Part shown: positions 1 to 64,000 of the stretch, piece by piece
Position numbering within the stretch: position 1 is the stretch's first letter
Layout: each line of letters begins with the position of its first letter
IMG/VR virus record: IMGVR_UViG_3300037189_025222
Coordinates: 62,001 to 126,000 of that record
Direction: 5' to 3' (one strand)
From: a virus
DNA: 64,000 nucleotides
Made by a program: the position numbers and the translations under genes
Notes under the pieces: generated by a model
The model's input: the letters and a program-made list of their open reading frames with translations, nothing else
What the model was told of the DNA's origin: nothing
The model's database searches: none

Positions 1-2
1 AT

Positions 3-431
3 GGTTCTCCTGCTTATCAGCTTGAGAAGTTTCTTAGAGATAGTCAGTGCTTTCTAAGAAATCTGACGCTGATTATTGCTTCTGAAAAGAAGATGTCTCC
101 AGATAATGTGCAATTGTTTACAGATTATCTTCGTAAGTATTATGCTTGGCGCAGTTTTGATACCCATCATTCAATTGGTAATTCTTGTGAAGTCGATTCT
201 TATGCACTAAAAGACTTTCAAGATCAGTGGTGTGAATGGGCCTATGAATGGGACAATAACGCTAATCTGAAGATTACCCGTCTTGAGGGTGATTACCCAG
301 CAGTTATTTGTCCTTTGACTGATCTAACAAAGTTCCAGTTAGATGGCCCTACAGGCTGGTTTGACGAGTCCAACTTTAAAAAGATGCCTGAAATCATTAT
401 GGAAGAGTTTGATGCTCTTTCGGAAATCTAG
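3..431 (+). CDS. Partial gene of unknown function, cut by the left window edge
   Basis: The frame is open from base 3, so the N-terminus lies outside the window; an internal ATG at 93 would give 112 residues but has no clear ribosome-binding site. The visible part is rich in aromatic and acidic residues (QWCEWAYEWDNN near the middle, GWFDESNF near the end) and has no membrane segment. I do not recognise the family. The next gene begins after a copy of the 11-base element at 472. Confidence 0.6.
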   Translation, partial: GSPAYQLEKFLRDSQCFLRNLTLIIASEKKMSPDNVQLFTDYLRKYYAWRSFDTHHSIGNSCEVDSYALKDFQDQWCEWAYEWDNNANLKITRLEGDYPAVICPLTDLTKFQLDGPTGWFDESNFKKMPEIIMEEFDALSEI

Positions 432-517
432 CTAATTTGGATAAAATAGATGATTTAGACCCTGTAAAATAATTGTACCCTAAGAAAAAAGTTTGTGATC
501 TAAAAAAGGGACAAATA

Positions 518-991
518 ATGCCGAAAACAAAAGTAGACAAGCTAAAGGGTGATGACGGCAAGGCTCTTTCAAAGCTCCCTAATGCTACTAGGGCTTTTAT
601 TCTTGATCTATTTGAAAAGAATGGATTCAAGGAAGTCACTATTAGCTTTAGTGGAGAAGGTGATGACGGTCAAATTGATGACCTTGACGTTCATGGTGGT
701 GTAAGGGAATCTTTGCAGGATTTGATCACAGTTCCCGATGAAGTCCTCAATGAGCTTGAGAAGTGGCCTTTGTCGCATGACGGGTATAAGATAAATCCAC
801 TGGTGAGCATCAGTGATTTTCTTGAGCAAGTCAGTGGTTTTTGGATCAACTACTGTGGAGTTGATTGGGTGAATGGTGAGGGCGGAACAGGATACATCAG
901 GTATTCTGTTGATAAAAAAGGTTTGAAAGTTCGTATGGAGGTTTCGGAATGGGAGCGGGTTGAAGGATATACCCAAGCTGGTGATCTCTAA
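518..991 (+). CDS. Conserved phage protein, DUF6878-like
   Basis: 157 residues. The ATG at 518 follows AAAAAGGG; the in-frame TTG at 473 lies inside the 11-base element and is not a likely start. The centre carries TISFSGEGDDGQIDDLDV and the C-terminal half WVNGEGGTGYIRYSV, the GxGDxGxID plus N-G-G pattern I associate with DUF6878-type proteins. The role is unknown. The gene at 4939 has the same core (NYSGGGDSGGTDSID), so they are probably diverged paralogs. Stands alone in a cassette between elements at 472 and 996. Confidence 0.75.
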   Translation: MPKTKVDKLKGDDGKALSKLPNATRAFILDLFEKNGFKEVTISFSGEGDDGQIDDLDVHGGVRESLQDLITVPDEVLNELEKWPLSHDGYKINPLVSISDFLEQVSGFWINYCGVDWVNGEGGTGYIRYSVDKKGLKVRMEVSEWERVEGYTQAGDL

Positions 992-1063
992 AATAATTGT
1001 ACCCTATTGAACCGTTGGCACTGTGCTAACGGTTGAGTTTTTTGATACCTTGGAGAGATAAAT

Positions 1064-1342
1064 ATGGCTCGTACTAAGAACGACGGTCGGAAGAACAATG
1101 CTCGTCCCGAAAAGACCTATAAGTATAATTCTGCTACTGAGGCAGCTATTGTGAAGGTTCTTCGTGAGCATGGTCTTACGGGTGGTTATAACTGGATTCG
1201 TAAGAACAAGCTGGTTGGTGTTCGTCGCTGCGGCGAGTTGGAGGGTCAGGAAGAGCGTGTTGAACTGTCGCTCCCTGCTCTGCAACAGCTTGCCAAGCGA
1301 CACCGTGTCAAGTTTGCTCGCGGCCCACGCAAGGCTGCTTGA
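1064..1342 (+). CDS. Small basic protein, paralog of the 2086 gene
   Basis: 92 residues, strongly basic at both ends (MARTKNDGRKNNARPEK and ARGPRKAA). The middle carries VLREHGLTGG, shared with the gene at 2086 (VLRKHGLTGG), and both share a SLPALxQLA segment and a (G)RPRKAA-type tail. The composition suggests nucleic-acid binding (inference); no enzyme motif is visible. A strong intrinsic terminator follows directly, so this looks like a single-gene transcription unit. Confidence 0.8.
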   Translation: MARTKNDGRKNNARPEKTYKYNSATEAAIVKVLREHGLTGGYNWIRKNKLVGVRRCGELEGQEERVELSLPALQQLAKRHRVKFARGPRKAA

Positions 1343-1357
1343 GCCAACTGACACGTT

Positions 1358-1407
1358 TAGCCAGCCGGAGGAACCCCGCCACACATTCCTCCGGCTGGCT
1401 ATTTTTA
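1358..1407 (+). terminator. Intrinsic terminator after the 1064 gene
   Basis: A near-perfect 16-base stem (TAGCCAGCCGGAGGAA with its complement at 1386-1401) is followed by TTTTTATTT. The T tract runs straight into the next 11-base element at 1408, so a termination signal and the next cassette's start signal touch. Confidence 0.9.
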
Positions 1408-1439
1408 TTTGTACCCTAAAGAATCAAGGAGATAACCAA

Positions 1440-2018
1440 ATGATTGAACTTCCTGTTGGTTCTAGCGTCAAGGGTTTTGCAAAGCTCGGTCTGCAAAAGA
1501 AAGAGAATTGGGTTAGAGGAACTTATCTCGGCAACAACAAGGTCGAGTTCTGGACAGGCGCAGTATTGACCCTTGAGGATCGCAATATCAAGGAATACAG
1601 GCGACTCAAATCAAATAGCACTGAGCAGGCCGATTTTATCAATAGTTCTTGGGAAGCACTCAAGAATAATGTGCAGCAAGCTGTCTCTGCTTTTTTCCCT
1701 GATGTCAGCGTTCAGTTCGATGAGGATGAACACATCATTTACGCTCTGGATAACTGCCTTTCTATCTGTCCTGCGATTGTAGAAAAGAATACTTTTTGCT
1801 CTATCATTGAGATTCCCACATGGCAGGTTTGTGAAGAAGTTTATTATTCTTCTACCCAGTGGGAGCCCAGTGGTTCTGATCTTTGTGAAGTGGCAGATTC
1901 CCCGAATCCCATTTCAGCAGCAAAGTTGTTTGTTGACAGGATTTGGTCATATAAGACCGATGGTTTTTGGCAGAATAAGTATGATGATGCTTATGCTAAA
2001 GATTTCTGCGAAGACTAA
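1440..2018 (+). CDS. Protein of unknown function
   Basis: 192 residues from the ATG at 1440, preceded by AAGGAGATAACCAA. A longer reading frame upstream runs through the previous gene and terminator and is not real. Acidic soluble protein; visible features are an N-terminal VGSSVKGFAKLG segment, a central FPDVSVQFDEDEHIIYALDN stretch and aromatic residues toward the C-terminus. No family recognised. Stop codon lies only a few bases before the element at 2023. Confidence 0.7.
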   Translation: MIELPVGSSVKGFAKLGLQKKENWVRGTYLGNNKVEFWTGAVLTLEDRNIKEYRRLKSNSTEQADFINSSWEALKNNVQQAVSAFFPDVSVQFDEDEHIIYALDNCLSICPAIVEKNTFCSIIEIPTWQVCEEVYYSSTQWEPSGSDLCEVADSPNPISAAKLFVDRIWSYKTDGFWQNKYDDAYAKDFCED

Positions 2019-2085
2019 AATAATTGTACCCTAGAAGTTTGTGGCTCGTTGTAACCTTGTCTAAATCCTAAAAGGAGGAATTAGA

Positions 2086-2334
2086 ATGGCGAAGAAGAAG
2101 GATGGTCGTGGGCGTCCGGCTGGGACGTTCAAGTACGCTGGTAAGACCAGTCGTGCGATTGCTTCTGTTCTGCGGAAGCATGGTCTGACGGGTGGCGCCA
2201 CGGTGCTTGCAAAGAGCGGCGTGGTGGTTGGTGGCAAGAAGGTCAAGGTGAGCCTGAGCCTTCCGGCTCTTGGTCAGCTTGCCACCCGTGAGGGTGTGAC
2301 GTTTTCGGCAGGTCGGCCTCGCAAGGCGGCTTGA
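2086..2334 (+). CDS. Small AT-hook-like basic protein, paralog of the 1064 gene
   Basis: 82 residues, start after AAAGGAGGAATTAGA. The N-terminus is MAKKKDGRGRPAGTFKY, containing a GRGRP core like an AT-hook, and the tail is AGRPRKAA. The middle shares HGLTGG and SLPALGQLA with the gene at 1064. A DNA-binding or nucleoid-type role is a reasonable inference from charge and AT-hook, not proven. The pair flanks one unrelated gene (1440), consistent with cassette duplication. Confidence 0.8.
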   Translation: MAKKKDGRGRPAGTFKYAGKTSRAIASVLRKHGLTGGATVLAKSGVVVGGKKVKVSLSLPALGQLATREGVTFSAGRPRKAA

Positions 2335-2340
2335 TTTTGT

Positions 2341-2376
2341 GGTAGCGGGGCGAGCAATATCGCCGCCCCTGCTACC
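2341..2376 (+). terminator. Hairpin after the 2086 gene
   Basis: GGTAGCGGGGC pairs with GCCCCTGCTACC (one bulge) around a short loop, followed by ATAAAAATT that merges into the element at 2383. No long T run, so termination strength is uncertain. Confidence 0.65.
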
Positions 2377-2427
2377 ATAAAAATTGTACCCTAGAAAGCT
2401 GTCCTAATCCTAAATTGGAGCAATTCG

Positions 2428-2850
2428 ATGGCTAATCCTTACCACCATGCACTTTCTAGCGTCAAGAAGTGGGGCGGCACCACCACTGATTATCAAGCCA
2501 TTCACGATTGGTTTGATGAATCCAAGATGATGTATGCTAATTTTCGGCATCGTGCTTTGCGGCATCATGCCGAGGGCATTTTTATGTGTGAAAAGTTTTT
2601 TGGTCACACCATCACCAATAGCGATGGACGTGTAATTCCTGTTCGTTGGGTTGGAGAACAGCACGTCAAAGAAGATTGCGGTTTTATTCCGTCTATTCAA
2701 GATTGGTTCCAGCATATCCAGCCGCAGCGTTGGATGGGCGAACCTCCGGTCAAGCTGGAGAAGGAACTGGATAAGATGGAGAACGCAGATAACGCTAGTT
2801 GGTCAGAGCATTTGGATAAGAAGTTTGGCAACAGTCCAGAGCGACTTTGA
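2428..2850 (+). CDS. DUF6915-like conserved phage protein
   Basis: 140 residues. The body carries a series of blocks I associate with the DUF6915 family: SSVKKWGG (about 10-17), IHDWFDESK (25-33), FRHRALRHHAEGIF (39-52), TITNSDGRVIPVRWVGEQHV (61-80) and IQDWF. The His-rich RHRALRHH segment could bind metal (inference). Function of the family is unknown. The extended C-terminus (residues 105-140) is charged and probably flexible. Confidence 0.8.
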   Translation: MANPYHHALSSVKKWGGTTTDYQAIHDWFDESKMMYANFRHRALRHHAEGIFMCEKFFGHTITNSDGRVIPVRWVGEQHVKEDCGFIPSIQDWFQHIQPQRWMGEPPVKLEKELDKMENADNASWSEHLDKKFGNSPERL

Positions 2851-2886
2851 TAAGATAGGTAGTTTAGGTAAAATAATTGTACCCTA

Positions 2887-2933
2887 GACAACTACCTTTA
2901 TCGTGGTATACTAGGCACCGGGGCCAATTCTAA
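2887..2933 (+). other. Gene-less spacer between two elements only 58 bases apart
   Basis: Elements at 2876 and 2934 enclose 47 bases with no ORF, only a weak GGTATACTAGGCACC stretch. It looks like a cassette that has lost its contents, or a doubled start signal for the gene at 2981. Confidence 0.5.
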
Positions 2934-2980
2934 ATTGTACCCTATGAATACGTTGATCTCACTAAACGAAAGGTTCCTTT

Positions 2981-3250
2981 ATGAAGATTACTGCACGGGA
3001 CGTTGCTGAACATCTTGGTTGCGATTATGTTGTAGCATCCGGCCTTCTAACTGTTCTTGTTGAAAAGGGTATCGTCAAACACGCTGAGAATCGTAAGCAC
3101 TCTAGTGGTAAGGGAAAGCCGACTCGGGTTTTTGAAGTTGACCGTGTTATTCAAATTGAATTAGCACCAGCACCACCCGCTGTTGCTACTGAAACGACCG
3201 AAACACCGGCAGTTGATTCTGTGGCTGAACCCGCTGCGGAAGCTGCCTGA
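2981..3250 (+). CDS. Small winged-helix-like DNA-binding protein candidate
   Basis: 89 residues. The first 60 (ITARDVAEHLGCDYVVASGL, then a second helix LLTVLVEKGIVKHAE and a basic RKHSSGKGKPTRVFEV turn) read as a winged helix-turn-helix: two helices, a recognition-helix region and a basic wing. The last 30 residues are Ala/Pro/Glu-rich and probably disordered. A regulator or accessory DNA-binding role is inferred from fold only. Confidence 0.65.
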   Translation: MKITARDVAEHLGCDYVVASGLLTVLVEKGIVKHAENRKHSSGKGKPTRVFEVDRVIQIELAPAPPAVATETTETPAVDSVAEPAAEAA

Positions 3251-3258
3251 CAATAATT

Positions 3259-3436
3259 AGACCATTTCTAGCGGTGCGTGATTGAATGCAAGGAGCGACA
3301 GCTGCGCAAACCTTGTGGCAGTCCTAAACGTGAATCTGTCTCCGGGGATCTGAGATTCCCGTCACGGGTTCGTTGGGTAAAAAAGATGCTTTATGGGTGT
3401 CTGGCCGATTTTATCCAACCACCGCTAGAATGGTCT
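3259..3436 (+). ncRNA. Structured RNA candidate closed by a 17-bp terminal helix
   Basis: Bases 3259-3276 pair with 3420-3436 (AGACCATTTCTAGCGGTG against CACCGCTAGAATGGTCT, one bulged T). Inside are further helices: GTTGGGTAAAA with TTTTATCCAAC (one G-U), TGCAAGG with CCTTGTG, and a hairpin around AATCT/AGATT. No convincing ORF occupies it (a 60-codon GTG frame lacks a ribosome-binding site). It lies after the 2981 gene with no element between, and before the element at 3447. Role unknown. Confidence 0.7.
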
Positions 3437-3492
3437 CTCGATTTTATTTGTACCCTATAAAGTTGTAATAAATAACTCCCAAGGAATAAAAA

Positions 3493-4629
3493 ATGGCTGC
3501 TACGGCTACTGTGGTTGATTCCGCTAGTCTTTATTTCCGTGAGGGTACGAGCGATAAGGTTTATCATGCTACCCTTGAGGACGCTGGTTCCGGTTATGTC
3601 GTGAACTTCTCTTATGGTCGCCGGGGAAGCACTCTCAAGACTGGTTCCAAGACGGCCCGCCCTGTTTCTATGGCAGAGGCTAGGAAGGTCTTTGATCGGC
3701 TTGTTGCCGAAAAGACTGGCAAGGGCTACCAGTATATGACTTCTTCTAGTCACGGTACTCCCGGTGGAGTTGCTGCCTCTAATCGTCATATCCCCACCGT
3801 TGTGCAGACCGCTCCTGCTGTTAGCCAGTGCGTTCTTCTCAACCCCATCAACCCGGATCACATTGAAACCTATTTGCGGGGAGATGAGTGGGTTGCCCAG
3901 CCCAAGTTGGACGGCGTTCGCTTTATGCTTCGTAATGAAAGCGGAGGCATCACAGCTATCAACCGCAAGGGTGGATCAGTGGCAGTTCCCAATGAAATTA
4001 TTGAATGTATCGAAGCTGCGAGTTCCTACTACGAGGAAGGTCTGCCTGACTTCTTTATCGACGGCGAGTTGATCGGTAGCACCTACTACGTTTTCGATAT
4101 TCTTGAGCATGAAGGCGACAAGATTACCGGACTGAATGTGGTGAACCGAATGGAGATTCTTCGGACTCTGTTCGATGATCTGGAATCGGACAATTTGAAG
4201 CTGGTGGATATTGTCGAAGGTAGGGAAAATAAGACGAAGCTCTATGTGCAGCTTCAAAGAGATAAGAAGGAAGGGGTTGTTTTCAAGTATAGGGAAGCGG
4301 CTTATACGACTGGTCGCCCTGCCAGCGGTGGCAACTACATGAAGCACAAGTTTTATGACACCGCTAGTTGCATCGTTTCAATGACGAATGGAACCAAGCG
4401 TAGTGTTGCTTTGAAGGTTCTTGAAAAAGGCATGAATGTTGCGATTGGGAACGTCACCATTCCGGCGAACCACCCGATCCCAAGTATGGGCGATATTGTG
4501 GAAATCAAGTATCTCTATGCCTATAAGAACGGCTCTCTTTACCAGCCGATCTATTTGGGAAAGAGAACTGATCTGACTTATTCGGACTGCAAGTACGATC
4601 AACTCAAGTTCAAGTCAGAAGATGACTGA
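3493..4629 (+). CDS. ATP-dependent DNA ligase with N-terminal WGR domain
   Basis: 378 residues. Residues 8-85 form a WGR domain (SLYFREGTSDKVYHATLED, then VNFSYGRRGSTLKTG). A linker leads to a nucleotidyltransferase domain: motif I PKLDGVR with catalytic Lys138, motif III DGEL (190-193), motif IV EGVVFK (260-265) and motif V with Lys284/Lys286. The last 90 residues fit an OB-fold. It should seal nicks in duplex DNA through a ligase-AMP intermediate. WGR domains bind DNA ends in PARPs; their fusion to a ligase suggests end or nick recognition. Single gene between elements at 3447 and 4635. Confidence 0.93.
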   Translation: MAATATVVDSASLYFREGTSDKVYHATLEDAGSGYVVNFSYGRRGSTLKTGSKTARPVSMAEARKVFDRLVAEKTGKGYQYMTSSSHGTPGGVAASNRHIPTVVQTAPAVSQCVLLNPINPDHIETYLRGDEWVAQPKLDGVRFMLRNESGGITAINRKGGSVAVPNEIIECIEAASSYYEEGLPDFFIDGELIGSTYYVFDILEHEGDKITGLNVVNRMEILRTLFDDLESDNLKLVDIVEGRENKTKLYVQLQRDKKEGVVFKYREAAYTTGRPASGGNYMKHKFYDTASCIVSMTNGTKRSVALKVLEKGMNVAIGNVTIPANHPIPSMGDIVEIKYLYAYKNGSLYQPIYLGKRTDLTYSDCKYDQLKFKSEDD

Positions 4630-4666
4630 AAATAATTGTACCCTAATTTCAACATGGAGGGTCACT

Positions 4667-4798
4667 ATGGCCGACGCTGAAAACAAGTACGAAGATTACG
4701 CTGAGTTCACTGACAAGCCAGAGTACGCTTGGAGCAATTTGCCTAAGATTGAACTTACCCCTGTGTCTAAAAAGAGAGAGGTGGTTGTTGAGTCGTGA
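4667..4798 (+). CDS. 43-residue acidic protein of unknown function
   Basis: ATG at 4667 follows ATGGAGGGTCACT. Encodes MADAENKYEDYAEFTDKPEY, then WSNLPKIELTPVSKKREVVV. Starts in the normal position after the element at 4635. No family recognised; too short for firm assignment. Confidence 0.6.
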   Translation: MADAENKYEDYAEFTDKPEYAWSNLPKIELTPVSKKREVVVES

Positions 4799-4925
4799 CG
4801 TAATCCCGTTCCCAACATGGGAACCAATGATTATTCGTGGCCCGTGGTTCCCGAAGCCAGATTTGAAGATTTTTTCTGAGCCTGAGGAACAGAATTGTAC
4901 CCTACAAGATCAGTCTAATTCCTAA
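4788..4925 (+). CDS. Possible overlapping TTG-start small protein
   Basis: 45 codons from a TTG at 4788, overlapping the 4667 gene by 11 bases, with GAGAGAGG 8-12 bases upstream. Pro/Trp-rich start (VIPFPTWEPMIIRGPWFPKP). The frame reads through the element at 4894, which then encodes NCTL, and stops just before the next ribosome-binding site. Plausible but weak. Confidence 0.35.
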   Translation: MSRDVIPFPTWEPMIIRGPWFPKPDLKIFSEPEEQNCTLQDQSNS

Positions 4926-4938
4926 CTTGGAGATAACG

Positions 4939-5544
4939 ATGGACGCTGCAACTTTTGACAAGCTGACTCGGGGTGACGAATACCAGACTTTCTTTGCTCT
5001 TATGGAGTCTCTTGGCTATAAAAAGGTTCATGTGAACTACAGTGGTGGTGGTGATAGTGGTGGTACTGACAGTATTGACTTTTTGCCAGTTCCTAAAGAC
5101 AAAAACAAGGACGAGAAGTACGATATTCAGCGACGTATTTCAGAGCATTTTGAGGAGTTTCTTTCCAATCCCATCTACAGCCGTCACGGCAGCTTTGCAG
5201 ACGGTGGTGGCTATAGCGTCGATGGCGTGGTTGTTTGGGACATTCCCAACAAAGCAGTGACCATTGAAGGCACTGAGCATAATTGGGGATACAACGACAG
5301 CGAGGAAGATGATGAAGAGGAAGTTTGTGAAGATACGGGGTTTGAAGAGCCTGTCTATTCTTTTGACGAAGGCAGTCCCGATCATGCTCGTAGCTTTGAA
5401 GTTCTTTGCTTTTATGTTCGTAATATCTTGAAGAAGAAGTTGCCCGAGGTTCTCCATAATCGGGTTCTTGCCGCTATCATTGAGGGCGATGAGAGTGCTA
5501 AGGATTACGTTGCTTTCTTGGAAGAACAGAAGGAGAAGGTGTAA
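4939..5544 (+). CDS. DUF6878-like conserved phage protein, longer paralog
   Basis: 201 residues from the ATG at 4939 (GGAG at 4929-4932). Residues around 25-50 carry VHVNYSGGGDSGGTDSIDFL, matching the core of the gene at 518, followed by a YSVDGVVVWDIPNKAVTIEG strand region and a very acidic stretch (SEEDDEEEVCED). First gene of a three-gene run: its stop overlaps the next start (TAATG at 5543). Function unknown. Confidence 0.75.
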   Translation: MDAATFDKLTRGDEYQTFFALMESLGYKKVHVNYSGGGDSGGTDSIDFLPVPKDKNKDEKYDIQRRISEHFEEFLSNPIYSRHGSFADGGGYSVDGVVVWDIPNKAVTIEGTEHNWGYNDSEEDDEEEVCEDTGFEEPVYSFDEGSPDHARSFEVLCFYVRNILKKKLPEVLHNRVLAAIIEGDESAKDYVAFLEEQKEKV

Positions 5545-5894
5545 TGGGATTTCTTACTACTCTGACTTTTTATAACGACGGAGTTCATCTTCTTACGGAA
5601 CACGCAGAGGACTTTTCCAAGCGTGTGCATGAAGTTGCAACAAGTTTCAATCACACCCCGGTAGAGATTCCATTGGGGAGTTTTGCTAATTTTGCAAAAG
5701 TCCAACGGAGCCGCCATGCAGATGACAACACGGTTTATGTCCATTGTGGCAATACCGTTTGTGAAATGAATTGCAATTCAGAAGAAACGAAACGGATTAT
5801 GAAACAAAATCCTGCTTTCTTTGCTAAAATGCTGGAAGAAATGAAAAAGCAGGTCGAGATTTTGGAAGGAATGAAGAATGGAAATGTTCGATAG
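5544..5894 (+). CDS. Protein of unknown function in a three-gene operon
   Basis: 116 residues, ATG at 5544 overlapping the previous stop, with GAAGGAG upstream. His-rich N-terminal half (LLTEHAEDFSKRVHEVATSF), then HADDNTVYVHCGNTVCEMNC with three Cys and two His that could bind zinc (inference), then a helical coiled-coil-like tail (FFAKMLEEMKKQVEILEGMK). Family not recognised. Confidence 0.7.
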   Translation: MGFLTTLTFYNDGVHLLTEHAEDFSKRVHEVATSFNHTPVEIPLGSFANFAKVQRSRHADDNTVYVHCGNTVCEMNCNSEETKRIMKQNPAFFAKMLEEMKKQVEILEGMKNGNVR

Positions 5895-6066
5895 AGCGTT
5901 ATCGCAGATTATCCTAAAGCAACGAGGCCAAAATCAAAAATTGGTCACTGAGCTATTGGATAAGATTTCTGAGGAGAGCAAAGAACGTCTTCATCGTATT
6001 ATTCAAGACTTAGAATCAGATTTGGCAGTTGCAAAAAGAAAAGCAAGATTGCCTTGGATTCGATAG
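5878..6066 (+). CDS. Small helical protein overlapping the previous gene
   Basis: 62 residues, overlapping the 5544 gene by 17 bases. Entirely helical and charged (LLDKISEESKERLHRIIQDL). Last gene of the 4939-6066 run. Function unknown. Confidence 0.6.
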   Translation: MEMFDRALSQIILKQRGQNQKLVTELLDKISEESKERLHRIIQDLESDLAVAKRKARLPWIR

Positions 6067-6067
6067 A

Positions 6068-6096
6068 TTTACAAAAAGTGAATTTTTTTGTAAGAT
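6068..6096 (+). promoter_or_regulatory. Sigma-70-like promoter for the 6135 gene
   Basis: TTTACA at 6068-6073 and TAAGAT at 6091-6096 with a 17-base spacer. This start region has no copy of the 11-base element, making it an exception in the left arm. Confidence 0.55.
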
Positions 6097-6134
6097 AGCC
6101 CGGCGAGGCTAAAAAACAGTTGAAAGGAACTCAA

Positions 6135-6479
6135 ATGAAGAACTCTACAGTTTGCTGGGTTTTGGTTGTTTTTGCTATTTTTCAATTTGCTATTTTTCAA
6201 AATTACGAAATCAATCGACTTCATCAAGAAATCCGTTTGGCACAGCAAGCAAAGCAAATTGACTCCGACCAGATTCGTGATTTGATGTATACTTTGACTA
6301 ATTCCAAAATGGAACAAGAGTCCATTGGAAATCGTCAATTTGTCGCTGGCGTTGTTGAAGCTGTGACGAAGCCTGACCATTATTCTGAGATATGGCACAA
6401 CGGCTACGACCGAGGAACAGCGATTCAGCAATATGCTGATTCTTTAGATAAAAAGGTCACGCTAACCGGCAATAAATAA
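6135..6479 (+). CDS. Single-pass membrane protein with a coiled-coil
   Basis: 114 residues from the ATG at 6135 (GAAAGGAACTCAA upstream; an in-frame TTG at 6120 overlaps the ribosome-binding region). Residues 6-22 (VCWVLVVFAIFQFAIFQ) form a membrane anchor; residues 25-60 (INRLHQEIRLAQQAKQIDSD) a coiled-coil. An N-in, C-out anchor topology would place the rest in the periplasm or cytoplasm depending on orientation. Could be a lysis accessory protein, but nothing specific supports that. Confidence 0.65.
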   Translation: MKNSTVCWVLVVFAIFQFAIFQNYEINRLHQEIRLAQQAKQIDSDQIRDLMYTLTNSKMEQESIGNRQFVAGVVEAVTKPDHYSEIWHNGYDRGTAIQQYADSLDKKVTLTGNK

Positions 6480-6554
6480 TTTTGGCCGCAATTTTGGCCG
6501 CTTATTTTTTGTACCCTATAAGGTTGTTCTTCTAACTTATACAAGGAATAAATC

Positions 6555-7031
6555 ATGATTCGTGAGCAGTGCCAGATCGGTATGACCGTTTCTTTTGGCC
6601 GGGAAAATGGCCAGACTACAACTGGTATTATTGAGAAGCTAAATCCCAAGAGTGCCAAGGTTCGTTCTAATGAATCCCGTGGCCGTGCTACCGCTGGAAC
6701 CATTTGGCGTGTTCCTTATAGCCTTCTTTCTCCCGCTGGTACGACCGTAGTCCCCCAACCAGCAGCAATTCCCCAAATTACCTATCACCCTTTTCAAGAC
6801 TATGTTGAGCAGTGTGTTCTGGAAGGTATCAACGCTTGTTATAACGCCCTTAGTCCAGAGAACCTGACTTGCGATGGTGAGGCTCCCCTTCATATGGTCA
6901 ATGCCCGACGCAGTAAGTTGCAACGTCAACTCCGAGGTCTTTTTCAGGCATTTGGACGAGAAGTTGATGAAATGGAAGCCTTCAACTGGATTCAGCAAAA
7001 AGAGGCACAACAGAAAGTGGAAAGAACGTAA
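6555..7031 (+). CDS. Conserved phage protein with SH3-like N-terminus
   Basis: 158 residues. Residues 7-60 (IGMTVSFGRENGQTTTGIIE, then LNPKSAKVR and WRVPYSLL) match a pattern I know from many phages: G-x-x-V-x-F-G-R-x-x-G-x-x-T-x-G, N-P-K-x-A-x-V-R, W-x-V-P-Y-x-L-L, probably a small SH3-like barrel. The C-terminal part is helical. Function unknown. Confidence 0.7.
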   Translation: MIREQCQIGMTVSFGRENGQTTTGIIEKLNPKSAKVRSNESRGRATAGTIWRVPYSLLSPAGTTVVPQPAAIPQITYHPFQDYVEQCVLEGINACYNALSPENLTCDGEAPLHMVNARRSKLQRQLRGLFQAFGREVDEMEAFNWIQQKEAQQKVERT

Positions 7032-7070
7032 AACAAAATGACCCTAATTCCCATGATAAAGGACAATATA

Positions 7071-7613
7071 ATGTTTACCTTTGAAAATGCAGTTCTCTCC
7101 AGTAACTCAGTCAAAGAAGAGGGAGTTTTGATTGTCCCTAATGGCATTAAAGGCTTACACCCTCTTTTTGTTCCAAAAGATAGAGCTGTTCCGTTTTTCC
7201 TAAAGCCCAACGAAGGGTATGTTCTTGAAGATTACTTTAATAGAGATAGTGATGAACTTCATAACATTTTTACAAAATCTTCTAATCTCTTAAGCCTTTG
7301 GACAGAGTTAGAGGAGGCAGAGATAGTTGGTAATGAGTGTTCTATTTGGACTGTTTTAGACATTAATTCTAATATCATTTTAGAAGTGTCTCAAATAAAT
7401 GGTTATTATGATAATATGCTAGAAGTTCGTGTCGGAAATGAATCTGCTTTTCACACTTTGATTGCGATTGCTTATGAGCATAACTTTGTTCTTAGCAAAG
7501 TTATGTATAATAAATACATTGAGATTACTAAAACAGATCTTTTTGAAGAACTAAAGAATCTTGGCGATGATGGCACATACACAGCAAAAGTCGATAAGGC
7601 TTTGAATGAATAG
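7071..7613 (+). CDS. Protein of unknown function behind a decayed element
   Basis: 180 residues from the ATG at 7071, preceded by AAAGGACAATATA. An upstream in-frame ATG at 7038 lies inside AAAATGACCCTAATTCCC, which looks like a mutated copy of the 11-base element. Soluble, acidic, mixed alpha/beta (DYFNRDSDELHNIF; IWTVLDINSNIILEV). No family recognised. Followed by a good terminator. Confidence 0.65.
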   Translation: MFTFENAVLSSNSVKEEGVLIVPNGIKGLHPLFVPKDRAVPFFLKPNEGYVLEDYFNRDSDELHNIFTKSSNLLSLWTELEEAEIVGNECSIWTVLDINSNIILEVSQINGYYDNMLEVRVGNESAFHTLIAIAYEHNFVLSKVMYNKYIEITKTDLFEELKNLGDDGTYTAKVDKALNE

Positions 7614-7624
7614 GCGTCAATAAT

Positions 7625-7668
7625 CACCGGCTCTAGATGAATAGTCTGGAGCCGGTGAAGGGCTTTTC
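7625..7668 (+). terminator. Intrinsic terminator
   Basis: CACCGGCTC at 7625-7633 pairs with GAGCCGGTG at 7649-7657, followed by AAGGGCTTTTC. It lies just after the 7071 gene and before the element at 7690. Confidence 0.8.
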
Positions 7669-7719
7669 TATCCAAACTTCTAATTAAAAATTGTACCCTA
7701 AGAGACTAAGGAGCAAACA

Positions 7720-8640
7720 ATGAAATATGGTTTGTGTTGCATTAGTCTCGACCTTCAAGAAGTTGAAACCCCTCTAAAGTTTCAAAAGATAACTTATAAG
7801 CGTTTCTCTCAATTGCCCCGAGAAGAAGCTCTTTCTATTCTTGGAGACAGAATCCACAACAACTTGATTGTGACAAATGAAACAATCAAGTATTGCTCTA
7901 AGAATGATCTTTGCTACAGGCTTTCTAGCGATCTCTTTCCGCTAATTACTTATGACACGGCAGGTGTGGATCTTACCGACTTGCCGAACCACGATGATAT
8001 TCAAGATGCTTTTGATGCAATTGAAAACACTATCATCGAAACTAAAGTTAGAATTAGCTGTCACCCGAGTGAATTCAATGTTTTGGCTTCCAGGAACCAG
8101 GTAGCTGTCAATAAAACTATTGACGAATTGAACTTCTACTCATCTTTTATGGACAGAATTGGATGTCCAGCCAATTACGATTCCCCAATGAATCTCCACA
8201 TTCACAATAAAGAAGGTGAATATAGCGAGATTATTGGCCGGTTTTTAGATAATTTTTCTAAGCTCGATGACAATTGCAAAGCTCGATTGGTTATTGAGAA
8301 CGATGACAAATTAGGATGTTGGTCTGTGAAAGAACTCGTCGAGGAATTTCATTCAAAGACGAATATCCCAATTACATTCGATTATCTCCATCATAAATGT
8401 CATCCAAATGGATTGTCTGAAAGTGAAGCTTTTTTGCTCTGCTATGACACATGGAAAGACTATAAACCACTTTTTCATTACAGCGAGAGCAGAATCGGCA
8501 ACAACCCGAGGGCTCATGCAGATTATGCAGAAAATGTTTTTGAAGTTTATAAAGAGGTGGACGTAGATTTTGAATTGAAAATGAAGGATAAGGCTATTTC
8601 AAAATATAAAGAAGCCTACCCTAAAAACATTGTACCCTAA
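7720..8640 (+). CDS. UV-damage endonuclease (UVDE/UvsE family)
   Basis: 306 residues, full length for the family. TIM-barrel motifs in order: MKYGLCCISLDL at the N-terminus, YRLSSDLFPL (about 67-76), ISCHPSEFNVL (108-118), MNLHIHNKEG, ARLVIENDDKLG (with metal-binding Glu/Asp), ITFDYLHHKCHPNGL and a C-terminal LFHYSES plus DFELKMKDKA. These supply the His/Glu/Asp ligands of the trinuclear metal site. It nicks DNA 5' to UV photoproducts to start repair. The last three codons before the stop (Ile-Val-Pro) and the stop itself are the 11-base element at 8629. Confidence 0.92.
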   Translation: MKYGLCCISLDLQEVETPLKFQKITYKRFSQLPREEALSILGDRIHNNLIVTNETIKYCSKNDLCYRLSSDLFPLITYDTAGVDLTDLPNHDDIQDAFDAIENTIIETKVRISCHPSEFNVLASRNQVAVNKTIDELNFYSSFMDRIGCPANYDSPMNLHIHNKEGEYSEIIGRFLDNFSKLDDNCKARLVIENDDKLGCWSVKELVEEFHSKTNIPITFDYLHHKCHPNGLSESEAFLLCYDTWKDYKPLFHYSESRIGNNPRAHADYAENVFEVYKEVDVDFELKMKDKAISKYKEAYPKNIVP

Positions 8641-8646
8641 AAGACC

Positions 8647-8889
8647 ATGTTCAAAATTGAAGATTTATGGATTGATTTGTCCCGTGCAAAAGATACGCAG
8701 GCACGGGGACTGAGCATGGGGAATCCTCCCTCTGGCAAAGATTTGGGTTTTAGTTGTGGAATAGGCAAGAATGTTGGTGGATTTTATCACTTAGATGTTT
8801 TTGATAGCAGAAAGACATTAGTTCTTTCGCTATGTCTGACCAAAGATGAGCTTATAAACCTTGTGATCGACGCAGAAAATACCATTTGA
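8647..8889 (+). CDS. Small protein of unknown function, nearly leaderless
   Basis: 80 residues. The ATG lies only 7 bases after the element and has no Shine-Dalgarno sequence, unlike its neighbours. Gly-rich centre (GNPPSGKDLGFSCGIGKNVG). Runs directly into the 8897 gene with a 7-base gap. Confidence 0.55.
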   Translation: MFKIEDLWIDLSRAKDTQARGLSMGNPPSGKDLGFSCGIGKNVGGFYHLDVFDSRKTLVLSLCLTKDELINLVIDAENTI

Positions 8890-8896
8890 GGACATA

Positions 8897-9667
8897 ATGG
8901 CTAAAACACCTACAAAGAATTATACGAATCTTGATGTTCGAGTGAAAGTCTATAATAAGTGCAAAAAAGCTGAGAGACTTATTCTTCATGGTATCCCTTG
9001 GCCCCGTTATGCCGCTGATCGGGCTTATCAATATGCTCGTTTTGTATTAAAGCATCGGTGGACAGCGGGCGAGAGGGTTATTCTCAAGTGCCCCCGGTCT
9101 GCCTATCTTTATGCTCGTCACGTTATTGGTGGTCGCTGGGAGAAGGCAGAGAAAATTATTGCTACTTCTTCTTATGCTTCTTATCAATATGCAAAGTATG
9201 TGTTGAAGGGTCGATTTCTTCGTGCAGAAAAGTATGCAAAGCAAACAAGAGCTGGCTGGATTGAATATGATGCCTCTAGGTATGCTTTCTATTATGCTAG
9301 AGACATTATCAAGGGACGTTGGAAAGAGGGTGAGAAACATATAGCCGCAGGTGGCGAAGTTGCTTGTCTTTATGCTAAGAACTTTCTGAAAGCACGGTTC
9401 AAAATTGCTGAGGACTGCATTATTCATAGTGCCGAAAGTGCTGCTGAATATGCTATCTTCGTTTTAGGTAAGCGATGGAAGAATGCAGAAGATAGAATTC
9501 TTCGCAATGAGAGAGCTTTGACTAAGTATATGGATTTCTTGAAAGGCGAAGATAAGATTGAGATGCACAACAAGATTCTGGCGGAGGTTATAAAGTATCC
9601 GAGTAGTTATAGTGCTGCTAAGCAATGGGTACAGAGTCATCCTGATTTTTCTAGGGACGCTTGTTGA
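8897..9667 (+). CDS. Repeat protein with 26-residue YA-x-x-(V/I)-(L/I)-x-x-R-(W/F) units
   Basis: 256 residues. About six tandem units of 26 residues, each beginning YARFVLKHRW / YARHVIGGRW / YAKYVLKGRF / YARDIIKGRW / YAKNFLKARF / YAIFVLGKRW and continuing with AExxI and a loop; one unit carries a 9-residue insertion. Each unit likely makes a helical hairpin, giving a solenoid, a common protein- or nucleic-acid-binding scaffold. Very Lys/Arg/Tyr-rich, so an acidic partner is likely (inference). Between genes 8647 and 9680 in one run. Confidence 0.8.
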   Translation: MAKTPTKNYTNLDVRVKVYNKCKKAERLILHGIPWPRYAADRAYQYARFVLKHRWTAGERVILKCPRSAYLYARHVIGGRWEKAEKIIATSSYASYQYAKYVLKGRFLRAEKYAKQTRAGWIEYDASRYAFYYARDIIKGRWKEGEKHIAAGGEVACLYAKNFLKARFKIAEDCIIHSAESAAEYAIFVLGKRWKNAEDRILRNERALTKYMDFLKGEDKIEMHNKILAEVIKYPSSYSAAKQWVQSHPDFSRDAC

Positions 9668-9679
9668 AAGGAATCAAAC

Positions 9680-9865
9680 ATGAAGTTTGCTGCCCTGTAT
9701 AGATTTGCTTTGGAAAGAGGTTATACTATCCACAAGACCAAAGCTTATGTAGAATGGATTCGAAATATAGATGGCACCAAAGGAATGTGTGAAACGTTGC
9801 AGGAGGCATATGATGAAATCCACCACGATTACGAAGTCCGAAGAAACAAATTCCTTCAAGTATGA
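9680..9865 (+). CDS. Small protein of unknown function
   Basis: 61 residues, ATG after GAAAGGAATCAAAC. Charged, with Tyr/Trp in the middle (YTIHKTKAYVEWIRNIDG). Overlaps the next gene by 53 bases. No family recognised. Confidence 0.6.
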   Translation: MKFAALYRFALERGYTIHKTKAYVEWIRNIDGTKGMCETLQEAYDEIHHDYEVRRNKFLQV

Positions 9866-10052
9866 GGTTGGAGATTTTGTAATTCTGAAAATTGGCGATA
9901 AAAGATTTATCAATTGCCAGATTTTAGAAAGAATAAAAAAAGAAAAGAAATCGTATTACCGGGTTGATTGGACGCTATCAGGTCATCAGCAAATTCTAAA
10001 TTCAGTTTTTGTTTGTGAAACAGCTATAAAGGAGATCATTAATGGAATATAG
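9813..10052 (+). CDS. Small SH3/Tudor-like protein candidate
   Basis: 79 residues from the second of two adjacent ATGs (9810, 9813), 6 bases after AGGAGG. Residues 17-55 (YEVGDFVILKIGDKRFINCQ, then YYRVDW) read as a small beta-barrel of the SH3/Tudor type. It overlaps its neighbours on both sides, so translational coupling is likely. Confidence 0.6.
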   Translation: MKSTTITKSEETNSFKYEVGDFVILKIGDKRFINCQILERIKKEKKSYYRVDWTLSGHQQILNSVFVCETAIKEIINGI

Positions 10053-10467
10053 ATACAATGATGGAGGACGAAAAGATACTGGATATAAAGGCAAAACTGG
10101 TGATTGCGTTACTCGATCCATTGCTATTGCTACAGGGCTGCCCTATCAGCAGGTATACGACGACTTGAATGTTATTGCTGAAAGTGAGCGACCACGAGGA
10201 GAGAAAAAGCGTTCAAATGCTAGAACTGGTGTTCACAAACAAACTATAAAGAAGTATCTTGAGAGTCTTGGTTGGACATGGACACCCACCATGCACGTTG
10301 GTTCTGGCTGCAAAGTCCATCTTTGTGCAGATGAATTGCCGTCTGGTATTCTAATTGTTTCTGTGAGCAAGCATCTTACCGCTGTAATTTATGGTGTTAT
10401 TCACGACACCCATGATTGCTCTAGGGACGGCAAAAGATGTGTGTACGGATACTGGACTAAATCCTAA
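10042..10467 (+). CDS. Conserved phage protein, papain-like peptidase candidate
   Basis: 141 residues. Conserved blocks: TGDCVTRSIAIATGLPYQQV (residues about 14-33), ARTGVHKQTIKKYLESLGW, TMHVGSGCKVHL and SVSKHLTAVIYGVIHDTHD. Cys before the first helix, His in SKHLTAV and Asp in HDTHD make a plausible Cys-His-Asp arrangement like small papain-fold phage proteins. Peptidase or peptidase-like amidase activity is inference from this layout. Confidence 0.65.
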   Translation: MEYRYNDGGRKDTGYKGKTGDCVTRSIAIATGLPYQQVYDDLNVIAESERPRGEKKRSNARTGVHKQTIKKYLESLGWTWTPTMHVGSGCKVHLCADELPSGILIVSVSKHLTAVIYGVIHDTHDCSRDGKRCVYGYWTKS

Positions 10468-10487
10468 TTTTGAAAAAGGAACAATAT

Positions 10488-10703
10488 ATGGAACCACACT
10501 ATCAGCCTGAAGATGATTTGCTATTGGTTCAAGAGGAAATGACAACGCCAATAAAATACATGGCAGTTTGTCAAAATGAAGGAAAGAACTTTCCTCTGAC
10601 ATATATTGTTGTTGATGCTACTTGTGAAGCAGATGCAATTCAGAATATTTTAGAAATGCACCCGAGCTTGAAGGTTCTAAAAGCGTATCCTTCAAAGGGG
10701 TAA
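10488..10703 (+). CDS. Small protein of unknown function
   Basis: 71 residues from the ATG at 10488 (GAAAAAGGAACAAT upstream). The C-terminal half (YIVVDATCEADAIQNILEMH) looks like a small alpha/beta fold. Last gene of the 8647-10703 run; the next element is at 10738. Confidence 0.6.
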   Translation: MEPHYQPEDDLLLVQEEMTTPIKYMAVCQNEGKNFPLTYIVVDATCEADAIQNILEMHPSLKVLKAYPSKG

Positions 10704-10782
10704 TTAGGCAATATAGGCAATTTGTCTCTCTAAATAAATTGTACCCTAAAAGTGTGTTGGATCTAAACCCCGGAGCTATAAA

Positions 10783-10992
10783 ATGTCGAATCATACGAAG
10801 GATGCAGTGTTCATGCACACAAACACGGCTATGCAGGCCGCTGTGATCATGATGCAGCTTCCCAGCTTTTCTGAGCTTTCCGATGAGGAAAAGACTAAGC
10901 TGATGATGACGATTGCCATAAAGAGCACGGATCGTATTATGGCTGTCATTGACCACGATGCCCGTGAAATTCCAGAGCCAAGTCTAAATTAG
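10783..10992 (+). CDS. Small helical protein of unknown function
   Basis: 69 residues, Met-rich and helical (MHTNTAMQAAVIMMQLPSF; TKLMMTIAIKSTDRIMAVID). No membrane span is convincing. Follows the element at 10738 at normal distance. Confidence 0.65.
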   Translation: MSNHTKDAVFMHTNTAMQAAVIMMQLPSFSELSDEEKTKLMMTIAIKSTDRIMAVIDHDAREIPEPSLN

Positions 10993-11078
10993 TCATGAGA
11001 AGGCTCTACCCGTTTACGGACGAAAACTTACGTCCAGTTGATATTTATAAACCCCTACTATCTTGTTGGAGAACTAAA

Positions 11079-11471
11079 ATGGGTCTTGATATGTTTGTCT
11101 ATTCCGTTCCCGAAAGTCTTGTTGCCGACAAAGGTGACACCGATGTTGTTCTTGAACTAGCTAGGGAAGTAAAGGAAGACGTTCACTATTGGCGCAAGCA
11201 CCATGACCTTCATGGATGGATGGAAAATCTGTATCGTGAGAAGGGTGGAGTCGCCCAATCTTTCAATTGCACCAATGTTCGATTGACCGAGGAAGACCTC
11301 GACAATTTGAAGAAAGACCTTCTTGAACAACATCTGCCTAAAACAGAGGGATTCTTTTTTGGGAATAATCCTCCTGATGACGAAACCCTTGTTGATGATC
11401 TAGAGTTTATTGTGAAGGCAAGAGATGCTATAAAGAGCGGGAAGGCTGTTTTCTACGATAGTTGGTGGTAA
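11079..11471 (+). CDS. Conserved phage protein (MGLDMFVY family)
   Basis: 130 residues from the ATG at 11079 (TTGGAGAACTAAA). Blocks I recognise from many phages: MGLDMFVYSVP at the start, YWRKHHDLHGWMENLY (about 37-52), SFNCTNVRLTEEDLDNL, LPKTEGFFFG and the closing AVFYDSWW. Conserved His, Trp and acidic residues suggest an enzyme or ligand pocket, but no reaction is known to me. Confidence 0.75.
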   Translation: MGLDMFVYSVPESLVADKGDTDVVLELAREVKEDVHYWRKHHDLHGWMENLYREKGGVAQSFNCTNVRLTEEDLDNLKKDLLEQHLPKTEGFFFGNNPPDDETLVDDLEFIVKARDAIKSGKAVFYDSWW

Positions 11472-11479
11472 AGGAATAA

Positions 11480-11683
11480 ATGGTGGAACTAAAAAAAGTT
11501 CAGTCTTGGGTAGAAGAATTCCCACCCCATTGGGATCTCTTTATTGACAAAACTGGTCGATTTCTAATCATTTCCAGTCCTGGCGGAACAACAATTTCTA
11601 CATTGGAAATATCTGGAAATATAGAGAGATTTGATATTGGAACTTTGAAAGATAATTGTACCCTATCAGATTGCAAATTATAA
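11480..11683 (+). CDS. Small protein with read-through of the element
   Basis: 67 residues. N-terminal Trp-rich segment (VQSWVEEFPPHWDLFIDKTG). The C-terminal coding region runs through the element at 11655, which encodes NCTL in this frame. Function unknown. Confidence 0.6.
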   Translation: MVELKKVQSWVEEFPPHWDLFIDKTGRFLIISSPGGTTISTLEISGNIERFDIGTLKDNCTLSDCKL

Positions 11684-11700
11684 CTTTACCGGAGATACCA

Positions 11701-11937
11701 ATGAGCGGCTACAACGGATGGAAAAATTGGGAAACTTGGAACGTAGTTCTCTGGATTGACAACGATGAGGGACTTTATAGCCTTCGCAAAGAGTGCGGAA
11801 ACAATTATAATCGCTTCGTTTCAACCCTTGAAGAAATCTCTGAGGGTGAAATACGATACCGCACTCCAGACGGCGTGAGCTGGAATGATAGCGGAATCGA
11901 CGTAGAAGAAATCAATAGCCACTGGGAGGATGAATAA
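11701..11937 (+). CDS. Conserved small phage protein (NGWxNWETWNV family)
   Basis: 78 residues from the ATG at 11701 (CCGGAGATACCA); the longer TTG frame starts inside the element. Starts YNGWKNWETWNVVLWIDNDE, a signature shared by a widespread phage family (DUF7249-like, as I recall). Small, acidic; function unknown. Confidence 0.75.
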   Translation: MSGYNGWKNWETWNVVLWIDNDEGLYSLRKECGNNYNRFVSTLEEISEGEIRYRTPDGVSWNDSGIDVEEINSHWEDE

Positions 11938-11939
11938 GG

Positions 11940-12200
11940 ATGCACTCTCTGAAAGAAACACTTTGCAAAACACTGGATGACATCTTTTGCGACGTTTGTG
12001 GCGGATCTTGCAAAAAGATGATTGACGATGAAGCATTCAACATCGAAAGTGCTTGTTTATCCGCAAATTGGGGATACGGCTCGCAACTTGATGGCGAAAT
12101 GTATAGAATTGATATTTGTGAAGGTTGTTTTCAAAAGACCATTGGCTTTCTAAACAACAATCGAACTGTTGCGAACCCTTTAGCACCGCTAAACAACTAA
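11940..12200 (+). CDS. Zinc-ribbon phage protein
   Basis: 86 residues. Cys pairs in FCDVCGGSCK (about 16-25) and DICEGCFQKT (58-67) give a CxxC...CxxC zinc site, with SACLSANWGYGSQLDGE between them, a layout common in phage zinc-ribbon proteins. Probably structural zinc; partner unknown. Starts 3 bases after the previous stop. Confidence 0.75.
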   Translation: MHSLKETLCKTLDDIFCDVCGGSCKKMIDDEAFNIESACLSANWGYGSQLDGEMYRIDICEGCFQKTIGFLNNNRTVANPLAPLNN

Positions 12201-12223
12201 AAGATAGCTTTAGGGTACAATTT

Positions 12224-12307
12224 GTGAATGATTTCTTTGGAATCCTTGTAGTCGGTATTTGTGCAGTTATCGGTCAGGTTATCGGTCAGATCATCGTTAG
12301 AAGATAA
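12224..12307 (+). CDS. Possible 27-residue hydrophobic peptide
   Basis: A GTG frame encoding NDFFGILVVGICAVIGQVIG and ending IIVRR. It could be a membrane peptide, but the ribosome-binding region is occupied by an inverted copy of the element (TAGGGTACAAT at 12211-12221). Low confidence. Confidence 0.3.
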   Translation: MNDFFGILVVGICAVIGQVIGQIIVRR

Positions 12308-12339
12308 TTGTACCCTAAATCTAAAACTAAGGAGCTAAT

Positions 12340-12549
12340 ATGGAAATCAAGATTTTTATTGGCGACATCGATGAGTTTTATAGTGATGCAAAAGAGGGAA
12401 ACCGTCGCTGGGCGGTCTGGTCTAATTATGGTGATAGTGGCAAGTTAGTAGAAAAACTTCTTGGCCGCTTTGAAACAGAAGAAGAAGCAGTTCAGTTTGC
12501 CAACGAATACGATCCTGGTGAGGGAAAGACTAAAGTAATTGTACCCTAA
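12340..12549 (+). CDS. Small protein ending in element-encoded Ile-Val-Pro
   Basis: 69 residues, ATG after AAGGAGCTAAT. Residues 20-45 (NRRWAVWSNYGDSGKLVEKL) and FETEEEAVQFANEYD suggest a compact alpha/beta protein. The final VIVP and TAA stop are the element at 12538, so the same bases end this gene and serve the next. Confidence 0.65.
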   Translation: MEIKIFIGDIDEFYSDAKEGNRRWAVWSNYGDSGKLVEKLLGRFETEEEAVQFANEYDPGEGKTKVIVP

Positions 12550-12574
12550 ATCTATACCACTACAGGGGAAATAA

Positions 12575-13267
12575 ATGGAACGCCTTTACCACGGTACGTC
12601 TTCTAAGAATCTCAATAAAATCCTCGAAAACGGAATCCAGCCCCGAGGAAAGCGAAAAAGCAACTGGAAAGAATATCCCAGTCGCTCAGACATGGTTTAT
12701 CTGACCAATGCTTATGCTCCCTTTTTTGCAGTTCAGAGCTGCAAGAAAAATGAAAAAGCATTGGTTCTGGAACTTGATAGAGATTCTCTGGATGCCAGCA
12801 ATGTTTATCCTGATGAAGATTTCATTGCTCAAGCAATCGCCCAACAAACAAATGGCTCAATCGAAGATGTGCATGAGGCAGTTCGTGAGAATCTGGAAGA
12901 TTACCAGCACCACACAGATGATAGCTTGGGTGGTCTGGGTAATGCTTGCTACAAGGGAACGGTTCCCCAGAATGCAATTACTCGTTATTGTTTGATTGAT
13001 ATAAAAGAGCGGCCTGATCTTGGAATGACCGTCCTTGACCCTTCAATTAGCCTCTTAAACTATAAGTTTTGTGGAAGTCGGTATCGTTCGATTATAGCTT
13101 GGCTATTTGGTGATAGAGCCGATTTTGAAATTAGTATTGGGTCAAACGATACTTGGTTTCAAATGATGGAAACACAACAGCCCGGATATACTGAAAACAT
13201 TAAAACGTTTTTCACAAATCGAGCTGGTATCGAGGTTGTCGAATCTAAAATAATTGTACCCTGCTAA
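12575..13267 (+). CDS. ADP-ribosyltransferase-like protein
   Basis: 230 residues. N-terminal RLYHGTSSKNLNKILENGIQ (about 3-22), followed by SDMVYLTNAYAPFFAVQ (38-54), the H-G-T-S and Y-L-T patterns of NAD-binding ADP-ribosyltransferase/RNA 2'-phosphotransferase folds. The catalytic acidic residue is not obvious; Glu/Asp near 113-117 or in the C-terminal half are candidates. It might modify nucleic acid or host protein, as several phage ARTs do (inference). The C-terminus reads through the element (KIIVPC). Confidence 0.65.
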   Translation: MERLYHGTSSKNLNKILENGIQPRGKRKSNWKEYPSRSDMVYLTNAYAPFFAVQSCKKNEKALVLELDRDSLDASNVYPDEDFIAQAIAQQTNGSIEDVHEAVRENLEDYQHHTDDSLGGLGNACYKGTVPQNAITRYCLIDIKERPDLGMTVLDPSISLLNYKFCGSRYRSIIAWLFGDRADFEISIGSNDTWFQMMETQQPGYTENIKTFFTNRAGIEVVESKIIVPC

Positions 13268-13283
13268 GGTAAGGAGAAACCGA

Positions 13284-13679
13284 ATGACTTTCAATCTCAA
13301 TGAGTATTTTGCTAATCCGGCTAATTTCACTAAGCATGGCAGTAGCTTTGTCATGTTCAAGCGGATTTTTTGTGCCGATGGTCTGACTTTTTCTGCTCAA
13401 GTTAGGGAGAGTGCTTACTGCACTCCCCGGCAAGACAATGGCCCATGGACTGCCGTGGAAGTCGGCTTTCCCAGTGAGAAGGTCGATGAGTTTATGCAGT
13501 ACGCAGAGAATGCCGATGACCCCACTGGCACTGTGTATGGTTGGGTTCCGGTCGAGGTTGTGGAGCAAGTTGTTGAGAAGCATGGTGGTCTTATGCTCCA
13601 AGAGAGTAAGGAAGCAAAAATCACTGAACTCAACAAGCAAATCAAAGAGCTTCAGAGTAAAGTCAAAGAGCTGTCTTGA
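13284..13679 (+). CDS. Conserved phage protein with C-terminal coiled-coil
   Basis: 131 residues from the ATG at 13284 (AAGGAGAAACCGA); the TTG at 13254 is in the element. Recognised blocks: LNEYFANPANFTKHGSSFVM, ESAYCTPRQDNGPW, AVEVGFPSEKVDEF and VYGWVPVEVVE, seen in many phages. Residues 105-131 (KEAKITELNKQIKELQSKVK) are a coiled-coil, so it probably oligomerises. Function unknown. Confidence 0.75.
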   Translation: MTFNLNEYFANPANFTKHGSSFVMFKRIFCADGLTFSAQVRESAYCTPRQDNGPWTAVEVGFPSEKVDEFMQYAENADDPTGTVYGWVPVEVVEQVVEKHGGLMLQESKEAKITELNKQIKELQSKVKELS

Positions 13680-13723
13680 TTTGTACCCTATGTTTTTGTG
13701 AATAACCCCCTTTGGAGATAATC

Positions 13724-13963
13724 ATGAAAGCTATTGTTGCCGGACAGACTAGCCGGGGAAACGATTACTATAAGTTTGAAATGAGCGAGCAAGAGTTTGT
13801 TGCTTGCGACAATGACAATGAAGGCTTGTGCGTCTTTTGCGGCGAGCCAGCTTATGATGTTGAACCCGATGCTCGTAAGTATGCTTGCGAAAGCTGTGAG
13901 AAGAACGGTGTTTACGGTACGCAGGAACTCTTGATGATGGGATACATCAAGTTCACTGAATAG
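13724..13963 (+). CDS. Zinc-ribbon protein of unknown function
   Basis: 79 residues from the ATG at 13724 (TTTGGAGATAATC). CVFCGEPAYDV and YACESCEKNG give two CxxC pairs of a zinc ribbon about 20 residues apart. Its stop (13961-13963) overlaps the first bases of the structured RNA that follows. Confidence 0.7.
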   Translation: MKAIVAGQTSRGNDYYKFEMSEQEFVACDNDNEGLCVFCGEPAYDVEPDARKYACESCEKNGVYGTQELLMMGYIKFTE

Positions 13964-14093
13964 CCAGTTGTAGGTCGGCCCATATGGTAAGGGTCACGGC
14001 AAGGGTTGAATTATATGGGAAAACAAAAGGTTTGCTGAAATAAAATGGGCTAAGCCCGGCGACACTCCCGCCCCGTGACTACCCGCAACTGCT
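13962..14093 (+). ncRNA. Pseudoknotted structured RNA candidate
   Basis: Outer helix: 13962-13970 with 14086-14093 (AGCCAGTTG/CAACTGCT, one bulge). Helix A: CCCATAT 13979-13985 with ATATGGG 14013-14019. Helix B: GTCACGG 13993-13999 with CCGTGAC 14073-14079; B starts inside A and closes outside it, so the two form a pseudoknot. A small hairpin GGGCTAAGCCC lies at 14047-14057. No ORF is present. The next element is at 14102. It resembles no RNA family I can name. Confidence 0.7.
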
Positions 14094-14144
14094 AAATATA
14101 AATTGTACCCTAAAAGTTTGTTCGATCCCCAAAGGAGATAAGCA

Positions 14145-14453
14145 ATGACTTGCTACATCATTGACGAAAACAACGAGCTTGGCCTTGGCGATGATGTTGA
14201 AATCGGTGTTGAAGTGAATTACACCGCCAACAGTGCTTCCGGCCCTAGCTGGAATGAATGGAGCGGTGGAGATCCGGGTTCCTCGGCTTTCCTCGACATT
14301 CATGGTTGGTCTGTCGATTCGATCACGGTCGGAAAGACTCTGGTTGATTATGACACTCTGCCTGAGGAAACTAAGAAAAAGATCGACGGTTTTATCGATA
14401 GCAGCTTCGATGACATCGAAGCTCAAATCTGGGCTTCAGTGAGCGATGGGTGA
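14145..14453 (+). CDS. Protein of unknown function
   Basis: 102 residues, ATG after AAAGGAGATAAGCA. Acidic; beta-rich first half (VEIGVEVNYTANSASGPSWN), helical second half (TKKKIDGFIDSSFDDIEAQI). It resembles phage proteins with a V-x-Y-x-x-x-G-x-P-x-x-W core of unknown function. Confidence 0.65.
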   Translation: MTCYIIDENNELGLGDDVEIGVEVNYTANSASGPSWNEWSGGDPGSSAFLDIHGWSVDSITVGKTLVDYDTLPEETKKKIDGFIDSSFDDIEAQIWASVSDG

Positions 14454-14512
14454 AGGGGCTTGACAAACTAATTGTACCCTGTAAAATGGAAGCAACACCC
14501 CCCGGAGATCCA

Positions 14513-14785
14513 ATGATGACAAGCGTTTATGCGAAGATTACTGGTCGTGGCGAGTTTCCAATGGATATGCTGCGGTATGACAGTTGCAGCCCTGCTACTG
14601 AGTCCGACAGCTATTTGATTGCTCGCACCTTTCATGACTTTGATAGGTGGGAGATTTTTGTGAAGTGCCGCCCGCTGGAGAAGAGGCGTTCTCCTTGGAC
14701 GGTTGGCAGGTGGGAGAGCTTCGGTTGCAAGATCGAAGAAATTGACTATCATCCGCCACTTACCCGCAACACACAGCTTGCCTAA
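14513..14785 (+). CDS. Protein of unknown function
   Basis: 90 or 91 residues from paired ATGs at 14513 and 14516, after CCCGGAGATCCA. The longer GTG frame from 14450 spans the element at 14471. Arg/Trp-rich C-terminal half (RRSPWTVGRWESFGCKIEEI). Its stop lies 6 bases before the tRNA. Confidence 0.65.
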   Translation: MMTSVYAKITGRGEFPMDMLRYDSCSPATESDSYLIARTFHDFDRWEIFVKCRPLEKRRSPWTVGRWESFGCKIEEIDYHPPLTRNTQLA

Positions 14786-14791
14786 GCTGTT

Positions 14792-14874
14792 GCCGAAGTG
14801 GTGAAATTGGCATACACGCCAGACTCAAAATCTGGTGCCCAAAAGGCGTGTGGGTTCGACCCCCACCTTCGGCA
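14792..14874 (+). tRNA. tRNA-Leu, anticodon CAA
   Basis: Acceptor stem GCCGAAG/CTTCGGC, D-arm TGGTGAAATTGGCA, anticodon stem CCAGA/TCTGG with loop CTCAAAA (anticodon CAA, reads UUG), a long class II variable arm TGCCCAAAAGGCGTG, and T-arm GTGGG-TTCGACC-CCCAC. No CCA is encoded. The class II arm and anticodon make leucine secure. It lies in a protein cassette rather than a tRNA cluster; the right-arm genes use UUG often enough that a supply role is plausible (inference). Confidence 0.96.
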
Positions 14875-14899
14875 TATTTAAATTGTACCCTAACAAAAC

Positions 14900-14974
14900 G
14901 TTCCGATGGTGCCAACGCATTCGCTAGGTGTTGGGCTTGGGTAAATGGTTGCCTTCTCAACCAGCCAACGGAAC
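14900..14974 (+). ncRNA. Three-way-junction RNA element in a leader
   Basis: GTTCCG (14900-14905) pairs with CGGAAC (14969-14974). Inside are two hairpins: CCAAC 14912-14916 with GTTGG 14930-14934, and GGTTG 14947-14951 with CAACC 14958-14962. It begins just after the element at 14882 and is followed by the usual CCCCAACGGAG leader of the 15005 gene, so it could be a regulatory 5' leader or a separate small RNA. Confidence 0.55.
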
Positions 14975-15004
14975 ACTGATCTTAACCCCAACGGAGATAA
15001 CCAA

Positions 15005-15262
15005 ATGGATAACTATGTTCATTTTGATGGTGAGTACGCTGATATTCCTGAGCTTACCCAAGGTGCTATCTTGCGGTATGTGCTTCAAAAGATTCCCCCC
15101 GGCAGTTTTCTGACGGCGGTTCTTTGCAATGACCTCTATAACGCAACGGGTAGGGCAGATGCAAATAATCTGGTAGCTCTGCCTCTTATCGTGCGATGGT
15201 TTGCTAACAAGTGTCCGCATCTTTACGGTGCAGATAATATGTACAAGTACCTCGGCACCTAA
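15005..15262 (+). CDS. Conserved small phage protein
   Basis: 85 residues from the ATG at 15005 (CAACGGAGATAACCAA). Core RYVLQKIPPGSFLTAVLCND followed by GRADANN is a pattern I know from many phages (IPPGSFL-x-AVL-x-ND...GRAD-x-N). Helical; function unknown. Preceded by the structured leader at 14900-14974. Confidence 0.75.
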   Translation: MDNYVHFDGEYADIPELTQGAILRYVLQKIPPGSFLTAVLCNDLYNATGRADANNLVALPLIVRWFANKCPHLYGADNMYKYLGT

Positions 15263-15315
15263 ATAAAAATTGTACCCTATAAAGTTGTCCTTCTAACCCC
15301 CAACGGAGCTAACTT

Positions 15316-15627
15316 ATGCGTTATGCTGATTCCCGCTGTGAGATGATCGAAACTTACCAGCCTGATCACACCTACACCTTTGTCGGCCCGTGCATCGTGA
15401 CCGGCAAGGAGCAGCGTGTCACGGTCAAAGCTCCCGACCTTTTCAAGTATCGGACGGGAGCATATGTTCAGGACGCTTTCCCCTACCTTGATGCCGCTGA
15501 TCGTGAGTTTCTCATGACCGGCATGAGTGCAGAAGGTTGGCTTTTGACCTTCGGTGACGGTGCGGAAGACGATGAAGATTATGAAGATGATTGGGATGAT
15601 GATGGAGAGCTTGGGGATCGGGATTGA
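15316..15627 (+). CDS. Conserved phage protein (YTFVGPCIVTGKEQ family)
   Basis: 103 residues. Blocks HTYTFVGPCIVTGKEQRVTV, LFKYRTGAYVQDAFP and DREFLMTGMSAEGW belong to a family common in phages. The last 20 residues are almost entirely Asp/Glu with Trp and Tyr. Function unknown. Confidence 0.75.
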   Translation: MRYADSRCEMIETYQPDHTYTFVGPCIVTGKEQRVTVKAPDLFKYRTGAYVQDAFPYLDAADREFLMTGMSAEGWLLTFGDGAEDDEDYEDDWDDDGELGDRD

Positions 15628-15667
15628 TTTGTACCCTAACTCTAACTCTACTCCCAAAGGATTATCT

Positions 15668-16129
15668 ATGACAGTTCACGATAAGATGTGCACACCTAGT
15701 GGCTTACAGGAATTGGCAAAAGAATGGTGGGACTGTCTTGTCTCTGATGAGCTAGCTTTGAGCCTAAGTACAGCTTATATAAAAGCAACTGAAGGATTCG
15801 AACCTGAAGCGGGCTCGTTCTCTGTTCCTTGTCTATGCTCCTCCGGCACAGGCCAGATTGTTTGGTTGAAAAACAGAATCAATGATTTGAATCTATTGCC
15901 CGTAGGCGAAGCACGAATGCACGACGATATCCCAGCTGTTACAACAGCTGTATTGCATGTAGGTTTTTTGTCTGTGTTCGAAACAGAAGAAATGGTTTGC
16001 CGATTACGCAACGAGCCTCTACGTCAAAATTGTGAAAACCCAGCAAGGTCGAAGATGTTTGCGACAGCTCAAAAGCAGGATGTGGCTCCGATAGATCGTA
16101 CTGCGTCAATCGTTTCTAGATCAAATTGA
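15668..16129 (+). CDS. Protein of unknown function
   Basis: 153 residues from the ATG at 15668 (CAAAGGATTATCT); the longer upstream frame overlaps the previous gene and element. Contains two Cys (VPCLCSSGTGQIVWLKNRIN) and a mixed fold. Family not recognised. First of four closely packed genes to 16793. Confidence 0.6.
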   Translation: MTVHDKMCTPSGLQELAKEWWDCLVSDELALSLSTAYIKATEGFEPEAGSFSVPCLCSSGTGQIVWLKNRINDLNLLPVGEARMHDDIPAVTTAVLHVGFLSVFETEEMVCRLRNEPLRQNCENPARSKMFATAQKQDVAPIDRTASIVSRSN

Positions 16130-16143
16130 TTTGGGAGTATCAA

Positions 16144-16323
16144 ATGTCAATGAAAGTTTCTGAACTATCTGATTGGATCAAAACTCTTGAAAAAGATGAT
16201 GTAGTCTGGATAGATGAGGGTGGACTAAACCTAGAAACTAAGGATGGAGCCTATCTGGAACTAGGCGGCAAAGTAGAGTTCTACGACGAAGATGATGACC
16301 CAAAAGGATTCTGGAGTAAATAA
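16144..16323 (+). CDS. Small acidic protein of unknown function
   Basis: 59 residues (ATG 16144, or 16150), after GGGAGTATCAA. SELSDWIKTLEKDDVVWIDE then beta strands LETKDGAYLELGGKVEFYDE. The pattern of a helix plus short beta-sheet resembles small phage regulators but is not diagnostic. Confidence 0.6.
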   Translation: MSMKVSELSDWIKTLEKDDVVWIDEGGLNLETKDGAYLELGGKVEFYDEDDDPKGFWSK

Positions 16324-16325
16324 CA

Positions 16326-16484
16326 ATGACTAAGCCTTACTTGGTGATCAAAAACAACTGCGCCATTGGTGTTGTTTTTGCTGGGAGTGAAACCGATGCA
16401 CTCGTTATCGCTTGTGAAGCATATTGCGATGGCGTGACTGTAGAGTTGAGCCGTCAAAGTGGTCTAAGATCAGTAGGAGTATAA
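16326..16484 (+). CDS. 52-residue protein of unknown function
   Basis: ATG at 16326, two bases after the previous stop. Begins MTKPYLVIKNNCAIGVVFAG and ends LSRQSGLRSVGV. No separate ribosome-binding site is obvious apart from sequence inside the preceding gene (GGATTCTGGAGTAAA). The next gene's GGAG (AGTAGGAGTATAACC) lies at its end. Confidence 0.6.
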   Translation: MTKPYLVIKNNCAIGVVFAGSETDALVIACEAYCDGVTVELSRQSGLRSVGV

Positions 16485-16487
16485 CCT

Positions 16488-16793
16488 ATGGAATGGATTA
16501 GTTTTTTCGGGCCACGTCGTCCAATCAACGGACAAAAGATTTTCTATTACGGTGAGTGCATCGGTGTTTGGAGCGGAAATTACAGCTTAGACTGGAATGA
16601 TCCAGTTAGCCCCCATCGGATAATTTGTGGGGAAAAAAGCAATGATGAAGTCTTAGCCGAATATGGTTTGAACAATCTGACTATGATTGTAGACCGTATG
16701 GATGCACCGTGGTGGATGCCTGACGAGGGACAGGAAAAGCCCAAAAAGCCAGAAACCGACTACCCAAAGGATTATCCAAGTCGAGAGGGCTAA
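16488..16793 (+). CDS. Trp-rich protein of unknown function
   Basis: 101 residues. N-terminal WISFFGPRRPINGQKIFYYG and GVWSGNYSLDW, then MDAPWWMPDE; the tail is Lys/Pro/Glu-rich and probably disordered. This start pattern (W-I-S-x-x-x-R-x-P-x-x-G-Q-x-I) is that of DUF551-type phage proteins, an assignment by pattern only. Confidence 0.6.
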   Translation: MEWISFFGPRRPINGQKIFYYGECIGVWSGNYSLDWNDPVSPHRIICGEKSNDEVLAEYGLNNLTMIVDRMDAPWWMPDEGQEKPKKPETDYPKDYPSREG

Positions 16794-16881
16794 ATAAAAC
16801 CATTGTACCCTAAAAGGTCGTTACCCCATTTGCACTTGAACGACTAATTCCTAAAATCTAAAATATAAGGGGAGAATAAAA

Positions 16882-17082
16882 ATGCAAAAGTTTATTTTTA
16901 CAAACGTGAAGATCGAATACTTTGATTGTGAATGCTGCAAAGGTATGAAACCACCAGCAACCACAGTTTCAGAAGGGCCATTTGAGATAATGGCTCCAAT
17001 TGGCATCAAACCAGAAAACATCGTAAATGAGTTTTTTGGCGAGCCGGGACGAGTCATTGATTTCGAATGTCAAATTACCTAA
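16882..17082 (+). CDS. Small Cys-containing protein of unknown function
   Basis: 66 residues, ATG after AAGGGGAGAATAAAA. FDCECCKGMKPP near the N-terminus could bind metal together with the late Cys (DFECQIT). Function unknown. Ends before a strong terminator. Confidence 0.6.
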   Translation: MQKFIFTNVKIEYFDCECCKGMKPPATTVSEGPFEIMAPIGIKPENIVNEFFGEPGRVIDFECQIT

Positions 17083-17105
17083 TTCATCATTATTGACATT
17101 CAAGC

Positions 17106-17143
17106 AGACCCTTGAGATAAATCTCAGGGGTCTATTTTTATTT
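17106..17143 (+). terminator. Intrinsic terminator merging into an element
   Basis: AGACCCTTGAGAT (17106-17118) pairs with ATCTCAGGGGTCT (17121-17133), followed by ATTTTTATTT which is the start of the element at 17141. Confidence 0.9.
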
Positions 17144-17162
17144 GTACCCTAAGGAGAATATC

Positions 17163-17456
17163 ATGTACAAACTATTTATCGATGATGTTCGTGACGCCCC
17201 GGATAGCCTCTGGACGGTGTGCAGATCATCACATCAGGCTATTGAGCATATCAAGATTTATGGTATGCCAGCCCTTATCAGCTTTGACCATGACTTGGGC
17301 GGAGAAGACACCACCATGCTTTTCCTCCGTAGACTTGTGAACGAGCTTTGGGACGGTAAAACACCACCACCCAATTACAGAGTTCATTCTGCGAATCCTG
17401 TTGGCAGCGAAAATATCAAAAGCTTTATGGAGAGTTGGAAAAAGTCGATTGAATAA
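17163..17456 (+). CDS. Cyclic-phosphate-processing receiver-domain protein (cREC-like)
   Basis: 97 residues from the ATG at 17163. YKLFIDDVRDAPDSLWTVCR at the N-terminus, PALISFDHDLGGEDTT (about 35-50) and YRVHSANPVGSENIK near the C-terminus match the receiver-like family predicted to act on cyclic phosphates: DD-x-R, S-F-D-H-D-L-G and H-S-x-N-P-x-G. Substrate not established. In a phage it could act on host signalling or RNA-end cyclic phosphates (inference). Confidence 0.8.
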   Translation: MYKLFIDDVRDAPDSLWTVCRSSHQAIEHIKIYGMPALISFDHDLGGEDTTMLFLRRLVNELWDGKTPPPNYRVHSANPVGSENIKSFMESWKKSIE

Positions 17457-17473
17457 ACTCTAAGGAGAGAGAA

Positions 17474-17557
17474 ATGTCTAAGTTGACTCTTGGCGATAAG
17501 ATTCTTTTCACTGCGTGTTTTATTGCTGGCTGTTTTGTTGTTTATCTAATCAACTAA
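17474..17557 (+). CDS. 27-residue membrane peptide
   Basis: ATG 17474 after AAGGAGAGAGAA. Encodes MSKLTLGDKILFTACFIAGC then FVVYLIN: one hydrophobic span. Tightly packed between 17163 and 17566 genes, each with its own ribosome-binding site. Confidence 0.6.
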   Translation: MSKLTLGDKILFTACFIAGCFVVYLIN

Positions 17558-17565
17558 GGAATAAA

Positions 17566-17832
17566 ATGACTGAGCTTTTTACCGACATTGCTATTGTTGT
17601 TATGTATCTTGGAACTGCTTTGGCGCTTTGTGCATTTGTTGGAATTGTTCTTCGGGTTGGTGATTTGGGATTTTGGTGCTTTGGGAAACTTGACGAATAT
17701 CTGCAAGATAGGCATTTTGAGAAGCTCAGGAAGTCTTGGGAAAAGAATTGTACCCTAAAAGATTGTTCTAAACCCCAACGGAGTTCTTATGTCAATTCAT
17801 ATAACCAACTTTGTTCGACGCCAGACTGCTGA
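17566..17832 (+). CDS. Small membrane protein with element read-through
   Basis: 88 residues from the ATG at 17566 (CTAAGGAATAAA). Residues 6-30 (TDIAIVVMYLGTALALCAFV) span the membrane, followed by a charged cytoplasmic part. The frame passes through the element at 17747 (NCTL) and overlaps the next gene by 44 bases, so the last 25 residues may be non-functional run-on. Confidence 0.6.
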   Translation: MTELFTDIAIVVMYLGTALALCAFVGIVLRVGDLGFWCFGKLDEYLQDRHFEKLRKSWEKNCTLKDCSKPQRSSYVNSYNQLCSTPDC

Positions 17833-18346
17833 AAGCCATTTCTCGCATTGGACGATCAGTGACGAGGAACTTATCTTTTGTGTTAGCCAGAACATGGACA
17901 GGGCTCATAAGGGATACCGGGATGGAGTTATTCTTGTCCCGATTAGTCCCGAAGGCTTTTTCAGTGCTGTGGCTGAATTGCAGATCAATGACACTCTGAA
18001 TGGTTCTTTTTCTTGCCGTCGAGCTGGCGAGGAACCACGAAAAAGTGTCTTTATGATTGGTGAGAAGGTTCCCGCCCAAACAGTCTGGGTTGTTTTATAC
18101 GCTCATCACGTTCTTGCTGAAAAGAATGAAAACGAGAGCGATGCCGATTATGAAATTGTGAGCATCAACACCAGTCCTAGTGTTGATCAAAAGCCTGCTC
18201 CTATGCCGCCGGAAACGCTTATTGCTAATCACTTTGAGCTTTCTGGGGGAACTGCAACAAATATGACCGATAGCGAGTTTGTTGCATCGCTGCGTGAAAG
18301 TGTGATGTATTGGAAAGATAAAGTTCAGGTTCAGCCTAACCTCTAA
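17789..18346 (+). CDS. DUF3228-like protein
   Basis: 185 residues, ATG after ACGGAGTTCTT. Recognisable DUF3228 features: FVRRQTAESHF near the start, PISPEGFFSAVAELQ, SFSCRRAGEEPRK and a C-terminal FELSGGTATNMTD region with MTDSEFVASLRESVMYWKDK. Length matches the family. Function unknown. Confidence 0.75.
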   Translation: MSIHITNFVRRQTAESHFSHWTISDEELIFCVSQNMDRAHKGYRDGVILVPISPEGFFSAVAELQINDTLNGSFSCRRAGEEPRKSVFMIGEKVPAQTVWVVLYAHHVLAEKNENESDADYEIVSINTSPSVDQKPAPMPPETLIANHFELSGGTATNMTDSEFVASLRESVMYWKDKVQVQPNL

Positions 18347-18355
18347 AGGAATAAC

Positions 18356-18628
18356 ATGAGAAGCACAACATTGCCTCTTTTTGAAAAGTGGTACGCAACA
18401 GCAACACCAGAGCAAATTGAGTTTGTTGATCAGGTTTATGCTATTTGTGAAGAAAACTACGAAAAGGGTGGAGATAGAATTGTTGAGTGCTATGGGCCAG
18501 AGGAAATCATCGAAGATTTCAATACAATAGCTGAAGTTCGAGAGCACTGCAATTTGATGGTTGAGCAAGAGCTAAATGCCCGTTGGGGCGAAGATGATGA
18601 CCCAGAGTTGAGTCGTGGCAAGTGGTGA
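18356..18628 (+). CDS. Small acidic helical protein
   Basis: 90 residues, 10 bases after the previous stop, with AAAGGAATAAC. Helical throughout (IEFVDQVYAICEENYEKGG; TIAEVREHCNLMVEQELNAR). Function unknown. Confidence 0.6.
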   Translation: MRSTTLPLFEKWYATATPEQIEFVDQVYAICEENYEKGGDRIVECYGPEEIIEDFNTIAEVREHCNLMVEQELNARWGEDDDPELSRGKW

Positions 18629-18686
18629 GTTCTAAATAAATTGTACCCTAACAGGTTGTTCCGAATCACCCCTAACGGAGACAATC

Positions 18687-19250
18687 ATGTCTTACGAGAA
18701 CGCTCCCCAGACGATTATGCTGGCGACCAATTGCTGCTGCTGTGGTCGTCCGCTTTGCGATGCCATCTCTGTTGAGCTTGGTATCGGCCCGGAGTGCCGT
18801 GGTGGAAACAACGGTACTCTGACCGAGGAGCAGCGGCGTGAGTGCAACCAGCTTACACATGCTGCTGCCCTTGCGGCTCAGGAAGGAAAGATCGAAAACG
18901 TCCGATGGTGTTCGGAAGCTATTCGTGAGCTTGGCTTGCCAGAGCTTGCGGATAAGGTGGCTCACCGCTTTGTGAATGCAGAGCGGACGGCGAAGATCAC
19001 CATTCGGATGGAGGACGGTATGCTCCTCGTCACTACGCCTTACAAGCGTTCGATGAAGGATGAGTTTACCGCCGCTTGGCGTAATGTCCCCGGTCGGCGG
19101 TGGGTTAGCCGGAAGCGGTGCAATGCGGTGCCTGTGAGCAGCAAGCCCCACTTGTGGGCTTTGCTCAAGCGGTTCTTCCCCGGCGAGTTCGGCATGGGCC
19201 CGAATGGGGTGTTCAGGGTTCCTGCCGAAAGCAAGAACGCCGCCGCATAG
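18687..19250 (+). CDS. Zinc-finger (DUF6011-like) protein with HARP-like C-terminal region
   Basis: 187 residues. N-terminal MLATNCCCCGRPLCDAISVE and GIGPECRGG form the DUF6011-type zinc ribbon. The C-terminal half (ITIRMEDGMLLVTTPYKRSM, AAWRNVPGRRWVSRKRCNAV, then PHLWALLKRFFPGEFG) has the W-x-x-V-P-G-R-x-W pattern seen in HARP/SMARCAL1-type DNA-annealing segments. A single-strand or junction DNA role is inference. Followed by a long perfect hairpin. Confidence 0.75.
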   Translation: MSYENAPQTIMLATNCCCCGRPLCDAISVELGIGPECRGGNNGTLTEEQRRECNQLTHAAALAAQEGKIENVRWCSEAIRELGLPELADKVAHRFVNAERTAKITIRMEDGMLLVTTPYKRSMKDEFTAAWRNVPGRRWVSRKRCNAVPVSSKPHLWALLKRFFPGEFGMGPNGVFRVPAESKNAAA

Positions 19251-19255
19251 CATCC

Positions 19256-19294
19256 AAACGGGGCGGGAGTGAAAATAATCCTCCCGCCCCGTTT
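19256..19294 (+). terminator. GC-rich hairpin after the 18687 gene
   Basis: AAACGGGGCGGGAG (19256-19269) pairs perfectly with CTCCCGCCCCGTTT (19281-19294). Little T tract follows, so it may end transcription weakly or protect the mRNA 3' end. Confidence 0.7.
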
Positions 19295-19334
19295 GTGATA
19301 AGTGATAAATCCCTTTACTCTTCTTTTGTGAATA

Positions 19335-19508
19335 ATGGAAAATATAAATTCTGTAGATACGATCAAAGAAATTGCAAGCCGTTTTTCTTGTATTCCCTTG
19401 AATGATATGACTTTTGCCGAAAAGGACGTAGCAAATCTTTTGCTTGAAAAAGGATTTCTAACAATCGGTATAGATCATTGCGGTAAAAGAGTTTTTCATA
19501 CTCTATAA
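19335..19508 (+). CDS. 57-residue protein of unknown function
   Basis: ATG at 19335 without a good Shine-Dalgarno sequence. Encodes a helical protein (SVDTIKEIASRF; FAEKDVANLLLEKGF). Its codons are more A+T-rich than its neighbours. Not preceded by an element. Confidence 0.45.
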   Translation: MENINSVDTIKEIASRFSCIPLNDMTFAEKDVANLLLEKGFLTIGIDHCGKRVFHTL

Positions 19509-19556
19509 AATAATTGTACCCTAGAAAGTTGTTCGATCCCACTCAAAGGAGTTGAC

Positions 19557-19682
19557 ATGGATCCCAACTACGACTTCTTTCTGGACTTCACGCAGGACTT
19601 GCAGAACGACGCAGAGTATAACGCTTGGCTCGACGAGCAGGAGCTTTACTCGCAACAGCAGGAAATGCCCGAAGACTTCTAA
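19557..19682 (+). CDS. 41-residue acidic protein
   Basis: ATG after CAAAGGAGTTGAC, 34 bases after the element at 19513. Begins MDPNYDFFLDFTQDLQNDAE and ends QQEMPEDF. Strongly negative, which would suit a DNA-mimic or inhibitor, but nothing proves this. Confidence 0.6.
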   Translation: MDPNYDFFLDFTQDLQNDAEYNAWLDEQELYSQQQEMPEDF

Positions 19683-19708
19683 TTTCCTTCTAACCAACGG
19701 AGCTTTAC

Positions 19709-19778
19709 CAGTGGTGTAAATACGAGGTTTTGGCGACAAGAGCCTCATCCAAGTCGCCCTAGGGCAGTCAGGCCACTG
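19709..19778 (+). ncRNA. Compact pseudoknot RNA candidate
   Basis: CAGTGG 19709-19714 pairs with CCACTG 19773-19778. Inside, GAGG 19724-19727 pairs with CCTC 19743-19746 and GGCGAC 19732-19737 with GTCGCC 19753-19758; these two helices interleave as an H-type pseudoknot. A palindrome GCCCTAGGGC follows at 19756-19765. It is preceded by CCAACGGAG, as if it had a normal leader, but no ORF follows (GTG GTG TAA). The next element is at 19794. Confidence 0.6.
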
Positions 19779-19842
19779 TCCTAGATTGTTTTTATTGTAC
19801 CCTAGTAAGTTGTTCAATCCCAACCATCAACCGGAGCTAACC

Positions 19843-19998
19843 ATGACCAGCTTTCTTCTGACTGTGAGCAGCTTTCTCGTTTCTGCCGCCCAAACGCCCT
19901 ATCTGGACGGCTACTTTGCTGGTGCTGTGGCTATCGCCGTAACGATTGCGGTGAATGCTATTGTCATTGACTGCATCTACCGCTTCGGTACAAAGTAA
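19843..19998 (+). CDS. 51-residue membrane protein
   Basis: ATG at 19843 after CCGGAGCTAACC. Two hydrophobic stretches: SFLLTVSSFLVSAAQ (signal-like or first span) and GAVAIAVTIAVNAIVIDCIY (second span). Could be a small inner-membrane protein; no family recognised. Confidence 0.65.
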   Translation: MTSFLLTVSSFLVSAAQTPYLDGYFAGAVAIAVTIAVNAIVIDCIYRFGTK

Positions 19999-20046
19999 TT
20001 TGTACCCTATAGAAGTGTTCAATCCTAACCCCAACGGAGTTTCACG

Positions 20047-20391
20047 ATGAAGTGCATTAGCAATACTTTGGTGATTACTGCCGATATTTGGGAAGATCCG
20101 GGTGACTACCCTAATTCCCTTGCCGGTGGCCCGCTTCCCAGCCACTCTTACATTGAATCCAGCGGTGAACTGGTGCTGGAAGCTGAGAATAACGAGGAAC
20201 TCGAAAGTTTCGACGCCCTAAACGATTGGTTCTCTGACTGGATTCATTGTGGTGCAGAGGCCAGCACTATAGGTGCATACGTTGATGTCCCCAGTTATTG
20301 GCATATTGACTGGGAGTTCAAAGTGGAGGGAAACATTCTCACCGTGACGGTCGGTGATGATTGTGAAGCTAACGAGCCAGATTATGATTAA
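20047..20391 (+). CDS. Protein of unknown function
   Basis: 114 residues, ATG after CAACGGAGTTTCACG. Very acidic, beta-rich (YIESSGELVLEAENNEELES; WEFKVEGNILTVTVGDDCEA). Its TAA is followed directly by the element at 20391. Confidence 0.65.
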   Translation: MKCISNTLVITADIWEDPGDYPNSLAGGPLPSHSYIESSGELVLEAENNEELESFDALNDWFSDWIHCGAEASTIGAYVDVPSYWHIDWEFKVEGNILTVTVGDDCEANEPDYD

Positions 20392-20438
20392 TTGTACCCT
20401 AACAGGTTGTTCTGATTTCCTCTAAAACGGAGAGACAA

Positions 20439-20597
20439 ATGAACTGTTGGAAAAAGGCGTGGAATTGCTGCCTCAAAAACAAGGGCAGTGCAAAGGGCCG
20501 CAAAGAACTCAAGCGGGCCAACCATCGTGCCAACCGCCGTGTCGGTAAGAAGCTGGATAATGTTCACATTCGTCTGAACGGCTGGGACGTTATCTAA
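20439..20597 (+). CDS. 52-residue highly basic protein
   Basis: ATG at 20439 after ACGGAGAGACAA. Encodes WKKAWNCCLKNKGSAKGRKE, then RANHRANRRVGKKLD and a closing RLNGWDVI. The Arg/Lys/Asn-rich helix suggests RNA or DNA binding. The K-R-A-N-R-R and R-L-x-G-W-D-V pattern recurs in small phage proteins I have seen, without known function. Confidence 0.65.
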   Translation: MNCWKKAWNCCLKNKGSAKGRKELKRANHRANRRVGKKLDNVHIRLNGWDVI

Positions 20598-20646
20598 AAT
20601 TGTACCCTAACAAGTTGTTCGATCCTCACCCCAACGGAGAATGACC

Positions 20647-20955
20647 ATGGCAATGTGCGAAGACTTCCCTTGTTGCGGACACGAGCCGGGATGCTGCCCC
20701 CGGTTCGATGAGAGCGGTCGGCAGTTGGATATGGTCTGCACTTGCGGTGCCAGACTGCCGGTTCACAATCGGTACAGTATTTGCGACCGTTGCCTTCGCA
20801 TGGACGAAGACGGTTGCTATGACGACGATTGTGAAACCTACGATGACGATGACTGCGAGGAAGACGACTGTGACGATGCCGATTGCGGTATCGAAGATCA
20901 GTTCCTCGACAGTTTCATGGAAGACCGCCTCAGTGGCGGCTTTTGTGAAGAATGA
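20647..20955 (+). CDS. Cys-rich zinc protein with Asp/Cys-rich tail
   Basis: 102 residues from the ATG at 20647 (upstream ATG 20641 overlaps the CGGAGA leader). CEDFPCCGHEPGCCP, VCTCGARLPV and YSICDRCLRMDED supply several Cys pairs for one or two zinc sites. Residues 55-85 are almost all Asp, Glu and Cys (CETYDDDDCEEDDCDDADC). The acidic tail could mimic nucleic acid; inference. Confidence 0.7.
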   Translation: MAMCEDFPCCGHEPGCCPRFDESGRQLDMVCTCGARLPVHNRYSICDRCLRMDEDGCYDDDCETYDDDDCEEDDCDDADCGIEDQFLDSFMEDRLSGGFCEE

Positions 20956-20958
20956 AAC

Positions 20959-21003
20959 ACGGTTGCCGGGGCGGGTTGAGACTAACTCCCCGCCCCGGCC
21001 CGT
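20959..21003 (+). terminator. Repeated terminator-like module, copy 1
   Basis: ACGG-TT-GCCGGGGCGGG pairs with CCCGCCCCGGC-CCGT. Near-identical modules lie at 23920-23965 and 26168-26213, each right after a stop codon in the context TGAACACGGTTGCC or similar and followed by TTGGGG or TTAGGG. Repetition of one hairpin supports shuffling of intergenic parts. Confidence 0.75.
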
Positions 21004-21030
21004 TGGGGCTTTCAAACAAGGAGACAAGTA

Positions 21031-21246
21031 ATGTCTGTATATTTCAACAAGCAAATGGCTAATCTTATCAACGTCTATGTCAAGTGTCCTACCAGTGGTC
21101 GAACGCTGGACGCAGATAGGCACGATGACAAAGTATTGTGCAACTGCCCAGAGGCTATGAGCCGGGGCGGTACCCATATTGTTTCAAAGTGTGAACCGTC
21201 AACGGTCGAACAGTTCATGGTAGAAAACAATTTTACAGAGAACTAA
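21031..21246 (+). CDS. Small Cys-containing protein
   Basis: 71 residues, ATG after AAGGAGACAAGTA. VYVKCPTSGRTLDADRHDDK and VLCNCPEAMSRGG plus SKCEP suggest a zinc site. Function unknown. No element directly before it: it shares the 20647 gene's cassette, separated by the repeated hairpin. Confidence 0.65.
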   Translation: MSVYFNKQMANLINVYVKCPTSGRTLDADRHDDKVLCNCPEAMSRGGTHIVSKCEPSTVEQFMVENNFTEN

Positions 21247-21255
21247 AACCCACCT

Positions 21256-21293
21256 TAGGGTACAAATAAAGTAATTAAAATAATTGTACCCTA
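21256..21293. repeat. Inverted pair of the 11-base element
   Basis: TAGGGTACAAA at 21256-21266 faces ATTGTACCCTA at 21283-21293 across an A+T-only spacer. As DNA it is a divergent pair; as RNA it could form a 10-bp hairpin. Similar pairs are at 24215-24260, 25630-25666, 25805-25829 and 26741-26779. Confidence 0.8.
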
Positions 21294-21329
21294 GAAAAGT
21301 GTTCGATAACCCCCAACGGAGAATCCCTC

Positions 21330-21560
21330 ATGCCAGTCGAAGTTCACACCAGCGGTTCTGTTTCTTATACCGGTGAAGACGGCGTAGCTCTTTTCCGTCT
21401 CATTACTCTTCACTCTGCCCTGCGCCTTCAGGCCACCACCGGCATGAAAGCGTCAAGGATCAGTGCTGTGGCTTGTGCCAAGCGACTTGGCTATACAGGC
21501 CGCACCGCAAAGGCTCTGCTTGCAGACATCGAACGGAAGCACCCTGAGCTGAAGAAGTAA
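21330..21560 (+). CDS. Conserved small phage protein
   Basis: 76 residues, ATG after AACGGAGAATCCCTC. Middle LFRLITLHSALRLQATTGMK followed by CAKRLGYTGRTAKALLADIE is a conserved small-phage-protein pattern (A-L-x-x-x-x-x-T-G-M-K). Helical and basic at the end; function unknown. Confidence 0.7.
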   Translation: MPVEVHTSGSVSYTGEDGVALFRLITLHSALRLQATTGMKASRISAVACAKRLGYTGRTAKALLADIERKHPELKK

Positions 21561-21605
21561 ATTGTACCCTAGTTAATCGTTCGACACCCCCAACAAGAGG
21601 ATGCA

Positions 21606-21809
21606 ATGAGTAACATCGAAGACAAGATGGAAGCAATCGAAAAGTGGCGCAATGACAATTTGTGCTTTCTCGACGGCCAGCCTGCAAAGATTGTGGGTTG
21701 GAAAGAAAAGTTTCCAATCGTGAGCCAAATCGACGGCCCTCTTGCTTTTGAGTGGTCGTGGGCCGCTGTCAACAGGATCATGTCCGGTGATCGACAGTTC
21801 AAGAGCTAG
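21606..21809 (+). CDS. Small protein of unknown function
   Basis: 67 residues, ATG after AAGAGGATGCA. Contains NLCFLDGQPAKIVGWKEKFP then FEWSWAAVNRIM; looks like a small beta-rich fold such as phage proteins with a G-x-P-A-x-I-V-G core. Function unknown. Confidence 0.65.
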   Translation: MSNIEDKMEAIEKWRNDNLCFLDGQPAKIVGWKEKFPIVSQIDGPLAFEWSWAAVNRIMSGDRQFKS

Positions 21810-21857
21810 ATCATTTGTACCCTATTAAAGCGTTCAACACCCCAACGGAGAATGATC

Positions 21858-22184
21858 ATGGAATACACCGAAGCCCTCAAAGTTCTTGGCAAGCGTGATT
21901 CGAAGAAAGTCGGAAACAACACCTACATGATCCGGCTGGGTTCGGACATCGGTATTCGACTTCACAACACCGTTGTGGTGACCATCCATCCCGACAATAC
22001 CTACACACTCAATAGCGGTGGATGGCAGACAGTGACAACAAAGGATCGGATCAACCAGTATTCACCGGTTCGTGTGTATCAATCAAAAAGCGTTTGGTAT
22101 GTCGGTCAAGGCGAGCTGTTTTACGACAACATGAAAGTCGGTGTCGTTTGCGGTGAGCCGCTAGCTTTAGGAATTGTACCCTAG
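21858..22184 (+). CDS. Conserved phage protein ending in element-encoded Ile-Val-Pro
   Basis: 108 residues from the ATG at 21858 (a second at 21852 crowds the CGGAG). Conserved blocks LGKRDSKKVGNNTYMIRLG, DIGIRLHNTVVVTIHPDNTY and LNSGGWQTVTTKDRINQYSP, common in phages; function unknown. The final GIVP and TAG are the element at 22173. Confidence 0.75.
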   Translation: MEYTEALKVLGKRDSKKVGNNTYMIRLGSDIGIRLHNTVVVTIHPDNTYTLNSGGWQTVTTKDRINQYSPVRVYQSKSVWYVGQGELFYDNMKVGVVCGEPLALGIVP

Positions 22185-22223
22185 TAGGTTGTGTAACCAC
22201 CCCCAACGGAGTTGTGAAAAAAC

Positions 22224-22505
22224 ATGATGAACTACAGCGGTTGTAACAGCTGGATCTACATCTACGCCATCGGTGGCAATTGGAACCCCGGCCCCAGCGG
22301 TGACGAGTTCGTGGGCTGTGCCTACGACGCCTCCACTGCCCTCAGCCTGCTCGACTTGGTCGAGTTGAAGGGTGGCTATGCCGTCAGCCTGCACGGTGAC
22401 AACCTGCATACGCTCAATGCCGTCAGCGGCGAGTGTGGTGTGCGGGAAGCCCGTATCATGTTCAAGCTCTGGAAAGAGAAAGAGGCGGTCGTTGTCGCTG
22501 GGTAA
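22224..22505 (+). CDS. Protein of unknown function
   Basis: 93 or 94 residues from paired ATGs at 22224/22227; the CGGAG lies about 13 bases upstream, longer than usual here. Trp/Tyr/Gly-rich start (YSGCNSWIYIYAIGGNWNPG) and a helical C-terminus (ARIMFKLWKEKEAVVV). Family not recognised. Confidence 0.65.
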   Translation: MMNYSGCNSWIYIYAIGGNWNPGPSGDEFVGCAYDASTALSLLDLVELKGGYAVSLHGDNLHTLNAVSGECGVREARIMFKLWKEKEAVVVAG

Positions 22506-22558
22506 CAATAAATAAATTGTACCCTAAAAGAGTGTTCGATCCCAACGGAGAAGCGATC

Positions 22559-22702
22559 ATGGAAATTAAATTCAACTTCAAAACACGTCAGTACGACGTT
22601 TGCATCACATTCTTCGACGGCAGAACCCCCATAAATGTTTGCTCTTTCTACAAAGAGTCGGATGCTCGCGCCTACGTCATGGTTCACAATGTCAAGTGTT
22701 AG
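22559..22702 (+). CDS. 47-residue protein of unknown function
   Basis: ATG at 22559 after CAACGGAGAAGCGATC, the standard leader. Begins MEIKFNFKTRQYDVCITFFD, a beta-hairpin pattern, and ends with a helix (SDARAYVMVHNV). Confidence 0.65.
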   Translation: MEIKFNFKTRQYDVCITFFDGRTPINVCSFYKESDARAYVMVHNVKC

Positions 22703-22761
22703 ATTCAATAAATAAATTGTACCCTGACAGAGTGTTCGATCCACCCCAACGGAGTTTTGAA

Positions 22762-22914
22762 ATGACCGAAAACGAAATCAATGTTCTGGAAGAGGCCGCA
22801 TCGCACATTCGAAACGATGCTTACAACTGCGATAGCAGTCTGGATCGCAAGTATTTCGAAAAGCTTGCCGATAAGATCGAAGACATTATCGCCAAGCATA
22901 ATCAAAGCAAATAA
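22762..22914 (+). CDS. 50-residue helical protein
   Basis: ATG at 22762 after CAACGGAGTTTTGAA. Fully helical: NEINVLEEAASHIRNDAYNC, then a second helix KYFEKLADKIEDIIAKHN. Function unknown. Confidence 0.65.
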   Translation: MTENEINVLEEAASHIRNDAYNCDSSLDRKYFEKLADKIEDIIAKHNQSK

Positions 22915-22963
22915 ATTGTACCCTAGATGATTGTTCGATTCACACCCCAACGGAGAAGCGATC

Positions 22964-23344
22964 ATGGCAAGCTGGTACACCGTCAGCGAGAGCAAGATTC
23001 AGTGGGCTCCCATCGGCACCCGTGTTCTGAAGACTGGCGAGACTAAGCCGAAGTTTTCCCGGATCGGCGTCCGTATCAATATGGTGGACGGTAGCTGGTG
23101 GTTCCACAGCTTCAAGCACGATAGCTGGACGCAACACTATCCCCGGAAGCAGGCCACCGACAAGCTGGGACGGCCCATTTTCGAGGATGGTCAGCCGCTC
23201 CTGCGACCGGAACGCAAGGAAACCTACCGCAACTGGATGGCGGTTGTGAGAGAGTTCGGCACTCGACTGCCCGCTCTGGTTGTCGCTCTGGAAAACGGTC
23301 ACGCCGAAGCTCTGCTAGCCGAAGCAGAGAAAACGGCAGCGTAA
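22964..23344 (+). CDS. Protein of unknown function
   Basis: 126 residues from the ATG at 22964 (CAACGGAGAAGCGATC, identical to the 22559 leader). N-terminal half beta-rich with Trp (INMVDGSWWFHSFKHDSWTQ), C-terminal half helical and Ala/Glu-rich. No family recognised. Followed by a branched hairpin. Confidence 0.65.
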   Translation: MASWYTVSESKIQWAPIGTRVLKTGETKPKFSRIGVRINMVDGSWWFHSFKHDSWTQHYPRKQATDKLGRPIFEDGQPLLRPERKETYRNWMAVVREFGTRLPALVVALENGHAEALLAEAEKTAA

Positions 23345-23351
23345 AACGTGT

Positions 23352-23408
23352 GCTAGGGGCGGCAAGGCTCTACGGCCAAAAGCCGCGAAACTGCTAGCCG
23401 CCCCTAGC
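23352..23408 (+). terminator. Long hairpin with an internal stem
   Basis: GCTAGGGGCGGC (23352-23363) pairs perfectly with GCCGCCCCTAGC (23397-23408); a second stem CGGC/GCCG lies inside at 23373-23385. It ends the 22964 gene and is followed by CCGTTGGGGTACTTAT, the same tail as the repeated hairpin module. Confidence 0.7.
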
Positions 23409-23480
23409 CCGTTGGGGTACTTATAAATAATTGTACCCTAAAAGTGTGTTGCGAACGCCCCTCTTTTTCAAGGATGAAAA

Positions 23481-23651
23481 ATGTACGCTCTGACGATGAT
23501 CATAGGTTTTCTTGGCTACGGGTTCGGGTACGAGGGTTGTGAAAAAGGAAAGATATATTTCGGCGTGTATACCCCCAAAGCCGAATATGGTTGGGTCATG
23601 ACAGAAAAAGACGTTTATCTGGATACCGTGTACCAGAAAACTTCTAAATAA
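23481..23651 (+). CDS. 56-residue protein with hydrophobic start
   Basis: ATG at 23481 after CAAGGATGAAAA. Starts MYALTMIIGFLGYGFGYEGC, a short membrane-like or signal-like stretch, then a soluble Tyr/Lys-rich part. Function unknown. Confidence 0.6.
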   Translation: MYALTMIIGFLGYGFGYEGCEKGKIYFGVYTPKAEYGWVMTEKDVYLDTVYQKTSK

Positions 23652-23698
23652 ATTGTACCCTAGTTGATTGTTCGATCCAACCCCAACGGAGAATGACA

Positions 23699-23917
23699 AT
23701 GCCAAATATCAACTGGTTCGACGGTCAGAATGCGGTTGGCAAGTACGTTATGGAACTCATGTACGACGACGGTAGCGTCAGCTACATGAAAAATGAGAAC
23801 TACGAGCAGATTTGCCACTACTACCGGCTTGCTTTGGAAATGTCGGAAGTGGTGGGTGCGACCATCTACAACCCAAAGTGGCAAGTAGTTTGCTCGACAG
23901 CACGGGCCGCAGCGTGA
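23699..23917 (+). CDS. Small protein of unknown function
   Basis: 72 residues from the ATG at 23699 (another ATG at 23693 lies in the leader). INWFDGQNAVGKYVMELMYD then a helix (ICHYYRLALEMSEVVG). Followed by copy 2 of the repeated hairpin. Confidence 0.65.
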   Translation: MPNINWFDGQNAVGKYVMELMYDDGSVSYMKNENYEQICHYYRLALEMSEVVGATIYNPKWQVVCSTARAAA

Positions 23918-23919
23918 AC

Positions 23920-23965
23920 ACGGTTGCCTGGGCGGGTTGAGACAAAACTCCCCGCCCTGGCCTGT
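23920..23965 (+). terminator. Repeated terminator-like module, copy 2
   Basis: ACGG-TT-GCCTGGGCGGG with CCCGCCCTGGC-CTGT. Relative to copies 1 and 3 it has a T-T mismatch in the stem and a G-U pair at the base. It sits directly after the stop of the 23699 gene. Confidence 0.7.
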
Positions 23966-24023
23966 TAGGGTATTTATATTGTACCCTATAGAAGTGTCAG
24001 CCACCCCAAACACAGGAGCCAAT

Positions 24024-24185
24024 ATGAGCAATAACGAAAAACCGTACTGCTTCGAAGAAGCCCGTTTCAAGCGTGAAATGGAATACGTGGCTCGTAAGCT
24101 CAAAGAGGCGTTGGAACTCAAGGAATACGCCAAACAACTGGCAAAAGAAAAAGAACAAAAAGAGAAAGAGGAAAGCCGGGACTAA
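24024..24185 (+). CDS. 53-residue charged helical protein
   Basis: ATG at 24024 after CACAGGAGCCAAT. Nearly one continuous helix of Glu/Lys (FKREMEYVARKLKEALELKE; AKEKEQKEKEESRD). Probably a coiled-coil. Function unknown. Confidence 0.65.
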   Translation: MSNNEKPYCFEEARFKREMEYVARKLKEALELKEYAKQLAKEKEQKEKEESRD

Positions 24186-24206
24186 CACCCCCGGTTCTCT
24201 TTTTTA
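24175..24206 (+). terminator. Intrinsic terminator overlapping the 24024 stop
   Basis: GCCGGG around 24175-24180 pairs with CCCGG at 24190-24194, followed by TTCTCTTTTTT. It is the first part of a compound unit whose next part is an inverted element at 24215. Confidence 0.75.
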
Positions 24207-24214
24207 GTCGGCCA

Positions 24215-24260
24215 TAGGGTACAAATAAAATAAAAAGGGATATACAATAATTGTACCCTA
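24215..24260. repeat. Inverted pair of the 11-base element
   Basis: TAGGGTACAAA at 24215-24225 and ATTGTACCCTA at 24250-24260. The preceding GGCCA resembles GCCCGCCA before the copies at 25630 and 26741, so terminator plus inverted pair recurs as one unit. Confidence 0.75.
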
Positions 24261-24267
24261 TAACAGT

Positions 24268-24382
24268 GTGAATGATTGCGAGGCCGCACCATCGGCACTA
24301 CTGTCCGGTTGCAAACGGCAGTAACTCGCGGGAGCGGTATGCCGAAAGGCAGCGAGTGGTGCACCCCATCGCAATCGTTCAC
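24268..24382 (+). ncRNA. 115-nt structured RNA occupying its own cassette
   Basis: It begins 8 bases after the element at 24250 and ends 10 bases before the one at 24392. A 14-bp terminal helix pairs GTGAATGATTGCGA (24268-24281) with TCGCAATCGTTCAC (24369-24382), one G-U. Nested within: GCACCA with TGGTGC, ACTG-t-CCG with CGGCAGT, CTCGC with GCGAG, and a TGCC-GAAA-GGCA hairpin with a GNRA loop whose strand TGCCGA could also pair with TCGGCA near 24292. No ORF fits on the + strand. Not a tRNA or any RNA class I can name. Confidence 0.85.
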
Positions 24383-24436
24383 AACAAAACAATTGTACCC
24401 TAGAAAAGTGTTCGATTCACCCCAACGGAGACGATC

Positions 24437-24772
24437 ATGACTTTCGTCAACCTGACCCCGCACACGATCACTGTGGTTCTCGACAATACCAGCGTGCAAT
24501 TCCCGGCTTCTGGCAACGTGGCCCGTGTTTCCACCAGTCGAGTCTCTGGCCCCACGCTAACCGTCTACGGCGATTCTGTCGGTATCCAGACTTCCCGTGT
24601 CGAGTTCGGGGCAGTCGAGGGGCTTCCCGATCCCGTGGACGGCACGGTTTACATTGTGAGCGGAATGGTCGCAGCCCGTGTCAACCGGCCCGACGTTTTC
24701 GCTCCCGGTGAACTGGTGCGTGATGCAAACGGCCAGCCCACCGGCTGCAAGGGTCTGACTTGCAGCGGTTGA
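24437..24772 (+). CDS. Conserved phage/bacterial protein (NLTPHTI family)
   Basis: 111 residues, ATG after CAACGGAGACGATC. FVNLTPHTITVV at the start, FPASGNVARV, VEGLPDPVDGTVYIVSGMVA and FAPGELVRDANGQPTGCKGL at the end are the hallmarks of a family common in phages and prophages. All-beta; function unknown. Confidence 0.8.
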   Translation: MTFVNLTPHTITVVLDNTSVQFPASGNVARVSTSRVSGPTLTVYGDSVGIQTSRVEFGAVEGLPDPVDGTVYIVSGMVAARVNRPDVFAPGELVRDANGQPTGCKGLTCSG

Positions 24773-24829
24773 TTATTATAATTGTACCCTATAGAAGTGT
24801 TCGATCCCAACCCCAACGGAGACTCACGA

Positions 24830-25270
24830 ATGAACGACATTCTTCTCGCCGCCCTGACCAGCTGCTTCAGCAAGATGGCAAAGGCCGCTGGCCCGATTGC
24901 CCCCGGCCTGCACCAGGTCGATGAAACGATCACGATGCGGGTCAAGGGCGAGGTGCTGAAGTCGGACGACGAAACCTACGTCCCGACGATTGCGATTCCC
25001 GTCAAGGCCGTGATGGCTACGTTGCTCCCCCGGTTGGGTGCGACACGGGAGGCTGCGATGGAAACGCTTATCGCCGCCATGACTGAAGCGGTCAATCTGG
25101 ACAAGCTGGGCGATGAAACGCTCAAAGCCCGGATGAAAGACGTTGACGCGGCTTTCGAGCATGTGCAGAACGTGCTCGACGCCCTCCCGCCAAAGACACG
25201 GACGGGAAAGACGAACGTGGACGTGACCCTTGTGGTCGCTCCCACGCCCGCCGTCGCACTTGTCCCGTGA
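24830..25270 (+). CDS. Protein of unknown function
   Basis: 146 residues from the ATG at 24830 (CAACGGAGACTCACGA). N-terminal helix LLAALTSCFSKMAKAAG, then a beta segment (DETITMRVKGEVLKSDDETY) and a helical Ala/Leu-rich body. The pattern of a helix then V-x-x-x-x-x-I-x-x-x-G-x-V resembles phage proteins of unknown function. Very G+C-rich codons. Confidence 0.65.
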   Translation: MNDILLAALTSCFSKMAKAAGPIAPGLHQVDETITMRVKGEVLKSDDETYVPTIAIPVKAVMATLLPRLGATREAAMETLIAAMTEAVNLDKLGDETLKARMKDVDAAFEHVQNVLDALPPKTRTGKTNVDVTLVVAPTPAVALVP

Positions 25271-25282
25271 CGATACGGCATC

Positions 25283-25314
25283 GGGGGCGGGAGGAACTAA
25301 CAACTCCCGCCCCC
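25283..25314 (+). terminator. GC-rich hairpin after the 24830 gene
   Basis: GGGGGCGGGAG (25283-25293) pairs with CTCCCGCCCC (25304-25314+). No T run follows; same style as the hairpin at 19256. Confidence 0.65.
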
Positions 25315-25379
25315 ACTAGCCGTTTGTGCAATTGTACCCTATTGGTTTGTGTGATTCGTCCCTTTACTTTGGAGCAGTT

Positions 25380-25562
25380 ATGGAAGCGAAAATCGAGAAC
25401 GGCTTTCTGGTTCTGCGAGTCCCGATGAATGCAACGCCGATTCGTTCGTCTACCGGCAAGACTTTGGTGGTTGCCTCGACCTATGGCAACAAGGCAACCG
25501 AAGTGACGGTGGACGGCAAGACGGTCACCGTGGGCGTCAACGCCTATATCAAGGCCGCTTGA
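25380..25562 (+). CDS. Small conserved phage protein
   Basis: 60 residues from the ATG at 25380 (TTTGGAGCAGTT). KIENGFLVLRVPMNATPIRS then STGKTLVVASTYGNKATEV and VNAYIKAA: a small beta fold seen repeatedly in phages (x-I-x-x-G-x-L-V-L...S-x-S-G-K-T-L-x-V-A-S-T). Function unknown. Confidence 0.75.
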   Translation: MEAKIENGFLVLRVPMNATPIRSSTGKTLVVASTYGNKATEVTVDGKTVTVGVNAYIKAA

Positions 25563-25583
25563 CCCCAACGGTTCGGATCGAAA

Positions 25584-25620
25584 GCCGGAGGGGACAGCCA
25601 CCCCCTCCGGTTCTTTTTTT
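25584..25620 (+). terminator. Intrinsic terminator (CCGGAGGGG type), copy 1
   Basis: GCCGGAGGGG pairs with CCCCTCCGGT around ACAGCCAC, followed by eight or more T with one C. A near-identical terminator is at 26697-26730. Confidence 0.85.
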
Positions 25621-25629
25621 AGCCCGCCA

Positions 25630-25666
25630 TAGGGTACAAATAAATATATAAAATAATTGTACCCTA
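25630..25666. repeat. Inverted pair of the 11-base element
   Basis: TAGGGTACAAA at 25630-25640 and ATTGTACCCTA at 25656-25666, joined by TAAATATATAAAATA. Directly follows the terminator at 25584. Confidence 0.8.
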
Positions 25667-25709
25667 GATAAGTGTTCGATCTAACCTTCCCTCTCACTTG
25701 GAGTCAACG

Positions 25710-25778
25710 ATGATCGCTCTCGTTCTCGCGTTTGGCCTTGGTTTCGCCGCCATTTCTGCCGTTTACTGGGTGCTGTAA
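25710..25778 (+). CDS. 22-residue hydrophobic peptide
   Basis: ATG at 25710 after TTGGAGTCAACG. Encodes MIALVLAFGLGFAAISAVYW plus VL: a bare membrane span. It occupies a full cassette between elements at 25656 and 25819, which argues that it is real. Confidence 0.6.
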   Translation: MIALVLAFGLGFAAISAVYWVL

Positions 25779-25804
25779 AGCTCCCAGTCTAACACCTGAG
25801 TGAT

Positions 25805-25829
25805 TAGGGTATAAAGTAATTGTACCCTA
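25805..25829. repeat. Overlapping inverted pair with a variant left half
   Basis: TAGGGTATAAA at 25805-25815 (C changed to T) faces the element at 25819-25829 with almost no spacer, so the two halves nearly form a continuous palindrome. Confidence 0.6.
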
Positions 25830-25871
25830 GATAAGTGTTCGATCCGATCCCACCCCAACCGGAGACGCACG

Positions 25872-26165
25872 ATGAAGAACGCTTTCGACCGCACGAACAG
25901 CATGAAGAACAAGCTCAAGGCCGATTGGAACCGGATGGTGGGGGAACTGGTGTCCATCCCCGCCGGTTGCCAGATTCACAGCCTGACGCTCACGCAGACC
26001 AACTTCGGTTGGGTCTACGCCCGGAAGCACGGCCAGCCCGTGCCGGTCGCCCAGTTGCGGAACGCCGCCGTGACGAAGGGTTACTGTATCCTGCACGACG
26101 GCCCCAACTTCCGGGTGGCCCTCCCGCCGAAGCGGAACGGGGAGCCGGTCAAGGCCGCAGCGTGA
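25872..26165 (+). CDS. Protein of unknown function
   Basis: 97 residues, ATG after CCGGAGACGCACG. Basic helix FDRTNSMKNKLKADWNRMVG, then a beta-rich body (IHSLTLTQTNFGWVYARKHG; FRVALPPKRNGEPV). Stop is embedded in GCAGCGTGAACACGG, as in the 23699 gene. Confidence 0.65.
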   Translation: MKNAFDRTNSMKNKLKADWNRMVGELVSIPAGCQIHSLTLTQTNFGWVYARKHGQPVPVAQLRNAAVTKGYCILHDGPNFRVALPPKRNGEPVKAAA

Positions 26166-26167
26166 AC

Positions 26168-26213
26168 ACGGTTGCCGGGGCGGGTCGAGACTAACTCCCC
26201 GCCCCGGCCCCGT
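26168..26213 (+). terminator. Repeated terminator-like module, copy 3
   Basis: ACGG-TT-GCCGGGGCGGG with CCCGCCCCGGC-C-CCGT, almost identical to copy 1 at 20959 and with the same TTGGGGTACTT tail as the 23352 hairpin. Confidence 0.75.
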
Positions 26214-26281
26214 TGGGGTACTTGTATTTATATTGTACCCTATAGAAGTGTTCGATCCCCACCCCCAACCGGAGCCGCCCC

Positions 26282-26671
26282 ATGTTGAATGAAGCGTTCT
26301 TTCAGGTGTGCAACGATGCCGTCCCCGCAAAGTCCAGCTACGTCTCGCTCTACGTCAACGTGCCGTACTACGGTGGGCCGGAGGAAGGTGGATGGTGGGG
26401 CAGTGACACCGCACTAGTCGCTCACTACAAGTGTGACAGCCAGCCCCATGCCGAAGCTGTGAAGGCCCGTGTCGAGGAGCTGGCCCAGCAGTTGAGCGAC
26501 GATGCCCGCCGGTCGTTTGGTCAAGCCTGCAAGGCCCAGTGTGAATGGCTGGACGCACGTGGGTTGGACGCCGACTACCTGCCCGAAGTGGACGGGGAGG
26601 AAACCTACTGGGTCGCCGTCGAGGATCGCCCCGGTGAACACGCCAGCCAAGGGTGCAGGCACTACGAATAA
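26282..26671 (+). CDS. Conserved phage protein (YYGGPEEGGWWG family)
   Basis: 129 residues, ATG after ACCGGAGCCGCCCC. SLYVNVPYYGGPEEGGWWGS, then a helical section (AEAVKARVEELAQQLSDDAR), LDARGLDADYLPEVDGEETY and the closing CRHYE match a widespread phage family. Function unknown. Last protein gene of the cassette array. Confidence 0.78.
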   Translation: MLNEAFFQVCNDAVPAKSSYVSLYVNVPYYGGPEEGGWWGSDTALVAHYKCDSQPHAEAVKARVEELAQQLSDDARRSFGQACKAQCEWLDARGLDADYLPEVDGEETYWVAVEDRPGEHASQGCRHYE

Positions 26672-26696
26672 AATTGTACCCTATCAAGCACACCGA

Positions 26697-26730
26697 CCGG
26701 AGGGGACAGCCAACCCTCCGGCTTTCTTTT
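26697..26730 (+). terminator. Intrinsic terminator (CCGGAGGG type), copy 2
   Basis: CCGGAGGG pairs with CCCTCCGG around GACAGCCAA, followed by CTTTCTTTT. Shares the GACAGCCA loop and the downstream AGCCCGCCAT with the 25584 unit. Confidence 0.85.
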
Positions 26731-26740
26731 CAGCCCGCCA

Positions 26741-26779
26741 TTGGGTACAAATAAAGTAATACATAATAATTGTACCCTA
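26741..26779. repeat. Inverted pair of the 11-base element, last of the array
   Basis: TTGGGTACAAA at 26741-26751 (one change) and ATTGTACCCTA at 26769-26779. One more forward copy follows at 26846, then GGTACCCTCCCCCCCC. The 26780-26925 stretch has no ORF with a start signal. Confidence 0.75.
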
Positions 26780-26925
26780 GTAATATACAGGAGGGTATTA
26801 CAAAGATAATAATACAGAAATAAAAAGCGAAAACCTTTTAAAAAAATTGTACCCTAGGTACCCTCCCCCCCGCAATTACTGTCTTATTTTTTAAGTCGTC
26901 CTGACTTTTTTTCCCGTATTAGCAC

Positions 26926-26994
26926 CGTTGCAAAATCCCGGTTACAAACGTTGCAAAATCCCGGTTACAAACGTTGCAAAATACCAGTTACAAA
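26926..26994 (+). repeat. Three tandem 23-bp repeats (iteron-like)
   Basis: Three units of exactly 23 bases, CGTTGCAAAATCCCGGTTAC plus AAA; units 1 and 2 are identical, unit 3 differs at two positions. They sit at the composition boundary between the two arms, in gene-free DNA. Iterons at a replication origin, a recombination site or a regulator-binding array are all possible. Confidence 0.85.
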
Positions 26995-27122
26995 ATTTTG
27001 GCCCTAGTAATTCTTTATTTTCTCCATATGGGCTTAAGATTTTAATATTGATGACATCTTTAAAAAATCCAGCCAAAAAATTCCATAAAATTCTATTACA
27101 AATTTTGGCCCCAACAATTCTT
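26988..27122 (+). repeat. Imperfect direct repeat flanking 80 bases
   Basis: TTACAAAATTTTGGCCCTAG...AATTCTT at 26988-27015 recurs as TTACAAATTTTGGCCCCAAC.AATTCTT at 27096-27122. The A+T-rich DNA between holds no gene. Confidence 0.65.
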
Positions 27123-27204
27123 CGTTCTATGCCGTATAAATAAATTAGGCAAAATGGAGTGCCTCTAAAAAAATGCGGCACGAAATTTTTAACGAAGGAG
27201 TGTT

Positions 27205-27300
27205 ATGGATTATTATTCTATAAGTGGATTGGCAGTAATTACATCAATTATTTGGTTGTTTTGCTATTGTGTAAAAATAACAATGGACAATAACGAATAG
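27205..27300 (+). CDS. 31-residue membrane peptide
   Basis: ATG after GAAGGAGTGTT. MDYYSISGLAVITSIIWLFC then YCVKITMDNNE: one span. First gene of the A+T-rich arm. Confidence 0.6.
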   Translation: MDYYSISGLAVITSIIWLFCYCVKITMDNNE

Positions 27301-27409
27301 ACCCCCTAGACAAAACCTACTCTTCTGGTAAGATGTCCCGTAAGGAGATCACAAAGAAGTTCTCTAGGAGAAAAAATGAAAGTCAAAAGCAGGTAGTGTT
27401 CTTACTAAA

Positions 27410-27592
27410 ATGATAGCAAAACTTATTTTAGCTTTTTTGCTGATTATAACCATTCTTGTTGGTTATAGTTCTATTCAAGCTGTTGCAGAACCTACAAAAG
27501 TAGAGAAAAAAGTAGAAGACAAATCGAAATGTTTTTGTAATGGATTAAGTTTGCCCCAAGAGCGTCAGTGTCCAACAATGAACGATTTGTGA
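27410..27592 (+). CDS. Small secreted or membrane-anchored protein
   Basis: 60 residues. IAKLILAFLLIITILVGYSS is a signal peptide or anchor; the rest is charged, with two Cys (KCFCNGLSLPQE). No clear Shine-Dalgarno: a 6-codon ORF with a good site (AGGAGAAAAAATG at 27367-27378) lies just upstream and might be coupled to it. Confidence 0.5.
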   Translation: MIAKLILAFLLIITILVGYSSIQAVAEPTKVEKKVEDKSKCFCNGLSLPQERQCPTMNDL

Positions 27593-27600
27593 GATTCTTC

Positions 27601-27822
27601 ATGGCATGGAATATCCCAGAAATTAAAAAATGGGCAAAGAACCATAAAATAGAAGTTAAATTAGACAAAGAGTCTAAAAAATACAGATGGACAATAGATG
27701 ATAAAGTAAGTGAACTTTTATCTATAGATGATTTAGTCCCTCAGGTATTTAACTTTTTAACGGACAACAAGTACGTTCAGCATCAGGAAGAATATAGGAA
27801 CAAAAAAGACACTAAATTATAA
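27601..27822 (+). CDS. Small protein of unknown function
   Basis: 74 residues from the ATG at 27601; GTG starts at 27568 and 27589 are also in frame and no ribosome-binding site decides. Lys/Asp-rich (IPEIKKWAKNHKIEVKLDKE; SELLSIDDLVPQVFNFL). Family not recognised. Confidence 0.5.
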   Translation: MAWNIPEIKKWAKNHKIEVKLDKESKKYRWTIDDKVSELLSIDDLVPQVFNFLTDNKYVQHQEEYRNKKDTKL

Positions 27823-27838
27823 CATATATAAAATTGTT

Positions 27839-28381
27839 ATGTTATTTTTTAGAAGTTTTATTTGTTTTAGGTTAAATGGGAAAATAAATTCAAAAACAGT
27901 TAGTGAATTTGAAGAAATACTTTCAAATTGTTTAAAAACAAAACAAAATATACTTCCTATAGTAATAAACTCAACAGGAGGTTGTGCTTATTCTTTAGTA
28001 TCTTTATATGAAAAAATTAAAAAATCAAAAATAAAAGTAGCAACAATAGTTGAGCACAAAGCATTATCAGCAGCGGCATTTCTTCTGTCTTGTGGCAATC
28101 AAGGATACAGATATATGGCCAAAGAAGCAGTTGTTATGATACATGATGCACATTCAGCGGATTTAAAACCAGACTTAAAAGAAATAGAAAGAATTAATAG
28201 CGTATTATACAACATATTAGAAAACAACTCTAATAAAAAAAACAACTTTTTTAAGAACATAATGCAAGACAATAAATGTTCAGATCTATATCTAAATGCT
28301 GAACAATGTCTCAAATATAAAATTATTGATTTTATTGGAATTCCTATAATTAAATCAATAATAGAAAAAGAATATTCATAG
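27839..28381 (+). CDS. ClpP-like serine protease (S14), prohead-protease candidate
   Basis: 180 residues. IVINSTGGCAYSLVSLYEKI is the oxyanion-hole region; KALSAAAFLLSCGNQGYRYM carries nucleophile Ser77; VVMIHDAHS has His102; CSDLYLNAEQCLKYKIID has Asp149. All three positions match the ClpP Ser-His-Asp triad. The fold is short at the N-terminus. Phages use ClpP-type enzymes to process capsid proteins, and several proteins here share a possible targeting sequence. A host-directed protease is the alternative. Ends overlapping the next gene's tail by 6 bases. Confidence 0.85.
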   Translation: MLFFRSFICFRLNGKINSKTVSEFEEILSNCLKTKQNILPIVINSTGGCAYSLVSLYEKIKKSKIKVATIVEHKALSAAAFLLSCGNQGYRYMAKEAVVMIHDAHSADLKPDLKEIERINSVLYNILENNSNKKNNFFKNIMQDNKCSDLYLNAEQCLKYKIIDFIGIPIIKSIIEKEYS

Positions 28382-29068
28382 TTTTATATGGTTATTCTCT
28401 AAGAACATCTTCATTCTATCTAGTTTATTCCTCATATGACCTTCGTAATAGTTAAAATGGAATATCTTATCTTCAGAATAGCTGGTTTTTTCGTTAGAAT
28501 ATAATCTAAATCTATCAGTCATGTCCTTCCAGATAATCTCTGGGTGGGAATAAAAGAACATATTGAACATAGATTGCTCTAACTTAGGCGGATCTAAGTT
28601 CTTTTTTAGCTTTTCTTGCATATATTGGGATAACTTTAGAGCTAAATCTTTACTTAAACTAAAGAATCCAGCATTAATTCCCATATACTTTCTTTTAATT
28701 TCTATATCCCACCCCGTAGAACACCACTCGTTCAATTTTAAGCGGGTGTAGCTTTCATAGCAGTAAAGATTGCTTTCTTTATTAAAATCCTTTTTAAACC
28801 ACAACACATCGCTATCTATGTATATGAATCGGTCATAGTCTAAATTGAATATAGTTGGGCTGTATTTAAGGTCTCCAATATAATCCCAATCAGGTCTTAT
28901 TTTTTCTGCTGGGGTTATTTCAGTTTCGTATTTTTCTTTTTGATCAATAGGAGCTACTATTTTGAAATTTATATCTCCTAAATTAGCTTTTAGTGATTTA
29001 TGTAGTAGTTTTGAGCATTCGAGTGCTTCGTGGTCTGGGGTGGATAATGTGTAAAATAAAATTTGCAT
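28376..29068 (-). CDS. Glycosyltransferase-like protein, GT8 type
   Basis: 230 residues. GT-A fold features: ILFYTLSTPDHEALECSKLL at the start, then FNLDYDRFIYIDSDVLWFKK with the D-S-D metal-binding motif, YMGINAGFFSLSKDLALKLS and a late IFHFNYYEGH. Probably transfers a sugar from a nucleotide donor. In a phage it may modify virion, DNA or host surface; the acceptor is unknown. Convergent with the ClpP-like gene. Confidence 0.75.
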   Translation of the reverse strand: MQILFYTLSTPDHEALECSKLLHKSLKANLGDINFKIVAPIDQKEKYETEITPAEKIRPDWDYIGDLKYSPTIFNLDYDRFIYIDSDVLWFKKDFNKESNLYCYESYTRLKLNEWCSTGWDIEIKRKYMGINAGFFSLSKDLALKLSQYMQEKLKKNLDPPKLEQSMFNMFFYSHPEIIWKDMTDRFRLYSNEKTSYSEDKIFHFNYYEGHMRNKLDRMKMFLENNHIKL

Positions 29069-29085
29069 AAAAGTATGTACTTGTT

Positions 29086-29113
29086 TTGCAATCTATTATT
29101 TTTATGATATACT
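29086..29113 (+). promoter_or_regulatory. Sigma-70-like promoter with a hairpin at the ribosome-binding site
   Basis: TTGCAA (29086-29091), 16-base spacer, TATACT (29108-29113). The transcript would then contain GTTCCT...AGGAAC, a hairpin that pairs the Shine-Dalgarno AGGAA of the 29141 gene. Confidence 0.6.
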
Positions 29114-29140
29114 GTTGTTCCTCTTTTATAAGGAACAAAT

Positions 29141-29329
29141 ATGACTCCCAGAAGAAGTAGAAAACAGGCGTTTCGGGATTATTGCGAAAAGGTGCGTATG
29201 TATTTGTCTGAGGAATGCATGGTAAATAACGTCGATGCTAAAGTGGATGATGAAGATATAGGGTTTTATTTTCGTGATAAGCACGATGTTCAGACTGCTG
29301 CTATGCTTATAAAGGAAGTTTTAGATTAA
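29141..29329 (+). CDS. Small protein of unknown function
   Basis: 62 residues, ATG after AAGGAACAAAT. Basic N-terminus (TPRRSRKQAFRDYCEKVRMY), then a small alpha/beta part (DDEDIGFYFRDKHDVQTAAM). Its TAATG end overlaps the start of the glycosyltransferase gene, so the two are co-translated. Confidence 0.65.
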   Translation: MTPRRSRKQAFRDYCEKVRMYLSEECMVNNVDAKVDDEDIGFYFRDKHDVQTAAMLIKEVLD

Positions 29330-30201
29330 TGTTGAAATTGGTGAGGCCAGCATATTCTGAGATATGTCTTTTAGTAAAGTCATATAATGAAATAGATTTT
29401 GAGGATTGGCTGCGTCACTATACTTCTTTAAAAGCTGATAAAATAACCATATTTGATAATGAGTCCAGTATAAATGTTCGTAAAATAGTAAAAAAGGTAG
29501 ATAATAACAGGGTAGCGGTTAGGGAGATAAAGGGATTTCCTAATCAGTCTCGTTTATATACAAATTATTGTAAGGAGAGCGATTCTAGGTGGGTTTTCTT
29601 TGTAGATGATGATGAGTTCTTGTATTTGAATAATAAAGCGAATGATATAAACAGCTTGTTGTGTAATTATGAGAAGTATTCTGGGCTTTGTTTTAATTGG
29701 TTGTTTATGAGTTATGATAAGCCTATTGTAGATCGTCCAGTTCCGTCTTGTATAGATTATTGTTTATATTCCAGTGATAGGAAGAATAGTTTAAATAGTC
29801 ATGTAAAGACCTTTGTGAATCCTAAGATGGTGCGTGGTTATGGGGATCCTCATTTGCCAGCTTTTAGGAGTGGCTTTGCAGTAAACTTTGATTATAAGCG
29901 GTGTAAACGTCCAGTTTTTGAGAGGTTTACTGATTCTGTTATATTATTTCATTATTATTTGAAGTCAAAATTAGATTGGGAGGAGAAGCGTAAACGGGGT
30001 AGGGCCACAACTTTATCTGTTCGCATCTCAGCGTACGAGAAAATAGTTAACTTTCGTTTATGTAAGAATTTTGATACTAGGATGATGGAGTATAAGAAGA
30101 GATGGGGCCAGTTCACTCCCGATAGTTTGAATTGGCGAGATTTGTCAATTACGGGTCGTCAGAATATTGATTCGCCTAATCCAATTAGAAAAATGATTTG
30201 A
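29329..30201 (+). CDS. Glycosyltransferase, GT92/GT2-like
   Basis: 290 residues. ICLLVKSYNEIDFEDWLRHY, then KITIFDNESS, and SRWVFFVDDDEFLYL with a DDDE metal-binding motif are the features of GT92/DUF23-like enzymes. SHVKTFVNPK and LFHYYLKSKLDWEEK follow, as in that family. Length fits. Acceptor unknown. Its neighbours on both sides are also glycosyltransferase-like. Confidence 0.85.
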   Translation: MLKLVRPAYSEICLLVKSYNEIDFEDWLRHYTSLKADKITIFDNESSINVRKIVKKVDNNRVAVREIKGFPNQSRLYTNYCKESDSRWVFFVDDDEFLYLNNKANDINSLLCNYEKYSGLCFNWLFMSYDKPIVDRPVPSCIDYCLYSSDRKNSLNSHVKTFVNPKMVRGYGDPHLPAFRSGFAVNFDYKRCKRPVFERFTDSVILFHYYLKSKLDWEEKRKRGRATTLSVRISAYEKIVNFRLCKNFDTRMMEYKKRWGQFTPDSLNWRDLSITGRQNIDSPNPIRKMI

Positions 30202-30249
30202 ATTTAATAAAAGGGCCGATTGTGGAATTTAATAAAAGACCCGATAGTG
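30200..30249 (+). repeat. 25-bp direct repeat in a gene-free stretch
   Basis: GAATTTAATAAAAG at 30200-30213 and 30225-30238, each followed by a G/C-rich CCGAT(T/A)GTG. The 30202-30335 stretch otherwise holds no gene; a TATAATAC sequence near 30284 may be a promoter -10. Confidence 0.6.
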
Positions 30250-30335
30250 ATATTTTATAGTTAGTTACTTGTTTAGGAAATTATAATACAAGTGGCGGCA
30301 CAATATCTAATTGTGCCTATTTTGGAATATTGTTT

Positions 30336-31328
30336 ATGAAAAAAATATCGATTCTTTTTTATGGAATTAGTAAACCGATTATAGAGCATGATTATATTGT
30401 AAAAGATATATTTATGGACTATAGTGTTACATGTGACTATATTTTGGCCAACAAAGAAGAAGTAAATAGAAAGTATGATATTTTTGTTTATAATTGTAGG
30501 AATCCAAATTGTAAAACTCATTTTGGTTTTGCTCCATCGTATGAGCAAGTTAAGAATGCGATTCTTAGGTTTGAGCCAAAAGTTGTCATCCAACTATCAG
30601 ACGAGTGTTGGAGGGAACGCAACGACGTTCATAACTTGCTAGGTAACTTTTGTGGTCTTTTTTTAAGACAGTATAGGCATCATTGTCATTTAGCTTTATA
30701 TACAAAAAACACAGTGCAAATTCCACTAGGATATTTAAACGGGTTTTATGATAGGTCTGTTGAAGTAAAAAAAATTAAAGATAGAAAGTACACATGGTCT
30801 TGGGTGGGATATTTGAAATCTGATCGGCGGGAGATGATTAATATTTTTTGGAAGATGTGGAACAACATTACTATTTGCAATTCAAATGTCCCTGCAAATG
30901 AGGTTTTTGATATTTTTTCTAATTCTATTTTTGTTCCATGTGGTAGAGGCAATTTTACTTTAGACTGCTTTAGAAATTACGAAGCAACAATTGCTGGGGC
31001 CATTCCTGTGGTTGTTGGGTCTCAAGAAGAAATTAATTGTGCATATAAATATGAAGAAGCTCCGCCATGGATATATGCAAATAATTGGGCTGAGGCGGTT
31101 GTTAAATGTCAAAAAATTCAATTTGACTTTAACAGGCTACAAGAAATGCAAGAAGCAAACATTGCATGGTGGAATCGCACAATAGACTCGATACGTAATA
31201 AAATATCAGATGCTCTTAGGGATGAAAAAAGTGATTATTCTTCTTTGTTAGTAAAAAATCTTCAAGAAAAAATATTAGAACAAGAATCTATTATTCAAAA
31301 GCCAATTTCTATAGTACGATATAGTTAG
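30336..31328 (+). CDS. Exostosin-like (GT47-type) glycosyltransferase
   Basis: 330 residues from the ATG at 30336. The C-terminal half carries SIFVPCGRGNFTLDCFRNYE followed by ATIAGAIPVVVG, the donor-binding core typical of exostosin-family GT-B proteins. The N-terminal half (KISILFYGISKPII, YDIFVYNCRN) fits a Rossmann-like acceptor domain. Last 50 residues are a coiled-coil (LLVKNLQEKILEQESII). Substrate unknown. Confidence 0.7.
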   Translation: MKKISILFYGISKPIIEHDYIVKDIFMDYSVTCDYILANKEEVNRKYDIFVYNCRNPNCKTHFGFAPSYEQVKNAILRFEPKVVIQLSDECWRERNDVHNLLGNFCGLFLRQYRHHCHLALYTKNTVQIPLGYLNGFYDRSVEVKKIKDRKYTWSWVGYLKSDRREMINIFWKMWNNITICNSNVPANEVFDIFSNSIFVPCGRGNFTLDCFRNYEATIAGAIPVVVGSQEEINCAYKYEEAPPWIYANNWAEAVVKCQKIQFDFNRLQEMQEANIAWWNRTIDSIRNKISDALRDEKSDYSSLLVKNLQEKILEQESIIQKPISIVRYS

Positions 31329-31363
31329 TTAAAAAAGCGTATTATTTTGCTAAATATGTTTAT

Positions 31364-32143
31364 ATGAGATTCTCTAATTTTCTAATTTTATCAGAATACG
31401 CCCAAGGCATGTCAGACTTGGCGACAAGATACTTACAGGGCCAAATAAAGCCTGAAGATTTTGAGGCACTTACCAGAAGCAATTATGTCCAAAGAAATAT
31501 GGATCTTTGGCGAAGCAATACTCAAGGCGGTTTTAGCCCAAGATTCCAACAATGGAAAGAGTGGTACAATAACATCAAACAACAATTAATTTCTAGTATG
31601 GAAAAAATTGGTTGGATTAATGATGAAAACCCCGGCTGGTTTCAGTTTAGTTTGCCAAAACAAAATCGGGATAAAATTGACGGCAAAACTTTTAAACTCT
31701 ATTATTCTGTTGATGTGAAAGATTGTGCTAATTTTGTTCAAAATCTTCCAAGTTTAGCCAATAACTTAAGTCAAGTTAATACTCAAAACCAACTTTCCTT
31801 TAAGATCCCAAGCACTTATTCAACGTTCATGACCGAAAGAGATTCTCTTGTTGTTCATTTTTATGATAAACAAGCAAATCAAGAAATTAATCAAGCTGTT
31901 ATTTCTTTCTTTCAAAATGCTGGGGTTACTCCACAAGATAGAAGAAAAATTTACCAGACAACTGATCACGGTGTTGATCTTGACGGCAAGTCTGATACTC
32001 AATTAGTAGTTCAAAAATTTATGCAATTTATAGACCACAACAAACAGTATTTGTTAGACTTACAAAAAAGAGATCCTTCTAAATTTACAAAAGATTTAGA
32101 CCAATTGTGGCAGCATATATCGCAAAAAGGATATCATAGGTAA
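31364..32143 (+). CDS. Virion-type protein of unknown function with shared N-terminal signature
   Basis: 259 residues. Begins MRFSNFLILSEYAQGM, the M-x-F-x-x-(F/Y)-x-x-x-x-E start seen in several genes here. The central part (FKIPSTYSTFMTERDSLVVH, FYDKQANQEINQAVISFF) resembles HopA1-type effector or phage ADP-ribosyl-related proteins in pattern, too weakly to name it. TTGCTAAATATG lies upstream. Confidence 0.55.
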   Translation: MRFSNFLILSEYAQGMSDLATRYLQGQIKPEDFEALTRSNYVQRNMDLWRSNTQGGFSPRFQQWKEWYNNIKQQLISSMEKIGWINDENPGWFQFSLPKQNRDKIDGKTFKLYYSVDVKDCANFVQNLPSLANNLSQVNTQNQLSFKIPSTYSTFMTERDSLVVHFYDKQANQEINQAVISFFQNAGVTPQDRRKIYQTTDHGVDLDGKSDTQLVVQKFMQFIDHNKQYLLDLQKRDPSKFTKDLDQLWQHISQKGYHR

Positions 32144-32170
32144 ACTTAATTTACATGAATAACTACCTTT

Positions 32171-32563
32171 CTATTTGGTATTCCCTATTGTTATATGGTA
32201 TTCGCTTCTTTGAATTCCTCCATAAAATCTATCGTCACGATATTGGGGCAGACCTAGTTCCTGCCTTATATAGCCTATTTCACTGCTATAAGCATTTATC
32301 CAGAAATACATACCATCTGTTTGTATGATGGGTTCATATTGGTATGTTATGATTCTGCCTTCGTGCTTCCTCCAAAACTCCATTTTTGTTGGAGTTTCTT
32401 TGTTCTTTCTTACAATTGTTATATGTGCAAGAGCTTTTTGGGGCTTTGCATAATAGTATCTTGGGATAAGACTTCTATAGTAGTCGCTTATACTTTGGTC
32501 TATGTTTGCAACTACTTGTATATTTTCATCATATGCAACGATTGCCTTAGCTGTATACAACAT
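32171..32563 (-). CDS. acb1: Acb1-like 2H phosphoesterase, anti-CBASS candidate
   Basis: 130 residues. Two H-x-T motifs define a 2H phosphoesterase: AHITIVR (His47, Thr49) and YHITIGN (His123, Thr125). Other blocks fit the T4 Acb1 (gp57B) family as I recall it: SDYYRSLIPRYY near residue 26, MYFWINAY in the middle, IRQELGLPQYR and the closing ITIGNTK. Acb1 cleaves cyclic di- and trinucleotide messengers of CBASS defence. Length is close to T4 Acb1. It could still be a general 2',3'-cyclic phosphodiesterase. It stands alone on the minus strand. Confidence 0.75.
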   Translation of the reverse strand: MLYTAKAIVAYDENIQVVANIDQSISDYYRSLIPRYYYAKPQKALAHITIVRKNKETPTKMEFWRKHEGRIITYQYEPIIQTDGMYFWINAYSSEIGYIRQELGLPQYRDDRFYGGIQRSEYHITIGNTK

Positions 32564-32621
32564 TTCTATCTTTCAAATACGTATATACAATAGCACAATA
32601 GTGCTAACAAGGAGGTTTATT

Positions 32622-33161
32622 GTGGGAGCTACAACAACAGAAGGAACTGGTCCGGGTTCTGTGGACAAAATTCTACCAACTATAAAGAATGGTAAAATCT
32701 ATTTGTCTAATATTATAAACATAAAAAGTCTTCTTGAAGGAGTTCTCGTTCTTGAGGAATTTGAACCAAGTTTTTCACAATTGTCGGCACCTGTGGAAAA
32801 TTATGTGGAAAAAGTTCAAAAAGAACAAGTGGAAAAGAAAATTCAAATTTCGCAAAGCTTTAAGCACAACATTAATGTCCACCATTCAGTTACTATAAAA
32901 CCAGAAGCTGTTTTACCTTTGTCTTTAGATAAGAAGGAATCTTATAAGGTAGTTATATCCAAACAAACTAGATCAAAGAACAAAAATATGTTGAGCCATT
33001 CTAATAAAAAGCAAACCAAACAAAGAAGAAAAGTAATTTTAGAGCCTAGAAATAAAATTCAGAAAAAACAAAGAAAAAAAATAATTAGTTCTGAGGTTTT
33101 GTTAATTGGAAATAATCAGAAGGTAATTATTTCAAAAAACAGTAGTATTTTTGATAAATAA
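32622..33161 (+). CDS. Virion-type protein, N-terminal relative of the 33200 gene
   Basis: 179 residues from a GTG at 32622 after AAGGAGGTTTATT. Residues 1-37 (GATTTEGTGPGSVDKILPTI, KNGKIYLSN) match the start of the 33200 protein. The rest is different: a Gln/Lys-rich segment and a very basic region (KKQTKQRRKVILEPRNKIQK). The shared head plus a basic tail suggests an attachment sequence fused to a nucleic-acid-binding part. Function unknown. Confidence 0.65.
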   Translation: MGATTTEGTGPGSVDKILPTIKNGKIYLSNIINIKSLLEGVLVLEEFEPSFSQLSAPVENYVEKVQKEQVEKKIQISQSFKHNINVHHSVTIKPEAVLPLSLDKKESYKVVISKQTRSKNKNMLSHSNKKQTKQRRKVILEPRNKIQKKQRKKIISSEVLLIGNNQKVIISKNSSIFDK

Positions 33162-33199
33162 TTATGTAGGAGTTAGTCTTTAACCAAGGAGGTGTACAC

Positions 33200-33748
33200 A
33201 TGGCTGCAACTACAACAATGGGAACCGGTGTTGGTTCTGTGGATAATGTCTATAATAAATTAAAAAATGGTGTTGTTAATTCATCAAATGTTGTTAACAA
33301 TTCTTTAAAGTCTGTTGACGTTTTACGTAAGCCACTTTTGGTAACAGCTGATACTTTAACTGTCACGGAAGATTATGCAGGTAGAGTTGTTTGTTTAGAT
33401 AGGGCTGCTGGCGTTACTGTTACTTTACCAGCCGCAACTGGAACTGGAAATGTTTACAAGTTTGTTGTTTCAACAACAGTAACAAGCAACAATGACGTAA
33501 TCAAAGTTGCCAATGCTGTTGATTCAATGGCAGGTCGTGCATTAGCTTGTGCTGATAGCGGCAACACTGTCAATGGTTGGGAAGTTGTATCCGGTGATGA
33601 TACTATCACACTAAACGGTGGAACTAAAGGTGGATATGTTGGCGACACAATTGAAATTATTGATATCAAAGCCAATCTCTTTTTAGTTAATGCTTACCTA
33701 AATCAGACAGCCTCAGAAGCCACTCCATTCAGTGCAACTGTTTCTTGA
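33200..33748 (+). CDS. Head decoration-like protein
   Basis: 182 residues, ATG after AAGGAGGTGTACAC, a very strong ribosome-binding site suited to an abundant protein. After the head AATTTMGTGVGSVDNVYNKL comes a beta-rich domain: DTLTVTEDYAGRVVCLDRAA, VTVTLPAATGTGNVYKFVV, and DTITLNGGTKGGYVGDTIEI ending SEATPFSATVS. This A-G-R-x-V-x-L-D-x-A-x-G-x-x-V-T-L-P-A-A pattern is typical of phage surface/decoration proteins. Followed by a strong terminator. Confidence 0.75.
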   Translation: MAATTTMGTGVGSVDNVYNKLKNGVVNSSNVVNNSLKSVDVLRKPLLVTADTLTVTEDYAGRVVCLDRAAGVTVTLPAATGTGNVYKFVVSTTVTSNNDVIKVANAVDSMAGRALACADSGNTVNGWEVVSGDDTITLNGGTKGGYVGDTIEIIDIKANLFLVNAYLNQTASEATPFSATVS

Positions 33749-33773
33749 TTTTAAATAATATTTATTAAATGGT

Positions 33774-33811
33774 AGTGAGGGTAGGGTGAAAGCCTTACCC
33801 TCACTTTTTTT
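33774..33811 (+). terminator. Strong intrinsic terminator after the decoration-like gene
   Basis: AGTGAGGGTAGGG pairs with CCTTACCCTCACT (one G-U), followed by TTTTTTT. Confidence 0.92.
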
Positions 33812-33823
33812 GTATTGATACCT

Positions 33824-33831
33824 CATAAATA
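33824..33831 (+). promoter_or_regulatory. CATAAATA, T4-late-promoter-like box
   Basis: CATAAATA seven bases before the ATG at 33838. T4 late promoters are TATAAATA. Its closeness to the start codon would give almost no leader, so it is tentative. Another copy faces the poly(A)-polymerase-like gene (46158-46165, minus strand). Confidence 0.3.
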
Positions 33832-33837
33832 AAGATT

Positions 33838-34149
33838 ATGAGCAATAATTCTTTTAAATCGTGGTTGAAACTATCGGAAGATGGTGGAGGTGCCGGTGGT
33901 GGTGGAGGTGCCGGTGGTGGTGCCGGTGGTGGTGGAACTAGTGGTGGTGGAACTAGTGGTGGTGGAACTAGTGGTAGTGGAACTAGTGGTGGTGGAACTA
34001 GTGGTGGTGGAACTAGTGGTGGGCAAAATCCTCCCATGGGCAGTGGAACTGGCAAAGATAATATCGCCAAAGTTCCTACACGTTGGGGATGTTGTGGAAT
34101 TTGGCCATATTGGAAAAAGAAAAGAAGAAAAAAGAAAAAAAGTGGATAA
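33838..34149 (+). CDS. Gly/Thr/Ser-repeat protein with basic tail
   Basis: 103 residues. Start MSNNSFKSWLKLSEDGG carries the shared F-x-x-W/F-x-x-x-x-E signature. Residues 15-60 are repeats of GGGTS after a GGGAG-type run. The C-terminus is WGCCGIWPYWKKKRRKKKKS, Cys/Trp-rich then strongly basic, which could contact membrane or DNA. The mscL-like gene starts inside its last codons. Confidence 0.65.
   Translation: MSNNSFKSWLKLSEDGGGAGGGGGAGGGAGGGGTSGGGTSGGGTSGSGTSGGGTSGGGTSGGQNPPMGSGTGKDNIAKVPTRWGCCGIWPYWKKKRRKKKKSG
33928..34020 (+). repeat. Six 15-bp tandem repeats inside the 33838 gene
   Basis: GGTGGTGGAACTAGT repeated six times (one copy GGTAGTGGAACTAGT), encoding GGGTS units. Length is a multiple of three, so copy number can change without frameshift. 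Confidence 0.85.
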
Positions 34150-34618
34150 TAAAGAGCTACTGCCTTCCATTCCTGATGATCAAAAAAAGAAGGTATTCTC
34201 GTTAATAGAGGAATTTAAGAATTTTGCTTTTAAGGGCAACGTTGTTGATCTAGCTGTGGGTATGGTTATTGGGAGTTCTTTTAGTAATATAGTAAACAGT
34301 TTAGTCAACAACCTAATTACTCCGATAATAGGTATAGTTTTACCGGGTGATGTTGGACTTAAAGATTGGCAAATAGTTGTTGGCGAAAAACGAATACCTT
34401 TTGGTGCATTCTTTAATGATGTATTTGGATTCTTACTCACTGCGACTATTTTGTTCTTATTCTTGAAGAAGTTTTTAGTTTGGTTGTTGAAGTCTAGAAG
34501 AGAGGTGGACTTGAACAAACCTCCTCTAACTAAAGACCAAGAACTATTGCGTCAAAACAACGAAGTACTTAACCAAATAAAAGACATTTTATTGAGAAGT
34601 CAAAGTACCGGACTATAG
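34142..34618 (+). CDS. mscL: Large-conductance mechanosensitive channel MscL
   Basis: 158 residues from a GTG at 34142 that overlaps the previous stop (GTGGATAA). FKNFAFKGNVVDLAVGMVIG with SSFSNIVNSLVNNLITPIIG is the diagnostic first transmembrane helix and pore. A loop (LKDWQIVVGEKRIPFGAFFN) and second helix (FLLTATILFLFLKKFLVWLL) follow, then a cytoplasmic helix. It opens under membrane tension to release solutes. A phage copy might protect the infected cell from osmotic stress or influence lysis (inference). The upstream frame running through the Gly repeats is not its start. Confidence 0.93.
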   Translation: MDNKELLPSIPDDQKKKVFSLIEEFKNFAFKGNVVDLAVGMVIGSSFSNIVNSLVNNLITPIIGIVLPGDVGLKDWQIVVGEKRIPFGAFFNDVFGFLLTATILFLFLKKFLVWLLKSRREVDLNKPPLTKDQELLRQNNEVLNQIKDILLRSQSTGL

Positions 34619-35499
34619 ACTGCGGCGTGTTTGACAGCATAGTTAATTACATCTTTTTTAATTTGTCTGATTCTTTCTTTGGATACATCAAAGATTTTGC
34701 CAACATCTTGTAGAGTCATGCCCTCTTCTTGGTCTATTCCAAAGTAATACTTCAAAATAGTAATTTTGGCATCGGCATTTTTCATATTGCTCCTAATAAT
34801 TTCAAATACTCTTTCAACAACTTCCCTGTTATGTTTATTTTTTAATTCCACAACAGCAAAATCTTCTTTTTGTTGTTGTAAGGTTTCTGGTTCTTCTATT
34901 CCTGTGAATCGTTCTTCTAGCTTCCTATAGTTTGAGTAATCTCTATGGAGGTTTCTCTTAAGAACATTTACATAATAGGTGGAAAATTTAAAGTTGAGTC
35001 TATAATCGAAGTATTCGATAGACTTTAACATATGCATGTATGCGTTTGAAAAGAATTCGTCTCTTTGTGGTCCATCTTGTTCAGCAAATTTACTTACTTG
35101 CTTGACGATTAATCTCATATTGGATTTAAGTAGAATGTTTCTTACTTCTTGTAGTTTGTTAATGGTATCCTCTATTTCTAAGAGGCTTTTCTCTCTAAGT
35201 CTTTCCAACTTCACGGGGGGAGATTGCTTAGGAGATTTGTTGTCTTTTGGTTTCTCAAATCCTGTGGTTAGTTTTTTAAGTCTATATTTCAAGTAATTGT
35301 ATTTGCGAAAAAGGTGGTATTCTTGTTCTTTCTTCAACAGGGGAGAACAGTTTAGAATGTTGTTATGATCGACTTTGTCATAGCAAAGATTAACATCTGC
35401 CAATAATGGCTTTCTGTTGTTGCCCTCAAAAGATTTCTCGAAGAAAAATCTATCAGGAATGCATGAAATAATCTTTTCAAGTCTTTCATTCTTGGTCAT
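34600..35499 (-). CDS. Sigma-70-family RNA polymerase sigma factor
   Basis: 299 residues from the second ATG (35499), because the first (35511) sits in the GGAG ribosome-binding site. Region 1.2-like helix near 54-74; region 2 at about 122-190 (LKSNMRLIVKQVSKFA, then FFSNAYMHMLKSIEYFDYRL and FSTYYVNVLKRNLHRDYS); region 4 at 261-285 (MTLQDVGKIFDVSKERIRQI), the -35-binding helix-turn-helix. Region 3 is reduced. It should redirect host RNA polymerase to phage promoters. Which class it serves, the left-arm element or late genes, cannot be told. It has a sigma-70 promoter of its own. Confidence 0.9.
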   Translation of the reverse strand: MTKNERLEKIISCIPDRFFFEKSFEGNNRKPLLADVNLCYDKVDHNNILNCSPLLKKEQEYHLFRKYNYLKYRLKKLTTGFEKPKDNKSPKQSPPVKLERLREKSLLEIEDTINKLQEVRNILLKSNMRLIVKQVSKFAEQDGPQRDEFFSNAYMHMLKSIEYFDYRLNFKFSTYYVNVLKRNLHRDYSNYRKLEERFTGIEEPETLQQQKEDFAVVELKNKHNREVVERVFEIIRSNMKNADAKITILKYYFGIDQEEGMTLQDVGKIFDVSKERIRQIKKDVINYAVKHAAVYSPVL

Positions 35500-35537
35500 G
35501 CTTATCTCCATCCTTGGTTTAAAGAAAGGGGATTTTG

Positions 35538-35565
35538 ATTATAGCATGGAATTTTTGCTTGACAA
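35538..35565 (-). promoter_or_regulatory. Sigma-70 promoter of the sigma-factor gene
   Basis: On the minus strand TTGTCA (35565-35560), 16-base spacer, TATAAT (35543-35538). The closest match to host consensus in the window; suits a gene needed before phage transcription changes. Confidence 0.75.
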
Positions 35566-35587
35566 GTTTGAGTTTCTTTAAATTAGA

Positions 35588-36361
35588 CTAAATTATAATT
35601 TTGCTTTTGCCATTTAGATACTTGCCATATAATTTTTGTGCTTCAAGGAATACTAATTTTTCTTGATGTGGCAGCCATTCAACCATTTTGTTTTCCATGA
35701 TAATATCGTCTAACCTATAATGAAAATTTTCACACAACTCAAAAATGTAATCTTTTTTTCCCATGTAAAAGTTATCTATGCCAAGGCAGTTAGTATTTGA
35801 GGTGAAAAGTATGTTCTGATTTTTGTAGCTTTTAGTAAAGTTTAGTAGATTATTGGCTTGAAATTGTTCTTCTTTTACGTCATTGTTTTGATAAACATTA
35901 AATATATCAAATCTTGTATTGACAACAGCTTTGTATCTTATTTTTGATTTTTGAGCTTTGTTGACTGCATGAAATATTCCGTACCACATTTTCTTCCAAG
36001 CAATCACTGGGCACCTACTTGCATAGTAGCGTTTAACAGGAGCAGGAAGAAAATTTGTGAGTTTTTCTCCTAAGTTTCCATGGATTTCTCCATTTATTTG
36101 TATTTCACTATCATCTTCTATTGTTAGATCTTTTATATTTTTTAAATTTCTATCAAAGTAAGACATGATTAGTTCTTCTTTGATTTCATAAGTTGGAGAT
36201 TGCAAGATTCTCCAACTTGATTCTGCTTCGTTTTTATTCCAAGTATGGATGAATATATCTAAATCAAAATTTTGTGATAGTTCGAATATAAAATCACTAA
36301 ATTCTGTGTTTTTGGTCACTTCTCTTTCGTGTCCACGTATTAGAATAGCGATTTTTTCCAT
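35588..36361 (-). CDS. Glycosyltransferase-like protein (virus RGHER/FIHTW type)
   Basis: 257 residues. IAILIRGHEREVTKNTEF at the start, FDLDIFIHTWNKNEAESSW and YKAVVNTRFDIF with an R-F-D motif are the pattern of a family found in many large viruses and annotated as putative glycosyltransferases. LFTSNTNCLGIDNFYMGKKD follows. The donor and acceptor are unknown. Ends four bases before the amidinohydrolase gene, in the same direction. Confidence 0.65.
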   Translation of the reverse strand: MEKIAILIRGHEREVTKNTEFSDFIFELSQNFDLDIFIHTWNKNEAESSWRILQSPTYEIKEELIMSYFDRNLKNIKDLTIEDDSEIQINGEIHGNLGEKLTNFLPAPVKRYYASRCPVIAWKKMWYGIFHAVNKAQKSKIRYKAVVNTRFDIFNVYQNNDVKEEQFQANNLLNFTKSYKNQNILFTSNTNCLGIDNFYMGKKDYIFELCENFHYRLDDIIMENKMVEWLPHQEKLVFLEAQKLYGKYLNGKSKIII

Positions 36362-36364
36362 AGT

Positions 36365-37159
36365 TTAGATTACCATAGTAAGGCATTTACAAGCTCCACC
36401 GGCCTTTATAAATTCACTCATATTTGTTTCGTGAACTTTGTAGCCTCTGCTCTCTAGCAATTCCTTGGTACTACTGCATCCTGCCGGTATAACAATATTG
36501 TTTTCAATAAGAACTGCATTACAGGCAAACTTTAATGCATCTTCTTGTGCGACTTCTAGCAATTCAAACTTACTTCTTAAGAAAGAAATTTTGTCATCAT
36601 CAAAAGCCTTTGGATATATCAAAATTTGCTTGTTATTTAAAGGACAGAAGCATGTATCTAAATGATAAAAATAAGGATCTACAAGATTGAGCCTTATACA
36701 CTTAACGTGGTAGTCTAACAAAGATTGCCAAATTTCATGGTCATATGCTTCTTCGTCACTTCTGAAGCCGTAACCCATAAAGATGTACCGATCTTTTATC
36801 AGACAATCTCCAGCTCCTTCAAACCTTAAATTTTCAGGAAGCTCAAAAGTTTTACAATTATTGCTCAAGAACCAATTTTTGTAAAGTTGCTTTTCTGGGA
36901 TTCTTTCTTTATATTTAAAATTTGAAAGTAAAATGTTGTTTTCAATTAATATTCCTGCATTGGCTGTAAAGACTATGTCTGGAAGCTTGTCGGCAGGGGG
37001 CATTCTAAGGACATTAACGTTCAAAGATTCTAGGATTGAAATTAAGTTTTGCCATTGTTGATTGGCTAGTTCTTGGTTTACCTTTTTTTCTAGGCTCATC
37101 CAAGGGTTAATTTCATAGTCAATTTGATAAAAAGATGGATCACAAGTAAGTATATTCAT
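36365..37159 (-). CDS. Amidinohydrolase/amidinotransferase-fold protein (DDAH-like)
   Basis: 264 residues. LPDIVFTANAGILIENN (about 59-75), LRFEGAGDCLIKDRYIFMGY (111-130), DPYFYHLDTCFCPLNNKQIL (161-180, His166) and GGACKCLTMVI at the C-terminus (Cys259 in the nucleophile position) are the guanidine-modifying superfamily motifs. Relatives hydrolyse dimethylarginine, arginine or related guanidines. Glu114/Asp118 and His166 complete the site. A phage copy might act on arginine or polyamine pools, or on a modified protein residue (inference). Confidence 0.85.
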   Translation of the reverse strand: MNILTCDPSFYQIDYEINPWMSLEKKVNQELANQQWQNLISILESLNVNVLRMPPADKLPDIVFTANAGILIENNILLSNFKYKERIPEKQLYKNWFLSNNCKTFELPENLRFEGAGDCLIKDRYIFMGYGFRSDEEAYDHEIWQSLLDYHVKCIRLNLVDPYFYHLDTCFCPLNNKQILIYPKAFDDDKISFLRSKFELLEVAQEDALKFACNAVLIENNIVIPAGCSSTKELLESRGYKVHETNMSEFIKAGGACKCLTMVI

Positions 37160-37173
37160 TGATAATATTATAG

Positions 37174-37443
37174 TTATGAATTAGGTAATTTTATTACTTT
37201 CACAACAAGATCTCCACTACCTTTTATAATACGATGCCACTCATTCGCTTTTATCTTGATTTCTTGGTTTATAGGGATGGGCAGTTCATTTTCTCTCTGA
37301 AAAAGCCAATCATTTGTACCTATGGGAAATACAATTCTATCTTCTAGGTCTTTATGCCACTTTAGTTCACTAGAATCTAAATCCTTGGAAAAAGTTCTAA
37401 TAAAAATATTTTCTAATTTTTTTTCTGAAAATGGAAGTTCCAT
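37174..37443 (-). CDS. Small cupin-like phage protein
   Basis: 89 residues from the ATG at 37443; the upstream frame has no ribosome-binding site. Blocks LKWHKDLEDRIVFPIGTNDW, LFQRENELPIPINQEIKI and ANEWHRIIKGSGDLVVKVI are a small beta-barrel family known from marine T4-like phages. Function unknown. It is divergent from the 37457 gene with 13 bases between starts. Confidence 0.65.
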   Translation of the reverse strand: MELPFSEKKLENIFIRTFSKDLDSSELKWHKDLEDRIVFPIGTNDWLFQRENELPIPINQEIKIKANEWHRIIKGSGDLVVKVIKLPNS

Positions 37444-37456
37444 AATACATATCCTT

Positions 37457-38062
37457 ATGAGTTTTAAAGAGTATATATCCAGCAAAAAAGTACAACCTAT
37501 GGAATTATTAGAATCCATAGAAATTAGTGATAATTTGAAGTATCACTTAGAGAATAATATTTCCTTATGTGAAAATGTATTCAGAGTTTATAGTGAAGCA
37601 TATTTTAGTTTGATAAGAGAGGTCAGAGAACTTTATAATAAGGATATGATAGCTATTAACGATGAAGATGCAGAGTTGCTAGAAACTGACTTGGGTGAAT
37701 TTATAGAATTAAATGGAGAGGTCATTTATTTTGATGCACCAATGTTAGAAGAGAGTGAAATAAATGAAGCTGAGGTGGCGGGTAAAAAAGTAAAACTTAA
37801 TAAACCAACTAGAACTCCTGGTGGGCCAAAGAAATTCAAAGTACACGTAAAAACTTCTAGTGGTAGGATTAAAACTGTGCGGTTTGGAGACTCAAAAGCT
37901 TCAGGACTAACAATTAAAAACTCAAATCCCGCAAGAGCAAGAAGCTTTAGAGCAAGACATAAATGTAGTGAAAAGAAAGATAGAACGACACCGGGCTATT
38001 GGTCTTGCAATGTGGGCAGGTATGCCAAGGCTCTTGGATTATCTTCGTCTAGACCTTGGTAA
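37457..38062 (+). CDS. Conserved phage protein with N-terminal signature and basic C-terminal domain
   Basis: 201 residues from the ATG at 37457 (an upstream frame overlaps the minus gene). Begins MSFKEYISSKK, the shared signature. The C-terminal 100 residues (GGPKKFKVHVKTSSGRIKTV, RFGDSKASGL, ARSFRARHKCSEKKDRTTPG, YWSCNVGRYAK) match a module I know from T4-like cyanophages: basic, with conserved Cys and His. Acidic linker between. Likely a virion or packaged protein (inference). Confidence 0.7.
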   Translation: MSFKEYISSKKVQPMELLESIEISDNLKYHLENNISLCENVFRVYSEAYFSLIREVRELYNKDMIAINDEDAELLETDLGEFIELNGEVIYFDAPMLEESEINEAEVAGKKVKLNKPTRTPGGPKKFKVHVKTSSGRIKTVRFGDSKASGLTIKNSNPARARSFRARHKCSEKKDRTTPGYWSCNVGRYAKALGLSSSRPW

Positions 38063-38064
38063 TT

Positions 38065-39009
38065 TTATTGCCAAGTAGGCATTAATATCTGCTTCTTTAT
38101 CTTTTCTTTGTCAGTTACTTTTTGTTTAGTTTCTTTGTCGTTTATCGGTATTTCTTGAACAAATAAACTTCCAAAAAGTAAGTCTCCTAACATGCTATTA
38201 TCAGGTAATGCCTTATAATAAGGTTGCTGTCCTCCGCCTTTGTGGTTGAGAGCAAATGCTTTTAAAAACTGTGCTATTGATACGTTTTCTTTATCTTTTA
38301 AAGCGTCGTATGTAGTCTTGAATCTTAAAGCAAAAACGCCTCTAGTAGATAGCATTTCAGCACTAGAAGAACTAATAATTAATGCTTCTTCATACGCCCC
38401 ACTATCCTCTCCGTAGTCTATAGATTCATCTTTTCTAATATCAAATATGCCTATGAAAGGAAAGATAATTCTATTGTTTTTACTTGGTAGCTCTGGGAGG
38501 AATGCGATCCCTTTCTCAATCTCTAGATTTCTTAACAATTCCCCATTCTCTTTAAATCCTTCTTGTATTCCACCTTGGGCATGACAAGTATCAATTAGCA
38601 CTATCAACCTTTTAACTTTTTTGGATTTAGCTATCGATTCTAGTGCTTTGCTGAATTTAAAACTACCGCCTCTTGCTTGCATACCAAAATTATTTCTACT
38701 ACCGCCTCCATGACCATTTAAATATAATAAAAGTGTAGATCTATCTGTTATTTTTTTTGATGTTTCTGTAATTGTTGAGTATATTTGCTGGGAAGAAACA
38801 TTATGATGCCGTTCCGATTTAAAACCAAGTTTCTTATCTTTAAATACAGATTCCATTAAGTCTAAATTCTTTGTTCTTCCCCCTTCATCTGACATGGTGA
38901 AGAGCAGAGCTATGTTATTTTCAAGAGGATCGTACGCCATACCGGTTTCAACCTCTTGTCCATAACAAGTAGATGTAAAAAGTAACAACAGTATTAAAAT
39001 ATTTTTCAT
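38065..39009 (-). CDS. Secreted caspase-like (C14) protease
   Basis: 314 residues. Residues 1-16 (KNILILLLLFTSTCYG) are a signal peptide. The caspase dyad is visible: STLLLYLNGHGGGSRNNFGM with His100 and KRLIVLIDTCHAQGG with Cys142. Between and after are features of the p20-like fold. IISSSSAEMLSTRGVFALRF corresponds to the substrate-pocket strand region. It probably cleaves after basic residues in the periplasm or outside the cell. Secretion and dyad are seen; target is unknown. Its start overlaps the stop of the 39006 gene. Confidence 0.82.
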   Translation of the reverse strand: MKNILILLLLFTSTCYGQEVETGMAYDPLENNIALLFTMSDEGGRTKNLDLMESVFKDKKLGFKSERHHNVSSQQIYSTITETSKKITDRSTLLLYLNGHGGGSRNNFGMQARGGSFKFSKALESIAKSKKVKRLIVLIDTCHAQGGIQEGFKENGELLRNLEIEKGIAFLPELPSKNNRIIFPFIGIFDIRKDESIDYGEDSGAYEEALIISSSSAEMLSTRGVFALRFKTTYDALKDKENVSIAQFLKAFALNHKGGGQQPYYKALPDNSMLGDLLFGSLFVQEIPINDKETKQKVTDKEKIKKQILMPTWQ

Positions 39010-40052
39010 ATTATTGGTGTTTGGAAGGATGGCCCCGAATATAAAGAGCCATTGTAGCCGGGAATTTGTTTTATTTTTTCTTCATATTTGTCTAGATGAT
39101 TCATCGACTGTTTTTTATCTATCAATTCTTTTATATAGTTAAGATTATGTGTAACTATTTGAGGAAAATTAGTAGGTGATTGCAGGTTCTCAAGCGGTAT
39201 GTTTCTGCTTCTAATTATCCTAAAACTTCTTGGTCTGAATTTATTAACTGCGTTTAACTCTTCATGCAGAGTGTATAAATCCACTAAAATATGCATATCT
39301 TCTGATATTGGATTTCTTTTAAATGTTATTTTTTCAACAACTGCGAGGTCTCTTCCGTTTATCACAAATTTTCCAATTATATTTTGTTCGGGGAAAATTT
39401 TTCTAATTTTTAAGAGTTGTTTTCTTAGCTCTTGTTTCTCAAATCTAGCTTCTTCTATATCTTGCTTGTGATATTCTTTTCTTTGTTCGATGTATTCTTT
39501 TAAGTGGTCATTTTTTGCTAGTTTAAGTAATCTTTCAATAAAAGGTTTCCTTAAATACACTCTGGTGTTTGATATATGACTTTTTTCTGGCTCATTCTGT
39601 ACGATTTCCATATCGGTTAGTTTTGATATGAAAGTGTGGTATACTAGTAGCATATCTTTCTCATAAGGGGAAAAAGATATGCCATCTACACGTTTGGTGT
39701 CAATCAATTTCTTAATACCAAACATAATTTTTTCATATATCGCATTAGATTGAGAGTTACTTCTTGTTGCACTGTAGGTGTTATCTTTTAAGAAGTCGAT
39801 TTGATATATATTTTCTAAAATACTATTAGGATCTTCTATCCCACTATCCATCATTGCATCCTCAAGACCTCCAGCTATTGTGCTACCTTTTTGCATCTTT
39901 ACAACATATTTTGATTTTGAAACATCATCTATGAATTCATATTCATATCCTTCTTTGTTTCCAAAATATGTAGGAATTAACTCGATGTGACTAGTATCTG
40001 CGTTTACTAAATCTCTTATTTCAAAAATATAGAAAAATTCTTTAAAATTCAT
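39006..40052 (-). CDS. Virion-type protein with shared N-terminal signature
   Basis: 348 residues from the ATG at 40052. Begins MNFKEFFYIFEIRDLV, the shared signature. Central IKKLIDTKRVDGISFSPYEK resembles phage-packaged enzymes of ADP-ribosyl/head-inserted type but no catalytic motif is clear. A long coiled-coil (YIEQRKEYHKQDIEEARFEK) follows. Co-directional with, and overlapping, the caspase-like gene. Confidence 0.6.
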   Translation of the reverse strand: MNFKEFFYIFEIRDLVNADTSHIELIPTYFGNKEGYEYEFIDDVSKSKYVVKMQKGSTIAGGLEDAMMDSGIEDPNSILENIYQIDFLKDNTYSATRSNSQSNAIYEKIMFGIKKLIDTKRVDGISFSPYEKDMLLVYHTFISKLTDMEIVQNEPEKSHISNTRVYLRKPFIERLLKLAKNDHLKEYIEQRKEYHKQDIEEARFEKQELRKQLLKIRKIFPEQNIIGKFVINGRDLAVVEKITFKRNPISEDMHILVDLYTLHEELNAVNKFRPRSFRIIRSRNIPLENLQSPTNFPQIVTHNLNYIKELIDKKQSMNHLDKYEEKIKQIPGYNGSLYSGPSFQTPII

Positions 40053-40104
40053 ATACAAGCTTAAGCAAAGGTAATATGCTTATATAGAAATGTTTAAACT
40101 TATT

Positions 40105-40725
40105 TTAAATTAACATATCAGATATTTCTTTGTTTGTTAATACGTTGACAATCTTAATCAGTTGGTCTAAATTAAGGTCTGTTTTTAGATCAATTGAGTC
40201 GCAATAAGCTCTATGGATAGCATTTGCAGAAAATTGTTCTGGGGAATTAAGGACTACTGAAGATAAAGCTGGGAAGGCACAATCTAATCCTTCTTCCTCT
40301 TCATCAGCTGTTTGCAATTTTGTGTGAAGATTATAGGCTGATTCTTTTGAAGTGTCTTTACCGCTTAAGTAAGACAAAGCCCAATTTTTAAACTCTTCAT
40401 TTTTAACAAGGCTGTATGCACACAATATGGCCAGCGTTATTCTCTTCTCTGGTACTGGAAAATTTATATCGTGCTTTTTTATTGTTTTGACTTTAGAGCA
40501 TTTACTTCTTAAACCGCCATCCAATACATCTGACAGCGTTTCAACGCTCCATAATATTTTGTCGAAAGCCGTTTCTTCATAAAATGGATATAGATAAACA
40601 GCCTTTTCGGGAGAGTCATATATGGTAAAATAATAATTGGAATTTAACTCTTCATTTGTAACCTCTTCTCCCCATAGAATGTCTCTTTCTGTCTTATTAT
40701 CATTTTTTGTAATTAAAAAATACAT
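40105..40725 (-). CDS. Protein of unknown function
   Basis: 206 residues. YFLITKNDNKTERDILWGEE at the start; a helical central part (ITLAILCAYSLVKNEEFKNW) and a helical tail ending NKEISDMLI. Family not recognised. Begins immediately after the stop of the 40726 gene (TAA ATG). Confidence 0.6.
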   Translation of the reverse strand: MYFLITKNDNKTERDILWGEEVTNEELNSNYYFTIYDSPEKAVYLYPFYEETAFDKILWSVETLSDVLDGGLRSKCSKVKTIKKHDINFPVPEKRITLAILCAYSLVKNEEFKNWALSYLSGKDTSKESAYNLHTKLQTADEEEEGLDCAFPALSSVVLNSPEQFSANAIHRAYCDSIDLKTDLNLDQLIKIVNVLTNKEISDMLI

Positions 40726-40860
40726 TTATTTCCACCATTTATTAAGCATATAGTTTAGTGCTGCGTATAGGCTTGGGCCTATAAACAATAGGTCCATAAG
40801 GTCAAAATGAAAATGAGTACAGGGACACAGCCCAACTAAATGCAGGATATAGTTTATCAT
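40726..40860 (-). CDS. 44-residue membrane protein
   Basis: MINYILHLVGLCPCTHFHFD, then LMDLLFIGPSLYAALNYMLN and KWWK. One or two membrane spans with a C-P-C-x-H-x-H centre that could bind metal. I associate this pattern with small membrane proteins of marine phages. Directly upstream of and touching the 40105 gene. Confidence 0.65.
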   Translation of the reverse strand: MINYILHLVGLCPCTHFHFDLMDLLFIGPSLYAALNYMLNKWWK

Positions 40861-40939
40861 AGTTTTATTTTACCAAAAAACATGATTATGTCAACAAAAA
40901 AAATGAAAAAAACGATATGTAGGATCACTAGATATTGTT

Positions 40940-41671
40940 ATGCGCTTGGCAATAATCACGCTTATGTTAACCTTTAATGTAGCTTGTGGTGGAACTATCG
41001 ATCCTTCTACTCCTGATTCAAAATATGTGGAGTATGCCAAAGACTTCGAATGTATACTAAAAATATGTGGAAAAGATGAAAAAGATAGAAGTTACTGTGC
41101 TTCAGCAGTTGCTGTTGCCCCGCATTGGATCATGACCGCTGCTCATGTTGTGAAAGATGTGAAGTCAAGCTTTGTTGTAGTCAACCACAAAGTTTTTGAA
41201 GTAAAGAAAATAGTTTGCCATGATCAGTATGAAGAAAAAAACTATGGAACTTGTGATTTAGCTTTAGGCTATATTGAAGAAGATCTGGGGCTTAAGTTCT
41301 ATCCAGAGATATATAAAAATCAGGATGAAGTAGGAAAGATTTGTTCTATTTCTGGTTACGGCATTACAGGTACCTTTAATACGGGTGCAAAAAATAGTGA
41401 CAACCAAAGACGAGCTGGATCTAATAAAGTCGAATCAATTGACAGAAAACTTCTAGTTTGCACTCCATCAAAAGAAAATAGAACTTCTTTAGAATTTCTT
41501 ATCGCACATGGCGATAGTGGAGGAGGCTTATTTATAGATGGAAAACTAGCGGGCATTAATTCTTGTGTAATGGCAACAGACAAAAAGCCAGATTCAACTT
41601 ATGGCGATGAGAGTGGTCACACAAGACTAAGTCTTTATAAGGATTGGATTAAAGAAGTCATGCAAAAATAA
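40940..41671 (+). CDS. Secreted trypsin-like serine protease
   Basis: 243 residues. Residues 1-16 (RLAIITLMLTFNVACGG) are a signal peptide, possibly a lipoprotein signal ending at Cys16. Catalytic triad: WIMTAAHVV (His69), YGTCDLALGYI (Asp106) and LIAHGDSGGGLFIDGKLAGI (Ser193). Many Cys can form disulphides outside the cytoplasm. S1 family. Together with the caspase-like gene it makes two exported proteases within 3 kb. Convergent with the phosphoribosyltransferase gene. Confidence 0.9.
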   Translation: MRLAIITLMLTFNVACGGTIDPSTPDSKYVEYAKDFECILKICGKDEKDRSYCASAVAVAPHWIMTAAHVVKDVKSSFVVVNHKVFEVKKIVCHDQYEEKNYGTCDLALGYIEEDLGLKFYPEIYKNQDEVGKICSISGYGITGTFNTGAKNSDNQRRAGSNKVESIDRKLLVCTPSKENRTSLEFLIAHGDSGGGLFIDGKLAGINSCVMATDKKPDSTYGDESGHTRLSLYKDWIKEVMQK

Positions 41672-41672
41672 A

Positions 41673-42116
41673 TTATACTTCCCAAGGAAATATAATCCAT
41701 CCACTCTCGTAGTCTCTATCAATTTTTCTTGCTTTGTAATCTGAACAAAATCTCTGCCTAATATTGTGGAAAAGGCTGCAAGTTTTGATATCGGAAAAGT
41801 CTTTCTTTAAAGAATAAAAAACTTTTTCTAAAGTTTTTCCGCTATCACAAATGTCATCAACAACAAGCAATCTTGCATCCTTAGGTAGATCAACTATTTC
41901 TAGGGGATAAAATTCTTCTTTGCCATCTCTTAGTTGACAACTTATCACGCTTAAGGGCAAGTGCATTTTGTGACTCAAAGATACTGCTGGGACTAGTCCA
42001 CCCCTTTTTATCCCAACAATAAATTGAGGCATCCACCTAGAATCATATATTTGTTTTATAATTAGTAAAATATCTTTGTCAAATTCTTCCCAAGAATAAC
42101 GTATTTCTTTATTCAT
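41673..42116 (-). CDS. Phosphoribosyltransferase
   Basis: 147 residues from the ATG at 42116. FIVGIKRGGLVPAVSLSHKM and ARLLVVDDICDSGKTLEKVF form the substrate and PRPP-binding (D-D-I-x-D-S-G-K-T) motifs of type I PRTases, closest in layout to hypoxanthine/xanthine enzymes. Presumably purine salvage during infection. The start overlaps the stop of the 42113 gene (ATGA). Confidence 0.85.
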   Translation of the reverse strand: MNKEIRYSWEEFDKDILLIIKQIYDSRWMPQFIVGIKRGGLVPAVSLSHKMHLPLSVISCQLRDGKEEFYPLEIVDLPKDARLLVVDDICDSGKTLEKVFYSLKKDFSDIKTCSLFHNIRQRFCSDYKARKIDRDYESGWIIFPWEV

Positions 42117-42463
42117 TTTATTTCCCAAGAAGCGTTTGGTCTCCTCAAGTTTTCTTTCTTTAAAGATTTACTGCAAGCTTCGGTAACGCTTGCTACTGAT
42201 TTTTTTGCTTGCGACAAAGTATCTGCACTCCCCATATAGAATAGTTCTTTTGCAGAATGCAAATTTTCACAAGAATAAGGCAAGTCTATTTCTTCTTTTA
42301 CCAGACCTTCCTTATTGTAGGTTTGATCTATGATTTTTGGGACATGATAACACGTAAAACACATTCTTGGGTAAAGATTGCCATCAACATAGGGCTTTGT
42401 TTTGTGGACCGTGGTGTGTATGTCCATTTTTTGATTACACAAAGAGCAGACGTCTTTTTTCAT
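42113..42463 (-). CDS. Zinc-ribbon protein of unknown function
   Basis: 116 residues. CSLCNQKMDIHTTVHK and MCFTCYHVPKI give paired Cys about 30 residues apart; YSCENLHSAKELFYMGSAD follows. It overlaps both neighbours by four bases, so the patatin, zinc-ribbon and PRTase genes are one operon. Confidence 0.65.
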   Translation of the reverse strand: MKKDVCSLCNQKMDIHTTVHKTKPYVDGNLYPRMCFTCYHVPKIIDQTYNKEGLVKEEIDLPYSCENLHSAKELFYMGSADTLSQAKKSVASVTEACSKSLKKENLRRPNASWEIK

Positions 42464-43284
42464 GGACCTTTAAGGAAAAGCCTTATTCCCTTTTTATCAT
42501 GAATATAGTAATTGTTCCTACCATATTCTACCCCAACTTTGCAGCGATTGAAATACACACTGTCAAAAGCCAGATTATTTGGTTCAACAAGGTGTATGTT
42601 GACATTTTTAAATTTTGGATCATCTTCCTCCCTAATGCAGGAAAAAATATCTCTAATCATAATTTCATATAGACTGATATCCAGTGCTCTAAATGCCATG
42701 TTTAGAGCTTTAAGAAAACCTTTTGGCTTTTCCCAAGGCTCTAAAAAAGCTGGTCTGCCCATTATCACATATATTTCGTCGCAACCAGCTTCTATACATT
42801 GTTCTAAAGGGGCCAATTGCCTACTCCCCGCATCTACCCAACCATTGCGATCTTGTACCAATCCAGTAATTGCCACGCTGCCTAGAATTGCTTCTTTAAA
42901 TTCTTCTTTTGTACAATGTTTGTTTGAAACGTATTGAAGTTCACCTGTTTCTATGTTCATCCTACAAACGACGCTTTCACATAAAGGTTCATTTTCTAAT
43001 GATTTTTTTACAATTTTTTCCATTGGCTTCTGATTGAATATCCCAGTAGAAAAAAGAAAATTAATATTAGGTTGAAAAACATCGAAAATATTTGAAATGT
43101 TTTTCCACATATTCGCCAAACCTTCTGGTCCTAAATACGCATAAGAAGCCGCACATATAGAACCAGAGGAAATCCCTATAGTAAAATCTGCATTGATTCC
43201 CTTTTTAGATAGGTCTGCTGCAATGCCAGCTTGTACAGAACCTCTAGCTCCCTCCCCGGTAAAACAAAAACCTATTTTAGTCAT
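42460..43284 (-). CDS. Patatin-like phospholipase
   Basis: 274 residues. GEGARGSVQAGIAADLSKKG is the oxyanion-hole loop, FTIGISSGSICAASYAYLG the G-x-S-x-G nucleophile elbow (Ser39) and GWVDAGSRQLAPL the Asp151 dyad partner (D-A-G instead of the usual D-G-G/A). It likely hydrolyses phospholipid acyl chains. In a phage it might serve lysis, membrane change or escape from lipid-based defence (inference). Confidence 0.85.
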   Translation of the reverse strand: MTKIGFCFTGEGARGSVQAGIAADLSKKGINADFTIGISSGSICAASYAYLGPEGLANMWKNISNIFDVFQPNINFLFSTGIFNQKPMEKIVKKSLENEPLCESVVCRMNIETGELQYVSNKHCTKEEFKEAILGSVAITGLVQDRNGWVDAGSRQLAPLEQCIEAGCDEIYVIMGRPAFLEPWEKPKGFLKALNMAFRALDISLYEIMIRDIFSCIREEDDPKFKNVNIHLVEPNNLAFDSVYFNRCKVGVEYGRNNYYIHDKKGIRLFLKGP

Positions 43285-44155
43285 TTATATTCTTTCTTTG
43301 ATTAATATATTCTTTAGCTAGATTTGAAATATAGAAAACATTTTCTGACTGATGTGAATTAGCAAGTAATTCAAACGGATTGCCAAAAGACATAAACATT
43401 GGTGGAGTATATGAAAACATAGACTTATAAAAATTTTTACCTACACCATTTTTATAGCTTATAAAGTTGCCAGTACCTTCTGAATTAGCTGGCACAGTTA
43501 AATACTGGCCGTGTATAACCATATTACTTCTGTTTTGAAACAGAGATATACACAGAGCTACTTTAGAAGTTTCACTCCAAACCTCTTTGTTGTCAAGCAT
43601 CTGTTGGAGTGCTAGTTTTTCCATATTTTCTATCATCATCGAAATAAAGCCGATATGAATATTTGAAAAACCATAGCAACCGCTAACAGAATGCCAATTT
43701 TCTTTTAATTCTTCTTCTTTTATATTGAAAATTTCAAGAAATTCATCTCCAATATTTTCTTTTACAAAATCTAAAGTAAACAAAGGATCTACCGAGTAAA
43801 CACATTCAGGGAAGTTTGTCAAAAACACAGCTTCGCTTGGCTGTCTGTAAAGAACTGTGTCGTTCTCTAAAACAAAAAAAGATTCTTTTATAATATCATT
43901 GAATAGAGAAGAGTATAAAGAATAAAATTTGTTGAATCCTTTTACTTCTTTTGCTTCATCTATATTTTCAAAAGTGTTTATGTTTTTAAGCTTTTTAATA
44001 CCTGTGTTGTAAAGCTCTAATGATTGTGAGTCTTTTTTATTTGTTAGAGCCACTATCAATTTATCAGTGCATCCTTGGTTTTCAAAGCTTTGCACCATTA
44101 AGTCTAATTGCCATTGGTAGTAAGGCTCATTGTCTAAATATAAGAAGTATTGCAT
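43277..44155 (-). CDS. GT-A-like glycosyltransferase candidate
   Basis: 292 residues. YFLYLDNEPYYQWQLDLMVQ at the start, then CTDKLIVALTN and SFFVLENDTVLYRQP, a Rossmann-like start and a near D-x-D acid motif (E-N-D). HSVSGCYGFSNIHIGFISMM and MFMSFGNPFELL follow. Overlaps the patatin gene by 8 bases. Similar in layout to virus glycosyltransferases but weaker than the others here. Confidence 0.55.
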   Translation of the reverse strand: MQYFLYLDNEPYYQWQLDLMVQSFENQGCTDKLIVALTNKKDSQSLELYNTGIKKLKNINTFENIDEAKEVKGFNKFYSLYSSLFNDIIKESFFVLENDTVLYRQPSEAVFLTNFPECVYSVDPLFTLDFVKENIGDEFLEIFNIKEEELKENWHSVSGCYGFSNIHIGFISMMIENMEKLALQQMLDNKEVWSETSKVALCISLFQNRSNMVIHGQYLTVPANSEGTGNFISYKNGVGKNFYKSMFSYTPPMFMSFGNPFELLANSHQSENVFYISNLAKEYINQRKNIND

Positions 44156-44173
44156 GAACTATAATAGTAAAAA

Positions 44174-44560
44174 CTATTTAACTCTAAATTTGCTACATTT
44201 ATTATTATCGTTGTCATCCGTTTGTGGGAAAAAATATGATTCATATATTCTATAAACTTCACTATAGGCTACCCCCCAAGAAGCATCATGAGACATTTTT
44301 TCAAAATCTTCCCAAGAAAGCTTATCGTGCAAGTGGTTCCAAGCTCTTGCATGTGCCCACTCATGAAGCACGGTATCCATAGCAGCAGATTCTGTCATTT
44401 CTTTGTTTATCCTGATAAAGAACTTTTTTGAAGCCAGACTACAGTCGCCATCTAAATTATTCATAGGAACCCTTTTCACGCTCACAGGATATGCCAAAGG
44501 ACAGTTTTTTTTAAGTATAGACACTAATTTCCTATAATGCTTAAAGTTTTTTTGTTTCAT
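44174..44560 (-). CDS. Small zinc metallopeptidase (SprT/HExxH type)
   Basis: 128 residues from the ATG at 44560 (TCGGAGGACA). MDTVLHEWAHARAWNHLHDK contains the H-E-x-x-H zinc-binding helix (66-70). KKFFIRINKEMTESAAMDT before it is the typical strand-helix. A third ligand is not certain. It could be a head- or host-directed protease. Confidence 0.75.
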   Translation of the reverse strand: MKQKNFKHYRKLVSILKKNCPLAYPVSVKRVPMNNLDGDCSLASKKFFIRINKEMTESAAMDTVLHEWAHARAWNHLHDKLSWEDFEKMSHDASWGVAYSEVYRIYESYFFPQTDDNDNNKCSKFRVK

Positions 44561-44655
44561 TGTCCTCCGATAATTTATCAAGAAGTAACACCTTAGTATA
44601 TACCCTAAGGGAGGAAACAAACGAAATTTAAGAAATCATGTAAATTGGTAAGAAT

Positions 44656-46128
44656 TTATTTCTTTAGTGAATCTATCCATTTTTTTGTTGATAGATTTTG
44701 CTTAACATAGTCGAATTCTTTACCTTGCGGCGATCTGCCTAAAAGATCAGTATATGCTGGATTTATTGCTCTTTTTCCTTTTTCATCCGTTATATAAGGG
44801 GCTAAATCGCTTTCATCGTGGTCAATAAAACTATTAAATTCATCTTTATCTAGGTTGACCATCTTCATCCAATCCTTGATTTTGGACTTTGTTAATCCAC
44901 TATGAGCCTTTTTTATACTATAAAATTGATTTGAATCAAAATTGTTATTTTTACCCCAATTATAAAGTTTGACAAGATATGCAATATCGTTAGCTTCTTG
45001 GCTAGTCCAACCATTCGATGTAAGAAGTTCTTTTACTTGATCTGGGGAATTATTCCTTAGAACCCAAGCGACACTCAACCATCTGTCCCCTACAAAGTTT
45101 TCTGGCATTTCTTCTTCTGTTGAGAATTCCACACCAGGAAAAATTTGACTAAATATATCAAGTGAATGGGCCGTCTTCATTAGTTTTCTAGGATCTACAT
45201 CAGGATGCTCTAAAGTACTGATAAAATCTTTTTTCACTAATTCTTTTGGAAGACTGGCGATGCTCTTTGAATGGCTTTTTATTATCTTTGCATAATCCTT
45301 TGGCAGAGATTCTGGGTTGCCGTATCTTGCATTTGTTTTTAGAAGTCTTAGTGCAATTGCTGGGTCTTCTTTGAGTCTATCTTCTAGTTTTTCTCCTACT
45401 ACCTTTATTTGGCTGTTCTTTAGATGGGTAGCTCCACCATATGGATCTATTAGTTCACTATTATCGCCATCTGCGTTTGATAATGGTATGTATAGAGAGT
45501 TTATAGTTAAGTCTCTATTTGACGAATCTTCTTCTATAGATGAAGCAGACTCAGCCTTATCAGGTTGTATTCTTCTGCTTTTTAGACTCTTTGACAAAGT
45601 TGCTATTTCAAACTCTTCACCATTTATTTCTACCGTTATCTCTAATTCTTTTCCCTGTTTATCCCACCTAGAAACATAGAAAGATTTCTTATTTGTAGAT
45701 GTTGGTAGCTTTGCATATCTTTTTTCTTCAGGAAGATTTTTTGGTTTAACTTCTGAGAAACCTTCTTCGGATTGGTCTAATATCATTCTTACTTCACTTA
45801 TTGTAGCGTCTGTTACCAAGTCATAATTTCTTGGTGTCTTGCCTTTTAAGTGATCACGCACGGCACCACCGGTTAAATACAAAGATTTTTTCTTTAACTG
45901 TGGCTCTATTTCGCCTTTTGATTTGTCGATAGTGGTATAGCCCAGTCCAACTTGGTTCGAGCCATTAAAAGCTTTTACAAGATATCTCAAATTAGCATGA
46001 GAGTTTTTATTGATGGCAAAAGGAGTAAACTCTTTGTCTCCTAGTTTCTTCTGAAGTTTAACCTTAGATGTAACTGATTCTGGCTCTTTGGCTTGCTCCC
46101 TGAACTGATAATACTTTGAGAATTTCAT
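44656..46128 (-). CDS. Poly(A) polymerase / CCA-adding-like nucleotidyltransferase with N-terminal signature
   Basis: 490 residues from the ATG at 46128. Begins MKFSKYYQFREQAKEPES, the shared signature. The class II motif is LYLTGGAVRDHLKGKTPRNY followed by DLVTDA (G-G-x-V-R-D, D-x-D-like). Further motifs are SSNRDLTINSLYIP, LIDPYGGATHLKNSQIKVV and EDPAIALRLLKTNARYG, which together read as a tRNA-CCA/poly(A) nucleotidyltransferase core. It may repair tRNA 3' ends cut by host defence, or polyadenylate RNA. The signature suggests it may be packaged in the head (inference). Confidence 0.85.
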   Translation of the reverse strand: MKFSKYYQFREQAKEPESVTSKVKLQKKLGDKEFTPFAINKNSHANLRYLVKAFNGSNQVGLGYTTIDKSKGEIEPQLKKKSLYLTGGAVRDHLKGKTPRNYDLVTDATISEVRMILDQSEEGFSEVKPKNLPEEKRYAKLPTSTNKKSFYVSRWDKQGKELEITVEINGEEFEIATLSKSLKSRRIQPDKAESASSIEEDSSNRDLTINSLYIPLSNADGDNSELIDPYGGATHLKNSQIKVVGEKLEDRLKEDPAIALRLLKTNARYGNPESLPKDYAKIIKSHSKSIASLPKELVKKDFISTLEHPDVDPRKLMKTAHSLDIFSQIFPGVEFSTEEEMPENFVGDRWLSVAWVLRNNSPDQVKELLTSNGWTSQEANDIAYLVKLYNWGKNNNFDSNQFYSIKKAHSGLTKSKIKDWMKMVNLDKDEFNSFIDHDESDLAPYITDEKGKRAINPAYTDLLGRSPQGKEFDYVKQNLSTKKWIDSLKK

Positions 46129-46157
46129 TTTTACCCCAATCATTATTTTAATAAAGT

Positions 46158-46165
46158 TATTTATG
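46158..46165 (-). promoter_or_regulatory. CATAAATA, T4-late-promoter-like box
   Basis: Minus-strand CATAAATA 30 bases before the ATG at 46128, a spacing suited to a late promoter with short leader. Same octamer as at 33824. Confidence 0.4.
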
Positions 46166-46182
46166 CCTTATTATAGTATTTT

Positions 46183-46488
46183 TCACAAAGGAGGTGATTG
46201 TAGACCCAAAGCATAAAGTATATACGCTGCGATAGTCATCAGACCTATTTTCCAAATAGTATCAAAAATATTAGACCATTTAAGATCATGACTGCCAATC
46301 CTAACGTTTATCATTTCTATCTTTATTTCAATATCTTTTATCTTTCCTTGAAATTCTTCTAACTCCTCTTCTATAACCTCCTTGTTTTCCAACAATATTT
46401 TTATTCTTTCGTCCATCCTAGAAGTTAAATCTGAGACTAATTTAAGGTTGTCCAATAACTGTGAAATGTTGGGTGTTTGTCGATTCAT
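46183..46488 (-). CDS. Coiled-coil membrane protein
   Basis: 101 residues. A long coiled-coil (ERIKILLENKEVIEEELEEF; KIKDIEIKIEMINVRI) precedes one C-terminal span (WKIGLMTIAAYILYALGL). Layout resembles a small lysis-accessory or membrane-docking protein; no family recognised. On the other strand its end contains AAGGAGGTGATTG, by chance. Confidence 0.6.
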   Translation of the reverse strand: MNRQTPNISQLLDNLKLVSDLTSRMDERIKILLENKEVIEEELEEFQGKIKDIEIKIEMINVRIGSHDLKWSNIFDTIWKIGLMTIAAYILYALGLQSPPL

Positions 46489-46529
46489 TTTTTTCCATTT
46501 CTAAGTCCCTACATTCTATATATTAACAT

Positions 46530-47066
46530 ATGACAAAACCAGAAGTAGTAAAAGTTGAAGAAATAACAGAAAGTCCTATAGAACCAATATACGAAGGACC
46601 CAGAGAAGTTGACTTAGAAATAAGCACAGAAGATATAGAGGGAATGGTGCCTCAAATGAACGTTTCTGTGCCGGATCAGCCTAAAAATGAATCTATGCTA
46701 ATAACGGATGACCAATACCTAGGACTTTTAGATGAAATTTTAAGCTCAATTAGAGAAGATAGAAAACAAGTAAGTGATTATATTGATAATTTTGCAGATA
46801 TGGTTATGAATGATGGAGATGCTACTACTTCTACAAAAGAAGCACTTGTGAACTTAGTTAAAGTAAAAACCGACCTACAAGATAAAATGTTAAAAACAGC
46901 GGATTTAATGACAAGATTAAAGATGAAGAATACGTACGCATACTCAGGGCCACATTTAAATGCTATGCAACAAAATAATTTCAATATAGGTGCGGATGCT
47001 GACTTTGGCAGGAAAGAACTTATCAAGGCAATTAATCAAGCTAAGAAAAAGAAAAAGGAACAATAA
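46530..47066 (+). CDS. Phage protein of unknown function, packaging-type candidate
   Basis: 178 residues. Acidic N-terminal half (VVKVEEITESPIEPIYEGPR), then helices (LDEILSSIREDRKQVSDYID; VNLVKVKTDLQDKMLKTADL) and a Lys-rich tail. KNTYAYSGPHLNAMQQNNFN resembles segments of T4-like small packaging or neck proteins. Its TAATG overlaps the 47066 start. Assignment tentative. Confidence 0.55.
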   Translation: MTKPEVVKVEEITESPIEPIYEGPREVDLEISTEDIEGMVPQMNVSVPDQPKNESMLITDDQYLGLLDEILSSIREDRKQVSDYIDNFADMVMNDGDATTSTKEALVNLVKVKTDLQDKMLKTADLMTRLKMKNTYAYSGPHLNAMQQNNFNIGADADFGRKELIKAINQAKKKKKEQ

Positions 47067-48385
47067 TGTCTAAAATAGCAATTGATGAATGGTACAAAGA
47101 AGCCAGTGGTGATATAGCTGCAAATCAATCTTCTATGGGTACACCAGATGGCTCACCTATGGATGCTCCTAATGCCCAACAAGCTCAACAACCAAGTGTA
47201 GGAGTACCACAAGACCAGCAAAATGCAAAACAAGGCACAGAGCAGAATCCAGATCAAGGATCACAACAGCCACAGATGCCAGATGTCTCACAGGATCCAG
47301 TAGCTCCTGATATGCCTGAGGAGAAACAGGATCAAAACTTTGAAGATTGGAAAAACAATTATTTCAGAGAATCAATCAAAGGCGATGTAAGTAAACTTAT
47401 AGAAATGATTCAACAAGTCAGAGACACCGAACTAGACTCTTACCCCAGAAAATTTGTTGAAGACAATTTGCAAATTTGCTTTTTAAGACAACATGCCAAC
47501 ATTGAAAAAGCTAGCAAAGAAATAAGAAAACTAATTAGAGATAATCTCGATAGAAATAATCCAAGTGTTTCTTTAGTTAATCACATCGATAGCACCTTGC
47601 AAACAATGCCAGAACTGAATAGTGTTTTTATAAAGCTTAAAGGACTTTTAGGTATGAAGGGCGATCTTCATAGAAAGTTTGTATCAGCTATTATAGGTGG
47701 TGTACAGGTTGGAACAGGTGGAAACAATGAAGATGTAATTTATAATGAAAGAGATTATTCTATAAGGCTTTCTACGAGATATAACGATAAGTGGGGCAGA
47801 GTAGATATTGGAAAATGGAGTCTTAAAGAAGATGACACAGAAAGATACCTTACAGAACCTGAGCAAAGAAGATTAGAAGAAGGATCCCCAGAAGAAAAAG
47901 ACGTCCTCAGAAGAAGAGTCGTTGTGGAGAGTATTTCTGACATCTTCAAGAAAAGAGGATTCGTTATAAATATTGTAGGAGAAGATGGCACCATTTATAC
48001 TTTAGGCTGGGATATATCAGGTAGCCTAAAGAATGCCTATACTAGCGGCAAAATAATCGTAAAAACAATTCAAAGTGAAAACTCTGAGGCCATGATAGAT
48101 GATGATGGAAAGATAACTCCTTATGTTGATGTAAAAATAAAATATACTAAAGAGACTGGGGAGGTTGACGAAGATGGAAAGCCAGTTCAAGAAGAACATG
48201 ACTTCATGGAAAGAATAGATGGAATGCTTTTCTTGACAGCACAGTTTCAAATACTAAAAGAAGCTGCGTCTTCATTTAGTGGAATGGTTCTAAAAGAAAT
48301 TCCATATAATGGAAACCCAAGTGACTTAAGAATAATACAAAGATGTGTTCCCTCGGCCCCAGAAATATTAATGCGTCAGTGCTAA
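47066..48385 (+). CDS. Virion-type protein of unknown function
   Basis: 439 residues. Start MSKIAIDEWYKEASGDI resembles the signature; residues 20-100 are Gln/Pro/Asn-rich and disordered. The C-terminal two thirds are globular with a repeated acidic pattern (RDYSIRLSTRYNDKWGRVDI; GEDGTIYTLGWDI). No recognised domain. Operon with 46530 and 48394. Confidence 0.6.
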   Translation: MSKIAIDEWYKEASGDIAANQSSMGTPDGSPMDAPNAQQAQQPSVGVPQDQQNAKQGTEQNPDQGSQQPQMPDVSQDPVAPDMPEEKQDQNFEDWKNNYFRESIKGDVSKLIEMIQQVRDTELDSYPRKFVEDNLQICFLRQHANIEKASKEIRKLIRDNLDRNNPSVSLVNHIDSTLQTMPELNSVFIKLKGLLGMKGDLHRKFVSAIIGGVQVGTGGNNEDVIYNERDYSIRLSTRYNDKWGRVDIGKWSLKEDDTERYLTEPEQRRLEEGSPEEKDVLRRRVVVESISDIFKKRGFVINIVGEDGTIYTLGWDISGSLKNAYTSGKIIVKTIQSENSEAMIDDDGKITPYVDVKIKYTKETGEVDEDGKPVQEEHDFMERIDGMLFLTAQFQILKEAASSFSGMVLKEIPYNGNPSDLRIIQRCVPSAPEILMRQC

Positions 48386-48393
48386 GGAGAAAA

Positions 48394-48867
48394 ATGCAGA
48401 ACTTTTTTGAATTTGTCGATAGAAAACAACGAGAGTCAAGAAAACACCTACAGCTTGTCGAAAAGGCTTTAAAAAAAGCTGGGATGAATGTAATCAATTT
48501 TATAGATCAAGATGATTCTTATGTGTTTGTTAAAAACAAACATCCTGATGCCCCTTTTGCTGGAGTTAGAATCTATGAAATAGGAGACTCATTGGCCTAC
48601 AGAGTACAAAAAGAGCCTGAGACTGAACCTTATGGTAAGGCCTATTTAATAGACCTAGAGGAAATGTTCAATGACTTTATGGGGGAAGGAATGAAAGAAG
48701 AAAAAGCTGGCGAAAAAGTCGTTGATAGCTTAGTTTTAGAAATAAACAAGTTCTTTGAGAAAAGTGCGAAAGCCCAAACAGAAGTAGAGAACACACCAGT
48801 TGGACTTCCTGCAATTCTAAAGACGGGTGGAACTGATTACTCTGGCTTGGTTACAAGTAAAATGTAA
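48394..48867 (+). CDS. Virion-type protein of unknown function with N-terminal signature
   Basis: 157 residues from the ATG at 48394 (GCTAAGGAGAAAA). Begins MQNFFEFVDRKQRESRKHLQ. Alpha/beta middle (YVFVKNKHPDAPFAGVRIYE; AYRVQKEPETEPYGKAYLID), helical end. Starts nine bases after the 47066 stop. Confidence 0.6.
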   Translation: MQNFFEFVDRKQRESRKHLQLVEKALKKAGMNVINFIDQDDSYVFVKNKHPDAPFAGVRIYEIGDSLAYRVQKEPETEPYGKAYLIDLEEMFNDFMGEGMKEEKAGEKVVDSLVLEINKFFEKSAKAQTEVENTPVGLPAILKTGGTDYSGLVTSKM

Positions 48868-48868
48868 A

Positions 48869-49564
48869 ATGGATGACGCCATAATAATCAGCGATATCCA
48901 CCTAGGCAGCGAAGTTAGTCAGTCAAAAAAGCTGATTAAATTTTTTGAAGAAATTGAAAGTGGATCTCGTCTTGTAAAATCCTTGATCATTAATGGAGAT
49001 CTTTTTGACAGCTGGGATTTTCGAAAGCTTAAGAAGAGCCATTGGAAAGTTTTATCACATATAAGAAAACTTTCTAAAATTTTGCATATAGTCTACGTTA
49101 ATGGGAATCACGATGGACCTGCAGAAATTATATCTCATCTTTTAGGAGTTGAGTTTTTAGAAGAATATATTTTTGAAAGCGGTGGTAAAAAAATACTAGT
49201 TCTGCATGGTGATAAATTTGACAAATTTATAGCCGATTATCCGATACTAACCAGATTGGCAGACAATATTTATAGGCTTATACAAAAAATAGATAAAAGT
49301 TTTTATCTTGCAAAAATGGCAAAAAAGAACAGTAAAACATTTCTCAGGTGCTCAGAATTAATTAAAGAAAAAGCAAAAAAATACGGAGAGCAAAAAAAAG
49401 TTAATATGGTTTGTTGTTCACACACACACTTGGGCATGGAAGATAATGAGGGAAAGGTAGGATATTACAACTCAGGCTGTTGGACAGAAGAACCTTGTAC
49501 CTTTCTGACCATTAAAGATGGGATTATAAAGCTCAACAGTTTTGTTCAAAAAGAGCATATATAA
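48869..49564 (+). CDS. Calcineurin-like phosphoesterase
   Basis: 231 residues from the ATG at 48869. Metal-binding motifs in order: IISDIHLGSE, SLIINGDLFDSWD, VYVNGNHDGP, LVLHGDKFDKF and VCCSHTHLG. The pattern and length match UDP-2,3-diacylglucosamine-hydrolase-like enzymes. The substrate could be a nucleotide, lipid A precursor or phosphorylated protein. One base after the previous stop. Confidence 0.85.
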   Translation: MDDAIIISDIHLGSEVSQSKKLIKFFEEIESGSRLVKSLIINGDLFDSWDFRKLKKSHWKVLSHIRKLSKILHIVYVNGNHDGPAEIISHLLGVEFLEEYIFESGGKKILVLHGDKFDKFIADYPILTRLADNIYRLIQKIDKSFYLAKMAKKNSKTFLRCSELIKEKAKKYGEQKKVNMVCCSHTHLGMEDNEGKVGYYNSGCWTEEPCTFLTIKDGIIKLNSFVQKEHI

Positions 49565-49596
49565 TATAGACGATTAACCGTTTAACAAGGAGGTTT

Positions 49597-49776
49597 ATGG
49601 AAAATAAAGACATAAGTTTGTTGGCTCTTTTGTTAGCCATTTTTATACCACCCGTAGGTGTTCTTATAAAAGAAGGACTAGGAGTACAGTTTCTAATTAA
49701 CTTAATTTTAACCTTTTTAGGATATATACCTGGCATAGTCCATGCCTTGTACATAATACTAAGAGAAAAACAATGA
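49597..49776 (+). CDS. YqaE/Pmp3-family membrane protein
   Basis: 59 residues, ATG after AAGGAGGTTT. LLALLLAIFIPPVGVLIKEG and FLINLILTFLGYIPGIVHAL with YIILR are the two-span Pmp3/UPF0057 signature. In bacteria and yeast these small proteins relate to membrane potential and stress. It overlaps the next gene by ATGA. Confidence 0.88.
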   Translation: MENKDISLLALLLAIFIPPVGVLIKEGLGVQFLINLILTFLGYIPGIVHALYIILREKQ

Positions 49777-50093
49777 AATTAAAATCTTTTGAAAGTTGGC
49801 TTACAGCAAGAGGTGTTGAGCCTCTTGCTGTACAAGCTAAAAAAATTAGCGAAGCCTCTAATGACGGTAATGAGATGCTAAAAAACAATCTCAATGACAT
49901 TATAGAATACGCTACTAAACTTTCTAGCGTTGTTGAGTCCACATCAGAATTAGACGAGTGGATGGAGAATAAAATAACAGTTGCTAGAACTTATTTATCT
50001 GACGTTACTCATGCTTACCTAAACGATCTAAAGAACCAAAGTCCTTGTGGTGGGATGTTAGGTCAAGCTAGCGAATTCGGTCCAACCCCGTGA
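49773..50093 (+). CDS. Virion-type protein with N-terminal signature
   Basis: 106 residues. Begins MKLKSFESWLTARGVEPLAV. Helical throughout (NLNDIIEYATKLSSVVESTS; TVARTYLSDVTHAYLNDLKN). Ends QSPCGGMLGQASEFGPTP. Function unknown. Confidence 0.6.
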   Translation: MKLKSFESWLTARGVEPLAVQAKKISEASNDGNEMLKNNLNDIIEYATKLSSVVESTSELDEWMENKITVARTYLSDVTHAYLNDLKNQSPCGGMLGQASEFGPTP

Positions 50094-50103
50094 AAAATAT
50101 AGC

Positions 50104-50859
50104 CTATGCAGGGGCAAAACTTGAAGCAGCTTCTGGTGTCGATGGATTCTTGCCCATGATTTTCATTACTTCTTTCTTCTTCATAACTTGATCGTACTTA
50201 TCTGGAAATACTTTTGCAATAGTAGCTTGAATTTGGGCTTTTGCTTTGCTGCTTACTCTTGGGCTTAGATAGGCTCCGACCAAGCTGTGAAACAACTTTT
50301 CTCTCTCTAGTGCTTTTTCATCCTGTTGCTGGGTCTGCTTGGCTTGAGCTTTAACAGCTTTGGGAGCCTGAACTTTAGAGACTTGTTTTTGGGGCTGTTC
50401 TTCATCCTCTCCAGAATTTAAACCAAATATATTTTGCCAAGGTTTATTTTGCTTTCCACCGGGACTATAAACTCCGGTGATATCAAAGGGACTTTCACCA
50501 GCCGCCTGAACACCTCTTATTGCCGCTGTTAAAGGTGATGCACCAATTTGCAGGGCTCCTGTACCTATTTGCTTTCCTGCATTCTGGCCTAGCTGCCATC
50601 CTCTCCTGATTTTTTCTCTGCCCTTCTTTTTTCCTCCACCTATAATTTCAAGAGCACCAGCACCCATTTGTCCTAAACCATAAGCACTTCTAGCCGTTCC
50701 TCCTAGAATGTTGCCTCCACCCCTTGCAATTTGTGTTCCTAAATTTGAGGCTGCACCTGCAAGACCTGTGAGGATGCCTTCTTTTACAAGCCTATCATGC
50801 TCGGCTTGAATCCATTGCTCAAAAATTTCTTGTTCTAATACGTATTCTTTAAATTCCAT
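50104..50859 (-). CDS. Gly/Ala-rich virion-type protein with N-terminal signature
   Basis: 251 residues. Begins MEFKEYVLEQEIFEQWIQAE. Residues 30-115 are Gly/Ala-rich amphipathic repeats (GTQIARGGGNILGGTARSAY; GLGQMGAGALEIIGGG), possibly membrane-active or scaffold-like. The C-terminal half is helical and Gln/Lys-rich. Operon with the 50863 gene upstream. Confidence 0.6.
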   Translation of the reverse strand: MEFKEYVLEQEIFEQWIQAEHDRLVKEGILTGLAGAASNLGTQIARGGGNILGGTARSAYGLGQMGAGALEIIGGGKKKGREKIRRGWQLGQNAGKQIGTGALQIGASPLTAAIRGVQAAGESPFDITGVYSPGGKQNKPWQNIFGLNSGEDEEQPQKQVSKVQAPKAVKAQAKQTQQQDEKALEREKLFHSLVGAYLSPRVSSKAKAQIQATIAKVFPDKYDQVMKKKEVMKIMGKNPSTPEAASSFAPA

Positions 50860-50862
50860 GCC

Positions 50863-51018
50863 TTATCTATTGGGCATAATAGCTTTTTTAAATTTAAAAA
50901 CAAACAACGCAATATTATATTGAAGCTTTTGAAAAACGCTCATGTTGTTATGAATATCAACAAATTCCCTGATCATCATAGGGTTGTTCTTAAGCCCTTC
51001 CCACAATTCATTTTCCAT
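50863..51018 (-). CDS. 51-residue protein of unknown function
   Basis: ATG at 51018 after GGAGAATGTAA. Encodes MENELWEGLKNNPMMIREFV, a helix VFQKLQYNIALFVFKFKKAI and MPNR. The last helix is amphipathic or membrane-associated. Ends three bases before the next gene's start. Confidence 0.6.
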   Translation of the reverse strand: MENELWEGLKNNPMMIREFVDIHNNMSVFQKLQYNIALFVFKFKKAIMPNR

Positions 51019-51034
51019 TTACATTCTCCTATTT

Positions 51035-51529
51035 TTAAATGCCTTTGACTTTTTTGTAAAGAGAAGCAGCCATTTCTGATAATTTATTCTTTCGTTCTTC
51101 CGAGTAAGGAGACTTGGGCTTTTCAGAGGGTGCTGCTTCGTTGTATTTCCTCACATACTTATTGTATTCTTCTGCGATGTGGGGCTTTTGCTCAGGATAG
51201 TCCCAAGGCAAAGGCCTTGCACAACTATGACATACATATGGACCGTTATAGCCCTTATTAGGAAATGGGCCTTTTGGTCGGTGAGGAGAGTTACTGAATA
51301 TCCAATTTAGGTCAATTAAAGAACTACAAAAAGTGCAATTAGCTAAGTCGTTGATGTGAGGCCCATGATTAAGGGGCGAAATATACTCATACAACAAGTT
51401 TCTAAATACAGGTTGATCTGCGTGGACGCCTCGAAATCGCCATTCGCACTTTGGGCACTCCCAAATTTGGAATAAGTTATAGTCTTTTGCGTTAATTACC
51501 TTCTCACACCTAGGACAAGAGATGTGCAT
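51035..51529 (-). CDS. Multi-zinc-ribbon protein
   Basis: 164 residues. Four Cys pairs: ISCPRCEK, WECPKCEW, ANCTFCSS and YVCHSCARP, making two zinc sites. Between them are Trp/His-rich segments. The C-terminal 50 residues are Lys/Glu-rich helix. Could bind nucleic acid or stabilise a virion part. Has a visible promoter. Confidence 0.7.
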   Translation of the reverse strand: MHISCPRCEKVINAKDYNLFQIWECPKCEWRFRGVHADQPVFRNLLYEYISPLNHGPHINDLANCTFCSSLIDLNWIFSNSPHRPKGPFPNKGYNGPYVCHSCARPLPWDYPEQKPHIAEEYNKYVRKYNEAAPSEKPKSPYSEERKNKLSEMAASLYKKVKGI

Positions 51530-51575
51530 TTTATATTTCTCCGGCTTTAAATTCTCTCCAAATGACTCTAATTCT

Positions 51576-51603
51576 AGTATAGCACAACATATTGACTTGT
51601 AAA
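51576..51603 (-). promoter_or_regulatory. Sigma-70-like promoter for the 51035 gene
   Basis: Minus strand TTTACA (51603-51598), 16-base spacer, TATACT (51581-51576). Same spacer length as the promoters at 29086 and 35538. Confidence 0.6.
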
Positions 51604-51649
51604 GTCATTCAAAAGCTAATTTAGAATTTGCCAAGCCTAAATAAAAGAT

Positions 51650-52189
51650 ATGCAAACCCCATTTTTAGACGCTTTTTTACCCTCAAAAACAGTTAGGCCC
51701 ATGTCAATGGTGGTCATGCGTGGGAGCTTAATAACCTTTAACTACACATTTCACAAACCTAACCACGACTCTTTCCCTTTAGTTTTAGTGACCGATACCG
51801 AGTATCCATCAGAGGATAAACCAGCTAGGCCTAATGCAGCACCACAAAGAAGAGGAACCTACTTAAGAGGAATAAATTTACACTATTTAACATTTCCCGT
51901 TATTAAGAACTTGATATATCCAAATAACAAGCAATCTGTATGTGATAACCCTAATTTTACGTATCAATATATCAAAAACAATGGATATATAACATCAGCC
52001 TTTCGACAATACAAAAGAAACGGCATAGCGAACATTAAAAAACTCGACTGCCAGTTTGTTGTTAATGCAATGGGAATATCTAGGTCATTTGATCCAAATG
52101 AACTAGAAGCCATACGCAGGTCTGTGAGGGAGCAAATAAACCGCATGGTCAATCCAAGAGCAGCATCAACCGATGAAATGCCAATTTAA
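51650..52189 (+). CDS. Phage structural protein candidate
   Basis: 179 residues. FLDAFLPSKTVRPMSMVVMR, then a beta region and RGTYLRGINLHYLTFPVIKN; the R-G-x-N-x-H-Y-L motif is like segments of T4-type end-protector or baseplate-linked proteins, but the likeness is only local. The C-terminus is basic helix (NELEAIRRSVREQINRMVNP). Preceded by CTAAATAAAAGAT. Lies 14 bases before the giant gene, so probably co-transcribed. Confidence 0.5.
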   Translation: MQTPFLDAFLPSKTVRPMSMVVMRGSLITFNYTFHKPNHDSFPLVLVTDTEYPSEDKPARPNAAPQRRGTYLRGINLHYLTFPVIKNLIYPNNKQSVCDNPNFTYQYIKNNGYITSAFRQYKRNGIANIKKLDCQFVVNAMGISRSFDPNELEAIRRSVREQINRMVNPRAASTDEMPI

Positions 52190-52202
52190 ATAAAAATTAA
52201 AA

Positions 52203-55200
52203 ATGCCAGAATTATACGACAACCTAGGAAGAAAAATAGATGCTGCCAAAATGAGCATTGGCGAGCTAAAGGGTTTAGTCGGCACATTGATGAAGTCTAA
52301 AGTTGGACCAGCAAAACCTATTGGTGGTCAAGAAGAAGAAGCTAAAACACAAGACTCAAATCTAGAACTTATTAAATTATTTGAAGACTATGTAAAAGGA
52401 TTTAACGAAGAAGTAGATGAACAAAAGAGTTTACTTCAAAATATAGTAGATGCATTAAAAAATATTAATTCTAAAAAAGAAGAAAAAGCTAATCAACCAA
52501 AAGACAACAAAGAAGAAAAAGATGAGATAAAAGAAACATTTCCAGAAAAATTAAGAAAAGCTCTTACTGGAAAAAACAAGCCTAGCAAAGAAGAGCATAC
52601 AACTGCTAAGGCTACAAATTCTTTAGCAAATCTATTCGGGAAAAAAGGTTCTGGCTATACCCATGATATACACTGTGAGGCATGGCTAAGACAAATATAT
52701 CAGGTTTTAGCTAAAGATAGAGAAGGCGTAGCAACGCCAGAAGCCGCTGCTAGGCAGGTTGAAGAAGATGTAACAAGAGTCACAGCAAGAGAACCTGCAG
52801 AAACAGCTGCAAGGGAAGCTTCTGAGGCAGCTACTACTGGAGGGGGCGAGACTATAAGAGCGAGAGATTGGCTAGATGCCGAAGAGTACTACCAAGAGTT
52901 AAACGGATTAGAAAATGATTACTATCAACACACAGTAGATTCAATATTTGGACTATGGAACAAAGAAAAAGATTTATACGAAAGAATAACAGGCTTAGAA
53001 AAAGAAAAAAATGCAATTCACCGTGCTTATTTGAAGGAAGGCATCAGCAAAGAGGAAAAAGAAAGACTAGCTTTAGCTTACAGGCAAATGGGCATAGAAA
53101 TAAGCAATCAAAAAATCATAAAAAGAAATTTAAAAGAACAAGAGAACGCTTGGAAAGAGATTGGAAAACAAATAGAGACAGCAGAAAAATATTTATTAGG
53201 TTTCAAAGGAGGCGGGGCGTTTGAGGTACTAACAAAAGGAATAATAAAAGAAGAAAGAGAATTTACACAAAATATTAGACAAGCGGCATATGAAACTGCT
53301 GGAGTCACTTCTGAGTCTAAGGCCCTGCAAAAAACATACGAAGAGATAGGCAAAACTTCTAAACTAACCGGAATGAATAGGAGTGAAACTCAAAAAGCTT
53401 ATACAAAAGCATTAAGGTCAGGTGTCAAAGATCAAAAGAAAGCACTTAGTCTATCAGTATCACAACTAAACACAGAAAAACAAATAGGTGCCACAGCAGA
53501 TTCTTTAGGTGAATTCTTCATAGAAATGGGCACCCAACTTCAGTTCAACAATGATCAAATGTCAGAGGTTGGAAGAGGCATAAGAGAAGCTGGTCGAAAC
53601 ACTGGTTTGGTAGGAGATAAATTAGCTGGCGTTGTCAGGGGCAGTGCAGAATTTGTAAAAATGATGAAAAATGCTGGTACTGCGTCTGCATCTGCCGTGA
53701 GTAATATTGTTGGTTTACAAGCAGAGTTTACAAAGACAGGCGTAGAAGGAGGAAAGCTTCTTAAAGGACTAAGCAGTACATCTGGATTCTTAGGTAGTGA
53801 TGCACAAACATTGGCTTTGATTGCTAATGCTGCTAACAGAGTTGGTCTTACTCAAGAAATGATTAATGGAACAATACTAAAAAGTTCAGCTAGCATTAAA
53901 AAGTTTAACAGAGGCTTGACTCAAACTGTCAATGACATGGGATTGGGTGGTAGAAACGCCGAAGAAATGCGAGCAAACTTTGACAAATTGTCAGATGAAG
54001 GCAGAAGAGATATCAATTTAAGACTCAACGCAGCTTTTGGGATGGAAGCCGGTGAGTTAATGTTAGCAATAGAAGGAATCGAAAATCAATCTAAATCACT
54101 TTCTGATCGTTTGGGAGAACTTAATAAAAAGAAATCTCAAAACTTAACATTAGAAGAAAAAGCTACATTGCTTGAAGAAGAAAGAAGCTTGAAACTTGGT
54201 GCAGCAACAAAAGCTCTGACTGCAATATCTGAGGCCGCTAAGGGCACAAAAGACATGAACGAGGCCTTAGCAAAATTTAGCAGTAGAAGATCCGAATTTG
54301 AAGGCGACATGAAGGCACTCGGACAATCCTGGACAACCGAGACAGATGTTGCTAGGGGAGCTATAAAAAGTGCTTTAGAAAATGTAAATGCTGGCTTGAA
54401 AAAAGCAGGAAAGAAAGAACTAAAAATAGACTCGTCGGAAATAGAAAAAGCAATAAAAGACCCAGCAGCATTCAGAGAACTAACGTCTCAAATAACTAAG
54501 GGAGAGCAAGAATTAGCTACTGCACAAAAAGCACAATTAGACCCATTGAGTGCAATAGAACAAAAGTTAACTGAAATAAACGACTCTGTGAGAAACTTGA
54601 GCCAAAGTTTGATATCGGGTATTTTTAATAGTTTTCTAGGAAAAATGCTTGTGGGGATAACAGCTTTAGGAGCTTTAATTGTAGGTGCCATAGGTGGATT
54701 GAATTCAATAATCATGCCTATTTGGAACTTAATGACTCTTTTAGGAAGATCTTTATCCGGTATGGGACAAAGAACATCACAGGATAGAATGGGAAGTCTT
54801 GGGAAGGTATGGGATCGCTTAACTGGGCGTGATACAACCCCAACCCCAGAAAGATTAACAGAAGCAGAAGTAACAGCTACCGGTAAAGATAAAACTATAA
54901 CTAAAACTGGTTGCTGCGAGGATCTTGTAAGTATAAACAAAGCAATGTTGGATGTTTTAAATGCCATTAAAGATTGTGTTTGTGGCAAACAACCAGAAGC
55001 TTCTACTCAAGCAAGTCAAACAAAACAGGAGTTAAGAGAAGCGGAACTAACACCCAAATCAGTAGTATCACCAGATCAAGTTGCAGCTGGTAAAGCAGGA
55101 GAAGTTGCCAAAAAAGAAGTAGGAACAGACTTAGCTTCTAAATCAGTAGTTTCACAGCCACCACAAACTACTCCAGAAAAAATAGAAGAAGCTGTTAAAA

Positions 55201-58200
55201 AAGAAAGTAGGAAACCAAAGTTATCTCCTGAGGAGATTGCCACAAGAAAAGCAGCTGGACAGGCAGCTAAAGAGAGATCACAAACAGCCGGTATAAGTCC
55301 TTCAGTAGCAAAGTCCATAAAGAGACAAGAAGTCAAAAATATAAAAATGGATGCTTCATTAAACAAAATGCAAAGAAGGAATATAATTCAAGAATTGCAG
55401 AACGGAAAAAAAACAAAGACAATGATCCTAAGAGAGCAGGAAGCTGCTAAAGGACCAAAGCCCTTAGAAGTACCCCAGCCACCAGATACAGGAAATTTTG
55501 ATTTAAATAAATTAATTGCAAGTGGTCAAGATATGGCAAAGAGTGCTGCTGCTGTTGCCCTACTTGGTTTAGGAGTTGTTGCTCTAGGTGCAGCAATAGT
55601 GTTCTTGTCCAAGAAAATATTGAGTGGGTTCAACTTAGACACTTCAACAATACTACAAACAGCTGGTGCTATAGCTGCACTTGCGGTAGCAGGTGGTGCG
55701 ATTGCTGCTGCTGGTATTGTGGCATATGAGGCACTAAATAAGAAAGAAAATAAAGAATTTGTAGATACTGCTCCAAAAAGTAAAACCGAAATGCTAAAGC
55801 AAATAGCAGCAATGATGCTATTGGGGCCAGCTCTTGTACTATTAGGTGCAGCTATAGTCAAGATGTCCCAAATGGTTATAGACGCTTTTGGACTTGATTT
55901 AAATACGGTTGCAATGGTTGCCGGAACAGTAGCTGCAATTGTAGCTGCTGCTGGAGCCTTGACTCTAGGTGCTTCAGAGGCTCTTGAAGGTTTTGAGAAA
56001 CTAGAGGGCAATAAGCTTATAAAAAATCCTGGTAAACTTGTTAGTGCGATGGCTAAGGGAGCATTAGCTCTATTGATCGTTGGTCCGGGACTAGTTGCAC
56101 TTTCTGCCGCAATAATCAAGATGTGTCAAGGTATATTAAGCTATGCAGAAATAGATCTAAACACAATCAAAACTGTAACTGGACAAGTAGCCGCACTTCT
56201 CGCTGGCACTGGTGCAATAGCATTAGGTATAACAGCGGCTGCTGGAGGATTAATACTATTAGGTAAATTCGCAGACTTTGCCAAGAGCTATGCTAAAGAC
56301 ATGATAATAGGAGCGGCAGCACTAATACTTATTGGTCCTGCAGTTGTAGCCCTTGCAGCAGGTCTAAATTATATAATTAATCAAATTTTATCTGCAACAG
56401 GTGTGGACGCAGCAAAAGCAGCAAAAACAGCGTGGAATGTAGCTGGTTTGATTGCGGCCACAGCTGTAATTGCTCTTGCGGTTATGGGTGCGATGGCGGG
56501 CTTAACAGCTTTAGGTGCACTTGCTACTGCCATGACAGGACCACAAATTGGATTCATGCTTTATGGTGCTGCTGCATTATTATTGTTAGCTCCATTAGTT
56601 ACCGGACTAGCTGCGGCTGTTTTATATTTAACCAAGTCTTTCATGGGTGGGTTTGACGCAAAACAAGCAACCAAAGTGGCATACGATCTATCTGCAGTTT
56701 TAATGTCTGCCTCTGTTATAGCCATAGCTGTAATGGCGGCCATGGCTGGACTGGGTGGTTTAGGAGTTCTTGCAGCTGGTTTACCTGCTTACATACCTGC
56801 TATGTTGGGTGGTGCAGCAGCTCTAATGCTGCTTACCCCGGTAATGACAGCTTTGGCAACTTCAGTAATAGGAATGACAGAATCCATAATGGATGGAATT
56901 GATGCTAAACACGCAGCTAAAGTTGCATATGATTTGGGGTCAATAATAATGTCTGCTGGCTCAATTGCTCTTGGGATCATGGGAGCCATGGCAGCTCTAA
57001 CAGGATTAGGATTATTGGCAGGTGCTTATATTGGATTTATAGGACCAATGATTGGCGGTGCTCTGGCATTGAGTGTAATGACACCGGCTGTTGTAACCCT
57101 TGCTGGCTCCATTATATCGATGTCTGAATCTTTAATGAAAAATATGGTTAGCCCAGATGCTGCAAAGAAAACAGTTGAAAGCTTAAATTCTATTCTTGAT
57201 AGTGCTGGCAATATAGCTGTGTCAATTATAGCCAACGCAGCTTCTCTGGCTCTTTTGGGAACAATGTTTGGTGTTTCTTTAGTAGCTATACCATTTATGA
57301 AGCTAGGCACTATGGCTTTGTCTAATCTAACACCTAGTATAGCAAATTTTGTAAACACTATTGTTAATATGGCAAAACAATTTTCTACTTTAGTGTCTCC
57401 AAAAGAAGCTGTAAGCCTCTCTAAAGACGTCGCCGCTATAATGGGAGCGGTTGGAGATATAAGTGAACAAATATTCAAAATTAAAGATAAAATGCTTTCT
57501 GTGCCTGTTTATGGAAGCGTTTGGAATGCAATAAGAGGTGTAAAAGTAGCCGATTATATGAATAGTGGGGTCAAAGCTCTGAAAGAATTAGCTGCTCCTG
57601 TTCAAGATTATGTTGCTGCCATAAAAGATTTTGCACTTAATGTTGGAAGAACAGTTAATCCAAGAAATGCTGCTGAAATGGCGAGAGGCGTTGCCGCAAT
57701 ACTTTGTGCTGTTAGCAATGTAACTTCTAATATGATGACTGCTAAAGACGGTATACTTTCTATTCCTAAAAATGGAGGAATTTTTGCGACTTTAACACGC
57801 ACAAGAATTTCAGATTACCTTAATGCTGGCGTTGGTTCTTTGCAAGAAATGGCCGCACCAATTAAACGATATGTAGCAGCAGTGAAAAAATTTGCAAGTG
57901 AAATTGGATTTGATCCTAGACAAGCTGCTGAGATGGCTAGCGGTGTGGCAGCGATACTTTGTGCTGTTGGTAAGGTTACTTCTAACATAATGACTGCTAA
58001 AGATGGAATAATGAGCATACCAGACAACGGTGGAATATTTGCTTGGATGCTAGGTGCTCAGTTATCCCAAAGAATGAACAAAGGCGTCGAAGCACTTAAA
58101 GTACTTGGAAAACCAATACAAAGATTCGTTAAAGCAATAAAAGATTTTTCAAGCAAACTTGGAAACAAGCTGCCTCCTAGTCAAGCAGCCGGTATGGCAA

Positions 58201-61200
58201 AAGGAATAGCAGACATACTTTCTGGAGCCTCTGAAGTTACCAAACAAATAATGGAAACCAAAGATAAAATAATTGGAATAAAGTCTGCACGAGGATGGGG
58301 ATTCTTTAGAAAAGATTATGTCGTATTAATGGAAACAGGCAGAAAAGCCTTAGTTGAACTTTCCAAGCCAATTATAAATTATATAGAATCTATTAGGGAT
58401 TTTGCTTCACAAGTGGGTGCTAGATTAGATCCTAGACTAGCAGCGTCTATGGCCAGAGGAGTAGCTGATGTATTGACAGCTTCTGGCGACGTTACAGAAG
58501 GAATAATGAAGACCAAAGATAAATTGGTTACCATTAAATCAAGCGAAGGATTCTGGTTATGGAGCACTAGCATAGCAGACTCCATGAAAGCAGGAGTTGT
58601 AGCTTTAAATACATTAAAACAGCCATTAATGTCGTACTTAGATACTATTGTTACTTTCTCAAATGAGCTCAAAGACAAGATCAACCCGACTGATGCTAAG
58701 AAGGCGGTAAAGTCAATAACAAGTGTTTCAGAAGTAATAGACATGATCAGCAAAGTCATGAATGATCTAGGTTCAAAAATTGCACCAATGACACAAGGAG
58801 GATGGTTTACCAGTTCTCCTGTAGAACAGATTAAAGAAGCAAAAACAAAAATGGATGCGTTTTTCCCTGTGCTTTCTAGCTTCATTACATCGATTGTTTC
58901 GCATGTAGATTCTTCTTTGGGTGAGTCCAAGAGTCTAAAGGGAACTGTTAAGTCCATGGGTCAAATATCAGAGCTTTTAAACAATATTAAGCCTGTAGTG
59001 GACACCATGATGTCTTCAATTGTTCCAATGACTCAAGGTGGGTTCTTTAAAGGTTCAGCAGTTGATAGCATCAAGGGTGCAATACCACAGTTAAATCAGT
59101 TTTTTGAATCAATATCAAGCTTTATATTAAACGGGTTAGTTAATCCAATTAAGAAGTCTGCGGAGAGCATTGATGACTTAAAGGAAACAGGCAAAAGAAT
59201 TGTAGTTATTGCAGATGTTCTTAAAGGAACAAAAACTTCTATTGACTCTTTGTCGTCTATGATGACTTTGATGCAAGATGGAATATTTACAAATTCACCA
59301 ATAAAAACAATATCCAATAATATAACTGGTTTTTCTGATTATTTTAATGCTATATCAAATTTTGTAAGTAGTGGATTAATCGAACCAATAACAAAAATGG
59401 GAGAAGTAAGTGGACTTAGCAAAGCAAAAGGAATTCTAATAACTGTCGGCAATTTCCTATGTGCCACCAAATTAACTATAGAAAGCTTAGCTGGGGTTAT
59501 TGGTTTGTTGGATTCAAAGTCAGTTTTTTCCTCTTCTCCAATTGACAATATAATTAATAATAAAGATAAATTTAGAAAACACTTTTTAGCGATAGCCGAC
59601 CTTGTAAAGAATGGAATTGCAGAGCCTGTTGCTCTAATGGGCGGAGATGGAACTTCTTTAGGTAAAGCAGCAAAAGTTATAACAGCTATGGCCTCAATAG
59701 CTTGTAGGATTGTACCATTAATAAAGAATTTAGCTACTGCTGTTTCAATGGCTACAGATAAGACAGAGTTTTTTAGTGTAGCACCCATGCAAAAAATAAT
59801 TGATGCTAAAGGTCAATTTGCAGTATGGTTCCAGCAAATAGCAGCTTTTGTTAGAGACGGCATTGTTCTGCCTGTCAATAATGAGATGGAGGGGGTCAAT
59901 ATAGGTTCAGCTGCTAAGAATATATCCTCCATGACCAGCATAGCTGGTTCTGTTATGCCCCTTATAAAGAATCTAGCCAATGTTATGGGCATGATGAGTG
60001 AAGATGCAGCAAAATCTTTAGACACAGAATTTCCTATAGACAAAATTATATCCTATAAAGATAGCTTCGCCATATTTTTCAGACAAACAGCAGGATTCAT
60101 TAGAGATGGAGTTATTGCTCCAATTGTAGAAGAAATAAAAGATACACAGGAAATAACAAAAGCAAGTAGGATATTAAATCAATTAAGCTCTAATATTGTT
60201 ACCATACCAAAAGTTATAAAAGGAGTTTCTGAGGGTTTAATTCCGCTGGTAGAAGTGAGGTCAGGTCTAGCTCCTATGGAAGTTATAGCTGACTCTGCAA
60301 AAGATTTTGAAAAATGGTTTACAAAAGTAGCAGTCTTTATTAGAGATGGAGTAGTAACTCCAATCGTGAGAGAGTTTGAGGGAACACAAGATATTATTTT
60401 AGCCACAAGAATACTAAACAATATATCTTCAATGATCTCAGCTTTACCTAAGGTTATAACAAGTCTATCCAGTGTTTTTGTTGGACTAAACGCAAAAAGT
60501 TGCCTATCAGAATCTCCAATAGGTATGCTTGCAACTAATGCTGAGACTTTCAAAGCTTGGTTCAGAAGCGTCACTAGTTTAATACAAGAAGGTATAATTA
60601 AGCCATCTCTTGAAATAATGCCAGATAATTCTTTGCTTAAAGAAGTAAAGGTAAAATTAGCACTCAACGAGATAGCAATCAGAGCGGTAACCCCTTGGTT
60701 GAATTCTTTGAGTTCTAGCATCCAAGGATTATCTGGTGGTATTTTCTGGAGAATATTTACTGGAATTAAGGTTTCTAAGTTTAGTAAAAACTTCATGTAT
60801 ATGGCCAGCCTAATAAATGATGGCCTCATAAAACCAATAAAGAAGAATCTTGCTTCTTCTGCGGAATTAGAAGAAGTTACAAGTCAACTTGATGGTTTAG
60901 TTGATGTGGTAGACAGAGTTACATTTATACTAGGAATATTAGGAACAGCCTTTAACAATATAAGCCCAGTTAAAATAGATGTGGGCAAGATGTTCAGTGT
61001 AACTGGGAGCATACGTGCTTTTAAAGAAGCCATAAACGAAGAGGCTAAAGATAAATTAGCATTATCCAGACAAATGCAAGGAGAGCTACAAGAAGTATTC
61101 ATGGCTCCAGAAAAAATGATGAGGCAAGTTAGTGAAAAAGCTGTTGGGGGGACTTTTGAAGCCAAAGCTGTAGAGCCAATTATATTCGGAGACGCAGAAG

Positions 61201-64000
61201 ACATACAAGATTCTATAGGTGATGCCAAATTAACAGCTCTCGCAAAACTTAGTGAGAAGCTCGGAAGATCACAATTATCTGGTGTTGAATATGAGGTAAA
61301 AGTAAGTAAAGATTTTGTAGAAGCAACAGCTAAATGGTCAAAAGAGAATGAAGATGCAGCTCTAGGTTTAAAGAAATCTATGGATGCACTTAAGGCAGGA
61401 GAAGGTGGAGCAGGAAGATCAAATTTACCAATAGTGCCAGCACCGGCTGCAAGAATTGAACCTGCACAAGCGGCTACTAAGGCAGTTGAAATGGAGAAAG
61501 ATGAAAAATTCCAGAGAGACATGAAGATTTTTGGAAAAGGCAAAGCCACAGAGAAGTACTATCGTAGAAAATCGCTTGAAGAGGCTGTTACAAAGAATAA
61601 CCCCACAGTTCAGCAAGACAGAAAACAAGAAACGGCACAATCAGCAGCTAATGCTGGAGTCAAAGCATATGGCGAGAAAAGCAAGCCGCTGACTGTTGAG
61701 TATAAAGTAGATATACTATTCATGCATGATAGTGCTAACATAAGAGAATCTTTAGAAGAGGCTGCTACAGAAGCTAAAGCCATGATAGCAGAAAGACTAG
61801 GAGTAAAAGAAGTACTAGGATCACAAGTTAAAATAGAATACTCTATAGACAAGAAAACAGAACAAGCAATAGCAACGGCCACATATACACCCGACAATAA
61901 GTTCTCTGAATTTCTTACAGAACAAAACAGAAGAGTAGCTGGTGTTCCTGCTTCGACAAATATAATACCTACCAATTCTGGGAGGACTAAAAATTCTGGT
62001 ATTGGGGACGCCGTTATAGAAAAGGGTATGCTAGAAGCTTCTGCGAGAGAAGCAATTATAGGAAAGACAGAAATAGCCATAGAAGTTGCAGAAAGAAAGG
62101 CAGAAGACAAAGCTAGAAAAGCCTTAGGTGCAATGATGGCCAAATCAGGAATTAAAGATTTTATTGGCATTGAAGTAGATTCAGAAATAGAAGGTAATAT
62201 TGTCAAGGCTACAGCACGTTGGTCTGAAGAAGCTCAAAAAGAGGCAAAGGGACTAAGAGAAAGCTTTGAAACTTTAGGTGCAAGCAAGGGAGGGTTAGGA
62301 AGAGCAGGTATGCTGCAGGCACAGGAACCAGCTCAAGCAGCAACACAAGCATCAACACAAGCAGCAACACAAGCAACAAAGACATCGACGGCTGCATTCG
62401 ATCAATTCGATATTATAGAACAGCGACAAATAGAAGCAGAAAATCGTCTTCTAGACGCTGCTGCAAAGCAAGGGGTGAGTGGACCTTTACTTAGTGGTAT
62501 AACTTCGGGTAAAAGTATAGCTGTAAGCACTGGTATTACCGGAGTTCAGGATGCAACAAAGGCAATAAAAGCTCAACAAGCTCAACAAGCTACAAAAAAA
62601 GAACCAGCTCAAGCAGCAACTATAGCTACAAAAAATAGTCCCGTTGTTCAACAGGCACAAAAAATGGAGCCAGCACAAGCCGCAGTAGACGCTGGCGTTA
62701 GATCAGCTAGCGAGAAAAGCAAGCCACTGACTGTTGAGTATAAAGTAGATATACTATTCATGCATGATAGTGCTAATATAAGAGAGTCTTTAGAAGAAGC
62801 CGCCACAGAGGCTAAAGCTATGATCGCAGAAAGACTAGGAGTAAAAGAAGTACTAGGATCACAAGTTAAAATAGAATACTCTATAGACAAGGAAACAGAA
62901 CAGGCAATAGCAAAAGCCACGTATACACCCGACAATAAGTTCTCTGAATTTCTTACAGAACGAAACAGAAGAGCAGCTGGTGTTCCTACTTCGCCAAATA
63001 CAGTGCCAGCCAAGTCTGGGGCGGCTAAGACATACACTTTTGGAGACGCAGGTATCGAGAAAGGTATGCTAGAGGCTTCTGCTAGAGAAGCAATTATAGG
63101 AAAAACAGAAATAGCCATAGAAGTTGCAGAAAGAAAGGCAGAGATAAAAGCCAGAGAAGCCTTGGGTGTAATGATGGCTAAATCAGGAATTAAAGATTTC
63201 ATTGGAATAGAAGTAGATTCAGAAATAGAAGGTAACATTGTCAAGGCTACAGCACGTTGGTCTGAAGAAGCTCAAAAAGAGGCAAAGGGACTAAGAGAAA
63301 GCTTTGAAACTTTAGGGGCTAGCAAGGGAGGTCTAGGTAGAGGTGGTATGCAGATACAAATGCAAGAACCAGCACAAACAGCAACAGCTGCTACGCAGTC
63401 AAATCCTGTTGTTCAGCAAGCTACAAAACCAGAACCAGCACAAGCAGCAACTAAGGCAGTTGAAATGGAAAAGGATGAAAAATTCCAGAGAGACATGAGA
63501 GTTTTTGGAAGAGGAAAAGCAACAGATAAATACTATCGTAGAAAATCGCTTGAAGAGGCTGTTGCAAAGAGCAATCCTACAGTCCAGCAAGCTACAAGAA
63601 CAGAACCAGCACAAGCAGCAACCGCTTCTACAAATTCAAATCCTGTTGTTCAGCAAGCTACAAGAACAGAACCAGCACAAGCAGCAACTCAAATAGCACA
63701 GCCTATGGCTCAACCGCAAAGTTTACCAGCACAAGAAAGATTTTTAATTACCAAAGATGTAAAAACTAATAAAGATTCTATTGAAGTGGTTCTAAGAAAA
63801 GAACTAAAACTTTTAGATGATGAAGAATTAGAAGAAGAAATATTAACAACTAAAGTATTTGAAATATTAAAGAAAAAAGGTATAAGTCCATCAGGAGTAA
63901 ACCTTGATACCAGTTTAAAACAAGGAATTTTAGAAGTTAAAGCCACAACAAGCCCAGAAGATCTTAGTTTTTCTGAAGGCCTTAGCAAGGAATTTTCAAG
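52203..64000 (+). CDS. Giant tape-measure-like virion protein, cut by the right edge
   Basis: At least 3,932 codons from the ATG at 52203, open to the last base. Begins MPELYDNLGRKIDAAKMSIG. Layout by residue: 1-800 charged coiled-coil; about 813-846 first hydrophobic span; a Cys patch (TGCCEDLVSINK, KDCVCGK) near 902-927; 1,115-1,640 many hydrophobic Gly/Ala helices (GAIAALAVAGGAIAAAGIVA type); 1,775-2,170 repeats with MASGVAAILCAVGKVTSNIM; 2,170-2,900 further repeats ending SSPIxxI; 3,090 onward linkers EPAQAAT and a duplicated domain. Length, helices and membrane-like core fit a tail tape measure. Most opposite-strand ORFs below it are shadows. Confidence 0.75.
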   Translation, partial: MPELYDNLGRKIDAAKMSIGELKGLVGTLMKSKVGPAKPIGGQEEEAKTQDSNLELIKLFEDYVKGFNEEVDEQKSLLQNIVDALKNINSKKEEKANQPKDNKEEKDEIKETFPEKLRKALTGKNKPSKEEHTTAKATNSLANLFGKKGSGYTHDIHCEAWLRQIYQVLAKDREGVATPEAAARQVEEDVTRVTAREPAETAAREASEAATTGGGETIRARDWLDAEEYYQELNGLENDYYQHTVDSIFGLWNKEKDLYERITGLEKEKNAIHRAYLKEGISKEEKERLALAYRQMGIEISNQKIIKRNLKEQENAWKEIGKQIETAEKYLLGFKGGGAFEVLTKGIIKEEREFTQNIRQAAYETAGVTSESKALQKTYEEIGKTSKLTGMNRSETQKAYTKALRSGVKDQKKALSLSVSQLNTEKQIGATADSLGEFFIEMGTQLQFNNDQMSEVGRGIREAGRNTGLVGDKLAGVVRGSAEFVKMMKNAGTASASAVSNIVGLQAEFTKTGVEGGKLLKGLSSTSGFLGSDAQTLALIANAANRVGLTQEMINGTILKSSASIKKFNRGLTQTVNDMGLGGRNAEEMRANFDKLSDEGRRDINLRLNAAFGMEAGELMLAIEGIENQSKSLSDRLGELNKKKSQNLTLEEKATLLEEERSLKLGAATKALTAISEAAKGTKDMNEALAKFSSRRSEFEGDMKALGQSWTTETDVARGAIKSALENVNAGLKKAGKKELKIDSSEIEKAIKDPAAFRELTSQITKGEQELATAQKAQLDPLSAIEQKLTEINDSVRNLSQSLISGIFNSFLGKMLVGITALGALIVGAIGGLNSIIMPIWNLMTLLGRSLSGMGQRTSQDRMGSLGKVWDRLTGRDTTPTPERLTEAEVTATGKDKTITKTGCCEDLVSINKAMLDVLNAIKDCVCGKQPEASTQASQTKQELREAELTPKSVVSPDQVAAGKAGEVAKKEVGTDLASKSVVSQPPQTTPEKIEEAVKKESRKPKLSPEEIATRKAAGQAAKERSQTAGISPSVAKSIKRQEVKNIKMDASLNKMQRRNIIQELQNGKKTKTMILREQEAAKGPKPLEVPQPPDTGNFDLNKLIASGQDMAKSAAAVALLGLGVVALGAAIVFLSKKILSGFNLDTSTILQTAGAIAALAVAGGAIAAAGIVAYEALNKKENKEFVDTAPKSKTEMLKQIAAMMLLGPALVLLGAAIVKMSQMVIDAFGLDLNTVAMVAGTVAAIVAAAGALTLGASEALEGFEKLEGNKLIKNPGKLVSAMAKGALALLIVGPGLVALSAAIIKMCQGILSYAEIDLNTIKTVTGQVAALLAGTGAIALGITAAAGGLILLGKFADFAKSYAKDMIIGAAALILIGPAVVALAAGLNYIINQILSATGVDAAKAAKTAWNVAGLIAATAVIALAVMGAMAGLTALGALATAMTGPQIGFMLYGAAALLLLAPLVTGLAAAVLYLTKSFMGGFDAKQATKVAYDLSAVLMSASVIAIAVMAAMAGLGGLGVLAAGLPAYIPAMLGGAAALMLLTPVMTALATSVIGMTESIMDGIDAKHAAKVAYDLGSIIMSAGSIALGIMGAMAALTGLGLLAGAYIGFIGPMIGGALALSVMTPAVVTLAGSIISMSESLMKNMVSPDAAKKTVESLNSILDSAGNIAVSIIANAASLALLGTMFGVSLVAIPFMKLGTMALSNLTPSIANFVNTIVNMAKQFSTLVSPKEAVSLSKDVAAIMGAVGDISEQIFKIKDKMLSVPVYGSVWNAIRGVKVADYMNSGVKALKELAAPVQDYVAAIKDFALNVGRTVNPRNAAEMARGVAAILCAVSNVTSNMMTAKDGILSIPKNGGIFATLTRTRISDYLNAGVGSLQEMAAPIKRYVAAVKKFASEIGFDPRQAAEMASGVAAILCAVGKVTSNIMTAKDGIMSIPDNGGIFAWMLGAQLSQRMNKGVEALKVLGKPIQRFVKAIKDFSSKLGNKLPPSQAAGMAKGIADILSGASEVTKQIMETKDKIIGIKSARGWGFFRKDYVVLMETGRKALVELSKPIINYIESIRDFASQVGARLDPRLAASMARGVADVLTASGDVTEGIMKTKDKLVTIKSSEGFWLWSTSIADSMKAGVVALNTLKQPLMSYLDTIVTFSNELKDKINPTDAKKAVKSITSVSEVIDMISKVMNDLGSKIAPMTQGGWFTSSPVEQIKEAKTKMDAFFPVLSSFITSIVSHVDSSLGESKSLKGTVKSMGQISELLNNIKPVVDTMMSSIVPMTQGGFFKGSAVDSIKGAIPQLNQFFESISSFILNGLVNPIKKSAESIDDLKETGKRIVVIADVLKGTKTSIDSLSSMMTLMQDGIFTNSPIKTISNNITGFSDYFNAISNFVSSGLIEPITKMGEVSGLSKAKGILITVGNFLCATKLTIESLAGVIGLLDSKSVFSSSPIDNIINNKDKFRKHFLAIADLVKNGIAEPVALMGGDGTSLGKAAKVITAMASIACRIVPLIKNLATAVSMATDKTEFFSVAPMQKIIDAKGQFAVWFQQIAAFVRDGIVLPVNNEMEGVNIGSAAKNISSMTSIAGSVMPLIKNLANVMGMMSEDAAKSLDTEFPIDKIISYKDSFAIFFRQTAGFIRDGVIAPIVEEIKDTQEITKASRILNQLSSNIVTIPKVIKGVSEGLIPLVEVRSGLAPMEVIADSAKDFEKWFTKVAVFIRDGVVTPIVREFEGTQDIILATRILNNISSMISALPKVITSLSSVFVGLNAKSCLSESPIGMLATNAETFKAWFRSVTSLIQEGIIKPSLEIMPDNSLLKEVKVKLALNEIAIRAVTPWLNSLSSSIQGLSGGIFWRIFTGIKVSKFSKNFMYMASLINDGLIKPIKKNLASSAELEEVTSQLDGLVDVVDRVTFILGILGTAFNNISPVKIDVGKMFSVTGSIRAFKEAINEEAKDKLALSRQMQGELQEVFMAPEKMMRQVSEKAVGGTFEAKAVEPIIFGDAEDIQDSIGDAKLTALAKLSEKLGRSQLSGVEYEVKVSKDFVEATAKWSKENEDAALGLKKSMDALKAGEGGAGRSNLPIVPAPAARIEPAQAATKAVEMEKDEKFQRDMKIFGKGKATEKYYRRKSLEEAVTKNNPTVQQDRKQETAQSAANAGVKAYGEKSKPLTVEYKVDILFMHDSANIRESLEEAATEAKAMIAERLGVKEVLGSQVKIEYSIDKKTEQAIATATYTPDNKFSEFLTEQNRRVAGVPASTNIIPTNSGRTKNSGIGDAVIEKGMLEASAREAIIGKTEIAIEVAERKAEDKARKALGAMMAKSGIKDFIGIEVDSEIEGNIVKATARWSEEAQKEAKGLRESFETLGASKGGLGRAGMLQAQEPAQAATQASTQAATQATKTSTAAFDQFDIIEQRQIEAENRLLDAAAKQGVSGPLLSGITSGKSIAVSTGITGVQDATKAIKAQQAQQATKKEPAQAATIATKNSPVVQQAQKMEPAQAAVDAGVRSASEKSKPLTVEYKVDILFMHDSANIRESLEEAATEAKAMIAERLGVKEVLGSQVKIEYSIDKETEQAIAKATYTPDNKFSEFLTERNRRAAGVPTSPNTVPAKSGAAKTYTFGDAGIEKGMLEASAREAIIGKTEIAIEVAERKAEIKAREALGVMMAKSGIKDFIGIEVDSEIEGNIVKATARWSEEAQKEAKGLRESFETLGASKGGLGRGGMQIQMQEPAQTATAATQSNPVVQQATKPEPAQAATKAVEMEKDEKFQRDMRVFGRGKATDKYYRRKSLEEAVAKSNPTVQQATRTEPAQAATASTNSNPVVQQATRTEPAQAATQIAQPMAQPQSLPAQERFLITKDVKTNKDSIEVVLRKELKLLDDEELEEEILTTKVFEILKKKGISPSGVNLDTSLKQGILEVKATTSPEDLSFSEGLSKEFS
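61674..63378 (+). repeat. Tandem duplication of about 640 bp inside the giant gene
   Basis: 61674-62340 and 62712-63378 align at a constant offset of 1,038 bases (346 codons), with many silent differences, encoding LTVEYKVDILFMHDSANIRE, SLEEAATEAKAMIAERLGVK and so on. A second shared piece (EKFQRDMKIFGKGKA) appears at 61481 and 63455, offset 1,974. Linkers NPVVQQATRTEPAQAAT recur after it. Confidence 0.9.

Follow-up and report, generated by a model that had tools for sequence, protein, structure and literature searches.

A near-invariant short element before the small accessory genes of a phage genome arm, a candidate single-box promoter and recombination seam

The window analysed here, a 64-kb stretch of viral DNA, holds the right half of a 50.6-kb arm that lies at 272.0-322.6 kb of the jumbo-phage contig IMGVR_UViG_3300032334_002567 (381,443 b); it begins mid-arm, and what an earlier note had called the left arm of the genome is therefore not one. 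We scanned the window for [A/T]TTGTACCCT[A/G] and found exactly 53 forward copies between 472 and 26856, the same count and limits that the earlier note gave for an 11-base element, and none in 26857-64000, the 37 kb that it had described as empty. The arm carries 69 forward copies and the whole contig 72; the joined G001 sequence is 96 b shorter than the record, so that positions in the arm are offset by 48 b and every count is unaffected. Exact ATTGTACCCTA makes up 42 of the 53 copies, and in the other 11 the sole departure is at one end, A>T in the opening base (8) or A>G in the closing base (3), with zero variation in the central TTGTACCCT (53/53 window copies and 69/69 arm copies). Allowing up to 2 mismatches, the window gave 67 matches against a mean of 16.3 and a maximum of 27 in shuffles, and the remote matches of this kind in 26857-64000 were at chance level. 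The pattern read backwards had 0 matches in the whole record. The single orientation reported earlier holds for the 53 forward copies, but four inverted copies (12221, 21266, 24225 and 25640) had been overlooked, three of which precede a forward copy by 16-24 b.

On the + strand, element 1 (472-482, ATTGTACCCTA) has an SD and ATG 35 nt downstream. Elements 2 (996-1006), 3 (1408-1418, TTTGTACCCTA), 4 (2023-2033) and 5 (2383-2393) lead to element 6 (2876-2886), which forms a tandem with a sigma70-like TAGACA-16-TATACT (2885-2912). Past element 7 (2934-2944), element 8 (3447-3457, TTTGTACCCTA) precedes an ATP-dependent ligase gene at 3493-4629, followed by elements 9 (4635-4645) and 10 (4894-4904). 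Element 11 (6508-6518, TTTGTACCCTA) is directly 3' of a terminator-like hairpin at 6483-6500; then come elements 12 (7690-7700), 13 (8629-8639), 14 (10738-10748) and 15 (11655-11665), an inverted copy on the - strand (12211-12221), and elements 16 (12307-12317), 17 (12538-12548), 18 (13253-13263, ATTGTACCCTG), 19 (13680-13690, TTTGTACCCTA), 20 (14102-14112) and 21 (14471-14481, ATTGTACCCTG). Element 22 (14882-14892) begins 7 b past a tRNA-Leu gene and is followed by elements 23 (15269-15279), 24 (15628-15638, TTTGTACCCTA) and 25 (16802-16812). The T-run of a terminator-like hairpin (17106-17133) extends into element 26 (17141-17151, TTTGTACCCTA). Further on lie elements 27 (17747-17757), 28 (18640-18650) and 29 (19513-19523), element 30 (19794-19804) 3' of a terminator-like hairpin at 19759-19784, and elements 31 (19999-20009, TTTGTACCCTA), 32 (20391-20401) and 33 (20599-20609). 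An inverted copy (21256-21266, - strand) diverges from element 34 (21283-21293), after which stand elements 35 (21561-21571), 36 (21814-21824, TTTGTACCCTA), 37 (22173-22183), 38 (22516-22526), 39 (22716-22726, ATTGTACCCTG), 40 (22915-22925), 41 (23430-23440) and 42 (23652-23662). Element 43 (23978-23988) is 3' of a terminator-like hairpin at 23954-23971, and element 44 (24250-24260) is divergent from an inverted copy at 24215-24225 (- strand). Element 45 (24392-24402) is followed by element 46 (24781-24791), 3' of a terminator-like hairpin at 24744-24766, and by element 47 (25331-25341). Element 48 (25656-25666) lies 3' of a strong terminator-like hairpin (25583-25612) and diverges from the last inverted copy (25630-25640, - strand); element 49 (25819-25829) comes next, and element 50 (26232-26242) is 3' of a hairpin at 26201-26219. 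The arm ends with elements 51 (26673-26683), 52 (26769-26779) and 53 (26846-26856), beyond which GC drops from about 0.49 to 0.33.

None of the 53 window copies lies inside a cassette gene, and 43 of them have an SD and ATG within 60 nt downstream (median 35 nt), compared with a mean of 12.4 and a maximum of 24 in 200 draws of random positions. An information profile of the 69 arm copies gave a conserved unit, A-WWWW-A-WTTGTACCCTA, that exceeds 11 b, with A at -6 in 55 and A at -1 in 60 copies; between -20 and -45 no box was conserved. A single -10-like box without a conserved -35 agrees with promoters of the phiEco32 type. The second block noted downstream is real but partial: TGTT is fixed at +7 in 21 of 53 window copies, GTTCGATCC occurs in 9 and AACGGAG in 16, mostly in the right half. 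Sigma70-like promoter matches in the arm were at about shuffle level. We found no close phage relatives at the DNA level in INPHARED, no useful match to a host among bacterial genome contigs and, among the literature matches listed for the element sequence, only unrelated letter matches.

The core TGTACCCT recurs in relatives, where the arms occupy the matching genome position and adjoin a conserved clamp-loader-like gene. G003 has 60 forward and 4 reverse copies (about 2 per strand expected), all 60 within 28 kb; G011 has 59 forward and 1 reverse in 26 kb, G008 has 38 in 15 kb, and G012 has 17 in a 20-kb arm. The same core is present in phages of 36, 47 and 57% GC, G011 and G012 being at 47-57%. 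The arms of G001 and G003 have almost no genes in common, and the element passed the test put forward earlier, whether a relative keeps it while the flanking genes differ: the TGTACCCT copies stand before nearly all-different genes. Across 26 cassettes orthologous between G003 and G011 the flank has shifted in concert from TAGGTCCAG to TAGTGTCAG, with the core unchanged, which speaks for a reader acting in trans. Downstream there is a conserved block, TGTTC at +7, which is GGGTGTAAC in G003. Two features were rejected as general: an inverted half-site, common in G012 only, and a CCC-TANN-GGG hairpin, which is possible in G003 and G011 and impossible in G001. The 595-kb uncultured phage LR756511, a relative at 46%, has the anchor gene and no element array after it, and was rejected as an array-bearing relative.

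The position of copies relative to terminators differed sharply by class. T-class copies (...T|TGTACCCT) were preceded by a terminator in 21 of 32 cases, versus 3 of 124 for G-class copies (Fisher p=4e-15; G003, G008 and G011), and in G001 a terminator preceded 5 of 72 copies versus 1.1% at random. T-class copies sit about 25 b 3' of terminators and must therefore restart transcription; in relatives, the element is the sole conserved sequence in the interval from a terminator to the gene that follows. G-class copies, the majority in G003 and G011, lie within operons and often provide the upstream stop codon. Promoters of the form TTTACA-17-TAKAAT occur in G003 outside the arm and not inside it. 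Two G001 copies, at 198761 and 211740, are directly 5' of sigma70-type promoters, the one at 211740 being upstream of the sigma-like gene s4.

Swap breakpoints between the close relatives G003 and G008 fell within 40 b of an element in 12 of 20 cases (3.9 expected, p<0.0005), although HSP ends stop at elements partly since the element is the only sequence common to unrelated cassettes. In one case a single cassette has been deleted, leaving a hybrid element: G008 at about 8859 joins the left side of the G003 copy at 286596 to the right side of that at 286879. The proposal that the element is a recombination patch for cassette swapping gains from these breakpoints, and the promoter core and the recombination patch both find support and look mutually compatible. 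The terminator link of the T class, the concerted flank change and the breakpoints at elements point to a function of the element.

At least four sigma-like genes are present in each of G001 and G003. In the window, s2 (34600-35511, - strand) encodes a 303-aa protein with Sigma70_r2 and Sigma70_r4 matches, a paralogue of s1 and a candidate reader of the element; its gene is preceded by a sigma70-type TTGTCA-16-TATAAT. Close s1 orthologues (51-55%) occur in G001, G003 and G012; among the large genomes these three, and no others, have a TGTACCCT arm, and s1 is our favoured candidate reader; this co-occurrence involves three genomes only, phylogenetically non-independent. Orthologues of s4 adjoin the clamp-loader-like gene in G015, G029 and G030. 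The element before s4 in G001 had made it a possible main reader, and it was demoted to second candidate because the element is missing at that place in G003 and identity between the two proteins is just 29%. No multisubunit or single-subunit RNA polymerase was found, with no PF00562 or PF00940 match at the sensitivity of the profile search; the reading of a giant 3932-aa stretch as an N4-like virion polymerase was rejected, the stretch having no Pfam or PHROG match. The earlier suggestion of a promoter core, -10-like and specific to a phage sigma factor, finds support in the element being all that is conserved after terminators, in the lack of canonical promoters in the G003 arm, and in several sigma-70-family genes with no detectable RNA polymerase.

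The explanation that we hold to be probable, with some reserve, is a single-box phage promoter at which host core RNA polymerase works with a phage sigma, and which doubles as a recombination seam. The element would be a -10-like TTG-TAcccT with a short conserved upstream flank and without a -35 box, read by the host core carrying a phage-encoded sigma, and transcription would start some 5-6 b past TACCCT. In the roughly 50-kb arm nearly all small accessory genes have a copy of their own, and genes could then be gained, lost or exchanged without operon breakage. With 15-25 b of sequence common to all of them, the copies would act as homology seams where cassettes recombine, probably within the element itself. 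If a phage sigma is required, immediate-early use becomes less likely. Several observations sit awkwardly with this promoter-and-seam reading: s1 has region 4, normally the -35 reader, yet there is no conserved -35; G-class copies lie inside operons, where strictly speaking no promoter is required; for the copy at 17141 the SD begins at the element and would be cut short if transcription started 5-6 b downstream; and invariance over 9-11 b exceeds the usual strictness of sigma promoters.

Known systems share parts of this arrangement. Promoter-early stem-loops (PeSLs) of T4-like phages reportedly mediate modular shuffling in hyperplastic regions, and their promoters are sigma70-like. Their units of promoter and stem-loop between small accessory genes have a possible counterpart in our arm and its relatives, where a terminator precedes part of the copies, and module shuffling is a likeness for which the G003/G008 breakpoints speak with the caveat on HSP ends; they differ in that the box here is single and not sigma70-like (TTGTACCCT core, no -35, promoter-like matches near shuffle level), mostly without a stem-loop, and diverges in concert between lineages. 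T4 late promoters (TATAAATA, gp55) likewise consist of a strict -10-only box, recognised by a phage sigma; the place of the s4 orthologues, beside the clamp-loader-like gene, is one that a gp55-like factor might well occupy. The sequence here is different, however, and serves small accessory rather than structural genes, and TATAAATA was not enriched and was rejected. The phiEco32 sigma gp36 (phi32_gp36) reads a single box, tAATGTAtA, with a start 6-8 b downstream, likewise -10-like and without a -35 (PMC8948821). In phage 7-11 the sigma gene of the gp47 system lies behind both host-type and phage-type promoters, an arrangement comparable to that of s4 in G001 (PMC8948821, PMC4331800). In both phages the phage sigma redirects the host core, as we propose for the element here; they have six to eight sites per genome versus about 70 here, and the element sequence differs. 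The SAS of cluster K mycobacteriophages, GGGATAGGAGCCC, directly abuts the start codon on its upstream side; SAS/ESAS are likewise short, asymmetric, one-orientation repeats upstream of starts of varied gene families, with subcluster-specific inverted repeats (PMC3203893). The element here differs in sequence and stands about 35 nt (median) upstream of the ATG, before a separate SD.

A promoter at which host polymerase acts together with its own sigma, normal or alternative and possibly phage-modified, would dispense with a phage sigma, and we think it unlikely. Host holoenzyme transcribes the early arms of T4-like phages, TAcccT retains what may be the T at -12, the A at -11 and the T at -7 in a -10 box, and the link between phage sigma and motif is only a candidate one; yet the absence of a -35, the poor -10 match and the invariance are unlike sigma70 promoters, and G003 keeps ordinary TTTACA-17-TAKAAT promoters elsewhere. 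The persistence of one core across three GC levels, probably in different hosts, is better fitted by a phage-carried reader. Less probable again is a stoperator- or SAS/ESAS-like operator, bound by a regulatory protein of the phage, rather than a promoter core. G012 has the inverted half-site GGTACA 32-34 b upstream of 10 of 19 copies, a few copies are paired in G001, G003, G008 and G011, and SAS/ESAS are similarly oriented and start-associated (PMC3203893); most copies are nevertheless single (73/78 in G001, 56/60 in G003), and an operator would leave genes after terminators with no other conserved promoter. We give little credence to a T7/N4-like promoter (an AT-rich part, an 8-b specificity box and an initiation site) for a phage single-subunit or virion polymerase, despite the compact, near-invariant 17-b box without a -35 and the hairpin that could form in G003 and G011. 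That hairpin fails in G001, the giant stretch lacks a family match, PF00940 had no match in G001, G003 and G008 (weak, since control genomes were silent too), and a jumbo group with sigma factors has no RNA polymerase (PMC7824862).

An RNA-level element, whether a processing site, as once proposed, or a translation or leader signal in polycistronic mRNA, could draw on the downstream block and SD in the presumed leader and on the G-class overlap with stop codons. The analysis brought the processing idea no gain in support, and we regard this explanation as very improbable: T-class copies about 25 b past terminators should leave little upstream RNA to process, the conserved flank is upstream of any leader, and the only Rfam match in the window was one tRNA. 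A recombination patch alone, with no role in expression, would suit the breakpoints and the clean one-cassette deletion and is scarcely credible, as the fixed SD/ATG distance, the terminator-tracking class and the strict core with jointly drifting flanks in both lineages are left unexplained.

The accessory genes of jumbo phages number in the hundreds and are of unknown function, and their control and exchange are poorly understood. Here one near-invariant word flags about 70 accessory genes; it has changed jointly from relative to relative and is found at exchange breakpoints. It is conceivable, though we lean against it, that this is a jumbo-phage clade with a dedicated expression arm and its own sigma, in which 40-70 promoter words mark exchangeable genes, co-evolve as a set with their reader and serve as recombination sites, genes captured from any relative that shares the word being expressed at once. 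Sigma-promoter co-evolution and modular gene exchange become directly testable, and the word is a simple search key for accessory genes that could give an orthogonal sigma-promoter pair. Other lineages carry other words, TTGTATTTTT in G010 and ACCCTA with a AGCCGTTCGCC box in G014; if the word is a compatibility code for gene exchange, these lineages would be separate exchange groups.

A pattern count of forward [AT]TTGTACCCT[AG] returned exactly 53 copies of the 11-base element at 472-26856 of the window, whereas the 37 kb to the right of these had no copy, in agreement with the earlier note. Forty-two of the 53 were exact ATTGTACCCTA, and in the 11 variants the change was confined to the first or last base, leaving TTGTACCCT invariant. 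The single orientation claimed in that note holds for these copies, but four inverted copies are also present, three of them 16-24 b upstream of a forward copy. Pieces of the window matched IMGVR_UViG_3300032334_002567 (G001) at 100%, a jumbo phage contig of 381,443 b with T4-type functions (terminase, DnaB-like helicase, UvsX, Dda and baseplate). The array taken to be a left arm continues leftward there, beyond the window, with 69 forward copies at 272.0-322.6 kb and three elsewhere in the genome. GC content is 0.41-0.47 in this arm versus ~0.35 in the rest of G001. At its right border (window 26846-27000) the last element is followed by GGTACCCTCCCCCCC, past which GC falls sharply from ~0.49 to 0.33 and most genes are on the minus strand.

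A Shine-Dalgarno sequence and an ATG lay within 60 nt downstream of 43 of the 53 window copies, counting an ATG only if it opened a frame of ≥40 codons; random arm positions gave 12.4 of 53, with a maximum of 24 over 200 draws. The distance to the ATG was mostly 29-42 nt (median 35), and no window copy fell inside a cassette gene. Few of 45 cassette proteins matched a Pfam or PHROG family (a ligase, UvdE and several DUFs). Alignment of 69 copies gave the consensus A-WWWW-A-WTTGTACCCTA, followed by a run of purines and, at +7, by TGTTC, in partial agreement with the second downstream block described previously. Positions -20 to -45 of the alignment showed no conservation and hence no -35 box, as expected from the claim that a conserved upstream partner is lacking. 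A tRNA-Leu(CAA) lies within the arm at window 14791-14875 (+), with an element beginning 7 b past its end.

Whether the element is conserved in relatives despite differing flanking genes had been set as a test beforehand, and it is. IMGVR_UViG_3300020172_001601 (G003; 340,341 b) shares synteny with G001 through 99 reciprocal best hits, and its arm occupies the same position, adjoining a clamp-loader-like AAA gene (64% identity), while only a handful of genes are common to the two arms. G003 harbors 60 forward copies of TGTACCCT, all within 265.2-293.0 kb, against a genome expectation of ~2 per strand, in the form TAGGTC(C/T)A(G/T)-TGTACCCTAG-TGGGTGT. As in G001, tRNA-like ends lie just ahead of elements. 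Two further phages, G008 and G011, carry 38 copies, and 59 forward and one reverse, respectively. G012 (532,729 b, GC 0.57) has 17 copies within 20 kb in the form TTTAGAG(A/G)TT-TGTACCCTA; at 210-245 kb, an inverted half-site GGTACAAAC(C) precedes 10 of 19 copies at a constant spacing of 32-34 b, which suggests paired sites separated by three helical turns. G009 and G010 have another repeated word, TTTAATTGTATTTTTGAAACG, at the same genome place, with TTGTAnnnT kept; in G010 the word at that place was counted as ~20 copies of TAATTGTATTTTTGAAACGGAACTTCC, and there are GTCTTGGTCT repeats upstream of the AAA gene. G014 (GC 0.57) has AGCCGTTCGCC, then ACCCTA; two element types occur in this GC-rich genome, GGTGTACTGACCTCCGG after terminators and then AGCCGTTCGCC-N-ACCCTA before genes. 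TTAGTTGTACCAGT occurs a few times in G015. Among the relatives examined, the TGTACCCT array was absent from G016-G020, G028-G030 and LR756511, a 595-kb uncultured phage.

Four lines of evidence point to the element being a probable promoter. Copies in G003, G008 and G011 fall into two classes by the base immediately before TGTACCCT. A terminator hairpin, ending ~25 b upstream, precedes 21 of the 32 copies with T and 3 of the 124 with G (p=4e-15); the latter often contribute the stop codon, TAG, of the gene before them. Because the element is the sole conserved sequence between the terminator and the next gene, either it or a feature that cannot be separated from it must on sequence grounds restart transcription past terminators. 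Ordinary TTTACA-17-TATAAT/TAGAAT promoters occur in G003 outside the arm and none within it. Two G001 copies outside the arm directly precede promoters of sigma70 type, in one case ahead of the sigma-like gene s4; the same arrangement is reported for the phage 7-11 sigma (PMC4331800). A profile search found no ssRNAP or RNAP beta subunit, the ssRNAP profile being silent in control genomes too, but G001 and G003 do encode sigma-70-family proteins (see below).

The idea that the element is a recombination patch stood in part. The G003 and G008 arms are ~87-97% identical, and differences in gene content of ≥100 b (gains, losses and replacements) ended a median of 15 b from an element versus 106 b at random. 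Twelve of 20 ends were within 40 b (3.9 expected, p<0.0005), although blocks end at the element partly since nothing else is shared, and gene boundaries are marked by elements in any case. One G003 cassette is cleanly absent from G008, with a single hybrid element in its place whose left context is that of G003 286596 and right context that of G003 286879.

G003 and G011 share 26 orthologous cassettes, collinear save one weak pair (35%), with proteins mostly 57-93% identical. At these places an unchanged TGTACCCT is preceded mostly by TAGGTCCAG in G003 and mostly by TAGTGTCAG in G011. By this comparison dozens of element sites have changed jointly, which argues against independent drift and requires either a reader acting in trans or gene conversion between the copies.

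We found at least four sigma-70-family proteins each in G001 (window 34600-35511, and 162412, 197511 and 211843) and G003 (48022, 62375, 155954 and 197090). They comprise s1 (G001 197.5 kb and G003 156 kb, 55% identical), s3 and s4 in both genomes, s2 in the window (34600-35511, minus strand), and a further protein at 62 kb of G003. We favor s1 as the candidate reader because its close orthologues (51-55%) occur in G001, G003 and G012, the same three large genomes that carry a TGTACCCT arm, and because its region 2.4 (STYATW-V-KKNF-RD) is conserved and unlike that of s2. This preference draws on three related genomes, and s1 has a region 4 but no -35 for it to read. Homologues of s1 at a greater distance were detected in G015, G019, G028 and LR756511; the search gave none in G016, G017, G018, G020 or G030, five genomes that lack the array. 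It is possible that s4, which adjoins the clamp-loader-like gene in G015, G029 and G030, or s2 reads the element instead. The G001 s3 is cut down to region 2 (96 aa), while that of G003 retains region 4.

By analogy, the element would work like a single-box phage-sigma promoter and a PeSL cassette at once. It resembles in kind the phiEco32 promoters (box tAATGTAtA; PMC8948821) and, in cassette organization, the PeSL cassettes of T4-like phages. We do not class it as a PeSL, since its putative promoter is unlike the sigma70 type and the majority of copies have no stem-loop. The SAS/ESAS of cluster K mycobacteriophages are also similar (PMC3203893), but sit directly at the start codon, unlike the element; what they do is not yet settled (PMC12699233).

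The structural region contains a giant open reading frame that occupies window 52203-63998 and continues outside it (4404 aa in G001; its G003 homologue has 3112 aa), and its window part had no Pfam or PHROG match. In a pooled tally over ORFs, 106-234 kb of G001 harbored the metabolic and stress genes SpoVR, PrkA, DUF444, aldehyde dehydrogenase and a TPP enzyme.

Follow-up and report, generated by a model that had tools for sequence, protein, structure and literature searches.

Phage T4 encodes two stable RNAs, C and D, of about 120 to 140 nt, which are known as transcripts and are of unknown function. The locus described here, positions 13962 to 14093 on the + strand of the window (the whole 64,000-nt stretch of DNA that was analysed), is of similar size and also lies near phage tRNA genes, a likeness drawn from descriptions only. 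It differs in that RNAs C and D are known transcripts in T4, whereas the present stretch is known from sequence alone. A comparison may also be made with the hairpins of phage 3′ untranslated regions and intercistronic gaps: on the coding strand, the stretch likewise follows a stop codon and precedes a promoter-like element, and a strong hairpin occupies that place in many neighbouring units. However, it is larger than such hairpins (132 nt), has a multibranched or pseudoknotted outline, lacks a U-run, and is of no exceptional stability.

The strand order of its inner helices (A, B, A′, B′) also resembles P1, P2, P1′, P2′ in the nested double pseudoknot of HDV-like ribozymes, but a 3-bp P3 whose C-rich loop could form P1.1 is not apparent, and the stretch is enclosed by an outer helix and has neither a plausible cleavage site nor an Rfam match. 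An HDV-like ribozyme was therefore set aside as unlikely, because its defining parts were not found and there was no match to an HDV-type Rfam family. The non-coding RNAs of this giant-phage lineage appear to be unstudied, and if the RNA is made and folded as drawn below, it would add an undescribed structured RNA to the lineage.

Genome setting and promoter-like separators

The window belongs to an uncultured jumbo phage (record G000, 146 kb), and the 381-kb IMG/VR contig IMGVR_UViG_3300032334_002567 was identical to this record over all stretches compared. The phage terminase has relatives at 50 to 73% in IMG/VR, and its relative in LR756511.1, an uncultured phage of 595 kb, stands at 49%; the proteins neighbouring the RNA are almost without relatives. 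Over its first 27 kb, the window is made up of short genes, almost all of which are on the + strand, and most of these genes have AATTGTACCCTA upstream. Elements of this form span positions 473 to 26855 of the window and 38 to 62 kb of G000, and the counterpart in another relative is TTGTACCTA.

In the window, the sequence TTGTACCCT occurs 57 times, where 0.4 copies would be expected, and across roughly 50 kb of G000 the separator element was counted 72 times on the + strand. In a related phage of 532 kb, G041, the element reads TTTAGnnnTTGTACCCTA and likewise precedes small genes. There, and at some sites of the present phage, the separator makes up one arm of the inverted repeat GGTACAA...TTGTACC. 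We read the separator as a putative promoter, and in a genome punctuated by 70-odd identical elements of this kind, unexplained non-coding stretches are easily listed.

One separator, TTGTACCCT at 13681 to 13689 (+ strand), opens the cassette of interest, and is followed by a + strand ORF (13724 to 13963, with the SD-like sequence GGAGAT) that encodes a 79-aa zinc-ribbon-like protein. The zinc-ribbon label is weak (Pfam E value of 0.035, below the cut-off), yet the gene itself is real, and its product has a 54% identical homologue in the Bdellovibrio phage phi1422. The first-pass annotation had placed the RNA in a gene-free cassette, but the separator-bounded unit (13681 to 14102) contains this gene, and the RNA is the gene's 3′ tail, reaching from the stop codon to the next promoter-like separator. 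The latter, at 14103 to 14111 (+ strand), lies between the RNA and gene 14145-14453. The tail itself was described as non-coding, and we agree: the sole ATG frame within it has 19 codons (starting at 13984) and no ribosome-binding site, and a hidden gene was rejected on these grounds.

The gap between stop codon and separator is 139 nt here, compared with a median of 36.5 nt in the region, and it calls for an explanation because this genome packs its stop codons against promoters. Some other long gaps of this type contain tRNAs or large multibranched folds, and others have strong structures with z values of −2 to −7.6, examples being the gaps at 1343-1408, 2335-2383, 7614-7690, 17083-17141, and 25271-25331.

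Pairings of the tail and competing folds

The helices proposed in the first-pass annotation are present at the positions given there, all on the + strand. The outer helix P1 is formed by 13962-13975 and 14081-14093 (12 base pairs, interrupted by one bulge and one mismatch, as AG/CU, CAGUUGU/GCAACUG, and GGU/ACC); its first bases overlap the TAG stop codon (13961-13963) of the zinc-ribbon-like gene, and it spans the 139-nt gap from end to end. Enclosed by P1 are helix A, CCCATAT at 13979-13985 with ATATGGG at 14013-14019, which two extra G-U pairs extend to 13987, and helix B, GTCACGG at 13993-13999 with CCGTGAC at 14073-14079. These two 7-bp Watson-Crick helices interleave, with loops of 7 nt from A to B, 13 nt from B to A′, and 53 nt from A′ to B′. 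The long third loop contains two hairpins, GGGC-TAA-GCCC at 14047-14057 (−6.1 kcal/mol alone) and GGCG-ACACTCC-CGCC at 14058-14072 (−5.7 kcal/mol alone), and the second of these abuts the 3′ strand of helix B.

The triple of helices was evaluated against chance at two scales, the segment and the window. When the 142-nt segment alone was shuffled with dinucleotide composition preserved, the triple was obtained in 0 of 3000 shuffles and the interleaved 7/7 pair alone in 39 (1.3%). The window-wide count is also relevant, since the first-pass annotation could choose from 64 kb, and here 12 triples were found that combine an outer helix of 6 bp or more with two interleaved helices of 7 bp or more, all inside 140 nt, compared with a mean of 10.35 in shuffled windows. 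Ranked by helix energy, the triple was sixth in the window, and 0.7 equally good triples were expected per shuffled window.

We also compared the knot with nested folds by means of an approximate pseudoknot-aware energy estimate devised for the present analysis. By this estimate the proposed knot, which was also the best knot in an independent enumeration, had an energy of −36.9 kcal/mol, whereas that of the nested fold was −41.9 kcal/mol, about 5 kcal/mol better. The knot energy was equalled in 5% of the shuffles, the energy gap between nested fold and knot was matched by 17%, and the nested minimum free energy was ordinary for the composition (z of −0.03 to −0.61). In the nested fold, CCG at 14073-14075, which helix B needs, pairs instead with CGG at 13976-13978, and helix A has a 6-bp competitor in GCCCAT/ATGGGC (13978-13983 with 14045-14050). 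Therefore, of the pseudoknot as first described, the complementarity is real, but the knot was not supported beyond chance in the window as a whole and does not have the lowest predicted energy. The knot is thus possible rather than established, and it would compete with one or two other inner folds.

Known families and searches for relatives

The first-pass annotation had found no fit to a riboswitch that it could name, and this was borne out, as no Rfam 15 family was matched over the stretch by covariance model. In the window as a whole, the tRNA-Leu gene, matched over 14792-14874, was the sole match above the gathering score. With E values of up to 10 allowed on 13900-15010, nothing was matched over 13962-14093, and the nearest hit was a snoRNA-type chance match ending at 13955. 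Besides lacking Rfam support, a riboswitch is argued against by position: the tail would lie outside the 5′ UTR of the next gene, as the separator at 14103-14111, a presumed promoter, intervenes before the gene at 14145. Nor was a conserved aptamer seen, no homologue having turned up by covariance model in roughly 2 Mb of DNA from phages or by blastn among the named phages.

Several further identities were rejected. RNase P, a group I intron remnant, and a tRNA or tmRNA remnant had no covariance-model support, and their strand order or position did not fit. A simple scan of 13600-14200 gave 0 sites with a G+C-rich hairpin and T-run, and by that scan the tail is not an intrinsic terminator because it lacks a U-run. 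Knot-aided read-through of the stop codon was also discarded, as the frame beyond the TAG reaches a TAA after eight codons.

Homologues of the RNA stretch were sought by several routes. By blastn, none was found among 50,697 records of named phages or among 40 terminase-related records, and a search of IMG/VR with an exact 19-mer pattern gave no homologue beyond the identical contig of the same phage. Two covariance models (R1 and R2, one of P1 with helix B and one of P1 with helix A) gave no homologue in 34 records, nor in 1.38 Mb of DNA mostly from terminase-related phages and otherwise from the present phage; both were built from a single sequence, and so distant relatives that share only the fold could be missed. 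The matches listed for a 14-base pattern of the helix B/P1 core in IMG/VR were chance hits only, and neither synteny nor the neighbouring proteins led to a divergent homologue.

In phi1422 and LR745208.1, the homologues of the zinc-ribbon-like gene are immediately followed by the next coding sequence, and there is no comparable tail. We therefore rejected the view of the RNA as a conserved companion of this gene. Taken together, apart from the identical contig, no homologue of the RNA was found among the named phages, beside the relatives of the zinc-ribbon-like gene, or in the phage DNA examined, which amounted to about 2 Mb.

Readings of the tail and other structured elements

The tail is probably a structured 3′ UTR specific to this lineage, and it may be released as a small RNA. 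Our leading but tentative reading is that 13962-14093 is the structured 3′ untranslated tail of a jumbo-phage zinc-ribbon-like mRNA and has a role at the mRNA end. Transcription from the TTGTACCCT element at 13681 would run into the tail, which the 12-pair helix may close from the stop codon to just short of the next separator. The resulting structure could block 3′ exonucleases, and the tail would keep the zinc-ribbon unit apart from the promoter-led unit that follows, a role that strong hairpins may have in neighbouring units. We infer the transcription start, the end protection, and whichever inner fold is chosen; the function is argued from context, namely the length of the gap, the end-to-end P1, and the structured tails nearby. 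Against a role at the mRNA end are the ordinary nested energy (z of about −0.6), unlike that of the strong hairpins in other gaps, the lack of a U-run, and the missing tail behind the gene's relatives in phi1422 and LR745208.1.

It is possible, but rather unlikely, that the stretch is a separate trans-acting small RNA, perhaps pseudoknotted, that is cut from the zinc-ribbon transcript. The tail occupies the position within its unit that tRNA-Leu 14791-14875 occupies in the unit of gene 14513-14785, and that tRNA must itself be cut from the tail of its gene. The phage also has a gene-free unit at 24251-24393, whose fold is very stable (z of −5.8), as well as a multibranched RNA at 3251-3447 (z of −4.9), and the rank of the knot in the independent enumeration is in keeping with this reading; however, the tail has an ordinary folding energy, no homologue was found in the searches above, and there is no independent promoter-like element directly upstream of it. 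We consider it somewhat less probable that there is no specific structure at all, the gap being spacer or decayed sequence in which chance complementary 7-mers were picked by eye. The near-chance number of triples in the window, the nested z of about 0, an energy rarity for the knot of only 5%, and the absence of the stretch from all other phages examined are what such a gap would give, but 139 nt of idle sequence would be odd in a genome so tightly packed, all the helices fall in one compact gap that P1 spans, and none of the 3000 segment shuffles yielded the triple.

It is very improbable that the tail regulates gene 14145-14453 in cis from its 5′ side, as a riboswitch or otherwise: although the tail lies upstream of this gene on the same strand, a promoter-like separator intervenes, and no Rfam riboswitch or leader was matched. 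A broader grouping, which we hold to be improbable, would place 13962-14093, 24266-24384, 3259-3436, and perhaps 14899-14976 in a set of sequence-unrelated, helix-closed, non-coding phage RNAs interspersed with the small, promoter-punctuated genes of this jumbo-phage lineage, the first two with a pseudoknotted core and each of them new.

The gene-free unit at 24251-24393 lies between two separators and contains about 120 nt closed by GTGAATGATTGCGA/TCGCAATCGTTCAC, with inner helices TCGGCA/TGCCGA and ACTCGC/GCGAGT that could interleave. It had no Rfam match, no homologue was found in the searches made with it, and its non-coding stretch, 24260-24392, is clearly a far stronger candidate for a non-coding RNA than 13962-14093. 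The segment at 3251-3447, flanked by a stop codon and the separator at 3448, has a multibranched fold of 170 nt with AGACCATTTCTAGCGGTG/CACCGCTAGAATGGTCT as its closing strands; it also had no Rfam match and is a far better RNA candidate than 13962-14093.

Upstream of the window (4866-5135 of stretch L101, G000 59866-60135) is a tRNA gene with the anticodon UCA, which corresponds to the stop codon UGA. Its anticodon loop is split by an insert of roughly 195 nt that matches the group I intron family (52 bits in Rfam), and the spliced tRNA according to ARAGORN is 73 nt long with a short variable loop; it is possibly an opal suppressor. A 64-nt structured element, GCTAGGGGCGGC...GCCGCCCCTAGC, was found in two 98% identical copies 30 kb apart (23346-23409 of the window and 14837-14900 of L100), each between a stop codon and a separator. 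The segment 14899-14976 is a hairpin-rich 78 nt closed by GTTCCG/CGGAAC and lies in the 5′ leader of gene 15005-15262, and a large structured non-coding gap with a z of −3.8 is present at 3767-3985 of L100 (G000 43767-43985).
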